NCBI GenBank assembly: GCA_019044685.2
Contig: JAGTXX020000010.1
Coordinates: forward strand, 1 to 64,000
DNA from: Nannochloris sp. 'desiccata'
Lineage: Eukaryota; Chlorophyta; Trebouxiophyceae; Chlorellales; Chlorellaceae
Direction: 5' to 3'
Length of the DNA: 64,000 bases
Shown: in pieces, positions 1-64,000 of the stretch
Layout of the letters: each line of letters starts with the position of its first letter
Position numbering within the stretch: the first letter of the stretch is position 1
The notes under the pieces: generated by a model
The model's input: the letters and a program-made list of their open reading frames with translations, nothing else
The model's database searches: none
Told to the model about the DNA's origin: nothing
Translations under genes and position numbers: made by a program

Positions 1-1256
1 ATAATTAAACTAATAGCGACATTACCCGCTTGTCGAATCACTTGTAATGCAGCTACATTGAACGCTAAGTTAAACAAAACGTATAAAATAGGTATTAAGG
101 GTGCCCCCGTACAGTCAGCACCGCACGGAGGAGTGATGCCTCGTACACATTGCCAGCCAGCTGAGAGGTAGGAAGGTAAATCAGATACAGCCATACCACG
201 CGCAGCTGTAATTGCAGGCAAAAGTGCAAATACAAACGCTGCTTGTGCTATCGATCCAAAACTATTTAATATAAACAAATCGAGATCTTTTTTACCGTCA
301 GACCAATTGTCCCGCCATTTTCGAAAAAACATTCTCTTTCAATATTGTATCCAAGGCAGGGAAGAGCATGGACACTATAAATATCAGAGCATACATAGGG
401 TTGACGTTGGCTAAGATTGAGGGAGCAGCAGCAGCAGCAGTAGATGGCCACGCCGCCAAGGCTACTCCAGAGACTACGAGCGTCACTCCAATAATCTGGG
501 ACAAACCGAGTCTTTTTCCTAGAATTGTAACCGCAAGTAGCACTTGCCAAAAGAGTACAGTCTGTCCTAGTAATGGAAGTACCACTCCAGGTAATTTGCA
601 GCAGAAATAAAAGAAAGTAAAGAAGAAAGCGCCTCAATGAAGCCAATAGCGATAAAGGTACCAGCCATTTTGCGTGGTAACTGCAACATTTCGTTAGATA
701 CAAGGCCTGCTTTGTAGCGAAGTGCAAGGGCACCAATGTAGACAAAGCAATAGCCGAATGTCTGCAATTGGGCGAGAAAAAATACGTAGCTGCCGAGTGG
801 TTTTAGGGCCATTTTGTAGAGAAGACGGTTGCAGATTCCGGTGATCATGACGGCAGAAATAGCAAAGATAAGTGCGGCTGTATGGCCCTTTTTAGATTTG
901 CTTCTTCCTGCAATAGGAACTACTTGTGGAACTACTGGAGGAAAAGGAGGGGAAGTCTTTGTCTTTGAGAGATTGTCGTTGTCATCGGCGGCGGCTGCTT
1001 CCACTTCATCTCCAGCTGCTGCTATGACTGATGTTGCTCTTACAGCTGCCACTTTGCGTATTGACGACGGTGCCCGTCTTCCTCTTAGACACGCTAAATG
1101 GGAGGCCTTGTTATTGTTGCAGCTGTAGAATGCATTGCCGGCACCAGTGGTGGTGGTGGTGGGTCTAGAGAACTTCGTCTGAGAAAGTCTTACTGGTACC
1201 CTTTGGAGCTGCATCAAGCTCGTTGATTGGGTATATGAATTTGATCCTAGGACCAT
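1..1256 (-). CDS. CLT: CRT-like plastid transporter (CLT family), partial, two frameshifts
   Basis: Multi-span membrane protein of the chloroquine-resistance-transporter-like family; plant CLTs export glutathione precursors from plastids. The ATG is at 1256. The N-terminal ~110 residues are Ser/Thr/Ala/basic-rich, like a plastid transit peptide. Hydrophobic helices follow, with family-like motifs: GFIEALSSLLSF, a PGVVLPLLGQT segment, and DLFILNSFGSIAQAAF near the left edge. The gene runs off position 1, so the C-terminus is missing. The reading frame shifts at about 592-597 (an AAA run where AAAA would give AAKLPGVV) and shifts back at about 301-305 (a GG pair), so only the middle ~95 codons are displaced. 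No intron fits at either point. Indel sequencing errors or early pseudogenisation are both possible. No other housekeeping gene in the window is broken like this. Confidence 0.8.
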
Positions 1257-1479
1257 GGTTTCCTATGCTTGCCGAAGAAATAAAGAACGGAGACCCAATA
1301 AAACAAAATAATCGAAATTATTTCAAGTGGAATGTGATCTAGAGTAGAAGAAGAAGTTTAGCGACAATAGGTGCGCATACGGTTGATTCTGATTTTATTG
1401 AGATTTTATCGAGTTTGATATTTTATTGAGTTGCAAAACATGGAGACGTGAGGTAACAGTACCAACTTCTTATCACCTT

Positions 1480-1725
1480 TGGTTGGGCACGCAGCAAAGT
1501 TTTGCGTGGGAGAGGAGAACGCGAGAAAAGGTCTGGGAGAAAGCTGGGAGATGGAGATATTTACGCCTTCTTGAACATTTCCTAAGACGCTCGCTGTGCT
1601 TTTAACTTACTCGCTGCTGGCTTGAGAAAATCCAGCCTGTTTCTCACCGCCGCCCTCTAGCGGTGGTAGCCACCACCGCTGCTAGCAACGCTAGATGGAA
1701 GGCTAGAGACACAAACTCTATTCAA
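1480..1725 (+). repeat. Fragment of dispersed repeat R
   Basis: Contains the CTGGGAGAAAGCTGGGAGAT block and a stretch of the CTCGCTGCTG...GAGAAA...CCAGCCTGTTTCT type. These match parts of repeat R at 6.6, 44.0 and 46.5 kb, and the start of the second duplication unit at 4525. It lies just beyond the 3' end of nuclease-like gene A. Confidence 0.5.
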
Positions 1726-2402
1726 GGCGTTACAAAACACTTTACAGAGCATGCAAGAAACAGAAAGAGAAAGTTTTACAGAGCAAAGTAGAGGGAAAAT
1801 GAAAAAGAATAAAATTCAAAAAGTTGCTTATCTACGACGTTAAAAAAAAATCTAAAAACTTTTTCATTTTAGGCTACCATCAATTGATTTTTCAGGTGCT
1901 GCATCAAGCCTCCCAGAGTTTAGCCGGCACTCACTGGCGGCAGCTAGGCCCTCGTTGGCCTTTTTAATTTAAAGAAAACGGCAAGGGAAACTGAAGTGGT
2001 GCCCTTGCTTTTATTAAGATGGCATTTCTTTATATGCCTTTGCTAAGCTTCCCCGCCTGGGCTGCCAAGGTAGCCAAACTGGGTGCAGAAGCTGATTCAA
2101 ATATGAAAAATCTGATTGTAATCTTACACGTGTGCTGCAGAAAGACAGAAGCAGAAAGAACATTAAAACAGAAAAGACATCTCGACCGTCGAACAAAAAT
2201 GACAGGAATCAATTTTTTATTAGAAAGTAGTACTACTGAATGAAGAATAAGTAAAACTGGAAAAAAACAGGTGTAGATAGTATTTCAGATAAAAGAATAT
2301 GTAAGATATCTAATACTCGAATAAAAAACTGCTATGCAAACATGATAATTTATTTTTGTGAACAGAATAAAGAACAAAGAAAACCCCTCGACTACCTGGG
2401 TT
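1611..2402. repeat. Left flank of tandem duplication (3' flank of gene A)
   Basis: About 790 bp that is nearly identical to 4529-5310. It starts in an R-like fragment and ends at the stop codon of the nuclease-like gene, so each gene copy was duplicated together with its downstream noncoding DNA. A shorter relative occurs after gene C (25.55-25.80 kb). A 74-codon open frame here is shared by both copies but looks like conserved noncoding DNA. Confidence 0.7.
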
Positions 2403-3577
2403 TTACAAAGAGGGCCTGCAGCTAGAGACCCTGTTGGCCAGGCGAGGGCGGACCAGCATGGCTGATCTTCGCATTGGGGCCAGGAGACGCCCAACTCTAC
2501 GAGGCACGGCAGCTGGAGCGGTGGGGCCATTGCCGGGGCTATTGGTGGGAGCAGCAGCATCGCAAGAAAGCCCAGAAGCCTGGAAGGCGCTGCAAGGGTC
2601 GTTGCCGTACTGCGCCTGCTCAAACCATTTCAAATAATCCCCCCCCGTCAAGATCGAGTCCATGTCTCTTTTATTACTTGCGTTGTTTGTCTCACATGGG
2701 CCCGCCAAGACACCGATGATGCGCTTCCCACTAAATTCGGACACGGACCCCGTGCCCTTGTCTTTCCAAGAACTACAGGGAAAGGAAAAATGAGCATAAG
2801 ATAAAACAAAGAAAATCGCAAATAAAAAGTTTGATGATAAGGAACCAACAGAAGGAATGGAGGATTTTTTTTTTCAGAGACGGCAACTTACTCGATGAAA
2901 GCAACCAAGTCCGCAAGTTGAGCAGCGCCATCTTCATCCATCACATTTTTGTGCTCTATTACCACAGCACAATTATCCGCGATGGCTGCTGCGTCAATTT
3001 CCTTCTTTAGGCTGCCAGGGCCAGTCACCTTTTTCAGGCAGAAGGCTCGAACGTTGGCATGTCCACTATCCTCCAGAAATTTCACGGCTTGTTCCACCAG
3101 CTTCCGTTCAGAGCCGTTCGTCTGATTCTTCTGCCAAACCTCGATGCTTTCGAACTGCAAAATCAAAAGAAACAAATCAACGCAGGGGTGAAATTTTATT
3201 TTGCTGCCAAGATCAGCGATGATATAGCAATCTACCACAGATAACAAAATGCAGCAAAAGGATCTTACCCTCTTTTCCGCGGTCTTGCCTTCACGAGGAA
3301 CGACAATGTAAGTGGCCCTATCGTGAAGGTCGATATACTCTGGTGGTTCATCCTCAAGCCCTGTAGGATCGAAATCTTCAAGAGCCACCACTGCTACGCC
3401 ATTTTCATTGGCCACCCTTGTACAGAATGTTTCACGTGATGTTCTTTTTAAGTTCTTTGTCTTGAAAGGCTTCTTAGGATCGAACTCCTCGGGGAATTGC
3501 TTCTCTGGATCGGCCAGAAGCAAAGTAACGCCCTCGTAGAGCCGCGGCGTGGAATCACTGGAAAGTAAATTCCCCAT
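2403..3577 (-). CDS. Putative myristoylated PD-(D/E)XK nuclease-like protein, copy A
   Basis: Three exons: 3577-3269, 3154-2892 and 2772-2403, with clean GT-AG introns, encoding 313 residues. The N-terminus MGNLLSSD fits the N-myristoylation rule (Gly2, Ser6). Residues 1-103 form a domain of unknown function ending in ATYIVVPREG. Exon 2 carries EIDAAAI and, eleven residues on, VIEHKNVM, the spacing of a PD-(D/E)XK nuclease (E-x-D ... E-x-K). Exon 3 has KRIIGVLAG and a proline/arginine-rich tail. It is a tandem paralogue of the gene at 5311-6499. A nuclease role is inferred from the motif only; the N-terminal part faintly resembles Crinkler-type effector headers, which I cannot confirm. Exon 2/3 phase 2 and exon 1/2 phase 0 are the same in all three copies. 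Confidence 0.65.
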
Positions 3578-3734
3578 AGTTGCATATAATTAATAATATT
3601 GACCAAGCAGAATAGCAGCAGGGTTGCATCTAAGGATTTGGCCATATATTTTTGGCGCAAAAAATTCGGCGATTTTAGGCAGCATATTTTTCCACTCCCT
3701 CGTAGCAAATTTTCCACTCCCGCCTGCGGGGCTA

Positions 3735-3872
3735 CATATTTTCTATGTAGGGTATTAGGGTATATTTTGTAGTGTATTAGGGCATATTTTGTATGTAGGG
3801 TATGTAGGGTATGTAGGGTGTGTAGGGTGTGTAGGGTGTGTAGGTATGTAGGGTATTAGGGTATGTAGGGTA
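3735..3872. repeat. Degenerate telomere-like TAGGG repeat
   Basis: About 135 bp of imperfect TGTAGGGT and TATTAGGGT units, including three consecutive TGTAGGGTG-type copies. One more unit lies at about 3930. It resembles an interstitial plant/algal telomere array (TTTAGGG) but is too diverged to be sure. It lies directly between the two tandem nuclease-like genes. Confidence 0.6.
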
Positions 3873-4065
3873 TTTCATAATTTGGCTTCCGGGAGTGGGA
3901 AAAAAAAAAAAAGGTCTAGGAGGGAGTGGAAATGTAGGGTATCCTAAAATCATACCCTCTGGGATTTTCTGCATTTTTTCGGTAGAAGCCCGCCTTCCGA
4001 AGGCAAGCCAAAAGAAAGGTCTGAGGCCTCTGGTTCAGAGAAATTCTCAAAGGTCACTGGAAAGT

Positions 4066-4299
4066 ATGAAGGAAAATTTGTCAAGCTCGCAGAACAGCTT
4101 AAAGGACAGCTTGAAAGCTGAAATCCATTCTTTGGATAAGAAGGTCACAATCATCGTCGGAATTTCTTCTTTCGTCGTTTCATTAGTTACATTAGCTGGG
4201 GTTGCGAATAGGTTTGGTTTCCTTCATGCATCTACTGCACCGATCGTAGCTAAATCCATGGAAGTGGTGGCCTCAACCCCGTGGTATGTTTTTTGGTAA
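4066..4299 (+). CDS. Short coiled-coil plus membrane-anchor protein, possibly a last exon
   Basis: From the ATG at 4066 the frame gives 77 residues: a charged, Ser-rich amphipathic helix (SSSQNSLKDSLKAEIHSLDKKV), a hydrophobic segment (TIIVGISSFVVSLVTLAGVA) and a short tail. The frame is also open upstream to about 3983, just after a TTTTTTCGGTAG acceptor-like site, so this may be the terminal exon of a spliced gene. Coiled coil followed by a C-terminal membrane helix recalls CCDC90/MCUR1-type proteins, but similarity is only general. No partner exon was found. Confidence 0.3.
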   Translation: MKENLSSSQNSLKDSLKAEIHSLDKKVTIIVGISSFVVSLVTLAGVANRFGFLHASTAPIVAKSMEVVASTPWYVFW

Positions 4300-4524
4300 T
4301 CTCTTTGTTTAGGTTTGGTCTTATTTCGCCAACGAGATACCTTAGTTTCTTATGAGACCCTGCCAGGCTGCTCGCAAGCATTCTTTAATCTTACTTCTTA
4401 TTTTTACTGGTCCATCGTTGCGCTCTGACTGCTTTTTAACCGCTTGGACTTCTCTCTGCTAATTACATAATTACAATGCTCCAATTTATCTAAACAACAC
4501 TCCAATGAAGTTTTCCTTTTGGTT

Positions 4525-5310
4525 TAAATTTCTCGCTGCTGGCTTGAGAAAATCCAGCCTGTTTCTTACCGCTGCCTTCTAGCCACGGCCACTGCTAGCA
4601 ACGCTAGATGGAAGGCTAGAGACACAAACTCTATTCAAGGCGTTACAAAACACTTTACAGAGCATACAAGAAACAGAAAGTTTTACAAAGCAAAGTAGAG
4701 GGAAAATGAAAAAGAATAAAATTCAAAAAGTTGCTTATCTACGACGTTAAAAAAAAATCTAAAAACTTTTTCATTTTAGGCTACCATCAATTGATTTTTC
4801 AGGTGCTGCATCAAGCCTCCCAGAGTTTAGCCGGCACTCACTGGCGGCAGCTAGGCCCTCGTTGGCCTTTTTAATTTAAAGAAAACGGCAAGGGAAACTG
4901 AAGTGGTGCCCTTGCTTTTATTAAGATGGCATTTCTTTATATGCCTTTGCTGAGCTTCCCCGCCTGGGCTGCCAAGGTAGGCAAACTGGGTGCAGAAGCT
5001 GATTCAAATATTAAAAATCTGATTGTAATCTTACACGTGTGCTGCAGAAAGACAGAAGCAGAAAGAACATTAAAACAGAAAAGACATCTCGACCGTCGAA
5101 CAAAAATGAAAGGAATCAAATTTTTATTAGAAAGTAGTACTACTGAATGAAGAATAAGTAAAACTGGGAAAAAACAGGTGTAGATAGTATTTCAGATAAA
5201 AGAATATGTAAGATATCTAATACTCGAATAAAAAAACTGCTATGCAAACATGATAATTTATTTTTGTGAACAGAATAAAGAACAAAGAAAACCCCTCGAC
5301 TACCTGGGTT
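4525..5310. repeat. Right copy of the tandem duplication flank (3' of gene B)
   Basis: Near-identical to 1611-2402, including the R-like start, the purine-rich middle and the AT-rich stretch before the stop codon of gene B. It defines a direct duplication with a period of about 2.9 kb. Confidence 0.7.
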
Positions 5311-6499
5311 TTACAAAGAGGGCCTGCAGCTAGAGACCCTGTTGGCCAGGCGAGGGCGGACCAGCATGGCTGATCCTCGCATTGGGGGCAGGAGACGCCC
5401 AACTCTACGAGGCACGGCAGCTGGAGCGGTGGGGCCATTGCCTGGGCTATTGGTGGGAGCAGCAGCATCGCAAGAAAGCCCAGAAGCCTGGAAGGCGCTG
5501 CAAGGGTCGTCGCCGTAGTCTTTTTTCTCAAACCATTTATAGCAACCGACTCGATGTAACAGCGAGTTCATCTCTTTTCGGTCACTAGGGTTGCTCGTCT
5601 CCAGGGCGCCAGCAAGGGCACCCTTGATGACCAGGCCACTCAATTCAGCCACGGTACCCTCCCCACTGTCCTTCTTCGCACTGCAGAAAGGAAACACGAG
5701 GAAGGTGAGCAAAATCCCAATAAAAAATTATTTGAGAACTAAAACCAACGAAAAGAATGGGAATACATTTTGGCAGAACCAACGACGTACTCGATTTTCG
5801 CTAGTAGACTAATTAGCTGTAATGCGGCCTTTGAATCCATAACATTTTTGTGCTCAACTATAATAGCGCACCCTTGATTTGTCCCATCAGCAATGGCTAC
5901 TGCGTCTACTTCAGCTGACCAGCCATCCGGCCCCGTCAGCTTTTTCTTGCACCAGGGCCTAACGTTGGTATGCGTAGGATCCTTCTTCAGTTCATCGATG
6001 GCACGTGCCACCAGCATGCGTTCAACGCCCGAGGTCTGGTTCCTCTGCCAAGTCTCGATGCTTTCAAACTGCAAAATCAAAAGAAACAAATCAACGCAGA
6101 GGTGAAATTCTATTTTGCTGCCAAGATCAGCGGTGGTATAACAATCTACCACAGATAACAATATGCGGCATGTAAAGCAAAGGGGCTTACCCTCTTTTCG
6201 TAGCTCTTTCCTCTACGCGGAATAACAATGTAAGTCGCCTTATCCTTAAGCTCGACTTCCTCTGCTGTTGCCTCCTCGATCCCTTCAGGACTAAATTCCT
6301 CAAGAGGCACCACGCCAACGCCCTCTTCACTCCTCACTTTGTTAATAAAGCTCTCCCGTGATACCTTTTTTAACTTCTTTGTCTCCAAAGGGTCCTCAGG
6401 ATTAAAATCTTGAGGAAACCGCTTATCTGGATCAGCTAAGAGCAACTTAATGCCCCCGTAGAGCGGCGGCGTGGAATCATTGGAAAGTAAATTCCCCAT
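5311..6499 (-). CDS. Putative myristoylated PD-(D/E)XK nuclease-like protein, copy B
   Basis: Three exons: 6499-6191, 6068-5791 and 5680-5311, encoding 318 residues. N-terminus MGNLLSND keeps the myristoylation pattern. Exon 2 carries the nuclease-like motif as EVDAVAIAD ... IIVEHKNVMD, preceded by a Lys-rich segment and Gly-Pro-Asp-Gly. The exon 3 tail is nearly identical to copy A at its end, but its first part (after KKDSGEGTVAELSG) is more diverged, as is most of exon 1. The terminal ~60 residues and the flank are therefore younger or gene-converted, while the coding body has diverged. No stop or frameshift was seen, so the copy looks functional. Confidence 0.65.
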
Positions 6500-6599
6500 A
6501 GTTGCATATAAACAATTATATTCGCCAGCAGAATGAGTGTGAAATAAGCTTTTTGGCTTGGCTTATTTTTTTGCCCCAACGGCTGAGGAAACTTTCCCG

Positions 6600-7030
6600 A
6601 AGAAAGCGAGGCTAGGAAACTGGTATTTAAACGTCATTTTGAGCAATTCTGCAAAAGGAAGATAAGACCGAGTTTTCTTATTTAGGGGCTGCAGCAGCCT
6701 GCTGGCCACCAGTGCTGCGATGATCACATCAATGTTGTTGATCGCTCAGCGATTCCTGATCACTTGCTGCGTTTGCACCCCTGATTGGCAGCACCCACGA
6801 TATCAAAGCATCGGCATCAGATCATTGGATACCCACCTGTGCTCGTTGTCCCTTTGGCTGAGTCGCTGCTGCCTTGAGAAATCCAGCCTGTTTCTCATCC
6901 CTGCTCCCGCCGCCCTCTCCACCAGTGGCTGCCAACCTGTCTACTAGCAGCAGCGGATGCAGGAACCTCGAGAAACCAGCGCTTCTCTTTCATCTATTGA
7001 TGAACCACCCGTACGTAACAAATCCTCCTG
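6600..7030 (+). repeat. Dispersed repeat R, diverged copy
   Basis: Begins with GAAAGCGAGGC and GGTATTTAAACG, then follows the order of the R copies at 44.0 and 46.5 kb (AGCAATTCTGCAAA, the GATCACTTGCTGCG block, GAGTCGCTGCTGCC). It lies between the 5' end of nuclease-like gene B and the 5' end of YR element A. Confidence 0.6.
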
Positions 7031-7510
7031 CTAGCACGTAGCTACACTGGCTTTTTGTCCTCGTTTTGAGATGAATGTGTCGGCATAATAATATATAGTA
7101 ATAAAGAAGACGTCTGCTATATAGAAGAAGGTAGAGGAGTGGTTTGTAACGAACCTTCGCAACATGAGAGGAGTCGCCCTGCAATGGGGCATTCTTGCCT
7201 GGCAGGAGCACAGGCCCTGCAGTAAAAGCATTAAAGAGGTGGTCAGTAGGTATAGATGAACCCAGGGGTGGGATTGATGTAGATAGAGGTTGATGAGGAT
7301 GGCCCAGGACGGACCTGATAGGGCGAAGGTGATGAAGGCATGAGATCAATGGCAGAAAAAAGTTTGGAATATCTTCCGTGAAGCAATTACTGCGTTGTAA
7401 CTGTTTTAAAAGCGTCATATTTGCGATAGATAACTGTAGATACTGTGTACAATTCAAAAGAAAAAGTAATGGGCGTCCGCCCAAGTGAGCTTATATCCGG
7501 CCAACTGCAT
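7031..7510. other. Intergenic stretch with no recognised gene
   Basis: Follows repeat R and precedes the YR element promoter region. No open frame with coding character or recognisable homology was seen. Confidence 0.5.
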
Positions 7511-10500
7511 CCGGCCAAAAGCATGGAGGCCTTGCGGGAGCTGCCACACGCCCCATGCATGGAGTATATTGTACAGTCTAGTTTCTATTTCACGGCTTAA
7601 ATCAAGTCAACTTTTATTCTGACTTGTACAGCTTTCTCTCTGGGCAACATGGAGCCCGCAGCAGCCACCGCTGATTTTGAATCCCAGCCCGGGGTCTTGC
7701 TCACAGCTCATTGTGTTGGCGCAGGGACGGCATCGCCTCGCCGGGGGGATAAAACCCCTGCTTCCTTCGCTGATTACTCCGTTATCAAGCCTGTAAGAGG
7801 ATGCCCTCCGAAGAAGCGAGTTGCAGAGGTCCAGCCTGCGCAGGAGGAGCAGCAGCAACAGGAGGTAGAGCACGACGACCTTTCTGCATTTGCCATCCCC
7901 AGCCTCCCAGCTCTTCCTGACCTCGGTGGCGCTGTCCGTGAATTCATGTTGGGAGAGGGACCGAAGCTGAGTATGGAAGACATCAAGCGCCTGTCAGATC
8001 AAGCCGTTCTCGACCTGTTGGCCAAGATTCCAGAGGCATTCCTTGTCAATGTCGACGCCGACCCCCAGCAGCTGGTCAACGCCAATTTGCTCGATCATGG
8101 GGTGTATTCGCAGTACAAGGACCTCACGCTGCCTCTCCATCGATACCTTGTAGATATGGTATGTGCTGAGTGGTTTGCCAAGCTCTGTGTTTCAACATAA
8201 ACCAATTATTTGAATGCAATCCACAGATTCACCTGGGCTCAAGGTGCTGTTGCAGAATTTGGCTTTTTAATTCTTTGTATGGTGCCTACTGCGCTCTTTT
8301 CAGGCTTCAAGCGTTCTGGGCCATCGCAGGATTTGAAAATGGTGGGTAGGGGGCAGCAGCGAGCAATCATCCTCTGCTTGACGAGTTTCAGAGCTTTGGA
8401 AAGCATGTGTTGGTTGCCCATCATGGCGAGAGTTCCCTTGCTGAGCTGTTGACCTTGAAGAAGACGATGATGGAGGGTAATGCCTTCCCTGCCCTTTGAT
8501 AGCTCCAGGGCTCCCCGCAGGGAGAGTCACTGCGAAAAGAAAGTTGGCCCCGGAGGCAAATTCCTTGCTCGGGACAGAAGAGACAACGACGCTGAACCCC
8601 CACGATTATGAACGGCTTATCGACAGCTGCATGGAGCTCGGCGGAGACGACAGCCGCTCGCAATGGCTTGCTGCAGCGTTCATGACTTTTGGATTCAACA
8701 GTGCCTCGACCTCTGCACAATGAAGTACAAAGCGATGTTCCCGACGACCCAAGACACAAACCCAGTTCAGCATTGCTTGCTAAACGTTAAAAAAGATGGG
8801 AACACAAAGACGAACAGGTATGGCGAGTTCCGTGGTGCTGCATGCGGTCGCCATAAACATGCCCACCTCAACGCTCAAGGCTGGTTAGCCGACATGCTGA
8901 TCTACGATGCCTTGACTCCAGGCAGAGACGTTGACTTTGAGGACTTGGTGTTGCATAGGAGAGAAGAATGGCGCACGATGCCTCTCTTCCATCATGATAA
9001 CGTTGTGTCTGCAGATGGGTTGACCTCCTTGTTCAGCAACCAACTCAGCAAGGCCGGGCTGAGAAATACAACCAACCGCTTGACGCATCTCATGCGGAAC
9101 ACCGCCGCCACCCGAGCTGGTGCGCACTCTTCAGTGGATATCGTAGAACTGCTTGGAGAGTGGAAATCAGGCAGCACCCGTGCCGGCTCTTACCTATCAA
9201 AAAGTCAGTCGTCGACTTTGCCGGCACATCTCGCCCTTGCAGGTTTCAATGGGCCATTCAACCACTATTTAGGGCGTGCTGAGGTACAGGTGCCTGATGC
9301 ACGGGTTGATGTAGTCCTGCCAGGGGTAAGAAGAGCGCTGAAGATGCTCTTGGAGCAGCGCGAAGGGCTGAAGTGCCATGAGAAGGAAATAGGCGCCGAG
9401 ACCTTCTTGCACACTCTGCTGTACTTGGGCATGGTGTTTTGGCAGAATCTCCCTCTGAAGTACCACAACTACCAGGACCGATATACACTGGCTCACCTGA
9501 AAGGCATCAACGGTATCATGCAGACTGTCGAATACAAAATAAATGCTGAGGAGGTGCTCGACAAGGAGCGGCGGGCTATTGAAAAATTGAAAACAAAGCA
9601 AGTAACACCCATGATACTGTCCCCAGAGCCGCTATGGAGGTTTCCAAAGCCTCTACCAAAGTCTACGCCAGCCGCTTGATTTGATTTCGCGACTGCAAGA
9701 CGTGTGCTGACCTCTGGCGCCTGTGGGAGCAAGAGAGACAGATCATCAATAACATAATCGAGAGATCCAACGCCAAGCACGCGCACAGTCTCACAATTCA
9801 GAAGGGAAGGCTCGAAGCTGTCGTGAGGGTTATTGAGAGGCTTTCTGAGGAGGACGGCAGCCTGCAGGACGGTGTTCAAGCTCTGCAGGGGGTCTTGGAG
9901 GAGTTTTGATGCCAAGGAGCGGTCACTTGGTGGGGGAGCAGGCATTAGTATTTCCACGTTCATTGAGGCGCTGCAGGGCGTCGTCAACACAACAGACGTG
10001 CAAAAATTGAAGAGTACTATCAAAGGGAGAACGAAAGTTTCCATGCCGGACCTGAAGAAGATGCTGGATGCCCACTGGCAAGTGACGACGGGCTGGCCGG
10101 CGGTGTGCTATGGCGAGGCTGAAAAGACTGGAGCCAAGTGACTGCAGATGCGCTGACTGCCTGTGGAGCGACATCACCTACCTTTCACTCCATCTGCTGT
10201 CTGCCAGCAGCTTGCAGCTGGAGCTGCTGCATTTGGCCGGCGACGGCTGACAATGCTGGAGGCTGGATCCCCAAAGCCTGCTTTAAGTATAAAAAATGGC
10301 GATGGTCTGTTACATATCGATAGAAAATCCACATTGTAAATGCTTTTAAAGATTAGAGCTGTTATACATGTCAGGAACCAGACTGTGAAGATCTGATCAG
10401 AATCACTGAATCGCTTTGAAGTCAAAATCAGGCCTCCTTGTAACTACAATCTTAATTATATCTGGGAGAGCTATATTTCTGGAAACTATATTTCTTCCAA

Positions 10501-10557
10501 CTCCGTTTTGGTTGCCTGCTCCCACCATCTCCCAGGCTGGGAGATCCAGCAGGGTAT
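7510..10557 (+). mobile_element. Crypton-like tyrosine-recombinase element, copy A
   Basis: The 5' flank (GGAGCTGCCAC..CCCATGCATGGAGT, about 7535-7565) matches the flank upstream of element C at about 49.02-49.04 kb. The 3' flank (10.14-10.56 kb) matches the 3' flank of element B (18.11-18.55 kb, opposite strand) and ends at a shared CAGCAGGGTATA. There are no terminal inverted repeats or LTRs, as expected of Crypton-type elements. It encloses the decayed recombinase gene described separately. A short target duplication could not be identified. Confidence 0.6.
7649..10140 (+). pseudogene. Decayed tyrosine recombinase gene of element A
   Basis: The ATG at 7649 opens an N-terminal region (MEPAAATADFESQPG..., PRRGDKTPASFADY) in which exons 1 and 2 of element C are fused without intron. 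It ends at a donor at 8158/8159. A later exon (about 8305-8479) has an in-frame TAG at about 8358. The recombinase domain (about 8525-9679) is about 90% like element B, but a 10-bp deletion near 8710 removes the catalytic arginine motif (SASRCSD in B) and shifts the frame. Further frameshifts lie near 9600 and 9905. The HLMR (H-x-x-R) and GSYLSK (nucleophile Tyr) blocks remain at about 9090 and 9190. I infer an inactive copy. Confidence 0.75.
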
Positions 10558-10749
10558 AGAAGGCAAAAAAGATGAGAGACCCAATCTTGCTATTTTTACG
10601 AAAACACAGAGCATCTGAAAGTCTAAATCATTTACAATTGTTACATAAACGATCTAATACGTGGTGTTTTTAGGCGCATTGGCTCTCTAAGCCACCAACT
10701 GATTCAATCTTTGTTTTAATACATTTTCACCTAACACAAATTATACATA

Positions 10750-11784
10750 ATGCCCGCTTTAACAGGCCAGATGAGGGCCCAGACCCCCTTCACTAAATCT
10801 GTAAACACTACTACTGCAAGAGCTACCCAGCAGCGTGCAGTCTGCGCTTCCAAGCCAAATACTAACAACAAGAATCATCTTGCTGCCACAATCACTGGAG
10901 CTGCTGCTTTGCATACCACCCTCCTTGCTACCCCTGCTCTCGCTGCCAGTGAAGCTATTTCTACAATAGCTGATGGATCTACTGTCACCCTCGCTCTTGG
11001 TGGCGGCGCTGCTATTGCTGCTCTCTCTGCCGCTCTCATTGCCACCGACCCTCAAAAACGCCGTGCAGCCCAAATGGAACAAACCGGCGGCGATGAACTG
11101 GAAGCAGTGAAAAACTACTTCAACACCGCCGGATATGACCGTTGGCGTAAGATTTACGGTGAAACTGATGAAGTCAACAAAGTTCAAATGGACATTCGTC
11201 AAGGTCATGCTCAGACCGTTGAGAAAGTTTTAAAATGGGTTGATGAAGAGGGCGGTGTCAAGGACCTTACTGTATGCGACGCTGGCTGTGGAACTGGTTC
11301 TCTTGCCGTTCCATTAGCTCTCCGAGGTGCTGCTGTCTCTGCGTCAGATATTTCTTCCGCAATGGCCAACGAAGCTAAGCTCCGTTATGAAAACGCTCTA
11401 AAAAATGGCGCCAAGGCACCGAAAACAGCTCCCGTGTTTGAAGCTATGGATTTGGAATCATGCTCTGGGAAGTACAATACTGTTACTTGTCTTGATGTGA
11501 TGATTCACTACCCACAGGATAAGGCTGATGCTATGATTAGCCACTTGGCTTCCTTATCTGAAGATAGACTCATAATCTCTTTTGCGCCCAAAACTCTTGC
11601 ATACTCAATTTTGAAGCGCATCGGGGAGTTGTTCCCTGGTCCTTCCAAGGCGACAAGAGCGTATTTGCATAAAGAAGATGATGTGGAGGCTGCTTTAGCG
11701 CGTGCTGGGTTTAAAGTAACCAAAAGGGAGATGACAGCTACCAGTTTCTATTTCAGTCGCTTGTTAGAGGCAAAAAGGGTGTGA
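10750..11784 (+). CDS. chlM: Mg-protoporphyrin IX methyltransferase
   Basis: 344 residues in one exon. ChlM transfers a methyl group from S-adenosylmethionine to Mg-protoporphyrin IX in plastid chlorophyll synthesis. Residues 1-65 look like a transit peptide ending near ALAAS, and a hydrophobic stretch at 78-97 could anchor it to plastid membrane. SAM motif I is VCDAGCGTGSL (about 175-185), followed by ASDIS. The C-terminal half (LDVMIHYPQDKADAMI, SFAPKT, FPGPSKATRAY) is characteristic of ChlM. No frameshift or intron. It stands directly after YR element A, whose 3' end is about 190 bp upstream, so that insertion may sit near its promoter. Confidence 0.93.
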   Translation: MPALTGQMRAQTPFTKSVNTTTARATQQRAVCASKPNTNNKNHLAATITGAAALHTTLLATPALAASEAISTIADGSTVTLALGGGAAIAALSAALIATDPQKRRAAQMEQTGGDELEAVKNYFNTAGYDRWRKIYGETDEVNKVQMDIRQGHAQTVEKVLKWVDEEGGVKDLTVCDAGCGTGSLAVPLALRGAAVSASDISSAMANEAKLRYENALKNGAKAPKTAPVFEAMDLESCSGKYNTVTCLDVMIHYPQDKADAMISHLASLSEDRLIISFAPKTLAYSILKRIGELFPGPSKATRAYLHKEDDVEAALARAGFKVTKREMTATSFYFSRLLEAKRV

Positions 11785-12128
11785 TTTTGATTTCGTTGAT
11801 ATCTATACAGAGCATAGCCGTTAAGGACTTTGATACTAACTACTTCTTCTTCTTCTTCTCTGGTGTTATTACCGTATCTATATTCATATAGTTTTCAGTT
11901 TTTTGTTATCTTATGGCGTAATTTTAAACAAAGGAAAGCCACGCAAAAAAGCAGAGAGACAGATTATTCCACAATTTTGAATTTTGGGGGCGGGAGCAAA
12001 AAGAAAAAAAAAGAAAATGGACTGAGAAATGGGGAAAAGAAAATAAAAGCAAATGTGCAGAGTGCTATTACTACAGGCACGTATGTATATATACCCTTTC
12101 AGGCCTAGTGGGTTATTAAAATTGTATT
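11785..12128. other. Convergent 3' region between chlM and the exchanger gene
   Basis: Holds the 3' flanks of chlM (+) and the Na+/H+ exchanger (-). AT-rich with A-runs; no separate gene seen. Confidence 0.5.
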
Positions 12129-12441
12129 TTAACTTTCATCGCCAAATAAAATGGCGTCAGCTGTTGCTGAAGTTGCTGGTCTTGATTGAGATTGCCCTTG
12201 CTGCTGCTGTTGTTGTTGTTGTTCTGAGGCGTCTGTAGGAGAACTATCATCCCATAAGTGGTGATGCGCTGTAGGAATAGCAGTTCCACCCCCACCAATG
12301 CCACTTGCCCCACCATCACGAGTTGTATGGGTCATCGTTGGTGCACCAGCAGCTGTAACTGTATCTGCTCCACCACTGAAGAAATCATCATTACTATATA
12401 TTTGCTGCTTCTGTTGTGGCTCGTGTCCTCCAGGAACCTGA

Positions 12442-12473
<32 letters not shown>

Positions 12474-14270
12474 ACTAAACAATGGCCGGCGTAACAATGG
12501 CCCTTCATCCTGTTCTCCTTGGCCTCCTTCATTCTGACCCAGTCCTTCAACATCGTCATCATAACCACCACCACCACGGTCACCATTATAACCAAAAGTA
12601 TCATTACTATCATTCTCCACCCGTCCACCAAATAACGGCTTCAACATTGTTTCATCGATGTCTTTAAACCGTTCATGAAATACCGACCTTGACAACTCTG
12701 CAGGAGGTTGCTGCTGCCCTACAGGCCCCTCTTCAATCCACCCAGCAGCGTAGATCTCTCCATCTGTGCACCCTTCTAAATTAAGATGCCTCAATAAAGG
12801 TCCAGTACCAGATCCTAATAACAACGTAGACACAACGACAATAAGCAAAGCAGCGGTCTCTATGGAAGGTATGCCTACTTGTCCAGGAGTGCCATCAGTC
12901 CGAGGCATGTTGACTACTAAACCATACGCCACAGCACCACGAAGACCTACAGCCCACAGCATATTTTGTAGATTTTTCGGTAATTTTTTAAAGGTGCTGT
13001 ATTTATTGATCAACCGACAACATGGATATATATTAGCAGCTCTGGAACCGACGGCCAAGGGTATGCCACTAATAATTAAACCGAAATCCCAGGAATGGTT
13101 GTTTGTAGCTACTTGGAGACCCAAATATGCAAAAACAAAGAGCTCACATAAAAATGCCGCAAGGTCAAATAACCTCTTCAAAGCAATTCGAGCGTCGGAT
13201 GAAACATTGTAATATGAGTAGTGAGCATGTACTATGCCTGTGAAAAATAGAGCGACAATCCCACTAAAACCAAGAACTTCTGCTACTAGATAAGCTAAAT
13301 AAGAGCCCATAACTACAATGGCAATCTCGTATAAAGTAGGGTCAAGAGAATGAGGCTGCTGGTGAGAGTCAGGCACCCCACTACCACCACCTCTTTCCTG
13401 CTGCTGGCGTTGGTGCTGCGACATAATAAGTCCTTCTCTTGTTTGTGAATAAAAACTATTACCATTACCTCTATTCGCACTACGCATACGGTCAGTAGTA
13501 CAATAGTAGGCTTCAAATCTTTTTAATAAGAAAGAACATGCCAACGCAACACCAAGACCAACTAATAGGCTCCCGGCAGCTAATACACAAAATTTCAGTG
13601 AAATAGCTGGAAGTGTAGTAATTCCTACTCCGACATGGGTAGAAGAATATGTAGAAAGAGCTCTAAATAAAACTATAGCGACTGCATCGTTCAAAACGCT
13701 TTCCCCAAAAATCAAATAATGGAGCAAAGGTGGTGTATCTACCTGGGACAATACAGCCAACGTAGCTACGGGATCAATAGAGCTAATAGCTGCACCGTAC
13801 ATCAAGCATTCTACAAATGGAGAGCCACCAAGGTTGGAGCGGCGAATTACTCCAATTACAACTAGAAAGTACGTGCCTAGGGCAAACGTAACAGTTGACA
13901 AAACAGTGCCCAAGATCGCCAGCGTTAAGATCGGAGCTATATTCAGGAAGAACCCTTTTTTCTTTAGAGTGAATCCAGCTGAGAATACGATGGGAGGTAG
14001 TAAGGCATAAAAAAATGCAGCGGGACTGAAACGGAGAGGGTTTGAGAGACCAGCTATTCTGCTGGCAATGCCGAAAAAAATGCCGATGACGAGTGCCGAG
14101 GAACTCGGTGGGAGGATGGAGGAAATACGGTATCGTTGGATGAGGTAGGTGGCTATGACGATGGAGATTAATAGTAGCCAGACAACCAGAAGTTCTCCCT
14201 GAAGAATGAGACGTGGGAAAAAAGGCAAGATGAGTTGTGGCGGCAAGATGAGGGCAAGATGGGAGACCAT
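12129..14270 (-). CDS. NHX: CPA1-type Na+/H+ exchanger (NHX/NHE family)
   Basis: 713 residues from the ATG at 14270; the frame is open further upstream to 14408, so an earlier start or upstream exon is possible. It exchanges Na+ or K+ for protons across an endomembrane or plasma membrane. About 11-12 hydrophobic segments occupy residues 1-480. Signature blocks: FFYALLPPIVFSAGF (amiloride-binding type, ~86-100), SSIDPVATLAVL (~163-174) and GESVLNDAVAIVLF (~189-202, with the ND ion-binding pair), and LRGAVAYGLV late in the domain. The hydrophilic C-terminus is unusual: long Gly runs, acidic stretches and a poly-Gln tract, the last encoded by the GCTGTTGTT repeat near 12200. The domain order fits endosomal NHX5/6 or NHE6-9 types, without certainty. 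One exon. Confidence 0.9.
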
Positions 14271-14408
14271 CAATGAGAAAAATACGCATTCTCCCTTGGA
14301 ACAAAGAGTATGTATTGTATATAACGTACCGATACATATCCTGCAACATCCATTGTGCCTTTCTTTGCGTAGATCACACGATTCTAGAAATTTAAAAGTT
14401 CGAATCAA

Positions 14409-14782
14409 TCTGTAAGATTCTGCATTCTATGGCGAGTAATATCGGCAAGAACTCATTAGAAATATACAATTTTAAAATTCTGAAAAGCAATGGAAATATT
14501 TTCAACGCGTTTATTTGCAAGTCAGACAGGATTACTCGTCTCTTTTCCTCCCCATCAGATGGTCAAATCTAGAGCCTCCTGCATCTATGAAGCTCTCTCT
14601 GATTTTACCTACAGACTAATTTTCTTACATAAAAGGTGCACAGTTAATAACGACTAGTACTATAATAGAGAAATCTAATTCACTACATGTTGATACATGA
14701 TTTTTTTTTAAAAGAGGTACCCAGGACAACGACGGCCAAAAACCGTTAGATTTTTTTTAATTTTCTTTCTTTCTTCTTCCTT
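14409..14782. other. Intergenic, nothing recognised
   Basis: AT-rich spacer between the exchanger 5' end and the cysteine synthase 3' end. It must hold the exchanger promoter, but no specific element could be named. Confidence 0.5.
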
Positions 14783-16127
14783 TTAAGCTTCAAACGTCAT
14801 ATTTTCGGCTTCAGTGCGAACAGACTGGAATAACACCGAACTCAAATACCTCTCTCCAAACGAAGGCAGAACCACAACCACCAACTTCCCAGCATTCTCA
14901 GGACGACTTGCCACTTTATTAGCCGCAATCACCGCTGCTCCAGAAGATATCCCACACAGCAACCCCTCCTCAGTTGCTAATCGCCTCGCCATTTCAACTG
15001 CATCGTCACTGCTGACTTGGATAGTCTCATCTACAATGGAAGTATCCAAGTTTTTAGGGATAAAACCGGCTCCAATACCTTGAATCTTATGTGGACCAGG
15101 GGCTCCACCAGAAATGACAGGGCTCTCTGTAGGCTCAACAGCGATAATCTGCACTTTCGAGTTCTTTTCTTTAAGGAATTTACCAGTTCCAGAGATGGTA
15201 CCTCCAGTTCCAACACCAGCAACAAAGATATCTACTTTGCCTTCCGAAGCTTCCCAAATTTCTGGGCCAGTGGTGCGATAATGAACAGCAGGATTAGCTG
15301 GATTTTCAAACTGTTGTAAAATGTAAGAATTGGGGGTGGCAGCAGCGATTTCTTCAGCTTTGGCAACAGCGCCTTTCATACCTTTCGCAGGATCGGTTAA
15401 CACGAGCTCAGCACCAAAGGCACGGAGAAGGACTCGTCTTTCTAATGACATTGACGCAGGCATGGTGAGAACGAGTTTATAGCCCTTGGCAGCAGCGATA
15501 AAGGCAAGAGCGATACCAGTATTACCAGAAGTAGGTTCAACCAAGGTAGTTTTGCCAGCAGAGATTTTGCCTGCGCTTTCTGCATCTTCAATCATGGCGA
15601 GGCCGATACGATCTTTCACAGAGCAGCAAGGTTCCATGATTTCGAGTTTCGCAGCAACTTTTGCAGCGTTGCCTTCAGTTACACGGGTGAGATAGACCAT
15701 AGGAGTGTTGCCAATGAGGGCAGAGACATCGTTGGCGATGTTAGTTGCAGTAGCGGGAGAGGCGGCAATGGCCTTGCAAATGAGAGGGCTACGAGCGGCA
15801 ACCACACGCTGTACAGGGCGAAGTACCTGCAAGTTAGATAAAAGAATATAGAATCGGCCGAGATACTTGAAAAAGTGATATTTTTAGGGTATGCTCGATA
15901 CAGATCCAACATTTGGGTGATGCCTGGATGTAAGCCAGATCTATCAAACTAAACGCTCCAAACAATTTTGACTGCACGTCCCAATCATAGCCAAAATATC
16001 GACGGGTTCCATTGACTGCGAATTTCTCTGTGCTTACCTTTTTAGTGCGGATGGTGATGCATCTCGAGCTTGCAGACCCAGTCTGGATGGCCAAGCTACC
16101 TTGGAGAGAAGCACTTAAAGCTGCCAT
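14783..16127 (-). CDS. cysK: Cysteine synthase / O-acetylserine (thiol) lyase, plastid-type
   Basis: Two exons, 16127-16038 and 15826-14783, phase 0, acceptor TTGCAG; 377 residues. It makes cysteine from O-acetylserine and sulfide with pyridoxal phosphate. Exon 1 (30 residues, [11 protein letters not shown]...) and the start of exon 2 are Ser/Ala/Arg-rich, a probable plastid transit peptide. The enzyme begins near [13 protein letters not shown]. The PLP lysine is in CCSVKDR (Lys101), with PTSGNTG for substrate and phosphate binding, GTGGTISG and SSGAAV. The end [13 protein letters not shown] is typical of plant OASTL. Intron 16037-15827 is 211 bp. Cysteine supply may relate functionally to the glutathione-type transporter at the window start, but the two are 14 kb apart. 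Confidence 0.93.
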
Positions 16128-16303
16128 TTAAGTCGCTGTTACAATCAATTCAAAATAAAAGGGACGTTGCAGACGATGGTTGGGAACTTATTTTGCCAGT
16201 GCTAGCAAAGCTCATTTCATGCCGCATGCCGCACCACACCCTGCAGCTCTTTCAACACCTAGCCAGTTAGAGAACCTATTTTACATAAGTCACAGCATAT
16301 ACT

Positions 16304-18016
16304 TCATTTTCCAATACAAAACTCACTAAATATACTATCTAACACAGATTCAGTATCTATCACACCTACCACCCGACCAAGCGCCGTCGCCGCGGCCCTC
16401 AGCTCCTCTGCCGCAACTTCAAGCTGTAGAGGTGCTATTTGATACCTTTCTAGCGCAGCAACGCATTGAGAAACATGATGTCTATGCCTGGCACGGTTCA
16501 ATAGAGGTATTACCGCAGGATTTTTACTTTTCAGACCACCATCACCCCCATCTTCTGATGATGCTCCTATTATCGAGTTGTTATATATTATTTCTTTTAC
16601 TTTTTCACTCAGATGAGCTGTGAGAGCGCTCAATCCATGCCCAGTATGGCATGAAATACACAATACACTACCATTATTAGCCATTGCAGTAGTATTACTA
16701 TCAGCTAGATCGATTTTATTTAAAACATGGAGCACTTGAGGACCAGGAGCTTTCTCGTTAAGATCACCACCACCACCACCACTACCGACTTTCCAGTCGA
16801 TTTCATTATTTTTATTTTCTGTTATAAACTGGCCATCAGGTTCTCTCATAGAAACTACAATATGTGCAGATTCAGCTGCAGCACGTGATCTACGGACACC
16901 TTCTACTTCTACAGGATCTGACGCTTCCCGTACACCAGCACCATCAACCACCACTACCTGGGAATACAAGACACTTGGACACTTTAGAAACCAACACAGA
17001 AAAAAAGAACAAACAATTGTTTAAACGAATATATCAACTCTTGTATGTAGTATACAAATATTTCAACAAACAATATTGGTACTGCGAACTGTACTCCAGT
17101 ACTTTACCTTATACCCACCCAAATCCAAAACGACTTCTAACAAATCCCTAGTAGTCCCCGGCACAGCAGCGACGATCGCAGCATCTCTACCTGCTAGTGT
17201 ATTCAATAGACTACTTTTACCAGCATTAGGGGCACCTAATAGCACTACCCGAATACCTTCACGAACTACTTCACCACCTGCTGCTGCTGCCAAATGACTT
17301 TGTAATTCTTTTTGTAATGCAGACACTATTGGGATCACCGCTGTAGCTACCTCATCTACTATTTCGTCATCTTCTCCAAAGTCTATAACAGCTTCTACAT
17401 GGGCTAAACATTTAATTAAAGCTGTTCTCCAAGATTCACACTGTCTACGTGCTGCGCCACCAGCTGCAGCGAGGGCTTGAACTCGTTGCGCTTCCGTGTC
17501 GGCCGCTAGAAGATCAGCAAGTCCTTCTACTTCCGTGAGATCGAGGCGGCCTAGTTGAAATGCCCGTTTTGTAAATTCACCTGGGTCCGCTGGCCGTACA
17601 TTTGGGAGAGTAGCTAAGGCACCAGCTACTGAACGTACTACTGCAGGGCCGCCATGGACATGGAGTTCAACGACGTCTTCTCCCGTAGCGCTTCGTGGAG
17701 CTGGGAATCGTAAGCATAGTGCTCTATCTAATGGATCTGAAGTTGTAGGGTGACGTAGGGTAGCGAGCTGGGCTGTACGGGGTGGAGGTAGTGGGCGGCC
17801 TGGAGGGAGTAAATTTTGCAAGGCGGTGTCAGCTTGGGTGCCGCTCAATCGAAGAATTGCTATTGCAGCGCGTCCTGGAGCAGAACTCAGGGCGAATATT
17901 GTGTCGGTGAATGGCGATGGTAAGACAATTGGGTTTAAAGAGGCGTTTAGTTCATTAAATAGACGATGAAATAGAGCTGGTGGCGCTGGACAGACTCGTT
18001 GAATTGATTTGAACAT
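16304..18016 (-). CDS. mnmE: tRNA modification GTPase MnmE/TrmE (organellar)
   Basis: Two exons, 18016-17108 and 16957-16304, phase 0; 520 residues. With MnmG it modifies the wobble uridine of certain tRNAs in mitochondria or plastids. A short basic N-terminus (to ~35) precedes the folate-binding domain DTIFALSSAPGRAAIAILRL. G1 is GAPNAGKSS (261-269), G2 GTTRD (287-291), G4 NKID, and the C-terminal CIGK (517-520) is the essential MnmE cysteine motif. The G3 motif, usually DTAG, reads DGAG (308-311), read straight across the exon junction. Low-complexity insertions (GGGGG, EDGGDGG) sit within the G domain. Start chosen at the only ATG upstream of the folate domain. Confidence 0.9.
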
Positions 18017-18110
18017 TTGGCAATAATCGGGCTAAACCCACCCCCATGTTAAACTATTTTATTTTGGCAGATGATAGGATAGTCGAAATGCTCTAGAGAC
18101 TATGATTTCT

Positions 18111-20520
18111 TGAAAAATTGCTGCATATACCCTGCTGGGAGAGGTTGGGAGCAGGCAACCAAAACAAAGTTAGAAGAAATACATATCCCAGAAATATAGT
18201 TCTCCCACGGATATAGTGAGGACTCCAACTCCAAGGAGGCCCTGATATTTGATTTCAAAGCGATTCTTGATTCTGATCAGATCTTCATCACAGTCTGCTT
18301 CTTGACATTTATAACAGCTCTAATCTTTATATGCGTTTACAATGCGGATTTGATATCGACATGTAACAACCACCATCGTCATTTTTCACTGTTAAAGCAG
18401 CTTTGGGGATCCAGCCGCCAGCCATGATCAGCGTCGCCAGCCAAAAAATGGCAGTAGCCTCAAAAGGGCAGACATCGCACAAGCAAGCTGAGACAACAGA
18501 TGAAGAGAAGCAAAGGTAGGTGATGTCGCTCCAGAGGTCATCAGCGCATCTTCAGCCACTAGGCTCCAGCCTGTTCAGCCTCAGCCCATTGCACTGCCGG
18601 CCAGCTTGTCGTCGTCTGCCAGTGAGCGTCCAGCATGTTCTTCAGGTCCAGCTTGGTGACCTTTGTTCTGCCTTTGATATTACTCTGCAGCTTTTGCATG
18701 TCTGTCGTGTTGACAACGCCCTGCAGCGCCTCAACGAACGTGGAAATGCTGATGCCCGCTCTCCCGCCGAGCGACTTCTCCTTGGCGTCGAGCTTTTCCA
18801 AGACCACCTGCAGAGCGTGAATACCATTCTGCAGGTTGCAATTCTCTTCAGCAAGCCTCACAATCACCCTCACCACCGCTTCGAGCCTGCCCTTCTGAAT
18901 TGTTAGGCCATGGGCTTGCTTGACGTCGCCTCTTTGAATAATGCTGTTGATGATCGGTCTCTCCCGCTCCCACAGGTTCCAGAGGTCGCTGCAGGCCCTA
19001 CAGTCACCAAATGCAATTAAGTGGCTGGCATAGACCTTGATGGAGGCCTTGGGGACCTCCACAGCGACTCTGGGGGGAGCACCATGGCTGCTTTCCTGTC
19101 TGTTTTCGATTTTTTCAATTGCCCGCCGCTCCTTGTCAAGCACTTCCTCAGCAAACTTTTTGTACTGAACGGTCTGCATGATACCGTTGATGCCTTTCAG
19201 GTGAGCCAGTGTATATCGGTCCTGGTACTTGTGGTACTTCAGAGGGAGATTCTGCCAAAACACCATGCCCAAGTACAGCAGAGTGTGCAAGAAGGTCTCG
19301 GCGCCTATTTCCTTCTCATGGCACTTCAGCCCTTCGCGCTGCTCCAAGAGCATCTTCAGCGCTCTTCTTACCCCTGGCAGGACTACATCAACCCGTGCAT
19401 CAGGCACCTGTACCTCAGCACGCCCTAAATAGTGGTTGAATGGCCCATTGAAACCTGCAAGGGCGAGATGTGCCGGCAAAGTCGACGACTGACTTTTTGA
19501 TAGGTAAGAGCCGGCACGGGTGCTGCCTGATTTCCACTCTCCAAGCAGTTCTACGATATCCACTGAAGAGTGCGCACCAGCTCGGGTGGCGGCGGTGTTC
19601 CGCATGAGATGCGTCAAGCGGTTGGTTGTATTTCTCAGCCCGGCCTTGCTGAGTTGGTTGCTGAACAAGGAGGTCAACCCATCTGCAGACACAACGTTAT
19701 CATGATGGAAGAGAGGCATCGTGCGCCATTCTTCTCTCCTATGCAACACCAAGTCCCCAAAGTCAACGTCTCTGCCTGGAGTCAAGGCATCGTAGATCAG
19801 CATGTCGGCTAACCAGCCTTGAGCGTCGAGGTGGGCATGTTTATGGCGACCGCATGCAGCACCACGGAACTCGCCATACCTGTTCGTCTTCGTGTTCCCA
19901 TCTTTTTTAACGTTTAGCAAGCAATGCTGAACTGGGTTTGTGTCTTGGGTCGTGGTGAACATTGCTTTGTACTTCATTGTGCAAAGATCGCTGCAGCGGG
20001 AAGCGCTGCTGAAGCCGAAGGTGATGAACGCTGCAGCAAGCCATCGTGAGCGGGTGTCGTCTCCTCCAAGCCTCATGCAACTATCAATAAGATTTTCGTA
20101 CTCGTGGGGTTTCAGGGTCGTTGTCTCTTCCGTTCCAAGCAAGGAATTGGCCTCCGGGGCGAACTTTCTTTCTGCGGCGACCCTGCCTGCCGTTTCAAGA
20201 GCACTTCTAAACCACGCATCATCCTTCAAGCTACCAGGCCTCGGTATGCCCAGCTGGCACTCTCTTAGTTTTATCATCGCATTTTGAAAAGAACTCGTGG
20301 ATCCTTTCAGGTTGATGCCCTTCAGACCGCTGTCGACAACAACCTGGGCGGCGTCTGCAACTTTGCTCACGGGGTGGGCGAGGTAGGTAAGGGGCTGACC
20401 TTCACATTCTGGCCATTTATTCAGCTCATCGATCGCAGCTTTGAAGTGGTTCCAATGGGTCTGGTAGCTAGCTTTCGTATTATCCGCAAGCTTTCCAAAT
20501 TTGTCATATCAAATACTTGA
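18111..20520 (-). mobile_element. Crypton-like tyrosine-recombinase element, copy B (5'-truncated)
   Basis: Shares its coding region and ~430 bp of 3' flank with element A, ending at the mirrored TATACCCTGCTGGG near 18126. The N-terminal exons seen in A and C (MEPAG..., PRRGDK...) are absent above 20.52 kb, where the sequence becomes unrelated, so this copy is 5'-truncated or has a distant first exon. It lies directly behind the start of mnmE. Confidence 0.6.
18559..20508 (-). CDS. Tyrosine recombinase (Crypton-like), intact catalytic domain
   Basis: Open frame of 649 codons without a certain start (an in-frame TGA lies at 20511; GTG is at 20370). It begins with a SAM-like core-binding domain (LADNTKASYQTHWNHF). 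Counting from 20370, the catalytic set of a DNA tyrosine recombinase is complete: Arg125 in SASRCSDL, Lys155/156 in LLNVKKDGNTK, His254-x-x-Arg257 in LTHLMRNTA, Trp279 in LGEWKS, and nucleophile Tyr289 in AGSYLSK. A C-terminal domain of ~300 residues follows (VLPGVRRALKMLLEQRE..., coiled-coil-like end) that I cannot name; in Cryptons this position often holds a DNA-binding domain. Element A is the same protein with this catalytic Arg deleted. Confidence 0.75.
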   Translation of the reverse strand, partial: YDKFGKLADNTKASYQTHWNHFKAAIDELNKWPECEGQPLTYLAHPVSKVADAAQVVVDSGLKGINLKGSTSSFQNAMIKLRECQLGIPRPGSLKDDAWFRSALETAGRVAAERKFAPEANSLLGTEETTTLKPHEYENLIDSCMRLGGDDTRSRWLAAAFITFGFSSASRCSDLCTMKYKAMFTTTQDTNPVQHCLLNVKKDGNTKTNRYGEFRGAACGRHKHAHLDAQGWLADMLIYDALTPGRDVDFGDLVLHRREEWRTMPLFHHDNVVSADGLTSLFSNQLSKAGLRNTTNRLTHLMRNTAATRAGAHSSVDIVELLGEWKSGSTRAGSYLSKSQSSTLPAHLALAGFNGPFNHYLGRAEVQVPDARVDVVLPGVRRALKMLLEQREGLKCHEKEIGAETFLHTLLYLGMVFWQNLPLKYHKYQDRYTLAHLKGINGIMQTVQYKKFAEEVLDKERRAIEKIENRQESSHGAPPRVAVEVPKASIKVYASHLIAFGDCRACSDLWNLWERERPIINSIIQRGDVKQAHGLTIQKGRLEAVVRVIVRLAEENCNLQNGIHALQVVLEKLDAKEKSLGGRAGISISTFVEALQGVVNTTDMQKLQSNIKGRTKVTKLDLKNMLDAHWQTTTSWPAVQWAEAEQAGA

Positions 20521-20539
20521 TGTGTGGCTCCCAACTTAA

Positions 20540-21254
20540 AATAGATTCAGTTCTTCAGTTGAGCTTGAATCTTGCTTATGAGTGTATGCGTGTATACCTG
20601 GTGGTGGTGGTGTTACAGTATGACTGGTCCCGTACCCGTGCTGCTGTGCATGAAATGCCCAGGCTCGATTGACTTTGACCAATAGAAGTTTTTGTGAGGC
20701 TGGATCCAGGGTCGAAAGACCAGCGGGCAATGGTGTATCTTACTATGCTGCACTACTGCTTTCAGTTAACGCTAGTCCTCAAGAGTTAATTTGGTTTTCT
20801 ACTTGAGAAGGGATCAAAATCACCAGATTCCGATCTCATGGATTATCTTCTTGCAAGACATGGAATTTGCTGTCCTGCTTTCCTATACTAGCGTATTACA
20901 TGCGTAGGGAGAGAAATACGGTGCATGTTTGTTTGGAGTTGTTTTTGGGGGGCCTTAGAAAGAATTTTCAATTTTTGGGGAGCGGCGGGAAGATGAAAAA
21001 TGAAAAATGACTTACTTTCTTTCTTTATGGAGCCAGAGCTCAAGCACTGTGCTACATTTTGCAGAGCCTGATAATGCAGTTACTTTTACATGAAATTAGG
21101 TTTTATTGCAAAGCATGGACTCCATTAGTTTTCAAAAATAAATTTTTAGCACTTAGAGATTTTTACTCAAACTGGCGGCGGTACCCTGCAAGGCCATTTT
21201 AACGCTCTAGATTTCCACCCCTCATGAGATTGTCTTTGTATCAAATATTAAAAT
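20540..21254. other. Intergenic, nothing recognised
   Basis: Between YR element B and ATPase copy 1. Contains a short TGGTGGTGGTG run; no gene seen. Confidence 0.5.
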
Positions 21255-21340
21255 AATCCTAAGAAACCTTCCTAGAGATTCCCCCTGCTGATCCCCCGCC
21301 GACTGTTTGGCCAAATATTGCGATCCAAACATCTCTGGAG
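21255..21340 (+). promoter_or_regulatory. Conserved 5' leader of the ATPase family
   Basis: The block containing GATTCCCCCTGCTGAT, CCGACTGTTTGG and CCAAATATTGCGAT just before the ATG is nearly identical in the leaders of ATPase copies 2 (46286-46350), 3 (50525-50597) and 4 (53040-53108). Such conservation outside the coding region suggests a retained promoter or 5' UTR, or simply recent duplication. Confidence 0.45.
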
Positions 21341-23992
21341 ATGCTGTCAGGAAAAGGTTTTACTATCTCGAGGCCTAGGGCTGTTCCAAGCCGAACTTCA
21401 CCTCCCCAGCTTGGACAGAAGGTCCGTTTGGGTGGTAATCTGCGATCTCATCTGCATCTCAAGGCCTCTGCCTCTCAAGGATCATCATCGGCTGTTTTTG
21501 GCAAGATTTATAATAGAAAGGAGGAGCTTGCCGCTCTCAACCTAAGGTTTGATAAGAATCCGAAAGATATGCTTATTCTGCTAGGGCCCGCGAATTGCGG
21601 CAAAACAGTAAGTTTTTAGGAAACCTGTTGATCTTTTGTTGCGGAACGAATCTTGTGCTTGCTTATTTCAACCTCTCTCCACACTTTGCGTCTATTTTTT
21701 TTTACCCGTATCCATGCAGAAACTGCTTCAAGAAGTAAAGCAAGATAGGGAGTTTGCTCAAGCTGTAATAGGTGAAGGCCCTCCTCCTATTCTCTACCTG
21801 GACTGTCGTGGAAAAGATATCAGCTCTCCCAAGAAATTTGCGAACGCCATTAGGCAGTTGGTCATTGGAGATGCAGGTCTTAAGAATTGGTGGGCGGGTG
21901 TCAAGATTAAACTACCTGGGTTGGAGCTAGACTGGGAGAAAATATTCGAGCAAGCAGCTGGCAAACCGCCAATGGAGTCCATCATCGACTCTTTGACCAC
22001 ATTCTTAGAAGCAACGCGTCCATTGCCTTATAAACCCGTCATTATCATTGATGAGGTCAACAAGTTAATGAGATGGAGCGATGATCCTGGCCACATAGAG
22101 CTTAAAAACCTTCTTGATTTTTTTGTACGGACGACGAAACAGGAGCATCTGGGCCACTTTGTGCTGGCATCTTCTGAATCGTTTGTGATTGATTTTCTTG
22201 AGAAAGGTAAGCTGAGTAAGTATGTGCTAGCAATGTGTATTGTTGGATCCTACCTACTTATTTATTTGACTTTCCCTGTCGATACCCCACCTCATGCTTT
22301 CTTTTTCTTTTCTTTCCAGATTTCATACTGTCAGAAATATTACGCCCGCCATTTTTTTCTCGGACGGTGAAAAACAGCCGAGACAAGCAAAATTTCACGT
22401 AGATTCCTGCGCGGCCCTGTAAAATAACATCGCAAATCTTTTTTCGACACTCTAGATCTCAGAGCACGGCCAAAAGACTGCAGAAGACGCGCAAGCACTC
22501 CATCTGATCTTGCTCGAAATTGAGTTGACCTGGCCCCAAGTATCCGGAGGCAGGGATTTTCCGAATGTCTCAACGTTATTGTGTGCCTGCATTGTGTAAG
22601 AATACTGTACAGGGTAAGGGGCGGTCCAAAGCGCTGTAGGAAAAAAAGAGTAGCGAAATATCAATGATCTGATTATTCTTCTTGTATTAAACTGCAGGTT
22701 GAACCGTATTGTGGAGCAGAGACCATGCCGCGGATAACACGAAGAGATAAACAAACTGCTGCCGCTACGCTGAAACGCAAGCAAGAAGTTGCGGTCAGCG
22801 AAGAATCACCAAATTTGCAGCGCCCGCCTGATGAATCTACGCGTCTTCGTGGAGCAATGCGGAGCTACTGCTTTCCAGGTGGAATACAATATGCGATGCA
22901 ACGTTTGGGAATATGACGCGCTGCGCGTTCTGTGGAATATGTAACCTCGGCGGGAAAAACAGGAATTGGAAGACCGTTGCCCCGCCTACGGAAGATGGAG
23001 AGGCTATGCCGCCGAAGTCTCTCCCTTTTACCGCTCTTTCAACCTAACTTGAACAGTAACCCATTACTTGAAATGTATAAAATGTGCGATGCAACGGTTG
23101 GGGACAAGACGTCATAAGGCTGCAAGCTGATGGAAAAGAAGCGGCACCGTGACGCTTGCCAACATATCCGCTGCTGAAAAAGCAATAGCGCCGGCGCCCC
23201 TGTTTCTACTGCGTTCTTGCATCTATTTAAAATAACTTCATCGTGAATCTCTCATGTAACCTTACATCGAACTTCTATAAACACTTCAGCCAAGTATCTG
23301 CGAAAGAAATCTGCATTCTAGTTAAAATTTCTATTTGCCTTGCAGAGGGTCTCCACACCAAGCAATATGTCACCCAAGAAATTGGAGACTTGGCTACCAT
23401 CGACGAAGCTAAGCAATTTGTCGAGAGCCTCATGCTTTGTAAGAAGGCACCGTCGTCTTTCTTTGATACGACAGAAAATGGAGAGCAGATTGACATGTGG
23501 CCTCGGGTGTATGAAATATGTGGTGGAAACATTGGGTTACTTGAACGATGTGCAAAGCATTCAAACCGTCTCAAGAGCTGGGAGAAGGGTTTGAAATGGG
23601 TTAGCAGGGATCTTGAAGGTGCAGTGAAGAGGGGTCTCTGGCCTGGAGGGTTTTCAAGAGCTGGTGGCAGTCGTTCCCCGGCAGCTTGGACAAAAGAGAA
23701 TTACAAGACTGTGTTGAGAGAAATCGCCCTTGCAAAGAAGCACAAGCATGCAGTCTCTTTTGACAAACTGGAAGATGCGGCGGGTGAAGCCGCGCTATTG
23801 TCAATGGTGGAATGGAACCTCGTGGCGCTGCGAAGAAAATCTGAATGGGCTAAGGATTTGCCTGAAACGGTCTTTGCTGACTTAAATGATACGAAACTGC
23901 TGACAATGCCTTCTCCTGCAGAGTTGTATTTTGTATTGAAGATGTATGAAGCTGGGAAGCTTGATGCAGCACCTCCAAATGATGATAAATAA
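21341..23992 (+). CDS. ATPase_2-like P-loop ATPase, copy 1
   Basis: Three exons: 21341-21607, 21720-22206 and 23345-23992 (acceptor CCTTGCAG). N-terminal ~45 residues are basic and hydroxyl-rich (PRAVPSRTSPPQ), perhaps an organelle presequence. Walker A is LLGPANCGKT (80-89), its Thr being the last codon of exon 1. Walker B is VIIIDEVNKL (196-205), and the sensor-like strand is HFVLASSES (~236-244). Exon 3 is an all-alpha, probably winged-helix-like C-terminal region containing ICGGNIGLLERCAKHS. This is the pattern of ATPase_2/archaeal-type (STAND-like) ATPases; substrate and role unknown. Intron 2 is ~1.1 kb instead of ~0.15 kb because of an insertion (22316-23322). No lesion was seen in the coding parts. 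Confidence 0.7.
22316..23322. mobile_element. ~1-kb insertion in intron 2 of ATPase copy 1
   Basis: The corresponding introns of copies 2-4 run straight from CTTTTCTTT to AAAATTTCTATTTGCC; here about 1.0 kb of unrelated DNA separates the two. It has an internal near-repeat (TGCGATGCAACG.TTGGG at about 22.89 and 23.08 kb) and an open frame of 63 codons at 22725 of unknown meaning. No terminal inverted repeats were recognised. Mobile origin is inferred from the clean presence/absence difference. Confidence 0.5.
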
Positions 23993-24119
23993 ATAAAGAA
24001 AGAAAAGTTTTAGTTTTTAGTTTTCCCCTTTACTCTATTTGTTACCATTTTCTCTGCTTGTATTTTTTGTTTTACAGATTAATTGTTTGAATGTAAGTGT
24101 ATAATGGCATAGTCAGCGA

Positions 24120-24660
24120 AGGAGGCAGGGTTTTTATCTCCCCGGCGAGGAATGTTCAGTTGGCGGTGAAAATGCGTTCCTCACCAAAATGAGATAGAAA
24201 GCCAGTGTAGCTGCGTCTGAGCAGGGCAACTTGCTGCATATGGGTGGTGCAACAGTATATGAAAGCGCAGCTCTGATTGCCGGAGGTTTGTCTACCAAAC
24301 TGGCGCTCTTTAGATAGCTTGGAACCACTGGTGGCTGGAGGGCGGCGGGAGCGGTGGTGGAAGCAAGTGTGATTTGCTCATGGCAGCAGCGACTCAGCCA
24401 AGGGAAGAACGAGCGCAGCTGGATATTCAACGAGCTCATGTCGTTGATTTGATATCGTAGATGCTGCCACTCAGGGTGCAGACGCAGCGAGTGTTCAGGA
24501 ATCGCCTGAGCGATCATCAAGTTTATGATCAACGCAGCATTGGTGGTGGCGAGCAGGCTGCTGCAACCCCCCGCAGATATTTAGTATACATTTTCTCTTT
24601 GCAGGAATTGCTCAGAATGGCGTTTAAATGCCGTTTCCCAGCCATCTCCCAGCTTTCTCC
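24120..24660 (-). repeat. Dispersed repeat R, 3' of ATPase copy 1
   Basis: Reverse-complement match to the R copies at 44.0 and 46.5 kb: from CTCCCCGGCGAGGAATGTTC through the GGTTTGTCTACCAAACTGGC block to GGCGTTTAAATGCC, then runs of CTCCCAGC. The end next to the ATPase contains the segment that matches exon 2 of the YR element (CGCCGGGGAGATAAA sense). Confidence 0.75.
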
Positions 24661-25215
24661 CAGCTCTTCTCCCAGCCTTTCTCATCATGATGGCATCTCC
24701 GAGATGAGAGGCTCCCACTGGCAGTGGGCCGCCCGGCGTCATCTGGGTTTTGCACCAAGTGAGATTTTGTACAGGCGCAGAAAGCCACAAGAAAAGCAGC
24801 AATGCCCCCCAATGCACTTGTACTTATTTGCATAATTACAGATTATCGCAGAAAAGTGCTGGCGCAGCTTGCGGAAATCTGCGAAGTTGCATTTTACCAT
24901 GTACATTTCTGCAATGTTGCAAAATATCACGAGTTGTGGAAGCGCTTTTCCAGCGCAACCGCAGAAAATCACAGAAAAGTGAACATACAAAGATGATATA
25001 ATCGGCTCCAAAGAGCTGCATTAGCCTTGCAGACAGTCTCTTCGACATTATGAGACTCTCTCATTGCAGCTGCCTTTCCGCTGGCGAGTGCTGCAGCTGT
25101 GTGTGAACAGCAGCCACCTTCACAGGGGGTTGACGTAAAATCTACCTGAAGGCGTGTTCTTATTCTCTTGGCCTGCATACCTGCAGCCACTAGAATTTCA
25201 CGAACAGCAACTCCT

Positions 25216-25548
25216 TTAATAGCAAGGGGGAACTTGCGGATGAAGTGGAGCTATTGCTTGTTGGGAATTGGCACTGCCGCCGCCCGCTGCAGGGTCTTCA
25301 TCGTGAGAGAGATCAACGCGATCTGGATTGATATCCATAGCGTCATAATCCTCGTATCCATCTTCTTGAAGGCCCTGATCAAAGGCATCGAGGGTAAATT
25401 TCGCAAAGAAAGTTGCTTCCACCGCCGCCGCCGTGATATTTACCGCTGCTGCTGAAGGCTCATCTCTTCTTTTTGTTTTATCAGCACCACCAGTTGCTGC
25501 AGCCACTGTAGCCAAATAGGTGCGGAACATGATGTGCATTGTGTTCAT
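25216..25548 (-). CDS. Small acidic hypothetical ORF
   Basis: 110 codons with an ATG at 25548. The C-terminal half is acidic (DGYEDYDAMDINPDRVDLSHDED) and then Gly/Ala/Pro-rich. No family recognised and no conserved partner elsewhere in the window. It lies inside the putative transposon, 3' of nuclease-like gene C. It may be a spurious frame. Confidence 0.2.
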   Translation of the reverse strand: MNTMHIMFRTYLATVAAATGGADKTKRRDEPSAAAVNITAAAVEATFFAKFTLDAFDQGLQEDGYEDYDAMDINPDRVDLSHDEDPAAGGGSANSQQAIAPLHPQVPPCY

Positions 25549-25861
25549 TACATGTGTGCTACAGAATGACAGAAAAGAAAGAACATTAAAACAGAAAGGA
25601 CGTCATTTTGACCCTAAAAAAAATGAAAGAAATCATAAGTTTAAAAGAAAGTATTACTAGTAGACAAAGTAAAAGAAAAATTGTAAGAGCACGCGTAGAT
25701 GGTGTTTTTCTAGGTAAAAGATAAAAACATTTAAGACTAAGAATAAAGAACAGGATTATATATGCAGCAAAAAGAAAGAACGCTAATTAATTTATTTATT
25801 GAGTTTGTTTTTGAAATTGAAATAATAAAGAAAGAAAACACAACCCAGGACTATCTGGGGG

Positions 25862-27271
25862 TTAGAAAGTAAGCCTAAATCCAGTAACCCTGTTGTTAAC
25901 CAAACGAGGGCGTACAAGCATGGCTGGTCCTCGCATTGGGGCGAGGAAAGAGCGCCCACCTCTCCGAGGCACGGCAGATGGTGGGGCGTTGGGGCTGGTG
26001 CCTGGAGTATCTGAGGGCGAAGAAATATCACATGAATCCCCTGAGGCCTGGAAAGTGCTGCAAGGGTCGTCACCGTAGAGCCCATCCGTGGAAATTCTTT
26101 TATAACCCAGGCTTTCGATGACGTTGTTCATTAATTCTTGCTTCTCTCCTCCGACCTCAGGTGCGCTGGCCAGAACACCAATGATGCGCTTGCCCCTAAA
26201 GAGGGACACATTCCCCTCGTCCTGGTCACGGTATTTCCTGCAAAAAGAAAAAGGGAAAGCATGAGAAAGACAAAGGAGATCAGAATTGTGAAAAATTGTG
26301 AAAAAATTACACAGGAACGACGACTCACAAAGTAAATGCAATGGCCCTCTGAAGTTGCTCAACGCCCTTCATACTCATCACATGTTTGTGCTCTGCTACC
26401 ATAGCACAATCCGGACTAATGGCTGCTGCGTCGATTTCTTTAAATTTGCCACCAGGACCATAAACCCTTTTGGAGGAAAAGGGCTCGACGTCGGTATGAT
26501 CTTTCTGGAGCAATTTTACGAGTGCTGACCTCACATGTCGTTCCTCAGCCTCAGCATGACTTCGTTGCCAGGCCGCCAGGTCATCAACCTGTAAAATCAA
26601 AGAAACAAAGGTGAAATTTAGCAAACGACGATCAGCGAAGATTTGAAAAGAAAACTACCAAAGATAACAAAAAGGTGCTTACCCTCTTCCTTAAACCTTT
26701 TTCTCCGGAGTGAATTAAAATGAACGTTGCATTATCGCAAAGCTCGACATCCAGCGGCGATTCGTCCTTCAGAATGAAGGCTGTAGGACTTAAACTATAT
26801 TTAAGAAAATCTTCAAGACGCACTACTGCTACGGCACCTTCATCTTTAACTCTTGAAACAAAGCCCTGTCGGGATACTTTTTTTAGCAATGCTGTCCCAA
26901 ACGGGTGGGCAGGATCAAAATCCTCTGGATTGCCCCGCAGCAACGTAATGCGCTCGTATAAGTCCGGTATGGGCGGTGTAGGATGAACTACAATATAGGT
27001 CGCGTTGTTACGAAGCTCGACCTCCAGCGGCGATTCCAGCTCAAGCCGTTGTAGGATCTTCAAGAAGAACAACTCGAGAAGGGCCATTTCTACCGTTCAC
27101 GGAGTCGACAAAGCTCGCTCGCGAAACTCTTCTCAGCAGCTCTGTCTTGAAAGGGCGCGTTGGGTCGAAATTTTGAGGGAACCCCTTGTTAGGATTGCCA
27201 AAAAGCAATGTGATTCCCTCATAGAATCGTGCCGTGGACGGTGCGGACGGCAAGGAAAATAAATCCCCCAT
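25862..27271 (-). CDS. PD-(D/E)XK nuclease-like protein, copy C, with duplicated N-terminal domain
   Basis: Exons 27271-26683, 26588-26329 and 26237-25862 with intron positions as in copies A and B. The ATG at 27271 begins MGDLFSLP, again a Gly2/Ser6 myristoylation-type start. Exon 1 holds the N-terminal domain twice: first from ARFYEGITLLFGNP, then PDLYERITLLRGNP to ATFILIHSGEKG. A frameshift at about 27050-27090 separates the first half of the first repeat (ending VVLLEDP) from its end (LELESPLEVELRNNATYIVV). Exon 2 carries EIDAAAIS ... MVAEHKHVMS, so the E-x-D and E-x-K motif is kept. The tail (APMRGPAMLVRPRL) matches A and B. With the frameshift the gene may be a pseudogene unless translation starts in the second repeat. 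Confidence 0.55.
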
Positions 27272-27343
27272 GGTTACAGGATACTGTAAATGAATAATAT
27301 GAAACGAGAATGGAGGTGAAGGCCACAAAACTACAATTATACT

Positions 27344-28036
27344 TGGCGTGTTCACACCGAGGCGGTTCCAGCTATTTTTTTAATTAATTTTGGAACCACC
27401 CTGGAACCCCCACCTATTTTTAACGACTCTTCAACCTGCAAGTTTGAGGCATCATATTTTGGCCGCTTCTTCCCTGTAAACCTTATCAATTCAATTTCAA
27501 ATTGTAAATTAGAGCTCTAGAAGGCCGCCAAGAATGCAAGCTGCGCCAATCGCACTGATCTTTTCGAAAATTGATAATTTCGAAGAGATCATTGGTTGCA
27601 CGAAATCCTGGTTGAACACGGGGTTGTTGTTCAACCCAGATGTTTATTGTTGAATGATGAGGGAAACCTGATGCAGAACGCTGTCAAGTTCATCTTCTTG
27701 AAGCATTGGTGAGAAATGCTCCTCATTCCCATCATTGCGATGATCAGGGTCGTTAGGCATGGTTCCTGATCCGCACTGGGCGATGGTAGCATGTTTACAT
27801 AAATAGTGGAGTTGATTTAAAGGCAAAATCAGCGAATATGGGGCTTAATTGACCCTCGAACCAAGGCCGAAGAAAGTGGCAGTTGGAAAAATAAACTGGG
27901 TTCCAAAATGGAAAAACTGGGTTCCAACTGGAACTCTGCTAAATAGGAGAGTTGCAAAAAATAGCTTTGCTACCCTGCTGGAACCCCGCGCTGATAGGTA
28001 TAAAACTTTTGGAACCACCTCGGTGTGAACACGCCA
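27344..28036. mobile_element. MITE with 27-bp terminal inverted repeats
   Basis: 693 bp. The left end begins TGGCGTGTTCACACCGAGG (27344-27370) and the right end is its reverse complement (28010-28036); 26 of 27 positions match. Inside, GGTTCCA/TGGAACC motifs recur near both ends. No coding sequence and no transposase. A target-site duplication could not be found, so the superfamily is unknown. It lies ~70 bp upstream of nuclease-like gene C. Confidence 0.75.
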
Positions 28037-28703
28037 GTGAGCGGTGGCAATGGCTGATTCAGCATCTACCGCTGTGAAAATAATTGCAATAATTTGCAGA
28101 AATGCATTCCTTGGTATCTTTATGTAACATTACAGCATGTAAGTCTTTGTATTATCACAAATTCACACTAGCTCTGCACTTTCGCAGAAAAGCACATGCG
28201 CAGATATTCACAACCTGCGAGATTGCTTTGAAGCCTGTGCTTTTCTGCAACAACGCAGAAATCCACAGAAAAGTACAAGCTGCAATATTACAAAAAAGCG
28301 CAAGTGATAACGGGCACGCAGATTTGCGAGATCGCAGAAAGCCGCAGATTCATACAAATGCAAAACCCAGATCATCATCTATCATCCATGATGGCCGCCC
28401 ACGCAAAATTTTCAGAAAAATAAAGTGATTTTTGGGCAGCTTCTTTTGCAAGATTAAGACAATGTTCTCTGTTCCAGTTGCTATTAAACCTAATTCATTG
28501 TTATTGTGGTAGAAATTTGAGTGTATATAGGCGGCTAATCTCGCTGAAACACTCTCATATACTCTAAAATCAACAAGTAAAATGTCTGGTCTGTTATTGG
28601 TTTTTCCTTAACTATCCTGATATTTGTTTTAATAGTAATTGCTACACATGTCTACATAACAAAAGTAACATTTACTTGCGGATCCGGAACTCGTGGACCC
28701 AAG
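28037..28703. other. Subterminal repeat zone and protease promoter region
   Basis: The first ~370 bp contains many CGCAGAAA-type motifs, the right end of the putative element at 24725-28405. The rest is AT-rich and should contain the promoter of the aspartic protease. No gene seen. Confidence 0.4.
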
Positions 28704-31700
28704 ATGAGGGTTAGGCAGTTGGGGTGGATTCTCCTCCTCTTGTCCTGCGCTGAAACAGTGTTTGGCAAGAAGCGGAGCTTCACATTACCCCTACATGCCA
28801 AGAACTTAGACGCTCCACAACCTGGAATGCGTAGGAAGCTCCTACGCAATACCACGCTGCCTCTTCATGGAGCTGTCAAAGATTACGGGTAAGAGAGATA
28901 TCAAACCTTTGAGCATAACTGCATTTACTCCTATTAGCAGCTGAGCATAGAAGAATCTCTTCAGTATTTCCCAATAGAATAGATGCCGCATGCATGCTCT
29001 GCTTTTGCAAGATATTTAAGTTTTATTTGTAATCTATAATCTTGCTCTCCGCTCGCTCACTCAACTTCCTCTCTTCTACTGATCTTACAGCTATTTCTAT
29101 GCGAGTCTGTACTTGGGCACGCCTCCTAAGAAATTCGCCGTCATTGTCGACACAGGCAGTACCATGACCTACGTCCCCTGCGCTACCTGTGGAGCAGCTT
29201 GTGGTCCAAACCATCAAGACGCTGCCTTTGATCCCCGTTTATCTCAAACATCAAAACTAATCTCTTGCGACTCTGATAAATGCCGTTGTGGCAGTCCACA
29301 TTGTGGTTGTTCAGATGCACAGCAATGTATGTATACTAGATCCTACGCTGAACAATCTAGCAGCAGTGGAATATTATTAGAAGACGAGGTTTCGCTTCAT
29401 GATGGCGGACCCAGTGTCCCAGTTATTTTCGGCTGTGAGACAAAAGAAACTGGCGAAATTTTCAAGCAACGAGCTGATGGATTATTCGGCCTCGGTAATT
29501 CTGATGCGTCTTTAGTAAATCAATTAGTAGCAGCAGGGGAAATAGATGATATCTTCTCGCTTTGTTTTGGTGTGGTTGAAGGGGATGGGGTTCTGATGCT
29601 GGGCGACTCTCCTGCTGCGAATGAAGTGGGGTTACAATACACACCATTGGTGCCCTCTCCGACACATCCATTTTATTATAATGTCCGCTTAGATGCAATC
29701 TCAGTCGGTGGAGATCAACTAGATATCTCTACGAGTGTATTCCAAGAAGGCTACGCCACGGTCTTAGATAGCGGGACGACCTTCACCTATGTCCCTACCC
29801 CTGCATTTCAAGCATTTGCTTCTGCAGTAGAAGCGTATGCATTACAACATGGACTCGTTCGTGTACGTGGTCCAGATCCTCAATATGATGATATATGCTT
29901 TGGAGGGGCACCTGAACATACGGATGTCGAGGCTATGGCATCTGTGTTTCCTTCATTTAGTCTTCATTTCGCCCCTGATGCGACTTTAACATTAGGTCCT
30001 TTGAATTATCTGTTCGTACATACTTTTAATTCAGGGAAATATTGTCTTGGTGTGTTTGATAATGGCCATGCTGGCACATTGCTCGGTGGAATTACATTTA
30101 GAAACGTACTTGTGCAATATGACCGGCAGAATGAGCGGGTAGGATTTGGTGGAGCTGCTTGTAAGGAATTAGGTAGAAAACACCGTCCACCGTGTTCTGC
30201 ATTCAGTTCTGGGAATGGGAAGAATGATTTAGCTGCGATTGTGGCTGTTGCCGATGGAGATTGTCAGCAAGAAGGAGGAAATGGACGAGGGCACGGTGGC
30301 GGGAATGCAGCTTCATCTTCTAGTTCTTCTACTACTAGGGAGGATGAAGAGCATGAAGTTGTCATGCCTAGTGCCAATGATAAAGACGACCAGCCCACAA
30401 GACCTTCATCCTCATCAGGAGCATCCTCTAGCTCTTCCTCTTCAAGAGGCGGCGATGGCGATGATGGAATCGAGGAAGAAGTGATTGGTTTACTGGATAA
30501 CAACAATAACGATAGCAACACTGATACAGAAGATGGGGAAGACGATTACGATGATTCTCTGCTCAGTGAGGATGATACGTTCACAGATGAAGAAGGTGCA
30601 GATAGACAACAAGATGAAGTGGATGGCGACGAGATCGAGAGGAGCAAAGGTGTTGATGGGATCGACCGTGACACAGATAGCGAGATCCAAGCTATCTCAG
30701 AATCCGATATAGATGATGGTGGGTTAGGGAGAGATCCTGAAGCGAGTGATGATTCTGAAGAAGATTTTGATACGAGTGCTTTAGATGGATTAGAGGAGCA
30801 GATTGCAGCTGCTGCAGCGGAAAAAGAAGAAACTTTGCAAAAGGATGGCGGTAGTGGTGGCGAGGTAATGTACGACGATAATGATACAAATGAAGGGTTA
30901 TCTACTACTTCAATAGATGGTGGTAGTGATATATCATCATCATCATCACAAGATCCCCCTGCTATGCATGCTACGCCATTGGCAATTGGCTTATTAGCTG
31001 GAACGGTAGCGATGCTCAGTTCTGCTGTTGTGATTGCGTTGTTTAGACCTGGACCGAGAGAAGCGTTGCAGTCGATGATACCTAGTAGGTTTAAAAGGTA
31101 TCAGCAATTAGAAAATGAAGATCCAGAGTCTGGCGGTGGTCCAGGTGGCGGCGGGGGTGCGATTTTGGATAGTAAAGGAGCTGGAAGTATCATGAACACT
31201 ACCAGTATACATGGAAAAGGAGGAATCAGTTCTAAAAATGGTATTTCTTCTATTAATGGACCATCTAGTACTATTCTTTCTTCCTTAAACCCATCAGCAA
31301 ATGGCGGGGCGATAGGTGGCAACAACAATGTGGATGCTGTTCATAACAACAGCAACACGCCTACCATAAATAGCAAGCCTCATGCTCCTGCGATTGCAGT
31401 GATCTCCATGACTGAGTTGTCTAGTAAAGGACCTATCTTTTCAGGCATTATGGGTGAAACAGCCCGTGTGGTAGGATTAACTACACCACAAAAGCTACAA
31501 AGAACAAATAGCAACTCTGCTGCGGCTGCTGCCGCTGCTCTGGCAGAGGAGCTTGCTGCAATTCATGGCCACGGAGGCGGGCACCATACACCGAGATCTG
31601 GAGGTGGTGCTGGTGGCGGTATTTCTGGGTCGTTGTCAGGTTCACAGCCACCTTCTGCGAGGATAGGATCGTCAAGAGGAGGGCCTTCTACACCAACGAG

Positions 31701-31716
31701 AATGCAGTTGTCTTAA
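28704..31716 (+). CDS. Membrane-anchored pepsin-like aspartic protease
   Basis: Two exons, 28704-28888 and 29091-31716 (donor GGGTAAGA, acceptor TCTTACAG); 936 residues. Residues 1-21 are a signal peptide (WILLLLSCAETVFG). The A1 protease domain has both catalytic aspartates: VDTGSTMTY and, later, LDSGTTFTYV. It also has a Cys-rich nepenthesin/plant-type insertion (PCATCGAACG, CRCGSPHCGCSD). After the domain come ~270 residues of Ser/Asp/Glu-rich low complexity, a transmembrane helix (AIGLLAGTVAMLSSAVVIALF), and a Gly/Ser/Asn-rich cytoplasmic tail of ~220 residues. This predicts a type I protein of the secretory pathway or cell surface with a long stalk. Substrate unknown. No lesions. Confidence 0.88.
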
Positions 31717-31913
31717 TCAAAGACAAAAAAGTTAGTAAATAGAAGCATAGTACCGCAGTAAGGGATAGTACGTGTGTTTACCATTAAAAAAAATGTCAAA
31801 AAGCTTTATTATTATTATTGGTGTGTATATTGTAGCTTTTTTTGCAAGTATATAGCCTTTTCCTGATCAACTATCATATTATTAAGTTAGTAATCTTTTC
31901 TTATTTCGATACT

Positions 31914-32209
31914 TTAAGAAAGAACTGAAATTTCTTTCTCCGTGGACCAATAAATGAATTAATAAAGAATCTATTGTTATTCCCCCCCCTTTTTATCTCG
32001 CGATTACTATGTTTTCAAGTACAGACCTATTTATAAAGAGCAAAATGATCAAATACCAAACGAAGTAATAAGCCATATGCTACGAAGTTATGCATCAATG
32101 CAACTTCAAGAAAAAAAACCATATTGTTAATCAAAATATTCTTCCTTTTCATTTCATTCATTTCTCAGCCCAGCAACTAGTATCCATTCCATACACCACG
32201 CTAATGACG
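31914..32209. repeat. 295-bp direct repeat, left copy
   Basis: Nearly identical to 34573-34867. It includes the last 55 nt of the alpha/beta-hydrolase-like coding region (the end ...WILVAGLRNE and its stop, minus strand). The original junction between the convergent protease and hydrolase genes has thus been duplicated around a 2.4-kb insert. Confidence 0.8.
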
Positions 32210-32416
32210 ACAGAGATGGTAAGGATTCTGACCACCTCTGACATAATTGAGACGTTGCAGTTCGTCGTCAGGAATTTCCGAAAGCTGCACTGGATCCCAT
32301 TTGAAGCTGGTGTCTAGGCCCAGCTGACGCTTCATGGAAATGCAGCGCAGGTTGTCTATACTATAGGTGTGCATTAACTCCATTCTATCTGCAATTGTAT
32401 CTAGCGCTGATGGCAT
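32201..32416 (-). CDS. Hypothetical ORF fragment at the repeat junction
   Basis: 71 codons, ATG at 32416, with protein-like composition (SIDNLRCISMKRQLGLD, SEIPDDELQRLNYV) and a stop just inside the left direct repeat. It could be a fragment carried in with the insert. No family recognised. Confidence 0.25.
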   Translation of the reverse strand: MPSALDTIADRMELMHTYSIDNLRCISMKRQLGLDTSFKWDPVQLSEIPDDELQRLNYVRGGQNPYHLCRH

Positions 32417-32605
32417 TTATTTTGCCTACGACCCAATGTTTACTTGGCGGCGCCGGGGCATCAGCAAGGCAGAGGGGCAGCAGGAAGCCATCCTCAAGGG
32501 CAACGAAGATTTAATACCAGGGGTAATTTAGGTTTTTTTAGATAAGGTAATTTATTTAACAGGAAACTCCAAAAAAGATGTAAATAAACAAAGAAAATAC
32601 AAGTT

Positions 32606-33566
32606 CTAGGCAAAACTCTCCTCTCCACCTTCGCTGGGTGGATTGCTTCCTGCTGCGGAAGGAACTCTCGGTGCCATCAAAGACGCGTTTACGATATTGT
32701 TCGTAAGCCCGTTTATCTTTGCATTGGTCCTCGTCTCAGCGTCAGACACCGCCGTATACATGGCTGCCTGGTCTTGAAGACGCCATTCTCCAGCTTGCGT
32801 CTTCCATTCGTTGACAGCTGCAAGAACGGCCTTGATGTCGACCGAGTTCGCGTCTATTTTCTTAAAGAGTTCATCCTTTACTTCTTGCAGCTGCTCCTTC
32901 GCTTCAGCCTTGCTTGCGTCTATTTTCTTAAAGAGTTCATCCTTTGCTTCTTGCAGCTGCTCCTTCGCTTCAGCCTTGCTTGCGTCTATTTTCTTAAAGA
33001 GTTCATCCTTTACTTCTTGCAGCTGCTCCTTCGCTTCAGCCTTGCTTGCGTCTATTTTATTTATTATTATGGGAACCGCATATAACAAAACGCCGATGAG
33101 GCAACTGATCTCAGGAGATAACGTCGCACCCACCGCCTGCAGAGGGTTTGAAGTTAAGGGAACTAAAATGAGCTGAAAGCAAAAACAATGAAGTAATTTA
33201 ACCCAAACACAAAAGATTTCCCAGTTGACTTGCCTTCTGATATTGCAAATATAGCAAGTAGCTGGCCAAGGGTAGCCAGTTCAACCAAGACGCCAACAAT
33301 TTTTTAATTTGATCTAACAAAGAGGGGCCTCGTTTCTCCTTAGAGGTCTCCACAGGAGCCATACTAGCTAACACAATAGCCGATACGCAGTTCGGGGGTT
33401 TCCCGAGAGCTACGCGGTTTCTGCCAGCATGAGCAAGCTGTTGCTCCTGCGACATCTTGCCTGGAGTGACGGGGGTCCCGAGCAATAACAAGGGAGCCAT
33501 TCGACAACGTCTATTTGGCACAGACAACGCCCTGGAATAGGCTCGGAAGCCAAGAACACTACGCAT
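32606..33566 (-). CDS. Two-exon coiled-coil repeat protein, possibly organellar
   Basis: Probable exons: 33566 to about 33230, and about 33136-32606. They are joined by a GC-AG intron (donor CAGAAG/GCAAGT, acceptor CTCTGCAG) that keeps phase 0. The N-terminus (MRSVLGFRAYSRALSVPNRR) looks like a mitochondrial presequence. A hydrophobic stretch (CLIGVLLYAVPIII) follows the junction, then three tandem 22-residue repeats IDASKAEAKEQLQEVKDELF plus a partial fourth (32850-33060), an extended coiled coil, and an Ala/Ser/Glu-rich C-terminus. Function unknown. It lies wholly inside the insert bounded by the 295-bp direct repeats. Confidence 0.45.
32850..33060 (-). repeat. Three 66-bp tandem repeats in the coiled-coil gene
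   Basis: Units 32850-32915, 32916-32981 and 32982-33047 plus a partial unit, differing at only one or two bases. Coding, in frame (22 codons each). Confidence 0.9.
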
Positions 33567-33569
33567 GTT

Positions 33570-34572
33570 CTGAATTGGGGAAGTCGAATTAGCCTGCTGT
33601 ATCTACCCTCCAGCCACAGCGAGCCAGAGATGACTCTAATTATTCTTTATCTAGCGTTGATTTATCTCGGGTGCTTAAGCTTTGTTATAGACATGACTCC
33701 TTTCAATGGGTGAAAAATAAGCTTTTTGGTTCAATCAGAGCCATTTCTGCGTTTTAGCCTAAGCAACTTGTTTAGCTTAGGAGAATATTGTAGCTTGTTT
33801 TTGCAAGTATACCCTTTTACTGATCAACTATCATATTGTTGGTGAATGGCATCATAAGGAAGATTTCAGCCAAGATTTCCGATTCTGAAAGAAGAAACTT
33901 TCTTTCTTTAAAGTAGCCTTCTCAAAAAACTTCGTGTTAAAAAAAATCAGATTTGAAAGGTCAAATTTACGTGTATTTTGGCCGATTTCAAAAAGATTCA
34001 GCGCCCTCAAAGCGAGCGCCTGAAATCGCACGTTTGTAAAGAAAAAGCGCCTCTCAACAAAGTTACATTGAAGAATTGGAAAGCGTGAGGTGTAGAGCCG
34101 CCAAGGGGTAATTACTTATAAGCGAATCGAGCCAGATGCGAGCTCCGCCGAACCGTCCTGGCGTCGATCGCTCGGTCCCTAGTCGCTGCGGTATGATGCA
34201 CACGGTGATTGGCTGCAGTTTGTGAGCGGGAGTCCTCGCCCAGACCACCGCACCCATCGAATCATTCGAGTCTGATGTCTCAACTCGATGTCCATCTTTT
34301 GCAGGAGATAAAGAATCGCCGGTGCAGCACCTCACATAATAATTATTAATAGTGCAGGTTTCAAGAGCGAGGCCAAGGGACCTGATTTCTGCTGAATTCA
34401 TTTGGCCAGACAACAACACCCCTAGCCGGTGCGTCACGGTGGTGAGCTACTTCAATTTTTTTGAAACAAGTGCGTCTTGTGAAGTTACAGTTTCACTGGG
34501 ATTAAAAGACCTGACAATATTATTGCTGCCTGGCTAGACCATTCACCGCCCTCCAAGGGCCTCGTTAATACG
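33570..34572. other. Insert interior, no gene recognised
   Basis: Contains a second, partial copy (33787-33842) of the protease 3' flank at 31823-31886, then about 730 bp not present in the left copy. GC-richer patches near 34.1-34.4 kb show no recognisable RNA or protein gene. Confidence 0.4.
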
Positions 34573-34867
34573 TTAAGAAAGAACTGAAATTTCTTTCTCC
34601 GTGGACCAACAAATGAATTAATAAGAATCTATTGTTATTCCCTCCCCTTTTTATCTCGCGATTACTATGTTTTCCAGTACAGACCTATTTATAAAGAGCA
34701 AAATGATCAAATACCAAACGAAGTAATAAGCCATACGCTACGAAGTTATGCACCAATGCAACTTCAAGAAAAAAAACCACATTGTTAATCAAAATATTCT
34801 TCCTTTTCATTTCATTCATTTCTCAGCCCAGCAACTAGTATCCATTCCATACACCACGCTAATGACG
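34573..34867. repeat. 295-bp direct repeat, right copy
   Basis: Matches 31914-32209 with a few substitutions. Here it is continuous with the intact 3' end of the hydrolase-like gene. Confidence 0.8.
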
Positions 34868-37028
34868 GTGCCTTGAAATGCACAGCACCTACAAATCTAC
34901 TCGGCCCTTCATCGAAAGGCCCTTCTTTCTTTGAATCAACATACACAGCAGGCACTACAGCGGTACAACTTTTATTCCTTGTTTTATTTTCACCACGGCC
35001 ACTATCACTCTCAACACCAATGGTAGAATGAGCTGTGTCTTTTGATAATACCATTGGAGTATCAATCCAATCTGAAGCCTTTTCCCAATGCTTCGGAGGC
35101 TGCTGCTCAGCATCTTCAGCATGCTCTTCTCTTTCTGCCTCGTCTCCCACTGCTGCCGGCGCCGCCTTTTCTATTTCCTTCTTGGCACCACTACCACTGC
35201 GGCCATGGTCACCACGGCCATCCTTGTGAGGGCCACCGCGTCTATCCTCTATAAACACCAATTCAAACCCACGGTTCTGGAATATCTCGCGCGCTCTCGC
35301 ACCCACCTGCACCAAGGCCTCTTCATAAACTTCGGCACTCAGACGGGAGCCTTCCCCTCTCGGTCCTTTCTTTTTACCTCCAGCTCGACTTATATGAGTA
35401 TGTTTATACGTAGCATTGATCCTGTGCGAGTGTATAGAATTCATCAACTGTTCAGGATTCTCTAGAGAAGGGCTCATCTCTTTAACAGCATACGCAATTT
35501 GCTCTCCACTTTTCAATTTTAAAGCATAGGTAGGCGACAACAATGCTGTAGGCGCTCTGGTACCTACAGCGTGTTTTCCTTCTGGGTACGCTTCTCTTTG
35601 TAACAGAATATGTACCTTGAGTACAAAACCATGCGGTGCCTCTTTGCACTGTAAGATCACTGGTTGGCTGTAAATAAACGACTCCCTTGATGTATGTGAC
35701 ACCGCAGCCATAGAAATGTCTTTTACGATTTCAGAAGGAAGCCCTGCAGATTCTAGTAGTTGTTTTTGAGCCCTGATTGCGAATCGTTCTGCAGTGTGAA
35801 GCTCCCCTGGATGTGCTGTAAATGAACAAGAAGGCGAATCAAAACAAAGATATTCAGCCCCGTGGGAGTAGGCAAGAGGGTGCGCAAGGACTTGTCGCTC
35901 TAGGCCATAGCATGCAGTGGTATCATCGCAGGCGCCTTCAGTGCACAAAAGCAAGTCTTCTGCTGCTGTACGGCCTAGAGCACGCAGATAGGGAGTGAAA
36001 TGACGAGCAGCACGCATTGTTACGTCTTCTAAGACATCTATCGCTGCTTCTTTCTTTTGGAAATTTTCTTCTTGTGCTTGTGCTTGTGGCAGTGGTGGTG
36101 CAGAGTGAGCAGTTAGGAACGCACCCACCACAGCAGCTACTTCTTCCAAAGCCGCCTTTTGCTCCTTTTCAAATGGGTCTAAATCTCCTCTATTATAATT
36201 TACTTTTCCATTACTAAACTGTGCGTGATTCATACCCTCTATTATAGCTATAGGGCACTCTCTGGCAGCGCATTTTCGGCCTAGACTTGGTGCAGAGAGC
36301 GCTGCTTCGGCTGCAGAGAGCGCAGCACGGCATTGATGCGCTTGTCCATCCATTTCTCCAAAAATATGAAGAACAGGACGTGGGTAGGTGTGTACAAATG
36401 GCCAAAAGGTGTCTGTAGGGACCATTGATGCGCCAAATAAAACTGCGCCAGCAGAACGATGGAATGGGAAGCCACTTGCAGCTAAAACTGACATTGAGTG
36501 CATCCCGATGAATACATTATCGAATCTTCCAGAGAAACTAGAGCTCGATTTAATGAATCCAGCGTCTTCTGCAGCTTTTAAAGCGTCTTCAATAGCAGTG
36601 TTGAAAACTTGTTCAGTGCTGCTGGGCGAGGTCGAATTCATTTGAGACCAATCTACAGCAGCGAGAATCAACCAAACATTGGTAGAGAGGGTTTTAAATG
36701 CGGTTTTGAGTTCTGCTGCGAGGGCAGAGTAGTCTTTTGGATACATAAAGGCACCAGGAAGGAAAATAAAGGCAGTTGCCTGTTCGGATTTTGTTTCTTC
36801 TTGTTGCTTTGCTTGTAAAGATGATTTTGAGGAAGGCGAGACAACCAAGGGCTTTAGATCACTGGGATCAGGATGGGGGGCAAATGCGAATGGGAAGGAA
36901 GCTCGGCCTGCATGCGCTCCTCCTCCAGGAGCAGCGGCCAAGGGGATTCTCTCATGAGGTCCACCACTTGGTATATTCAAAGAGGCATGTCCCAAGGACG
37001 TAGCTGCCTTCTTATCGCTGACTTGCAT
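34812..37028 (-). CDS. Alpha/beta-hydrolase-like protein with long C-terminal extension
   Basis: 738 residues from the ATG at 37028, one exon. After a low-complexity N-terminus, residues ~83-330 look like an alpha/beta-hydrolase: an oxyanion-type strand FIFLPGAFM, a possible nucleophile elbow IGMHSMS (175-180, Ser178), an acid near GEMDGQ (Asp227) and a His in EGMNHAQ (268). The elbow lacks the usual G-x-S-x-G glycines, so activity is doubtful. The following ~400 residues hold a Cys-rich segment (LLLCTEGACDDTTACYG, ECLCFDSPSC-like) and a charged linker. Substrate unknown. The last 18 codons are duplicated 2.6 kb away in the left direct repeat. Confidence 0.6.
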   Translation of the reverse strand: MQVSDKKAATSLGHASLNIPSGGPHERIPLAAAPGGGAHAGRASFPFAFAPHPDPSDLKPLVVSPSSKSSLQAKQQEETKSEQATAFIFLPGAFMYPKDYSALAAELKTAFKTLSTNVWLILAAVDWSQMNSTSPSSTEQVFNTAIEDALKAAEDAGFIKSSSSFSGRFDNVFIGMHSMSVLAASGFPFHRSAGAVLFGASMVPTDTFWPFVHTYPRPVLHIFGEMDGQAHQCRAALSAAEAALSAPSLGRKCAARECPIAIIEGMNHAQFSNGKVNYNRGDLDPFEKEQKAALEEVAAVVGAFLTAHSAPPLPQAQAQEENFQKKEAAIDVLEDVTMRAARHFTPYLRALGRTAAEDLLLCTEGACDDTTACYGLERQVLAHPLAYSHGAEYLCFDSPSCSFTAHPGELHTAERFAIRAQKQLLESAGLPSEIVKDISMAAVSHTSRESFIYSQPVILQCKEAPHGFVLKVHILLQREAYPEGKHAVGTRAPTALLSPTYALKLKSGEQIAYAVKEMSPSLENPEQLMNSIHSHRINATYKHTHISRAGGKKKGPRGEGSRLSAEVYEEALVQVGARAREIFQNRGFELVFIEDRRGGPHKDGRGDHGRSGSGAKKEIEKAAPAAVGDEAEREEHAEDAEQQPPKHWEKASDWIDTPMVLSKDTAHSTIGVESDSGRGENKTRNKSCTAVVPAVYVDSKKEGPFDEGPSRFVGAVHFKAPSLAWCMEWILVAGLRNE

Positions 37029-37476
37029 ATTTCCAAGGTGGGAAAAGTGCGTTGAATCAACAAATTTGTGAGGAAGTAAAAATTTCCAAAAAATAGAACG
37101 TGACAAATGATCTCAAAACTCCGGGTTACTAGTTTCGATTGAGAACCTAGGATACCGCACAGTATATAGATACTTATTCAAATAGATCCTCGTATTACAT
37201 AGATTAAATTTTGCATGCAACCTAGGCCCTCGTTTCCACATATTTCTGTCTTTACCGAAATCTTACAATAGCGAGAAACGCAAAAAAGAAAGTATCATAA
37301 ATAGTAAAATTTCATTATTTCTCCACAAAACGTCAACTGTTCGTTTAAAAAAAAATACCGTCGACATTGAACGCTACTCCCGCTGCGACTGGGCCAAAAA
37401 AACCGTGTTGAACTTTAAATTCAAATCAAAATTGGATCACAAATTCAACTAAATTCCCTGCGTTCCTCAAAGATTC
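37029..37476. other. Upstream region of the hydrolase-like gene, nothing recognised
   Basis: AT-rich; expected to hold its promoter. No gene or repeat identified. Confidence 0.45.
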
Positions 37477-37794
37477 CTAATCCCATATGTACTTTTGTGC
37501 GGGCAGATCTCTGCTACCGAAAACATCAGCGAGGCCGCGAAATTCTACTCCTGTAAAAACTAGTAGGGATTGGCGTGAATGAACGATGTCGGTATGTGGG
37601 TCGCCCTGCGACCAAAACCGCCGCATAGCTATACCTCCAAAATCAAACTCATATTTCTCGGTACTAATGCACATGAAATGTTGGAGGACATGATAAACGA
37701 TCATGAAACCGTGCGCAAGGTCACCTAGGAAGCCACCGCCACCGCCGACAAGGACGACAGGTACCAAGAAAGATGGAGCAAACGCAGATCCCAA
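37477..37794 (-). CDS. Hypothetical ORF, possibly an exon
   Basis: About 105 codons open without a clear ATG at its start, containing VPVVLVGGGGGFLGDLAHGFM and FDFGGIAMRRFWSQGD. Composition is protein-like, but no family is recognised and no adjoining exons were found. May be a gene fragment. Confidence 0.25.
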   Translation of the reverse strand: MGSAFAPSFLVPVVLVGGGGGFLGDLAHGFMIVYHVLQHFMCISTEKYEFDFGGIAMRRFWSQGDPHTDIVHSRQSLLVFTGVEFRGLADVFGSRDLPAQKYIWD

Positions 37795-38545
37795 GCCGAG
37801 CGTTGCTACCCGAAAAGTGTGAATATATTTATCTTACACCGTCAGCACTTCGACCCATTGTGTCAGTATCTTTTAAGACGTCGTGCCTGAAGAAGACGTG
37901 CAAACAGCTATGAGGCGGGATGCAAATTTGCAACTCAGCAAGGCAATTAAAAAAGTGGTGCAATACAAGGCCCCTGGCACCAAGGTTCACCGCTTACCAC
38001 AGAAGCATGCTTGCTGATCTTCTACCTCGCGTAAAGCTGCACAGACTCCCTAATTTCTTCCTCACTCTCACCGCCAACGAGGTATCAGAAACTTGATGGC
38101 CTAAATTTAAAATGCTAGAGGACGATTTCCTCTCTAGCTTGCCTATGGTGATTACATAGAGTTAATTCATAAGGGGCACCGCCTCCTGCACGCTTCAGCT
38201 TTTCCATGTCTGCTGTCTCCTGTGTAAAAGTAATAAAACGTTGCCGCCAACATCACCAAGGCGGCGAGAAATGCCGTAATGCTCCATACTGCCTCCGCAC
38301 TTAATTTACAACAATGCACATGAATATAAAATGTGCTTCAAAGAAAAAACACAGTTAATTGCTTCCGCACACCCAGTTACATTATGATATAATATTTCGG
38401 GCCATTCTTGTTGTTTGATCTTCAAGAAAGTTCGCACGCCATTGTGGAATATGCTCATCTAAATGCTACACCAACACAACTTACTTAATAATAGTCTTTA
38501 ATTGAAATGCTGGAAAGAGCAGAGGAAATCCGATTAAGGCTTGTT
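37795..38545. other. Intergenic, nothing recognised
   Basis: No coding region or repeat that matches elsewhere in the window. Confidence 0.4.
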
Positions 38546-38558
38546 AAATTTTCCTTCT

Positions 38559-38913
38559 CCTATTGCTCGCCTGGTGTCGGCCAACCAGACGTCTCCTGGC
38601 AGGCAAAAGGAACCGTTGTGATTAAGCGAACGAGGCGCCTGCGTCCAGAGCAGGAAGGATCTTTTGGATTGAGTCACGTTGAGATGAAGCTTTGGATCAC
38701 CTGACCCGCCGGGTGATCCTTGGTGGACCAAGACGTTCGGTTTTCTTTGATGCGGCGGTGGATGGTAACTATATTGAATTGATATTTCTTGATTTGTTCT
38801 TTGTTTCTTTTGGTTCAGGCTGTGTCCTTTATTATCTGTTAAACTGTTGTCATTGGCAGCAGAATATATTTATATATTAAAGGCTGTAAAGAGAGAGAGA
38901 GAGAGAGAGAGAG
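38559..38913 (+). mobile_element. GA-tailed retroposon (SINE-like), copy 1, full length
   Basis: 355 bp ending in about 13 GA dinucleotides, flanked by a perfect 13-bp duplication AAATTTTCCTTCT (38546-38558 and 38914-38926). Its 3' 275 bp recurs inverted at 49838-50111. It contains GGATTGAGTCA, which is near the RNA polymerase III B box, and a strong small hairpin around CACCTGACCCGCCGGGTG. No protein-coding capacity. Confidence 0.75.
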
Positions 38914-39158
38914 AAATTTTCCTTCTTCAAACCACCGCTGCTGTCACTGATGCTACCACTGTGGCCCCTGCAAGTACGAATTACGTCCCTGGCGGTCGTC
39001 CTCCAAGCAGCACTTTAAGAAGAAGCACCAGAATAGTTGAAAGGATGGGTCAGACCTTGTCTAACCCTCTGCTACCTCCCTTGGCCACTCTCAGCGGACA
39101 ACCAAGAAGGACTCCTTCTTCGCCATATGCTGGCAGACCACGGGGGCGAAAATTTCTG

Positions 39159-39559
39159 CTAGGTTGAGAAAGGGCGTATACACACAGCAGACAAATCTAA
39201 AAAGCTGCATCCGCTGCTGATCGTTTCTTCCTCCACGCCTAATTGCATGTTGACTTGAAGAAAGAAGTTAATCCAGCGATTCAGACAAGACTGGAGAATC
39301 AAAGTTTCCAACCAGTCGAGACCACGATTTGAATCGTTTCGTGTCACTGCTTTCAGCCAATGCTTTCGCGCACTCTTCCCTTGTCCTATGGAGATTGGAA
39401 AAGGCATTCCAGCTGATCTCATCATCCAGGCTACCAGAAAGCGTGCTAGGCGTCCATTACCGTTACTAAAAGGATGGATTGCTAAAAAATTATAGGAGAA
39501 CTTCGCTGCGGTGGCTCCCGAGGCGGTGGAATTGGCCAGCTGCGTGGGTTTGTAATATT
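39159..39559 (-). CDS. Fic-domain protein, C-terminal exon
   Basis: The frame contains AIHPFSNGNGRLARFLV (motif HPFSNGNGR at 39450-39476), matching the Fic consensus HPFx(D/E)GNGRxxR with Asn in place of the acidic residue. Fic enzymes transfer AMP or similar groups to protein hydroxyls. After the motif, AWMMRSAGMPFPI and GKSARKHWLKAV continue the fold, and the frame ends at 39159. The exon appears to start after an AG at 39560-39561. Possible upstream exon sequence lies near 39.73-39.88 kb (LVYAFLTETQLDSSGI), but joining it is uncertain. No start codon identified; may be a partial or broken gene. Confidence 0.65.
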
Positions 39560-39889
39560 CTTAATCGACTGGATTTTCTAATCGAAAACTCGCTCAGGTA
39601 AAACTCGCTAGGATTTGTTTTTAACCTACTGTATAAGAAAGGATCATCATCAGGTACAAAAAATGATAGCATGCAAACAAGAGTAGTTGCAGTCTTCTGA
39701 CTGTGGAAAACATACCTACAAAACAGCACAGAGAGGTGAGTGCCAATTCCAGACGAGTCTAATTGAGTTTCAGTTAGAAAGGCGTAGACGAGCTCGAGGT
39801 GGGGTCTAAAGAGCAGGAGAGTTGCTTTGCTGGCGGTGTCAGAGCTTCTTCCGGAGCTTCTCGTGCAGCTCCTTTCCAGCATATGAATC

Positions 39890-40737
39890 CAGATTTTTGC
39901 CCAAGTTGAATATGAGTTGAGATATAAATTTTCAAACCATTTAGGAATAAGTCAGAAGTAGTCAAAAAAGAGTCTAGAAGCGTGGAAGGAGTTCAATTAA
40001 GGAAATACTTTTCTGATCGACAGATGTGATCGAAGAACTACAAAAGTTGGAAAAGGAAAAGAGCTGTGATGAATGCGTAGGATATGGGCAGTATAGCAGG
40101 TAAAATGAACTAATGCAAGCTCTGAGGGTGAAAAGCGGACTGTGGAGAGAATAGTGGAATTGAAGAATTTTTTTGTGTTGTCACCGCTCAGTTTAGTTCT
40201 TTTGTTCTAGGTCCATTTTAAATCTTTACATGAGAAATGGGGTTGGCAAGACAATGGGGTGCATCCGTTTATTGCATGCCTGTACAATAACTATCCTAGC
40301 TCATTCATTCTCCACCTTCAAAAAATTTTATAGTTTCAAAATTTCTTTGCCAGCTGAAGGAAAAGAGAATAAAAAAAAGACTAGGACTGATTCGTTCTTC
40401 TTTACGATAAAGTCAGGGAAAGTAAAGAGTGGAGAAACCCGATCTATTATCGGCCAGAGAAAGAAAGAAAAAAAGAGAAAATATGATTTCAAGGTCCCTA
40501 TCTACTACAAAACCGACAAGTAGGTGGCGGTTGATGAAAAACAAAAACAAAGGTGGATTGATTGATTTTATTGAATAGCTACCTAGATAGATAGATAGAT
40601 ATTAATCAGCATGATAAAGAAGATAGATTGGTTTTAGTTTCTAGGAGCAATGATTGATACCAAGTGATTTAATTCTCTCTTATAATATAATAATAATTAA
40701 TTAATTTTCTTATTCCAACCCGTCTTCTTGATTGAAT
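39890..40737. other. Intergenic, nothing recognised
   Basis: Contains a short GATA microsatellite (about 40585-40600), purine-rich tracts and AT-rich DNA. No gene seen. Confidence 0.45.
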
Positions 40738-43700
40738 TTAACCAGAGCACATCATGCACGCGTCCTTGTTCTCAATGCTGCATACCATAGCTGCCATCTG
40801 TCGTTCCCTTTCCATTTCCTCATCAATCTCAGCAGCAGTCTTCTTCGCAGGCTTGGCAATGACAGCGTTCTCCTTGGTAGCATCAGCAGCGGAGTTTTGG
40901 CGAGCAAGTCGGTCGCTTTTTCTTTTAGCAAGAGCCTGCTGGTCAACGGTGAACTTAATAGCATCAGCAGCAGCACGAGTACGTAAATAGTACAATCCAG
41001 TCTTCAATCCAGCCTTCCAGGCATAGAAATGCAAAGAAGTGAGTTTACCAAAGTTAGGGTCACTCATGTGGACATTGAAAGATTGCGATTGATCAATAAA
41101 GGCACCGCGATCAGCAGCCATATCCACCAAAATACGTTGTTTAATCTCCCAAACAGTCTTGTAGAGTGCCTTGAGCTCATCAGGAATCTCCAAATCGGCG
41201 ACAGATCCATTCGAGGCAACCAATTCATTCTTCATGTCAGCATCCCACATACCCATGCGAGTCAAATCAGAGAGTAAATGCTGATTGACGACAGTGAATT
41301 CACCAGAAAGCACACGTCTAACGTAGATGTTGGAGGTATAGGGTTCAAAGCATTCGTTATTCCCCAAAATTTGAGAAGTAGAGGCAGTAGGCATGGGTGC
41401 AACCAACAATGAGTTGCGAACTCCATTAGCAGCAATCTCTCCACGAAGAGCAGCCCAGTCCCAACGATCACCAGGGGTAACACCCCACATATCAGGCTGC
41501 AAAACACCTTTAGATACAGGGGATCCTTCATAAGAAGAGTAGGTTCCCTCTACTTTAGCCAAAGAGCACGACGTACGCAATGCAGCATAATAGATAGTCT
41601 CAAAAATATCCTTATTCAATTGCTGTGCTTCAGGTGAATCAAAGGGCATACCCAAAAGAATAAACGCATCAGCAAGACCTTGTACACCAAGACCAATAGG
41701 ACGATGGCGCATATTCGAGTTTCTAGCAGTCTCAACAGGATAGTAGTTAATATCAATGATCTTGTTCAAGTTGCGAGCAGCAACTGAAACAACCTCAGCA
41801 AGCTTTTCGAAATCAAAGTATCTGTTGGCAGCATCTAAAGATCCAATTATCTTACGTCCTTCACGGCCAGTAGGATTGTGTTCACGAACAAAACGAGGCA
41901 ATGCAATAGACGCCAAGTTGCAAACGGCAGTCTCGTCCGGAGCGGTGTACTCAAGAATCTCAGTGCACAAGTTGGAGCATTTAATAGTACCCAGATTTTG
42001 TTGATTAGATTTCCTGTTGCACGAATCCTTGTAAAGCATGAACGGGTTACCAGTCTCAACCTGTGCTTCGAGGATAGCAAACCATAACTGCTGTGCTTTG
42101 ATCGTCTTGCGAGCACGGCCCTCACGTTCATATTTCGCATAAAGTGCTTCAAATTCATCACCCCAGCAATCAGCAAGGCCAGGTGCTTCATTAGGACAGA
42201 ACATAGACCATTCACCACCAGCTTCTACGCGTTTCATGAATAAATCAGGAATCCATAAAGCATAGAAAAGATCACGAGCACGTGCTTCTTCCTTTCCGTG
42301 ATTTTTACGGAGCTCCAAGAAATCAAAGATGTCAGAGTGCCAAGGTTCTAAATACATGGCAAAGGCACCCTTACGTTTACCACCACCCTGATCAACATAA
42401 CGAGCGGTATCGTTGAATACACGAAGCATAGGGATGATTCCATTGGAAGTACCATTGGTACCACGAATGTACGATCCAGTAGCACGGATGTTGTGCATAT
42501 GGAGACCAATACCACCAGCAGATTTAGAGATGCATGCACACTCTTTTAAAGTGTCGTAAATACCTTCAATGCTGTCGTTCTTCATGGCGATGAGGAAGCA
42601 AGAAGAAAGCTGAGGGCGGGGGGTGCCGGCATTAAAGAGAGTAGGAGAAGCGTGGGTGAACCAACGCTGAGAGAGCAAATGGTAAGTTTCAATGGCAGAT
42701 TCAACATCGTGTTTGTGGATACCGACAGCAACACGCATAAGCATGTGCTGAGGGCGTTCTACAACACGGCCATTGACACGAAGGAGGTAGGAACGCTCGA
42801 GGGTTTTGAAACCAAAATAATCGTAATCAAAATCGCGATCGTAGACAATTTCGGAGTCAAGACGTTCTTGATTGTCCATGATAATCTGGAAAACGTCCTC
42901 AGCGATCAAGGGAGCAGGGTCCTTGGTCTTGGGGTTGACATGGCTATGCATGATCTTGACGCTGCAGATAATTTTTTGAATAAAAATTCGAAATTTAGTA
43001 ACGAAAATAGTGATTAAATGGTTTGTAAAGCAACGCATATGAACAAGATTGTGAAGGAACTTACGTCTCGCTGAAAGACTTAAGGGTGTTCTTGTGGAGG
43101 TTGGAGACAGCAATGCGTGCAGCGAGCTGCAGTTAATAAAAGTGTGAATTGGGAGGTGTAAATGAGAAACCAGGGTTAATGGGGTCTAGAGCGTCAAGAA
43201 TATATGCGTGTCGATATTACTTACCAAAGCATAGTCAGGGTGGGTGGCGGTGAGGGAAGCAGCAGTCTCAGCTGCAAGCTCATCCAGTTCAGTGGTGGTT
43301 ACACCCTTGTATACACCAGCAGTGACCTTCTGGGCGACCATAACCTGCAGAATAGGAAAGAGTATTGCGATGAGTACACATTGCAAGATTGCAGGGGGAA
43401 AACACTGCTCTGGGGAGCAAGACAAAAAGTTGACATTCAAACTGAAATTTAAACTTGCGGGCTATTTGGCGCATGAAAGCACCCCTTGACACGCAGCAAG
43501 TCGTCAATAAAAAATGTCTCAGCATTATCAGCAGCGCAAAACTGCTTGGCAAACGCAGAATACTTACAGGGTCGCAGAAATCGGAATTCAAACCATAAGA
43601 CAGCTTCGTGATACGTGCAGTGATCTTGTCAAAGTGCACTGGCTCTTTCCTGCCGTCTCTTTTGACGACAAACTGCAACAGAGAAGGGGAACCGTGAGAG

Positions 43701-43762
43701 GGCTGCTGCAAAAAGTGAACGCAAAGAATCAATTGCAACAATAACAACGAACAACTTACCAT
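40738..43762 (-). CDS. RNR1: Ribonucleoside-diphosphate reductase large subunit (class Ia)
   Basis: Five exons: 43762-43760, 43672-43568, 43344-43225, 43126-43065 and 42961-40738; 837 residues. It reduces ribonucleotides to deoxyribonucleotides together with the small subunit. The first coding exon is only the ATG, immediately followed by GTAAGT. Exons 2-4 give the ATP-cone ([38 protein letters not shown]). Catalytic-site blocks: [41 protein letters not shown]. The C-terminal CMMCSG is the redox-active cysteine pair. All introns are GT-AG and phases agree. Length fits eukaryotic R1 plus a short lysine-rich insertion near the end. Confidence 0.95.
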
Positions 43763-43929
43763 CTTGCTCCCAGCGTTTGACTACGCAATTCTATAATAGC
43801 TGACACTTTACTGCCGCTAATTAAAAGGGTGCAGTTACGGCGAGGGCTGCTAACAAATTTTCCTTTTTTTTGAATTAGAAAGCCCATTATCGGGCGTCTG
43901 AGTGTGGGGGATGAGAAACTTTCTTTGAT

Positions 43930-44505
43930 TTGAAATCAAGGCTGGGAGAAGAGCTGGGAGAAAGCTGGGAGATGGCTGGGAAACGGCATTTAAACGCCAC
44001 TCTGAGCAATTCCTGCAAAGAGAAATGTATACTATATCTGCGAGAGGCTGGAGCAGCCTGCTCGCCACCAATGCTGCGTTGATCATAAAGTTGATGATCG
44101 CTCAGGCGATTCCTGATCACTCGCTGCGTCTGCACCCCTGAGTGGCAGCATCTACGATATCAAATTATTGCCATCAGCTGATTGAACATCCAATTGCGCT
44201 CGTTCTCCTCTTGGCCGAGTCGCTGCTGCCATGAGCAAATCAAACTTGTTTCCACCGCCGCTCCCGCCGCCCTCCAGCCACCAGTGGTTCCAAGCTATCT
44301 AAAGAGCGCCAGTTTGGTAGACAAACCTCCGGAAATCAGCGCTGCGCTTTCATATACTGTTGCACCACCCATATGCAGCAAGTTGCCCTGCTCAAACGCA
44401 GCTACACTGGCTTTCTATCTCATTTTGGTGAGGAACGCATTTTCACCGCCAACTGAACATTCCTCGCCGGGGAGATAAAAACCCTGCCTCCTTCACGGAC
44501 TATGC
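43930..44505 (+). repeat. Dispersed repeat R, 3' of ATPase copy 2
   Basis: Starts near GGCTGGGAGAAGAGCTGGGA, passes through the GATCATAAAGTTGATGATCG and GACAAACCTCCGGAAATCAG blocks, and ends with CCTCGCCGGGGAGATAAAAA and CTCCTTCACGGACTATGCC. The last part aligns with YR exon 2 (PRRGDKTPASFADY codons). It is a direct repeat of 46440-46960, so ATPase copy 2 is bracketed by R. Confidence 0.8.
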
Positions 44506-44621
44506 CATTATACACTTACATTCAAACAATTTAATCTGTAAAACCAAAAATTACAAGCAGAGAAAGTGGTAACAAATAGAGTGAAGGGAAACACTAAAAA
44601 CTAAAACTTTTCTTTCTTTCT

Positions 44622-46285
44622 TTATTTATCATCATTTGGAGGTGCTGCATCAAGCTTCCCAGCTTCATACATCTTCAATACAAAATACAACTCTGCAGGA
44701 GAAGGCATTGTCGCCAGTTTATCATCATCTAGGTCAGCAAAGACCGTTTCAGGCAAATCCTTAGCCCATTCAGATTTTCTTCGCAGCGCCACGAGGTTCC
44801 ATTCCACCATTGACAATAGCGCGGCTTCACCCGCCGCATCTTCCAGTTTGTCAAAAGAGACTGCATGCTTGTGCTTCTTTGCAAGGGCGATTTCTCTCAA
44901 CACAGTTTTGTAATTCTCTTTTGTCCAAGCTGCCGGGAAACGACTGCCACCAGCTCTTGAAAACCCTCCAGGCCAGAGACCCCTCTTCACTGCACCTTCA
45001 AGATCCCTGCTTACCCATTTCAAACCCGCTTCCCAGCTCTTGAGACGGTTTGAATGCTTTGCACATCGTTCAAGCAACCCAATATTTCCACCACATATTT
45101 CATACACTCGAGGCCACATGTCAATCTGCTCTCCATTTTCTGTCCTATCAAAGAAAGACGACGGTGCTGTCTTACAAAGCATGAGGCTCTCGACAAATTG
45201 CTTAGCTTCGTCGATGGTAGCCAAGTCTCCAATTTCTTGGGTGACGTATTGCTTGGTGTGGAGACCCTCTGCAAGGCAAATAGAAATTTTAAAGAAAAGA
45301 AAAAGAAAGCATGAGGTGAAGGAGATATGGTGGGTAGGAAAAAAGGCAAATAAATAAGCTGGTAGATAGATTCTAGCATTACACCATTGCTAGTTTGGGA
45401 CACTTTCTCAGCTTACCCTTTTCAAGAAAATCAATCACAAACGATTCAGAGGACGCCAGCACAAAGTGCCCCAGATGGTCTTCTTTTGTCGTAGCAACAA
45501 AGAAACGAAGAAGGGCTTTAAGCTGCGTGCGCCCGGGATCGTCATGCCAATCCAACAGCACGTTGGCCTCGTCAATGATAATGACGGGTTTGTAAGGCAA
45601 AGGCCGTATTGCTTCCAAGCATGCGGTCAAAGAGGCGATGATCGAAGCCATGGGTGGCGCTGGGTCATCTGCCGGCCCGAACAATGTCCCCAAATCTACC
45701 TGGATGTAAGGGAATTTAAGCTTGACAGCCTTCCACCATTTGCCAAAAGCTGTATCTTTAGTGACAAGCTCCCTGATGGCGTTCGCAAACTGCTGCGGAG
45801 AGCTGATATCTTTCTTACGGCAGTTCAGGTAGAGAATAGGAGGAGGGCCTTCACCTATTACAGCTTGGCCTAACTCCCTATCTTTCTTCACTTCTTGAAG
45901 TAGTTTCTGCATGAATATGGGTGTAACATTTAGACGCAAAGTGTGGAGAGAGGTTGAAATCAGCAAGCACAAGATGAGTTCCGCAACAAAAGGGTCAAGA
46001 GGCTTCTGAAGAACTTACTGTTTTGCCGCAATTCGCGGGCCCTAATACAATAAGCAGCTCACTTGGACTATCATCAAACACTTCATTGAGAGCGGCAAGC
46101 TCTTCCTTTCTATTAAAAATCTTGCCAAAAACAGCCGATGATGATCTAGCTGCAGCCCACGCCGTGACCTGAAAACGAGGTCGCAGACTGCCAGCTAAGC
46201 GGACCTTCTGTTCACTCTGGGGAGGTGAGGTTCGGCTTGGAACAGCCCTAGGCTTCGAGATAGTAAAACCTTTTCCTGCCAGCAT
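44622..46285 (-). CDS. ATPase_2-like P-loop ATPase, copy 2
   Basis: Exons 46285-46019, 45906-45417 and 45268-44622; 467 residues, no lesions. Walker A VLGPANCGKT ends exon 1; Walker B is VIIIDEANVLLDW. Exon 2 is the most divergent of copies 1-4 (KKDISSPQQFANAIREL, FPYIQVDLGTLFGPADD), whereas exon 1 is almost identical to copy 4 and exon 3 to copy 3. This patchwork indicates recombination or gene conversion among copies. Repeat R lies on both sides in the same orientation. Confidence 0.75.
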
Positions 46286-46439
46286 CTCCAGAGATGTTTG
46301 GATCGCAATATTTGGCCAAACAGTCGGCGGGGAATCAGCAGGGGGAATCTCTACGAAGGTTTTTTACGGTTTTAATATTTGACAATGACAAATTAATGTT
46401 ATTTATCGTTGATATGTGGGGAGAAATCAAGAAAGCGAG

Positions 46440-46960
46440 GCCTCCCTAGAACTGGCATTTAAACGCCACTCTGAGCAATTCCTGCAAAGAGAAATGTATA
46501 CTATATCTGCGAGAGGCTGGAGCAGCCTGCTCGCCACCAATGCTGCGTTGATCATAAAGTTGATGATCGCTCAGGCGATTCCTGATCACTCGCTGCGTCT
46601 GCACCCCTGAGTGGCAGCATCTACGATATCAAAGTATTGTCATCAGCTGATTGAACATCCAATTGCGCTCGTTCTTCCCTTGGCTGAGTCGCTGCTGCCA
46701 TGAGCAAATCACACTTGCTTCCACCACCGCTCCCGCCGCCCTCCAGCCACCAGTGGTTCCAAGCTATCTAAAGAGCGCCAGTTTGGTAGACAAACCTCCG
46801 GAAATCAGCGCTGCGCTTTCATATACTGTTGCACCACCCATATGCAGCAAGTTGCCCTGCTCAGACGCAGCTACACTGGCTTTCTATCTCATTTTGGTGA
46901 GGAACGCATTTTCACCGCCCCTCCACCTCCAACTGAACATTCCTCGCCGGGGAGATAACG
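46440..46960 (+). repeat. Dispersed repeat R, 5' of ATPase copy 2
   Basis: Nearly identical to the R copy at 43930-44505 from TTTAAACGCCACTCTGAGC onward. It breaks off at CTCGCCGGGGAGATAA (about 46958), where unrelated sequence begins. Confidence 0.8.
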
Positions 46961-47109
46961 ACTTTTTCTTCGAGCCTTTCTTCGAGCTTCTCTTCGCCAA
47001 ATGGCTCGAGGGTGCTCAAATAATAACAATTAAACTAGATACATACTCGATGAAAGTGGTGATTTTATGATTTTACAAAGGGTGATGATGGGCTAGAAAG
47101 GCATATAAA

Positions 47110-47515
47110 GATTTGGCAGGTAAAACTAAAGGTCCTGGTGATGACTTTAAACTCCCTGGTTCGAGTCGGTTCTCCGTGGAGGCGTAGGGGCTTTTCATCG
47201 GTTCGCCCGGTTTTACCCCTCAGATCTCCAGCCGGCTCGCATCGAAAACCAGCCTCAATATACTTGCTGCGGAAGCGAGGGATTGTGGGGTGGGTTCCCC
47301 AATGTTCAACTCTGACCACAAGGTCCCTGAGGCTGAGTGTACAGTACTGCTCCCCTCTTGTGATATGGAGAGCTGATTATGGTCTTGTCCTCTTCCTTCA
47401 TCTGTTTCCTTCTATATATGCATTTCTCTGTCCTTTGTACTAGAGAGACTCGATCATTTCGATGAGGTCACAGGTGAGGTGGCTCGGGTTACATGTAACA
47501 ACTAAACTAAACTAA
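47110..47515 (+). mobile_element. Possible SINE or LINE tail with (ACTAA)n 3' end
   Basis: Near its start it has CCTGGTTCGAGTCGG, a good RNA polymerase III B-box match (GGTTCGAGTCG). Its end has ACTAGAGAGACTCGATCATT and then four AACTA-type units before unique sequence. A B-box head plus a simple-repeat tail is the layout of a tRNA-derived SINE. No second copy exists in this window and no target duplication was found, so this is tentative. Confidence 0.4.
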
Positions 47516-47995
47516 ACTAAAACGTGTTGGAAAGTGCAAATGCCGGGGCATGTCTGGGCATATCAAAGAAGCCCAATGGGAAAAGAATGCGTCTATTTAG
47601 GATTAACGTGCTACAGCTGGCCATTATGCAGCTCCGCAACGCAGCTTCTGCTGCTCCAGTTCTAAATTAGGCTGTGGGTTTCCGTCGCAGGGTCGGCGGC
47701 GGCGGCTGTTTATCAGACGAGGAATAGGGAGGCACCAGATGCGCTCTCTAAGCTGACGCATGGTGAGTACCATTTATCTGCTAGATAGCTGATACGGTGG
47801 CAACTGATGAAGCTGAAGACCATTGATCAAGGATCGCTGTTTTCAAAATGATATTTTTGAACAATTATTCTCCATCTAAAGTGCTCCAGCGCCAAGACAG
47901 GCTTCAAGCGTATTACTATAGTAATGCGGAGGTCTTTCTGGACTAATTCTCGCTGTTTCTCACTGTTTCCCAGGGTCTGAAAATTTGTTTCTCAG
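47516..47995. other. Intergenic, nothing recognised
   Basis: Between the (ACTAA)n element and YR element C. No gene seen. Confidence 0.4.
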
Positions 47996-47999
47996 GCTG

Positions 48000-48932
48000 A
48001 GCCCTCTGCCGGGACACCAAGCTGGATGGCAATAAGGCGGGCCAGAGCCGACTGAAAGACACTCAGTGTGCCAGAGGGGTGCTGCATCTTTCAACCATCG
48101 ACTGCAGACTGAATAACCGAGTCGATGGAAGCGGCAATGCCATCATACGGGAGCACCACTGCCGTGGTCACTACAGGCTGGTGAGCCCCGGTGACTCTGT
48201 GAATCGCATTCAAAATAGTTGGATTTGGTCGTGAAAAGGAGCTTTCCAAACCACTCTGCACATACCCTATCTATAAGGTACCGCTGTAGAGGCAGCGCGA
48301 GGTGCTTGTATTGGGAGTACACACCAATATCAAGCAAGTTGGCGTTGACCAGCTGTTGGGGGTCTGCGTCCAGATTGACAAGGAAGGCAGCGGGAATTTT
48401 GGCCAACAAGTTGAGCACAGCTTGGTCTGAGAGGTGCTTGATGCCTTCCATGCTCAGCTTCGGCCCCTCGCCCAACATGAATTCACGGACAGCGCCACCG
48501 AGGTCAGGGAGAGCTGGGAGGCCGGGGATGGCCAATGCAGCAGGAAGGTCGTCCTCCTCCTCCTCCTCCTCCTCCTCCTCCTCCTGCTGCTGCGTAGGCT
48601 GGACCTCTGCAACACGCGTCTTCGGAGAGCGTCCTCTCTTCTTTTTCTGAGACCTGACAGGCTCGATAACGGCATAGTCCGCGAAAGAAGCAGGGGTTTT
48701 ATCACCCCGGCGAGGTCTTGTCGACCCTGCAGCAACACCAACAAGGTCAGCGAAAAAGCAGCACAAAAACATCGACAAGGGAGAACCTAAACCTACCCGT
48801 GGGTCCATTAGAAGCTGGCTGGGCTTGAGAAGGTTCTTCAATCGAAGCAAAGAGGTCTGGCTGGGATTCTATTGCTGTGAGCAAGACCCCGGGTTGGGAT
48901 TCAAAATCAGCGGTGGCTCCTGCAGGCTCCAT
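48000..48932 (-). pseudogene. N-terminal exons of the YR-element protein, truncated
   Basis: Exon 1 48932-48797 (MEPAGATADFESQPG...), exon 2 48726-48266 (PRRGDKTPASFADYAVIEP, a run of Glu codons at 48552-48583, then LGGAVREFMLGEGPKLSMEG) and part of exon 3 from 48196. Splice sites are intact for introns 1 and 2, and the phases fit. Exon 3 aligns weakly with the start of the element B frame (SVFQSALARLIAIQLGVP against SSFQNAMIKLRECQLGIP) but has an in-frame TGA. The sequence stops matching near 48000, before the catalytic domain. This copy shows the intact intron 1 that is missing in element A. Confidence 0.65.
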
Positions 48933-49110
48933 GTTGCTCAGGGAGAAAGCTGCTGCAAGTCAGAATAAAAGTTGATTTGATTGAAGATGTGAAATGGAAC
49001 TTAGACTTTACAATACACTCCATGCATGGGGCGAGTGGCAGCTCCCTCAAGGTTGGAAGCTGGTGCAGTACCGGCCAAGAAAGGAACAAGGATAATTGTC
49101 TAGCAGAAAC
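48000..49110 (-). mobile_element. Crypton-like element, copy C (3'-truncated)
   Basis: 5' flank (48933-49110) matches that of element A (7.51-7.65 kb), including CCCATGCATGG. N-terminal exons are present, but no recombinase catalytic region follows below 48 kb. Confidence 0.6.
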
Positions 49111-49254
49111 TAGCATATAAAGACAGTGCAGCTACCTATTTTAAGCGATTATTGTTACATAAAGACGATATCAATAGCATATGAAAAGATAGGTTGATAG
49201 ATGTGGGGGGCATCTGCCCTGAATGTTAAGATTCATTGCTTGGTGGTGGCTGAC

Positions 49255-49765
49255 GGCGGAGGGCGGTGAAAAATGCACATCTCGTCAACGGGGGTAAAAA
49301 GCCAGAGTAACCGCGTCTGAGCAAGGCAGCTCACTGCATGTGGGTGATGGAGCAGTAGGTGAAGGTGTGGTGTTGATTGCCGGAAGTTTCTCCACCAAAC
49401 TGGTGCTCTTTAGACAGCTTGGCAGCCACTGGTGGCTGGAGGGCGACGGCAGCGGCAGCAAGATCAAGCGAGGTTCTCCTCAAGGCAGCAGCAACTCAGC
49501 CAAAAGGATAACAAGCGCAGCTGGATGTTCAATCAGCTGATGGCAATAATTTGATATCGCAGGTGCCGCCACTCAGGGGTGCAGACGCAGCAGGTGATCA
49601 GGAATCGCCTGAGCGACCATCGACATTGTGATCAGGGCAGCACTGGTGGCGAGCAGGCTGCTGCAGCCTCTCGCAGATACGTCTACTATATTTTCTCTTT
49701 GCAGAAATTTCTCAGAATGGCCTCTAAACGCCAGTTATAGGGAGGATAGGGCCTCGCTTTCTTGA
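49255..49765 (-). repeat. Dispersed repeat R, diverged copy between YR element C and ATPase copy 3
   Basis: Follows R in reverse orientation (GTCTGAGCAAGGCAGCTCAC, CACTGGTGGCTGGAGGGCG, GATCAGGAATCGCCTGAGCG, GGCCTCGCTTTCTTGATT) with clearly more substitutions than the copies at 44.0, 46.5 and 52.4 kb. Confidence 0.65.
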
Positions 49766-49836
49766 TTGCTAATCATAGTTTAGATAGATAGTTGTTTTTA
49801 ACCTACTCAGTGACTGCCCTAGCATATATGCTCATT

Positions 49837-49837
<1 letters not shown>

Positions 49838-49869
<32 letters not shown>

Positions 49870-50111
49870 ACAGCCTTTATAAATATATTCTGCTGCCAAT
49901 GACAACAGTTTAACAGATAATAAAGGACACAGCCTGAACCAAAAGAAACAAAGAACAAATCAAGAAATATCAATTCAATATAGTTACCATCCACCGCCGC
50001 ATCAAAGAAAACCGAACGTCTTGGTCCACCAAGGATCACCCGGCGGGTCAGGTGATCCAAAGCTTCATCTCAACGTGACTCAATCCAAAAGATCCTTCCT
50101 GCTCTGGACGC
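49838..50111 (-). mobile_element. GA-tailed retroposon (SINE-like), copy 2, 5'-truncated
   Basis: Reverse-complement match to 38641-38913 with a (TC)n run at its left end (the GA tail on the minus strand). Flanked by a perfect 10-bp duplication ATGCTCATTT (49828-49837 and 50112-50121). It lacks the first ~82 bp of copy 1. 5' truncation with a target duplication indicates insertion by reverse transcription. Confidence 0.8.
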
Positions 50112-50121
50112 ATGCTCATTT

Positions 50122-50524
50122 TCCCCCGGGTCGTTTAGAGCGATATAGCTGCTTTTTCGCTGCTTTGCTCGTTTATTTTTTATTGTATGTGTAATAGAAG
50201 CTTGTTGGATCACTGCGACGGAGACAAAATGCATCCTATCTGCACTTTCTCATCTGCCAGCCTTCACCCATGGGGGAAAAACTTTCAAAAATAGCAAGTT
50301 AGGAGGGGTATCTGGGGGAAAGGGAACAACCGGCGTTTAATCACTCCAATATGCTCCCTGTTATCTATTTCTGAGCCCGCTTTGCTCATTTGAAGCCTCT
50401 CCAGGTCACCCTTAACCCTTCAGTTACTGTGTAAGAAAGGATCATCATAGTATCCCTCCGATCCGGAATTCACAAAATAAATTAACATTAATTTGTCGTC
50501 GTGAATTATTAAAACGATAAAACA
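50122..50524. other. Intergenic, nothing recognised
   Basis: From the retroposon to the conserved ATPase leader. No gene seen. Confidence 0.4.
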
Positions 50525-50597
50525 CTTACGTAGAGATTCCCCTGCTGATCCCCCGCCGATTGTTTGGCTAAATATTGCGATGCAAATATCTCTGGAG

Positions 50598-52258
50598 ATG
50601 CTGCAGCTGGCAGGGAAAGGTTTTACTCTCTCGAGGCCTAGGGCTGTTCCAAGCCGAACCTCACCTCCCCAGCTTGGACAGAAGGTCCGCTTAGCTGGTG
50701 GTCTGCGATCTCATCTGCATCTCAAGGCCTCGGCTGCAGGATCGTCATCGGCTGTTTTTGGCAAGATTTTTAATAGAAAGGAAGAGCTTGCCGCTCTCAA
50801 TGAAGTGTTTGATGATAGTCCAAGTGAGCTGCTTATTGTATTAGGGCCCGCGAATTGCGGCAAAACAGTAAGTTTTTCAGAAGCCTCTTGATCCTTTTGT
50901 TGCGGAACTCATCTTGTGCTTGCTGATTTCAACCTCTCTCCACACTTTGCGTCTAAATGTTACACCCATATTCATGCAGAAACTACTTCAAGAAGTGAAG
51001 AAAGATAGGGAGTTAGGCCAAGCTGTAATAGGTGAAGGCCCTCCTCCAATTCTCTACCTGGACTGTCGTGGAAAAGATATCAGCTCTCCCAAGAAATTTG
51101 CGAACGCCATTAGGCAGTTGGTCATTGGAGATGCAGGTCTTAAGAATTGGTGGGCGGGTGTCAAGATTAAACTACCTGGGTTGGAGCTAGACTTGGAGAA
51201 AATATTCGAGCAAGCAGCTGGCAAACCGCCAATGGAGTCCATCATCGACTCTTTGACCACATTCTTAGAAGCAACGCGTCCATTGCCTTATAAACCCGTC
51301 ATTATCATTGATGAGGCCAACAAGTTAATGAGATGGAGCGATGATCCTGGCCACATAGAGCTTAGAAACCTTCTTGATTTTTTTGTACGGACGACGAAAC
51401 AGGAGCATCTGGGACACTTTGTGCTGGCATCTTCTGAATCGTTTGTGATTGATTTTCTTGAGAAAGGTAAGCTGAGAAAGTGTGGACTAGCAATGGTGCA
51501 ATGCTAGAATCTATCTACCAGCTTATTTATTTGACTTTTTTCTTACCCACCATATCTCCTTCACCTCATGCTTTCTTTTTCTTTTCTTTAAAATTTCTAT
51601 TTGCCTTGCAGAGGGTCTCCACACCAAGCAATACGTCACCCAAGAAATTGGAGACTTGGCTACCATCGACGAAGCTAAGCAATTTGTCGAGAGCCTCATG
51701 CTTTGTAAGACAGCACCGTCGTCTTTCTTTGATACAACAGAAAATGGAGAGCAGATTGACATGTGGCCTCGGGTGTATGAAATATGTGGTGGAAACATTG
51801 GGTTGCTTGAACGATGTGCAAAGCATTCAAACCGTCTCAAGAGCTGGGAAGCGGGTTTGAAATGGGTAAGCAGGGATCTTGAAGGTGCAGTGAAGAGGGG
51901 TCTCTGGCCTGGAGGGTTTTCAAGAGCTGGTGGCAGTCGTTTCCCGGCAGCTTGGACAAAAGAGAATTACAAAACTGTGTTGAGAGAAATCGCCCTTGCA
52001 AAGAAGCACAAGCATGCAGTCTCTTTTGACAAACTGGAAGATGCGGCGGGTGAAGCCGCGCTATTGTCAATGGTGGAATGGAACCTCGTGGCGCTGCGAA
52101 GAAAATCTGAATGGGCTAAGGATTTGCCTGAAACGGTCTTTGCTGACCTAGATGATGATAAACTGGTGACAATGCCTTCTCCTGCAGAGTTGTATTTTGT
52201 ATTGAAGATGTATGAAGCTGGGAAGCTTGATGCAGCACCTCCAAATGATGATAAATAA
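50598..52258 (+). CDS. ATPase_2-like P-loop ATPase, copy 3
   Basis: Exons 50598-50867, 50980-51466 and 51612-52258; 467 residues from the ATG matching the other copies (an in-frame ATG 18 nt earlier at 50580 is also possible). Walker A and B as in the family (VLGPANCGKT, VIIIDEANKL). Exon 1 is chimeric: its first half resembles copy 1 (LGQKVRL, LRSHLHLKASA) and its second half copies 2 and 4 (FNRKEELAALNEVFDD). Exon 2 resembles copy 1 apart from its first residues; exon 3 is almost identical to copy 2. No lesions. Repeat R follows the gene. Confidence 0.75.
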
Positions 52259-52369
52259 AGAAAGAAAGAAAAGTTTTAGTTTTTAGTGTTTCCCTTCACT
52301 CTATTTGTTACCATTTTCTCTGCTTGTATTTTTTGTTTTACAGATTAAATTGTTTGAATGTAATTGCAT

Positions 52370-52925
52370 AATGGCATAGTCTGTGAAGGAGGCAGGGTTT
52401 TTATCTCCCCGGCGAGGAATGTTCAGTTGGAGGTGGAGGGGCGGTGAAAATGCGTTCCTCACCAAAATGAGATAGAAAGCCAGTGTAGCTGCGTCTGAGC
52501 AGGGCAACTTGCTGCATATGGGTGGTGCAACAGTATATGAAAGCGCAGCGCTGATTTCCGGAGGTTTGTCTACCAAACTGGCGCTCTTTAGATAGCTTGG
52601 AACCACTGGTGGCTGGAGGGCGGCGGGAGCGGTGGTGGAAGCAAGTGTGATTTGCTCATGGCAGCAGCGACTCAGCCAAGGGAAGAACGAGCGCAATTGG
52701 ATGTTCAATCAGCTGATGACAATACTTTGATATCGTAGATGCTGCCACTCAGGGGTGCAGACGCAGCGAGTGATCAGGAATCGCCTGAGCGATCATCAAC
52801 TTTATGATCAACGCAGCATTGGTGGTGGCGAGCAGGCTGCTCCAGCCTCTCCCAGATATTTAGTATACATTTCTCTTTGCAGGAATTGCTCAGAGTGGCG
52901 TTTAAATGCCAGTTCTAGGGAGGCC
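52370..52925 (-). repeat. Dispersed repeat R between ATPase copies 3 and 4
   Basis: Reverse-complement of the 46.5-kb copy with very few changes, including the GGAGGTGGAGGGGCGG insert shared only with that copy. At its right end GGGAGGCCTCGCTTTCTTGA is present twice in tandem (about 52918-52975). Confidence 0.8.
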
Positions 52926-53108
52926 TCGCTTTCTTGATTTCTCCCCACGGGAGGCCTCGCTTTCTTGATTTCTCCCACATATCAACGATAAATAACATTA
53001 ATTTGTCATTGTCAAATATTAAAACCGTAAAAAACCTTCGTAGAGATTCCCCCTGCTGATTCCCCGCCGACTGTTTGGCCAAATATTGCGATCCAAACAT
53101 CTCTGGAG

Positions 53109-54763
53109 ATGCTGGCAGGAAAAGGTTTTACTATCTCGAAGCCTAGGGCTGTTCCAAGCCGAACCTCACCTCCCCAGAGTGAACAGAAGGTCCGCTTAGC
53201 TGGCAGTCTGCGACCTCGTTTTCAGGTCACGGCGTGGGCTGCAGCTAGATCATCATCGGCTGTTTTTGGCAAGATTTTTAATAGAAAGGAAGAGCTTGCC
53301 GCTCTCAATGAAGTGTTTGATGATAGTCCAAGTGAGCTGCTTATTGTATTAGGGCCCGCGAATTGCGGCAAAACAGTAAGTTTTTCAGAAGCCTCTTGAC
53401 CCTTTTGTTGCGGAACTCATCTTGTGCTTGCTGATTTCAACCTCTCTCCACACTTTGCGTCTAAATGTTACACCCATATTCATGCAGAAACTACTTCAAG
53501 AAGTGAAGAAAGATAGGGAGTTAGGCCAAGCTGTAATAGGTGAAGGCCCTCCTCCAATTCTCTACCTGGACTGTCGTGGAAAAGATATCAGCTCTCCCAA
53601 GAAATTTGCGAACGCCATTAGGCAGTTGGTCATTGGAGATGCAGGTCTTAAGAATTGGTGGGCGGGTGTCAAGATTAAACTACCTGGGTTGGAGCTAGAC
53701 TTGGAGAAAATATTCGAGCAAGCAGCTGGCAAACCGCCAATGGAGTCCATCATCGACTCTTTGACCACATTCTTAGAAGCAACGCGTCCATTGCCTTATA
53801 AACCCGTCATTATCATTGATGAGGCCAACAAGTTAATGAGATGGAGCGATGATCCTGGCCACATAGAGCTTAGAAACCTTCTTGATTTTTTTGTACGGAC
53901 GACGAAACAGGAGCATCTGGGACACTTTGTGCTGGCATCTTCTGAATCGTTTGTGATTGATTTTCTTGAGAAAGGTAAGCTGAGAAAGTGTGGACTAGCA
54001 ATGGTGCAATGCTAGAATCTATCTACCAGCTTATTTATTTGACTTTTTTCTTACCCACCATATCTCCTTCACCTCATGCTTTCTTTTTCTTTTCTTTAAA
54101 ATTTCTATTTGCCTTGCAGAGGGTCTCCACACCAAGCAATATGTCACCCAAGAAATTGGAGACTTGGCTACCATCGACGAAGCTAAGCAATTTGTCGAGA
54201 GCCTCATGCTTTGTAAGAAGGCACCGCCGACTTTCTTTGATACAACAGAAAATGGAGAGCAGATTGACATGTGGCCTCGGGTGTATGAAATATGTGGTGG
54301 AAACATTGGGTTACTTGAACGATGTGCAAAGCATTCAAACCGTCTCAAGAGCTGGGAGAAGGGGTTGAAATGGATAAGCATGGATCTTGAAGATGCGGTG
54401 CAGAGGGGTCTCGGGCCTGAAGATTTCCCAACAAGTGGCAGCCGGTCCCTGGCAGCGTGGACAGAAGAGGATTACAAAACTGTGTTGAGGGAAATTGCTC
54501 TTGCAAAGAAGCATAGGCATGCAGTCTCATTTAAAAAGCTGCGGAAGATTGTGGGCAAAAAGGCGTTGAGGTCGATGGTAGAATGGAACCTTGTGGCGCT
54601 GCGAAGAAAATCTCCCTGGGCTAAGGATTTGCCTGAAACGGTCTTTGCTGACTTAAATGATACGAAACTGCTGACGATGCCTTCACCTGTAGAATTGTAT
54701 TTCATACTGAAAATGTATGATGATGGTGAGCTAGATGCAGCACCTCCAAATAATGATAAATAA
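53109..54763 (+). CDS. ATPase_2-like P-loop ATPase, copy 4
   Basis: Exons 53109-53375, 53488-53974 and 54120-54763; 465 residues, no lesions. Exon 1 nearly identical to copy 2 (RPRFQVTAWAAARSS), exon 2 nearly identical to copy 3, while exon 3 is copy-1-like at first and then diverges after LKSWEKGLKW (DLEDAVQRGLGPEDFPTSGS, KKLRKIVGKKALRSM). The diverged part keeps the frame and the family's end (MVEWNLVALRRKS, DAAPPN), which argues for selection rather than decay. Upstream leader is identical in style to copy 2. Confidence 0.75.
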
Positions 54764-54864
54764 ATAAAGAAAGAAAAGTTTTAGTTTTTAGTGTTTCCCT
54801 TCACTCTATTTGTTACCACTTTCTCTGCTTGTAATTTTTGGTTTTACAGATTAAATTGTTTGAA

Positions 54865-55190
54865 TGTAAGTGTATAATGGCATAGTCCGTGAAGGAGGCA
54901 GGGTTTTTATCTCCCCGGCGAGGAATGTTCAGTTGGCGGTGAAAATGCGTTCCTCACCAAAATGAGATAAAAAGCCAGTGTAGCTGCGTCTGAGCAAGGC
55001 AGCTCACTGCATACAACCAGTACATTAGTAGATGAAAGCGTGGTGACGATTGACTGATGTTTCTTCACCAACTGGTGCTATTAGACAGCTTGACAGCCAC
55101 TGGTGGTGCCGGTGGCGACGGCGAGAACAAGCAGGATTTTCGTCTCACGGCAGGAGCGACTCAACCAAAGGAACAAGGAGCGCAGCTTTT
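54865..55190 (-). repeat. Dispersed repeat R, partial, 3' of ATPase copy 4
   Basis: Starts like the other R copies (CTCCCCGGCGAGGAATGTTC, GCGTTCCTCACCAAAATGAG), then diverges strongly after CTGCGTCTGAGCAAGGCAGC and fades out near 55190. Confidence 0.6.
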
Positions 55191-55289
55191 GCAAAGGCAC
55201 CGCCGCTCTCCCGCCCATCAGTCGCCTTCGTTGATACCGCCGCTTTTAGCTTCGCTTTTCCAGTGCGCCACTACTCCAGCAGGCTTCAG

Positions 55290-55645
55290 ATGCTGCGCTG
55301 GGTTACGGCCAGGAAGAGAATCATTCTTTGTAGCGTGGGCAGAAGGCCGTGCTGGTGCCCGTGGAAACCATCGTGAAAATCGCCGTTTTTTATTGTTTTT
55401 TATATATTTAGGGTTATATATATTTTTTACTTTTGCGAAAATGCAAATGGTTGCTTCACGTATATAACTCAATCTGACACCATGCCATCAAGTTAGATAG
55501 GTTTGGCGAAGCTGGAAATAGGGCAGGCTTGAAGAAAACATCAAAGCTCGTGGAGGTCGAGCACTCTGGCAGTGATTTCAGCGGAGGTTCCTTCGATGCA
55601 TCGACCCTCTTGTCCTTAGAGAGGCATTAGCAGATGGTCCTGCAT
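55290..55645 (+). repeat. Dispersed repeat S, copy 1
   Basis: Matches 59815-60150: ACGGCCAGGAAGA, CATCGTGAAAATCGC, CACGTATATAACTCAATC, ATCAAGTTAGATAGGTTTGG and the frame FGEAGNRAG..KKTSKL to SFDASTLLSL. Looks like the 3' part of a mobile element with a short coding remnant. Confidence 0.6.
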
Positions 55646-56550
55646 TTGGCGATGGAGTCCATGCTGACCCGTAGGAAAGGAGAGAATTTTGTGAACCTTG
55701 AGAATTTTTCAAAAACCCACACTTTTTTTACCCGTCGACGCCAGGCAGTTACGTAGACTTATTTTCTGATTATAATATTAAACGACCATTATATCGTTAT
55801 ATTGATTCTTCTTTTTTATTTATCACAGCTAAATTATGCACGTTTCTATCCTTCTTTTGCAGGCTTCTTCTTCAAACGGTCCCACCGCCAGCACAGCCGC
55901 TGCATTACAGAGAAGGAAGAAATTCCTAATTTTCTACTCCCTCCCCCATGTAAAGAAGCCTCGCTCTGGCACTGGTTCTATTTCTTCTGATATCTCTGAA
56001 CATGATTTTAGCGATCTTTGTCCTTGTTGCCTGACGTTGGCGCTGGTGATTTGCCCTCACGTTTGATTTTGTTTTTCAAACTTTCTTTTTCCCCTGTCGA
56101 TTTTTTCCCTACCCCTTATTAACCCCAACTGGTGTCGGCTGATTCGAAGAGTTATTTTGAATAGGGGTGGCCTGAAGCTCGGTGCTTCTCTCGATCCCTA
56201 AGTCACCCTGTTGGGGTTATTTTGTTTTGTTTTGTTTGAAGCCTTGTTTTGTTTCTTCCCTTGTTTGGGTATTGGACCTAAATAACCATTTTGACATTAT
56301 ATGCATAGTTTGACTAGTATACAGGTAAAAAGGAGAAATCGGAGAAGATAAAATAGAAATTGATAAAGCAAAGCTTCGACCCCCGCTGCTGCCTTTGCTC
56401 CCCAAGAATGCTGAAGAGTCCATGTTGATGTTACCTCTCCTGCAAATGGATTCCACTACGTCCTAATTCTTCCCACAGGGTTTTAGGTTGCGTAGCCGGC
56501 AGGAAGGTAAAACCATCTGAAATCCCTACCCAAAGGCCGCTGAGATGGAA
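55646..56550. other. Intergenic, no gene recognised
   Basis: Includes a frame with many Ser/Pro codons near 55.85-56.06 kb, judged weak, and AT-rich DNA. Confidence 0.4.
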
Positions 56551-56554
56551 TCCA

Positions 56555-57000
56555 GCGGTTGCTGTTGCTGTTTCAAAATAAAAAGGAGCAAAGTAGCCCA
56601 CTGCCTTTACTCGTTGTTGTTTATGATTTACAAAAGAAATTTTACTTGCCTTCTGGAGGGTGTCGGCCTTTCGCCTTGCGGTTCTGAGAGATGTTAACCA
56701 CTGTAGGAGAATCAAAAACGCTGTAACCATTATTATTTTTAAAGAAGAAGAAAAATGTACCTGCTCGAAAAAGCTTTTTTATTGGAATTATTAATGGTAG
56801 AGACGGCAATTTTTCGTCTTTTTCAACTTCTTTAAAAATAATAATGGTTACAGCGTTTTTGATTCTCCTACAGTGGTTAACATCTCTCAGAACCGCAAGG
56901 CGAAAGGCCGACCCCCCTCCAGAAGGCAAGTATAATTTCTTTTGAACATGATAAACAACAACGAGTAAAGGCAGTGGGCTACTTTGCTCCTTTTTATTTT

Positions 57001-57012
<12 letters not shown>
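56555..57012. repeat. Long hairpin: ~200-bp inverted repeat
   Basis: Left arm about 56555-56756 and right arm about 56819-57012 are reverse complements with few mismatches, separated by ~62 bp. Each arm contains AACCGCAAGGCGAAAGGCCG, bounded by sequences resembling a splice acceptor (CTCCTACAG) and a GC donor (AGAAGGCAAGT). The right arm runs into the hexamer repeat. Confidence 0.85.

Positions 57013-57076
<64 letters not shown>
57001..57076 (+). repeat. (CAACAG)n hexamer array
   Basis: About 12.5 copies of the hexamer, at the outer edge of the right hairpin arm. The corresponding place in the left arm has only about two copies (GGTTGCTGTTGCTGTTTC). Confidence 0.95.
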
Positions 57077-57306
57077 GTAAAAGCATCTTAGGTATTTCGT
57101 CTATTATTATCCTTTTTATGACAATTCTACAGATCAAAATGTTACAAAGTTCTAAAAAGCAAAATAGCCATCATAATGATTTCTTTTTTAATTTGCTCCG
57201 CTCACTCCCGGAGGCAGCGGAGAAAAAGGGGACACTTCCACTACAGAGAGTGAAACACTACACAGTTTTTTTTTCTACATCGACATCTTTCTGCACTTCC
57301 TTCAAT

Positions 57307-59202
57307 TTAGGGTTTTTGTTTCATCCATTTATTGGCAGCCGAGAAGTGTGCTGCAGAAGGCATCGTCATTACGTCATCCAGATCTTCTTCCTCAACGTCC
57401 TCAGGGCCAAATGCCTGCCTAGGAACGTCCTTGGCCAGCTCAAAGTAGGGACGCATATTCAAGACGTTCCACTCTACCATGGAGTGCAGGATCTGATCTG
57501 CATCGACTCCTTCAGGCATGGGCACCTTCGGAGGACCCTCCAGTGCAGCAGCGGCTTTCTTCTTTGGAACAGCATGGTGCTCACTTTCGACAATGAGGGG
57601 CACCACAGCTTTGTAGTGGTCTGCTGTCCACAGAGCTGGCCCAGCACCAATCGGAGGAACAAGAGCTTTGGGGCCATTGCGAATAATATCTCTCACTTTT
57701 TTAGCAGGCTGAATAAGAATACTTTTTATCCCTGCGTGGCAAGAAAGGAAAGATAGAAATCTTGAAAAAAAAATCAAAATAAAAACGATAATGAGTTTGT
57801 TTATTCATCTCTCGCCTTTCTCCCAAGTTCCTGTTGTACTGCCCGCAGAGTTAACACAGCGAGAAAGAGTAAACATGCTGCCTCCACACGCTTCGAAAAC
57901 TTCCTTCCAATCGTCATCATTCATCTCTAGCTTTGGATACTTGGAGATCCACCCTGGCCAAAACTCTTCTTCGCCATTTCCATCCTCCATTTTGCCGCCA
58001 CGCACAAACCTCTCAGCTTCCTCCTCTGGCAGGTCTCCCAACACTATTACCTCGAAGACTGTCTCCCCGTTGCCTCTTTGTAGCCATGACACCATGAAGG
58101 ACTCGGAGGTCAGCAAGATCACATGGGCCTTTTTTTCTTGCTTTGCAATGCGCTGCAGAAAGTCCACGAAGTTGGTAAGGTCCGTCGGATACTTCTCCTC
58201 CCATTCTCTGAGCCTGTTTACCTCATCAATGATTATGGTGGGGTACTTCTTCTGGGATATGGTGCCGCATGTCGGCAGCATGTCCAAAAGGGCTAGAAAA
58301 GATTTCTGGATGTGCGCCAGGTCGCCAAGTTCAGCCTTCGCTTCGTTAAAAAACCCTTTCTTCACCACTTTTCCTATTACTGAAGACATTTCCATGCCAT
58401 ATTTGACTTGTTCTGGCAACAGCGGAAACCCCGACAACTTCTCCACCACTGTAATAAACCAATACCAGAAAAATGTCTTACGACGCTCCATAATAAGCTT
58501 CAGAAGTTGCTGAGCCATATCCTTGGGTGTCGGTGCCCCTTCCAATCCGCAGTCGACGTAGATGACAGGTTGATTAGTGGCATCCCTAGAGATGAGCTCA
58601 GCCTTCAATCTCGACTTGCCGCAATTTTTGGGACCCACAATCAGCAGTACTTCAATCGGTCTATTATCTAGCTTTTCTTGAAGAAACTTCATCTCAAAGG
58701 AACGATTATAGAAACGAAGATCTACAGGGCCCTTAACAGCCTCTCTCTGAATCGCCTCAGCCTTCATTGCAGCCTCTCTCCGAATCGCCACAGCCTTCAT
58801 TGCAGCCTCGACCTGCGACGCCAACATGAGCCTACGTGCCTCGTCCGTTTCTGAGGGATCGCTGTAGGTCACTGAAGCTTCAGAAAGAACATTTTCTGCT
58901 GGATTTGCAGATTCTACAGTTGGAGAATGCCACAGGTCCCCTTTGTTGTTCATCTCGGAAAATTGCTTAAAACGGGAAAGCCGCCATGATCGAGCTGAGA
59001 GGGCCGGAGATTCTGTGCCGATGAAAAAAGATGAGGTAGATCGAGATAGACTCTCACATTTTACGTGGTTATCTCCATAGAATTGACCCGTTGGCTTCTG
59101 CTGGTGTCTCACACCAAGTTGACGAGACTGATTCATCACCGTCACCGGGACTGATTTCATGCTGCATGTCGCCCGAGGGCGGAAGCTTTGGACGTGTACC
59201 AT
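57307..59202 (-). CDS. ATPase_2-like P-loop ATPase, divergent copy 5
   Basis: Two exons, 59202-57816 and 57731-57307, joined in phase 1 by an 84-bp intron with a GC-type donor (GAAAG/GCGAGA) and acceptor CACGCAG; 603 residues. An N-terminal extension of ~165 residues (with an Ala/Glu-rich segment, AAMKAVAIRREAAMKAEAIQ) precedes the core FYNRSFEMKFLQEKL. Walker A is VGPKNCGKSRLK, Walker B TIIIDEVNRLREW, followed by HVILLTSESFM. The C-terminal region keeps ACGGSMFTLSRC and HSMVEWNVLNMRPYFELA, matching exon 3 of copies 1-4. Exon 1 covers what is split by two introns in the others. No repeat R next to it. Probably an older, single-copy relative. Confidence 0.75.
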
Positions 59203-59814
59203 GGCCTAATGGCCACTACCAAGCATTTAGGGAATACCTGGCAAAGATGGCGATCATAGAAGAAGAAGATCTTTCCGTAAATTCGTCAGTGTCTCTGTTT
59301 AGGTTCTTCACTTCAGAATTTTTGCTTACTCAGGTCTTAAAAGTTCAATTACTGTTGCGAGAATGAATAAAAATGCGCCTACTGGCCAAAATTCTCCGAT
59401 TATGCTATTGCTTGGCAACTTCAAGTTGGCAGGTTGCTTGAGAGACAAACATAAACATAAATTAGCGAGAGAGACAGCGAGATGGCTTTATTTAGCCCCT
59501 CGGCGCAATTGGGCTAAACACTGCTCAGGGGGGACAATTTTCTGGAGCTTTATCTGAAGCTTTTGAGGGTGAGATCCGCCCTGAGGATCGGAGTGTGATC
59601 ACATCGTTATGGCAACTTGACGATTTAAAAGACACAATGTATCCACAGCGATGACATATTTTTTGAGATCAATGGCGAGGATTGGAGTCCTCTGCTCATA
59701 GAGACGCGGCATTTCTTTCTGTGCCTTCAGCCTCCCCTCTGCCACCCATCCCCGCCCGCCTGCAACAGCCTCGCTCAGGGGCAGCTATCTCCAGCCTGGC
59801 CTGAGGCTGCGGGT
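59203..59814. other. Intergenic, nothing recognised
   Basis: Upstream of ATPase copy 5. No gene seen. Confidence 0.4.
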
Positions 59815-60150
59815 GACGCATGTTGAGCAGCTCGGTGACGGCCAGGAAGATCATCGTTCTTTGCAGCGTGGCCAGACGGCCGTGTTTGTGGCCGTGAGAA
59901 TCATCGTGAAAATCGCATGTCTTCTTCTTTTATTATTATCACTTTTGCGAAAATGCAAACGGCTGCGTCACGTATATAACTCAATCGGGTACTCTGCACA
60001 CCATGCCATCAAGTTAGATAGGTTTGGCGAAGCTGGAAATAGGGCAGGCTCGAAGAAAACATCAAAGCTCTTGAAGGTTGAGCACTCCGGCGGAGATTCC
60101 AGCGGAGGTTCCTTCGATGCATCGACCCTCTTGTCCTTATAGAGACGTTC
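59815..60150 (+). repeat. Dispersed repeat S, copy 2
   Basis: Direct repeat of 55290-55645; the shared frame ends LDRFGEAGNRAGSKKTSKL...DASTLLSL. A further related patch (GGTGATGGAGTCCATTTTGAC) lies at about 60475, matching GGCGATGGAGTCCATGCTGAC at about 55650. Confidence 0.6.
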
Positions 60151-62072
60151 TTTTTCTGTATGAAATTTTTACAAGGTCTTTTTGAGTATATCATGCGAAA
60201 TAGATGAAGCACTCTAGCCAAAGAGAAAAGAAAGGGTGAAAAGAAAGAATTCGCCAAAAAAGGCTGCAATTTTTTAGTTTTTCAGCATGAGAAACAGGGA
60301 AGTGAATGGAAGCAAAGGGAAGATACAGTTCTGCTTGTTCTCCTCAACAAACGTATACCAATTTCTGGGGTCCGCTGGCGTCGCTGGGATGCCCTAGCTG
60401 CTAGGTGACACCAAAGGTCTTAATGACAAACCGGCGGGGCAGAGCTCGAAGAGGCAACAGATGGTGCTTCCCTCGGTGATGGAGTCCATTTTGACCTCCG
60501 CTTTTATCAAACAGGGCGCGTGGCTCCTTGGCGTCGACCATGCGGCGACGCTCGGCGGTGCTGGGGGAAAACGTTTCCCCGGTTTGAGCTAGGTGTTCAG
60601 CACGCTGCGAGGAGAACCTCGATGTCGAGAGCTCACTGTTGTGAGCTACGAAAGGGTTTGAAAGAGACGGGAGCTGAGAATCCATAACCGGGCTGCAGTG
60701 ACCGTCGGCAGCTGCCCCTGCTGCATGTGAATTCTCGCGCTGGCAGGGACTGTGACAAGCATGATGGAGCCACTACGGGCTATCTAAAATATCTACGGGG
60801 TCCGCGAGGGTTTAAAAAAGAATAAAGTGAGTAAGAGAGGGTAGGCGTTTATAATTTGCAATCATCATGATTTCAATGATTGAAATAAATAGATAAACGG
60901 TTAAATTTTCAGGAAGTTTATTCACTTCATCTGTTTGAATTTGTTTCCATATATCAGTTAAGTTGGTATCCTAAAATCACCTGTAGAGCTTCCGATCCAA
61001 TTTAACTGCACTTTGCATCCATTCAAAATTTGAAGGGATGAATGAGGTGCTTGGAGATCAAATTATGATTTATTGAGCTTAGCCTATATTTGAAACATGT
61101 TTACCACATGAGATCAAGAAAATCAGCGCGGGCATCGCGTCAAGAAAGCGCCGCTAAGGTCATCTTTTCGTATTTTTATTTTCTGACCCACCGCCGCCAC
61201 AAGGGGAGTCAATGACTACCTTTGATACCCTATGCCAAATAGGCTTTTTTCAACCTTTCTTCTATCGTAATTGTTGCTGTGAATAAAGAATAGGAAGAAT
61301 ATGAGTTATACATAAAAGTTTCCAGCATTTATATTGTGCAAAAATGGCCCCTTTATTTTTTTAGCGACAAGACCGCCGCCGCTGGTGCCTCAAGATATTT
61401 TCGCATTAAAGTACCAATTCAATGAACGATTTTCCCACTTCTTCTATTAAAACTAGTTCAGTTAATGAATAATACAAAGAATAATGGCAAAGAGACAAGG
61501 AAAAAAGGGGCGATTTCGTACTTTATAGACCATTGCCAAACCATTGCCAAATACCACTTTTTGGCAACGGTTTGGCAATGGTGTAATAAAGAGAGTATAG
61601 CTCTTATTGAAGTGCCAAATGTGCATTTATCTGGATCTCCTGCGCCATACTGGCAGTACTATTGAAAGAAAAAGGTAAATAGGATGATATTGAAGGTTTT
61701 ATTGCATTAAATAACATCATACTTCTCAAGACCCTTTAAAGATGTCTTTAAAGAAAAATAGACACTTACACACCGACTCCGAGTCAAGAGGCTCTTGCTG
61801 CACAATCCCGCCTGGGCCAGCAATTGTGGGCGAGTGAGGTTCATGTGCTATATATATGGTATTTGAGGTCTCCTAGCCCTTCAATTCAAGAAGAAGTTCT
61901 TCTAGACTCTACCATTACCAGATCGGATCTTGCTATATACAGGTAATTTTTGCAAAGACATTCTTATTTTTGAGGGGAGAGGGGTATACTATAGATTGGG
62001 GATAGCCAGCGTTGATCAGCAACGATTTCTAGGGTAAGTTTTATTTCTTGGTCTGCTGTTTTTTCTCGCTCT
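60151..62072. other. Long stretch without a recognised gene
   Basis: Contains a 94-codon minus-strand frame (60401-60685, ATG at 60685) rich in Ser/Arg/His that overlaps the tail of repeat S and is probably an element remnant. Also an inverted short repeat around CCATTGCCAAACCATTGCC (about 61530-61580). Otherwise AT-rich with nothing to name. Confidence 0.4.
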
Positions 62073-62080
62073 CAGTTTTT

Positions 62081-62964
62081 TAGGGTTGGGACATTAAATT
62101 AAATTTACTTTAAATTTAGTGTTAAATTAAATTTAATCGCTAAATTAAATTGTTGTTCAAAGAATTTAGTAAATTCTTCAGCCTTAAGACTGGGCCACAT
62201 GTAAGATCCTCAAATAAGATGACTGATGTTAATGACATTGCACAGAATGAGCTGCATCCTTCGGAAGGAGCAACAAATAAGCTCGCCCCTGAAGGCAACG
62301 CACTAAACTCTGATCTGGCAAAGCTTGAGAAGAAAAAATCCGATGCCTTGCTGAATGCTGCTGATCCAGCTGCTTGCTATTGGTATTACTTCACTCCCAA
62401 GATGATCAGTGGCAAACCTGGCTTAGCCTGTAACTGCTGCGAGGTATATTCAACTACGTCGTTGCAGAACGTTACACAAATGATGAAAACCCATCTTGGC
62501 AACGAACCGCCGCTTGATGAGAAATTTAAGTAGCGACGATGACCGGGAAGAGGATGCCATGGACGTGCTTTTGGAAGTGGATGTTTCTGAAGATAAAGAT
62601 GAAGATCATGAAGAGATCATTATTGAATAATTTGTTGCAAATGAAATAATAAGTTTGAGAATTCTGCCGTTGAGCTGGTTGGCGGTGGTGAGCCTAAGCC
62701 ACTTTTTTTCTTTTTTTTTTGTAAGAATTAAAGTTTAGATTATCATATACTGTTATACTAGAACGATAACACCAACTTTCAAAGGTAAATGCGACAATTT
62801 TGCTTGTTGCGAGCATAGATCTGTGGATGTTGAATCACATTCGGTGATTCAATTTAACATCTACACTGGAGATAAAAAATTTAGCGCAAATTTAGTGCTA
62901 AACTCGCTAAATTAAATTTAATTTAGCGCTAAAGAGCAAAAAAAACTCTTTAGTCCCATCCCTA
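62081..62964 (+). mobile_element. Internally deleted hAT transposon (884 bp)
   Basis: Terminal inverted repeats TAGGGTTGGGAC (62081-62092) and, at the right end, GTCCCATCCCTA (62953-62964), one mismatch. Perfect 8-bp target duplication CAGTTTTT on both sides (62073-62080, 62965-62972). Subterminal AAATTAAATTTAA repeats occur at both ends. Eight-bp duplications and TAGGG-type ends are diagnostic for hAT. The transposase core is missing, so it is non-autonomous. Confidence 0.92.
62219..62629 (+). pseudogene. hAT transposase remnant: BED finger fused to C-terminal tail
   Basis: The ATG at 62219 opens 104 codons with a BED-type segment YWYYFTPKMISGKPGLACNC, CEV, then MMKTHL (C-x2-C and one His; the second His is not evident). 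The frame stops at 62531-62533. In another frame the sequence continues as an acidic tail LSSDDDREEDAMDVLLEVD...HEEIIIE, stop near 62629, of the type that ends hAT transposases. The middle (dimerisation and catalytic region) has been deleted, with a frameshift at the join. Confidence 0.7.
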
Positions 62965-62972
62965 CAGTTTTT

Positions 62973-63199
62973 ACTTGCACTTGTGTATTTTCCCCTCTAT
63001 CTGGTCTCTGTCTGACTTTGGACTTTGGTGGCTTTAAGCGCAGTAATTTGCAAACTTCAGCAAAGCTCATTCTTGATCTCAACTTCCGATTAACAAGTAT
63101 ATATATGTATCATTTTGTAGCATAGCGAGGACTCTGAGTTATTTCTAAGCTTGATCATATTTATTTAATGTTGAGTTGACGTCAATCCAAGGGCACAAC
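62973..63199. other. Upstream region of the sulfotransferase gene
   Basis: AT-rich, directly after the hAT target duplication. Should contain the promoter; no element identified. Confidence 0.4.
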
Positions 63200-64000
63200 A
63201 TGCAGCCAGTGAACTATCGCAAGCGTAAAAGGCAAGTATTTATGAGTGCATATTGACAGCTGAGGTGTTATCTGCAATTCACCGAAAATTAATTTGCTGT
63301 TTTTTTACAACTTTGTTTTTTCAATCCCGCCAGGCGCCAGGCTGCTGGCCTTCTACTATTAGTGATACTATTGCTGGGAATCTGGCGCTTTGGGAATACT
63401 AGAGCGGTATATAGCTATACAATTTCACAAGACACTAGGTAAGCGCGTTTTATTTATTTTCATTGTTCCCTGGGTGAGCCCAAGGTTGACGGCAATGGCC
63501 ACAACAGCAGAAAATATGTCATTATTTATCGACCAATTATTGATCCTCATCCTGTCCAACCCCTCTTATCTTTTCATCCAACTTTCTGCTGCAGCAGCGG
63601 TATACATGGAGCAGGAGATCTACTAGAACGTGATATTACCACAACGACCACTCTAACAGACCTTCGCTTTCCTCCAGAAACCCCCTTCCTTAAAGCTTTA
63701 TCCTCCTGCGATACCTTAGAATGCCTCAGAGACGCACACCAACTCCGTCATCGAGGCCGTGCTAAATATAATTTTCCACATTTTTTGATCATCGGTTTTC
63801 AAAAAACAGCCACCACGTCTCTTTACGGTCACCTCGCAGAGCACCCACAAGTCCTTAAACCATCTGGAAAAGAGCCTGAATTCCTCTCATTTGGATGTAG
63901 ATACAGACCACCTGCAGACTGTCCATTACACGCTTCACAAAGGTACATAAATACAACTCTTCGTCTCCAAGAATTTATCGAAGCTGAAGGCCGTCTCAGT
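63200..64000 (+). CDS. Type II membrane sulfotransferase, 5' part
   Basis: Three exons visible: 63200-63231 (GC donor AAAAG/GCAAGT), 63334-63438 (donor GTAAGC) and from about 63595 (or 63598) to beyond the window. A short basic N-terminus (MQPVNYRKRKRR) precedes a signal anchor AAGLLLLVILLLGIW, typical of Golgi enzymes. The frame continues through FPHFLIIGFQKTATTSLYGH, the 5'-phosphosulfate-binding loop of PAPS-dependent sulfotransferases, then EPEFLSFGC. Closest in style to carbohydrate (heparan or galactan) sulfotransferases, as needed for sulfated polysaccharides in algae. The catalytic C-terminal half is outside the window. Confidence 0.85.

What the first reader, a model, noticed from the sequence alone, without database searches (positions are those of the whole stretch)
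7510..49110. Crypton-like tyrosine-recombinase element family in an algal genome
Three copies (7.51-10.56, 18.11-20.52, 48.0-49.11 kb). Copy B has the complete R, K, HxxR, W, Y set in canonical order; copies A and C supply the N-terminal exons that B lacks. No inverted repeats or LTRs, shared 5' and 3' flanks. The N-terminal domain (LGGAVREFMLGEGPKLS...) and the ~300-residue C-terminal domain are unfamiliar to me.
Basis: partly seen in the sequence, partly recalled or inferred. Interest (0 to 1): 0.8.

Follow-up and report, generated by a model that had tools for sequence, protein, structure and literature searches.

The report
Two-recombinase mobile element in alga
Broken copies of a mobile DNA element in a green alga's genome, whose fuller relatives elsewhere in the same genome carry two different cut-and-join enzymes and DNA-copying genes.

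Summary
The three copies are real, and copy B carries a full tyrosine-recombinase (YR) set (R171, K201, H300xxR303, W325, Y335). The reading as one Crypton-like gene with N-terminal exons is wrong. The "N-terminal domain" of copies A and C belongs to a second, paralogous YR gene, YR-B (up to 1,021 aa). The B-type gene (YR-A) has its own N-terminus and can be a single frame (733 aa at C9:901 kb). The genome, identified by protein matches as Nannochloris sp. 'desiccata', holds 18 YR-A and 23 YR-B loci by my count. In 10 of the 18, a YR-B piece lies just upstream on the same strand. The fullest such copy reads U–YR-B–ankyrin–SF3 helicase (reverse)–YR-A–tail; at C8 that helicase is fused to a TV-Pol-type polymerase. 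Best explanation: a self-replicating two-recombinase element (transposon or polinton-like/virophage-like provirus) whose internally deleted, decayed derivatives lie in the window. YR-A shows purifying selection (median dN/dS 0.23, 78 pairs). Searches found relatives only in this alga and in metagenomes. AlphaFold failed (pLDDT 33 and 36). No capsid gene was found, but that test was weak.

The parts
6600..7090 (+). Copy A: left-end block 'U', found 5' of YR-B and YR-A copies and also beside other repeats
7601..8490 (+). Copy A: YR-B gene fragments (L051 numbering 35-220; P0021 residues 107-209 then 658-728), internally deleted; not exons of YR-A
8517..10135 (+). Copy A: YR-A pseudogene (residues 107-649 of the copy-B frame), broken by stops
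10137..10557 (+). Copy A: 3' tail and right end, with a short insertion near the terminus
18124..18560 (-). Copy B: 3' tail and right end TCTCCCAGCAGGGTATAT (18125-18142)
18562..20508 (-). Copy B: YR-A open frame, 649 aa, 5'-truncated (about 63 residues missing), catalytic R171 K201 H300 R303 W325 Y335
47851..48868 (-). Copy C: YR-B fragment (P0021 residues 41-308), frame broken
48874..49052 (-). Copy C: YR-B 5' leader segment shared with A, L036, L037, L038, L039, L047
49411..49736 (-). Copy C: left-end block U

Best explanation
The window holds three decayed, internally deleted derivatives of a mobile element that carries two paralogous tyrosine recombinases, YR-B near the left end (U) and YR-A near the right end (tail), flanking replication genes (a helicase, fused to TV-Pol in related loci) read on the opposite strand. 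Shown: the gene order, in pieces across many copies; a shared right end; conserved catalytic residues; purifying selection on YR-A; YR-A/YR-B homology. Inferred: the TV-Pol/helicase copies the element; the ends are joined into a circle; YR-A and YR-B, perhaps as a mixed pair with one enzyme per end as XerC/XerD share one site (recalled), excise it and insert it at sites resembling GGGTATAT-R-GGGCAAAA. Short copies that keep both ends could move in trans. Whether the parent is a transposon or an integrated polinton-like/virophage-like virus is open.
For: YR-A against YR-B: hhalign probability 95.3, E 2.1e-8, 524 columns, R/HxxR/W/Y regions aligned. L032: U piece–YR-B C-terminus(+)–ANK(-)–SF3 helicase(-) with the linker that in the C8 protein joins it to TV-Pol–YR-A(+)–tail; L031: YR-B C-terminus–ANK(-)–helicase(-)–YR-A–tail. 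C9: YR-A(-) 901.7 k, TV-Pol/Herpes_ori_bp-type helicase(+) 904.8 k, YR-B(-) 916.8 k. Of 18 YR-A loci, 7 have a YR-B piece within 4.5 kb, upstream on the same strand (two of them a palindromic pair); random mean 0.16, maximum 3 in 5,000 trials; L031 and L032 and L037 (5' segment only) make 10 of 18. Helicase: DUF5906 E 1.8e-16, Pox_D5 0.0033. TV-Pol hallmarks R, D, RxxxK, D in both polymerase proteins (definition read in Iyer 2008, section 5). dN/dS median 0.23 in 78 pairs, range 0.14-0.52. Inverted end repeat scores 33 vs shuffle maximum 26 and 33 vs 24.
Against: No copy with U, intact YR-B, intact polymerase/helicase, intact YR-A and tail was read in full. The C9 and C8:504k loci are pieced together from matches; about C9:907-915.6 kb is unseen apart from one DUF5871-type match. 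Neither locus shows a recognisable window-type end: no tail hit in L040, no right-end 18-mer there, no U listed nearby (which scored 40 of 81 candidates), so their link to the window copies rests on gene homology and order. L032 lacks the TV-Pol core. C8:504.9-511.1 has YR-B and TV-Pol/helicase but no close YR-A (a YR-C lies at 522.6 k). 8 of 18 YR-A loci show no YR-B gene piece close by (one, C9:901k, has it about 15 kb away; one, C9:533k, only the leader). No terminal direct repeats found. YR Pfam matches are below threshold; both AlphaFold models failed. U also borders P-loop ATPase repeats, so U could be an independent repeat.
Confidence: 0.57

Rival explanations
1. The parent is an endogenous polinton-like virus or virophage with a capsid; the window pieces are degraded provirus ends and the YRs are its integrases. 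(A more exact form of the best explanation, so the odds overlap.)
For: TV-Pol fused to SF3 helicase plus a YR is a known PLV/virophage set (PMC4642659, PMC12220804, passages read). A DUF5871-type domain (weak, E 0.01) lies near the replication gene at C9:908.6 k and is fused to YR-C at C8:523 k. The unseen part of C9 is long enough for capsid genes.
Against: No Capsid_NCLDV match in the genome, though that family rang in none of the 14 control genomes either, and no Pox_A32 match (rang in 2 of 14 controls). No relatives in viral contigs for six queries, though such scans reach mainly close kin. Inverted repeats are 20-26 bp, not hundreds.
Confidence: 0.4
2. A Crypton: a minimal element whose only core gene is one YR; YR-B and replication genes are chance neighbours.
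For: YR-A copies without YR-B exist (for example L033, L043); weak NDC10_II similarity.
Against: Neighbourhood far beyond chance and in one order and strand at the loci where both occur; an inverted terminal repeat in some copies; no GCR1_C or DUF3504 match; no short terminal direct repeats seen.
Confidence: 0.12
3. YR-A and YR-B are a host gene family (domesticated recombinases or DNA-binding proteins) amplified by segmental duplication.
For: Purifying selection; some intact frames; clustering with a P-loop ATPase family of which 82 matches exist in the genome.
Against: A common right boundary against unrelated flanks at many loci; conservation of the whole catalytic set even at 46% identity; many broken copies; replication genes alongside.
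Confidence: 0.1

Closest known systems
Polinton-like viruses and virophages with TVpol-S3H and a YR (PgVV, Sputnik/OLV groups, cryptophyte PLVs)
   Same: TV-Pol fused to SF3 helicase together with a tyrosine recombinase; integrated in protist genomes; recombinase near an end
   Different: Two paralogous YRs here, one toward each end; short inverted repeats; no capsid found so far; no YR relatives found outside this alga and metagenome proteins in the searches made
Crypton DNA transposons (F, S, A, I)
   Same: YR with R-H-R-Y in a eukaryotic DNA element; weak NDC10_II similarity
   Different: A second YR and replication genes in the fuller copies; inverted end repeat in some; no GCR1_C or DUF3504 match; no 4-6-bp terminal direct repeats seen
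Bacterial multi-recombinase transposons (Tn554 TnpA/TnpB, RIT elements; recalled, no call)
   Same: More than one YR gene in one element, same strand
   Different: There the genes are adjacent; here they lie toward opposite ends with replication genes between; eukaryotic host
Bacterial TV-Pol elements with lambda-type integrase (Iyer 2008)
   Same: Proposed replicative transposon: TV-Pol plus integrase plus D5-like helicase
   Different: Green-algal genome, two YRs, polymerase and helicase fused

Membership tests
Tyrosine recombinase superfamily | R...K...HxxR...(H/W)...Y catalytic set in order | tested here: met
   YR-A: R171, K201, H300, R303, W325, Y335, conserved in copies that cover them with 2 exceptions; YR-B: HLGR, GW, SY
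Tyrosine recombinase superfamily | YR fold | tested here: inconclusive
   AlphaFold pLDDT 32.9 and 35.8; Pfam Phage_integrase best E 0.017 (a YR-A member) and 0.041 (YR-B frame of L051), under cut-off; no Phage_integrase match for P0021
Crypton | no terminal inverted repeats | tested here: inconclusive
   20-26-bp inverted repeat above all 500 shuffles in 3 of 6 copies (one by a single point), not in the other 3
Crypton | 4-6-bp direct repeats at both ends | tested here: inconclusive
   no strong direct match between end regions of 6 copies (scores 12-20); no null was run for direct repeats and 4-6 bp is below what the test resolves
Crypton | GCR1_C (F) or DUF3504-type (A) domain | tested here: not met
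   absent at E up to 1 for all 13 members scanned; S-type Cryptons lack GCR1_C too (passage)
Crypton | YR as the core gene, without replication genes | tested here: not met
   SF3 helicase and a second YR lie between U and tail in L032; several short copies do lack them
Starship captain (DUF3435) | DUF3435 profile match | tested here: not met
   absent at E up to 1
DIRS retrotransposons | reverse transcriptase in the element | tested here: inconclusive
   no RT domain among the few ORFs scanned by Pfam; C9:907-916 kb unseen
TV-Pol family | hairpin R, palm D, fingers RxxxK, second palm D | tested here: met
   by motif in L053 and L040; no Pfam or PHROGs profile match to the domain
Polinton-like virus / virophage | TVpol-S3H or other primase-helicase | tested here: met
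   one 914-aa frame at C8:508.4-511.1, beside YR-B
Polinton-like virus / virophage | major and minor capsid proteins | tested here: inconclusive
   Capsid_NCLDV silent, but silent in all 14 controls too
Polinton-like virus / virophage | packaging ATPase | tested here: inconclusive
   no Pox_A32 match in the genome; rang in 2 of 14 controls

The most novel reading that the evidence does not exclude
A capsid-less, self-replicating eukaryotic DNA transposon that encodes its own polymerase-helicase and moves by a dedicated pair of non-identical tyrosine recombinases, one per end: a class distinct from Cryptons, DIRS, Starships and polintons.
Probability: 0.25. Interest if true: 0.82.

Novelty: new variant of a known kind. 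Interest (0 to 1): 0.6.

Why it matters
YR elements in eukaryotes are few and their mechanism is little tested. An element with two paralogous YRs around a TV-Pol/helicase would link small YR transposons to replicating virus-like elements and offer a model for division of work between two recombinases outside bacteria. It would also add two YR families whose relatives we could find only in this alga and in metagenome proteins.

Tried and rejected
Rejected: A and C as N-terminal exons of the B gene (they belong to YR-B). Rejected: P-loop ATPase as a core gene of the element. It is a large family (82 matches); some copies share U and a ~50-bp YR-B piece, so it may be cargo. Led nowhere: PDB sequence searches (no match); protein searches with YR-A and YR-B alignments (only N. 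desiccata and jgi/ena proteins; in each only the ~8,000 candidates sharing most words were scored); viral-contig scans (no relative; not run for lack of conserved stretches); AlphaFold, so no fold search was run. (first dN/dS run) took five loci on the wrong strand; those values are dropped, its three valid pairs gave 0.16-0.21, and one search replaces it. Simple lox-like reading of the ends: the right end has TCTCCCAGC-AGGGTATAT and several left ends have GCTGGGAGA, so a joined circle would put inverted arms around an ~8-9-bp spacer, but left flanks do not carry the same spacer; kept only as an idea. Literature: ten searches; I saw the listings, passages of seven papers and one section of one of them, and met no eukaryotic element with two YRs and no Crypton in trebouxiophyte algae. 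Most listed papers were not opened, and only open-licence PMC papers are held.
Mended after a check against the calls: right-end count (GCAGGGTATAT, not AGCAGGGTATAT, in 10 of 16), L032 lacks the TV-Pol core, and no window-type end was recognised at C9 or C8:504k; the confidence was lowered from 0.62 to 0.57 and the novel case from 0.27 to 0.25 for that.
Full report
Where this is. Protein matches place the window in Nannochloris sp. 'desiccata'; the genus is chlorellacean green algae; the genome handle itself is unnamed. The window is bases 1-64,000 of contig C10 of a 21.55-Mb, 18-contig assembly.

Observation. Copies A and B share the same gene (YR-A here) and 3' tail in inverted orientation, and A and C share a 5' block. 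Copy B is a 649-aa open frame. Its catalytic residues R171, K201, H300, R303, W325 and Y335 are present in the YR-A copies that cover them, including a 46%-identical divergent copy at C9:901 kb; the exceptions are copy A (Q for the first R) and C11:1955k (H for Y). Genome-wide, tblastn with copy B gives 34 matches. I merged fragments and set aside three distant matches (C16:436.8k, C10:747.8k, C8:523k; a third type, 'YR-C') to reach 18 loci.

The segment LGGAVREFMLGEGPKLS belongs to another gene. At C3:649,274-651,202 it is part of a 643-aa open frame whose C-terminal half carries HLGR...GW...SY. The annotated protein P0021 is 1,021 aa. I call this YR-B. Genome-wide it gives 45 matches; I counted 23 loci after merging fragments and leaving out seven weaker rows (C14:241.8k and 242.2k, C10:274.2k and 274.7k, C9:849k, C12:335k, C5:530k). 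Copy A holds YR-B residues 107-209 and 658-728, then jumps to YR-A; copy C holds only YR-B. YR-A has its own N-terminus (MELPTNAIECLSRLW... in P0004), found in L031, L033, L037 and L041, and can be a single frame: 733 aa at C9:901 kb, 690 aa at C8:410 kb. So the data do not require introns, and copy B is simply 5'-truncated.

Two paralogous recombinases. Profile-profile comparison of YR-A and YR-B gives probability 95.3 and E 2.1e-8 over 524 columns; the alignments are shallow, so the E-value should be read with care. A post-catalytic (W/L)(Q/R)N(L/V)P motif was found by pattern in 3 of 6 frames (divergent YR-A, YR-B P0021, a YR-C frame) and by eye in copy B (WQNLP). Neither family matches Pfam above cut-off: YR-A gives NDC10_II (6 of 13 members, best E 0.014) and Phage_integrase (5 of 13, best 0.017); YR-B gives Phage_integrase in 2 of 9 (best 0.066), 0.041 for the L051 frame, and none for P0021. 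Alignment searches returned only N. desiccata and jgi/ena proteins: 20 for YR-A, 9 for YR-B. Such searches need shared five-residue words and scored about 8,000 candidates each, so distant relatives may be missed. AlphaFold models were unusable (mean pLDDT 32.9 and 35.8).

Element anatomy. A ~490-bp block U lies 5' of YR-B or YR-A in many copies, and a ~440-bp tail follows YR-A. The right end is sharp: of 16 right ends printed, 10 contain GCAGGGTATAT and then diverge, with a tendency to GGGCAAAA just outside (counts over 11 flanks). The 18-mer occurs 13 times in the genome with up to 2 mismatches, control 0. L033 and L038 show a ~25-bp inverted terminal repeat beyond all 500 shuffles, L042 a 20-bp one by a single point, and A, L037 and L046 none. 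In L032 the order is U piece – YR-B C-terminus – ankyrin(-) – SF3 helicase(-) with the linker that joins it to TV-Pol in the C8 protein – YR-A – tail; the TV-Pol core itself is missing there. L031 has YR-B C-terminus – ankyrin(-) – helicase(-) – YR-A – tail. The helicase matches DUF5906 at 1.8e-16. At C8:508.4-511.1 TV-Pol and SF3 helicase form one 914-aa frame just after a stop-free YR-B frame. At C9, YR-A(-) 901.7 k, TV-Pol with a Herpes_ori_bp-type helicase(+) 904.8 k, a match to the DUF5871-type domain of L050(+) 908.6 k and YR-B(-) 916.8 k follow one another; the DUF5871 label rests on a sub-threshold match (E 0.01). Window-type ends were not recognised at C9 or at C8:504k (no tail in L040; no 18-mer; no U listed nearby among 40 of 81 candidates scored). 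The TV-Pol label rests on the four hallmarks described by Iyer 2008 (section read), found by motif in both proteins. Of 18 YR-A loci, 7 have a YR-B fragment within 4.5 kb, upstream on the same strand (two of the seven are the palindromic pair at C2, which also gives two opposite-strand cross-pairs); random placement gives a mean of 0.16 and a maximum of 3. L031 and L032 and L037 (5' segment) raise this to 10 of 18; of the other eight, C9:901k has YR-B about 15 kb away and C9:533k has only the YR-B leader.

Age and state. Pairwise dN/dS among 13 YR-A copies (C9:901k excluded for saturated dS): median 0.23, range 0.14-0.52, n = 78. Synonymous distances of about 0.18-1.26 mean the YR-A copies of this type are old. 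One YR-B protein (P0021, on a contig of C8's length) is 99% identical to the C9 copy, hinting at more recent movement of a YR-B lineage. A and B show a conversion tract: 99-100% identity over about 600 bp, 74-93% in the other windows, while B against C8:410k is 78-92% inside and 84-96% outside (one ragged 85-column window 56%). B's catalytic centre therefore probably came from an A-like copy, and its open frame alone is not proof of activity.

Comparison with known systems. TV-Pol/SF3 helicase plus a YR is a recognised gene set of polinton-like viruses and virophages (Yutin 2015 PMC4642659; PMC12220804; passages read). Cryptons are described as lacking inverted terminal repeats and having short direct repeats (Kojima & Jurka 2011 PMC3212892; passages read). 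The element works like a YR-integrated replicating element. Membership in Cryptons is not supported (replication genes and a second YR in the fuller copy; no GCR1_C or DUF3504), though the end-repeat tests are inconclusive; membership in the polinton-like viruses is undecided because the capsid test was weak. The two-YR arrangement was not met in the ten paper searches, of which mostly listings and passages were seen.

Verdict. A real, unusual element family, misread as a one-gene Crypton. Most likely a two-recombinase replicating element with decayed short derivatives in this window; whether transposon or provirus needs the unread stretch at C9.

Noticed in passing
window 21255-24643, 43974-46363, 50541-55185: Repeated units of about 2.5 kb carrying a P-loop ATPase gene (ATPase_2, E 3.6e-8 in one) that end in block U plus a ~50-bp YR-B piece on the opposite strand; similar arrays at C8:352-355 kb and 386-393 kb next to YR-B. 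Possibly cargo-bearing derivatives in head-to-tail array.
   Followed up: partly
window 1701-3700, 4614-6534, 25538-27274: Repeated gene family of unknown function (ORF 2891-3589, minus strand), two of the three preceded by pieces of U; also beside YR-A copies in L038 and L042.
   Followed up: no
window 8825-9450 and the matching part of 18562-20508: Gene conversion tract between inverted YR-A copies A and B, about 10 kb apart.
   Followed up: yes
L048, L049, L050 (C16:437 k, C10:748 k, C8:523 k): Third YR type (YR-C); the L050 frame has KVGR...HQGW...NYLKK and continues in frame into a DUF5871-like domain (E 0.01, sub-threshold); P-loop ATPase genes lie nearby in L049 and L050.
   Followed up: partly
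L038 (C2:555500-565400): Near-perfect palindromic duplication of a YR-A copy, head to head; real or assembly artefact unknown.
   Followed up: no
window 32850-33058: 66-bp tandem repeat, 3.2 copies; period divisible by three.
   Followed up: no
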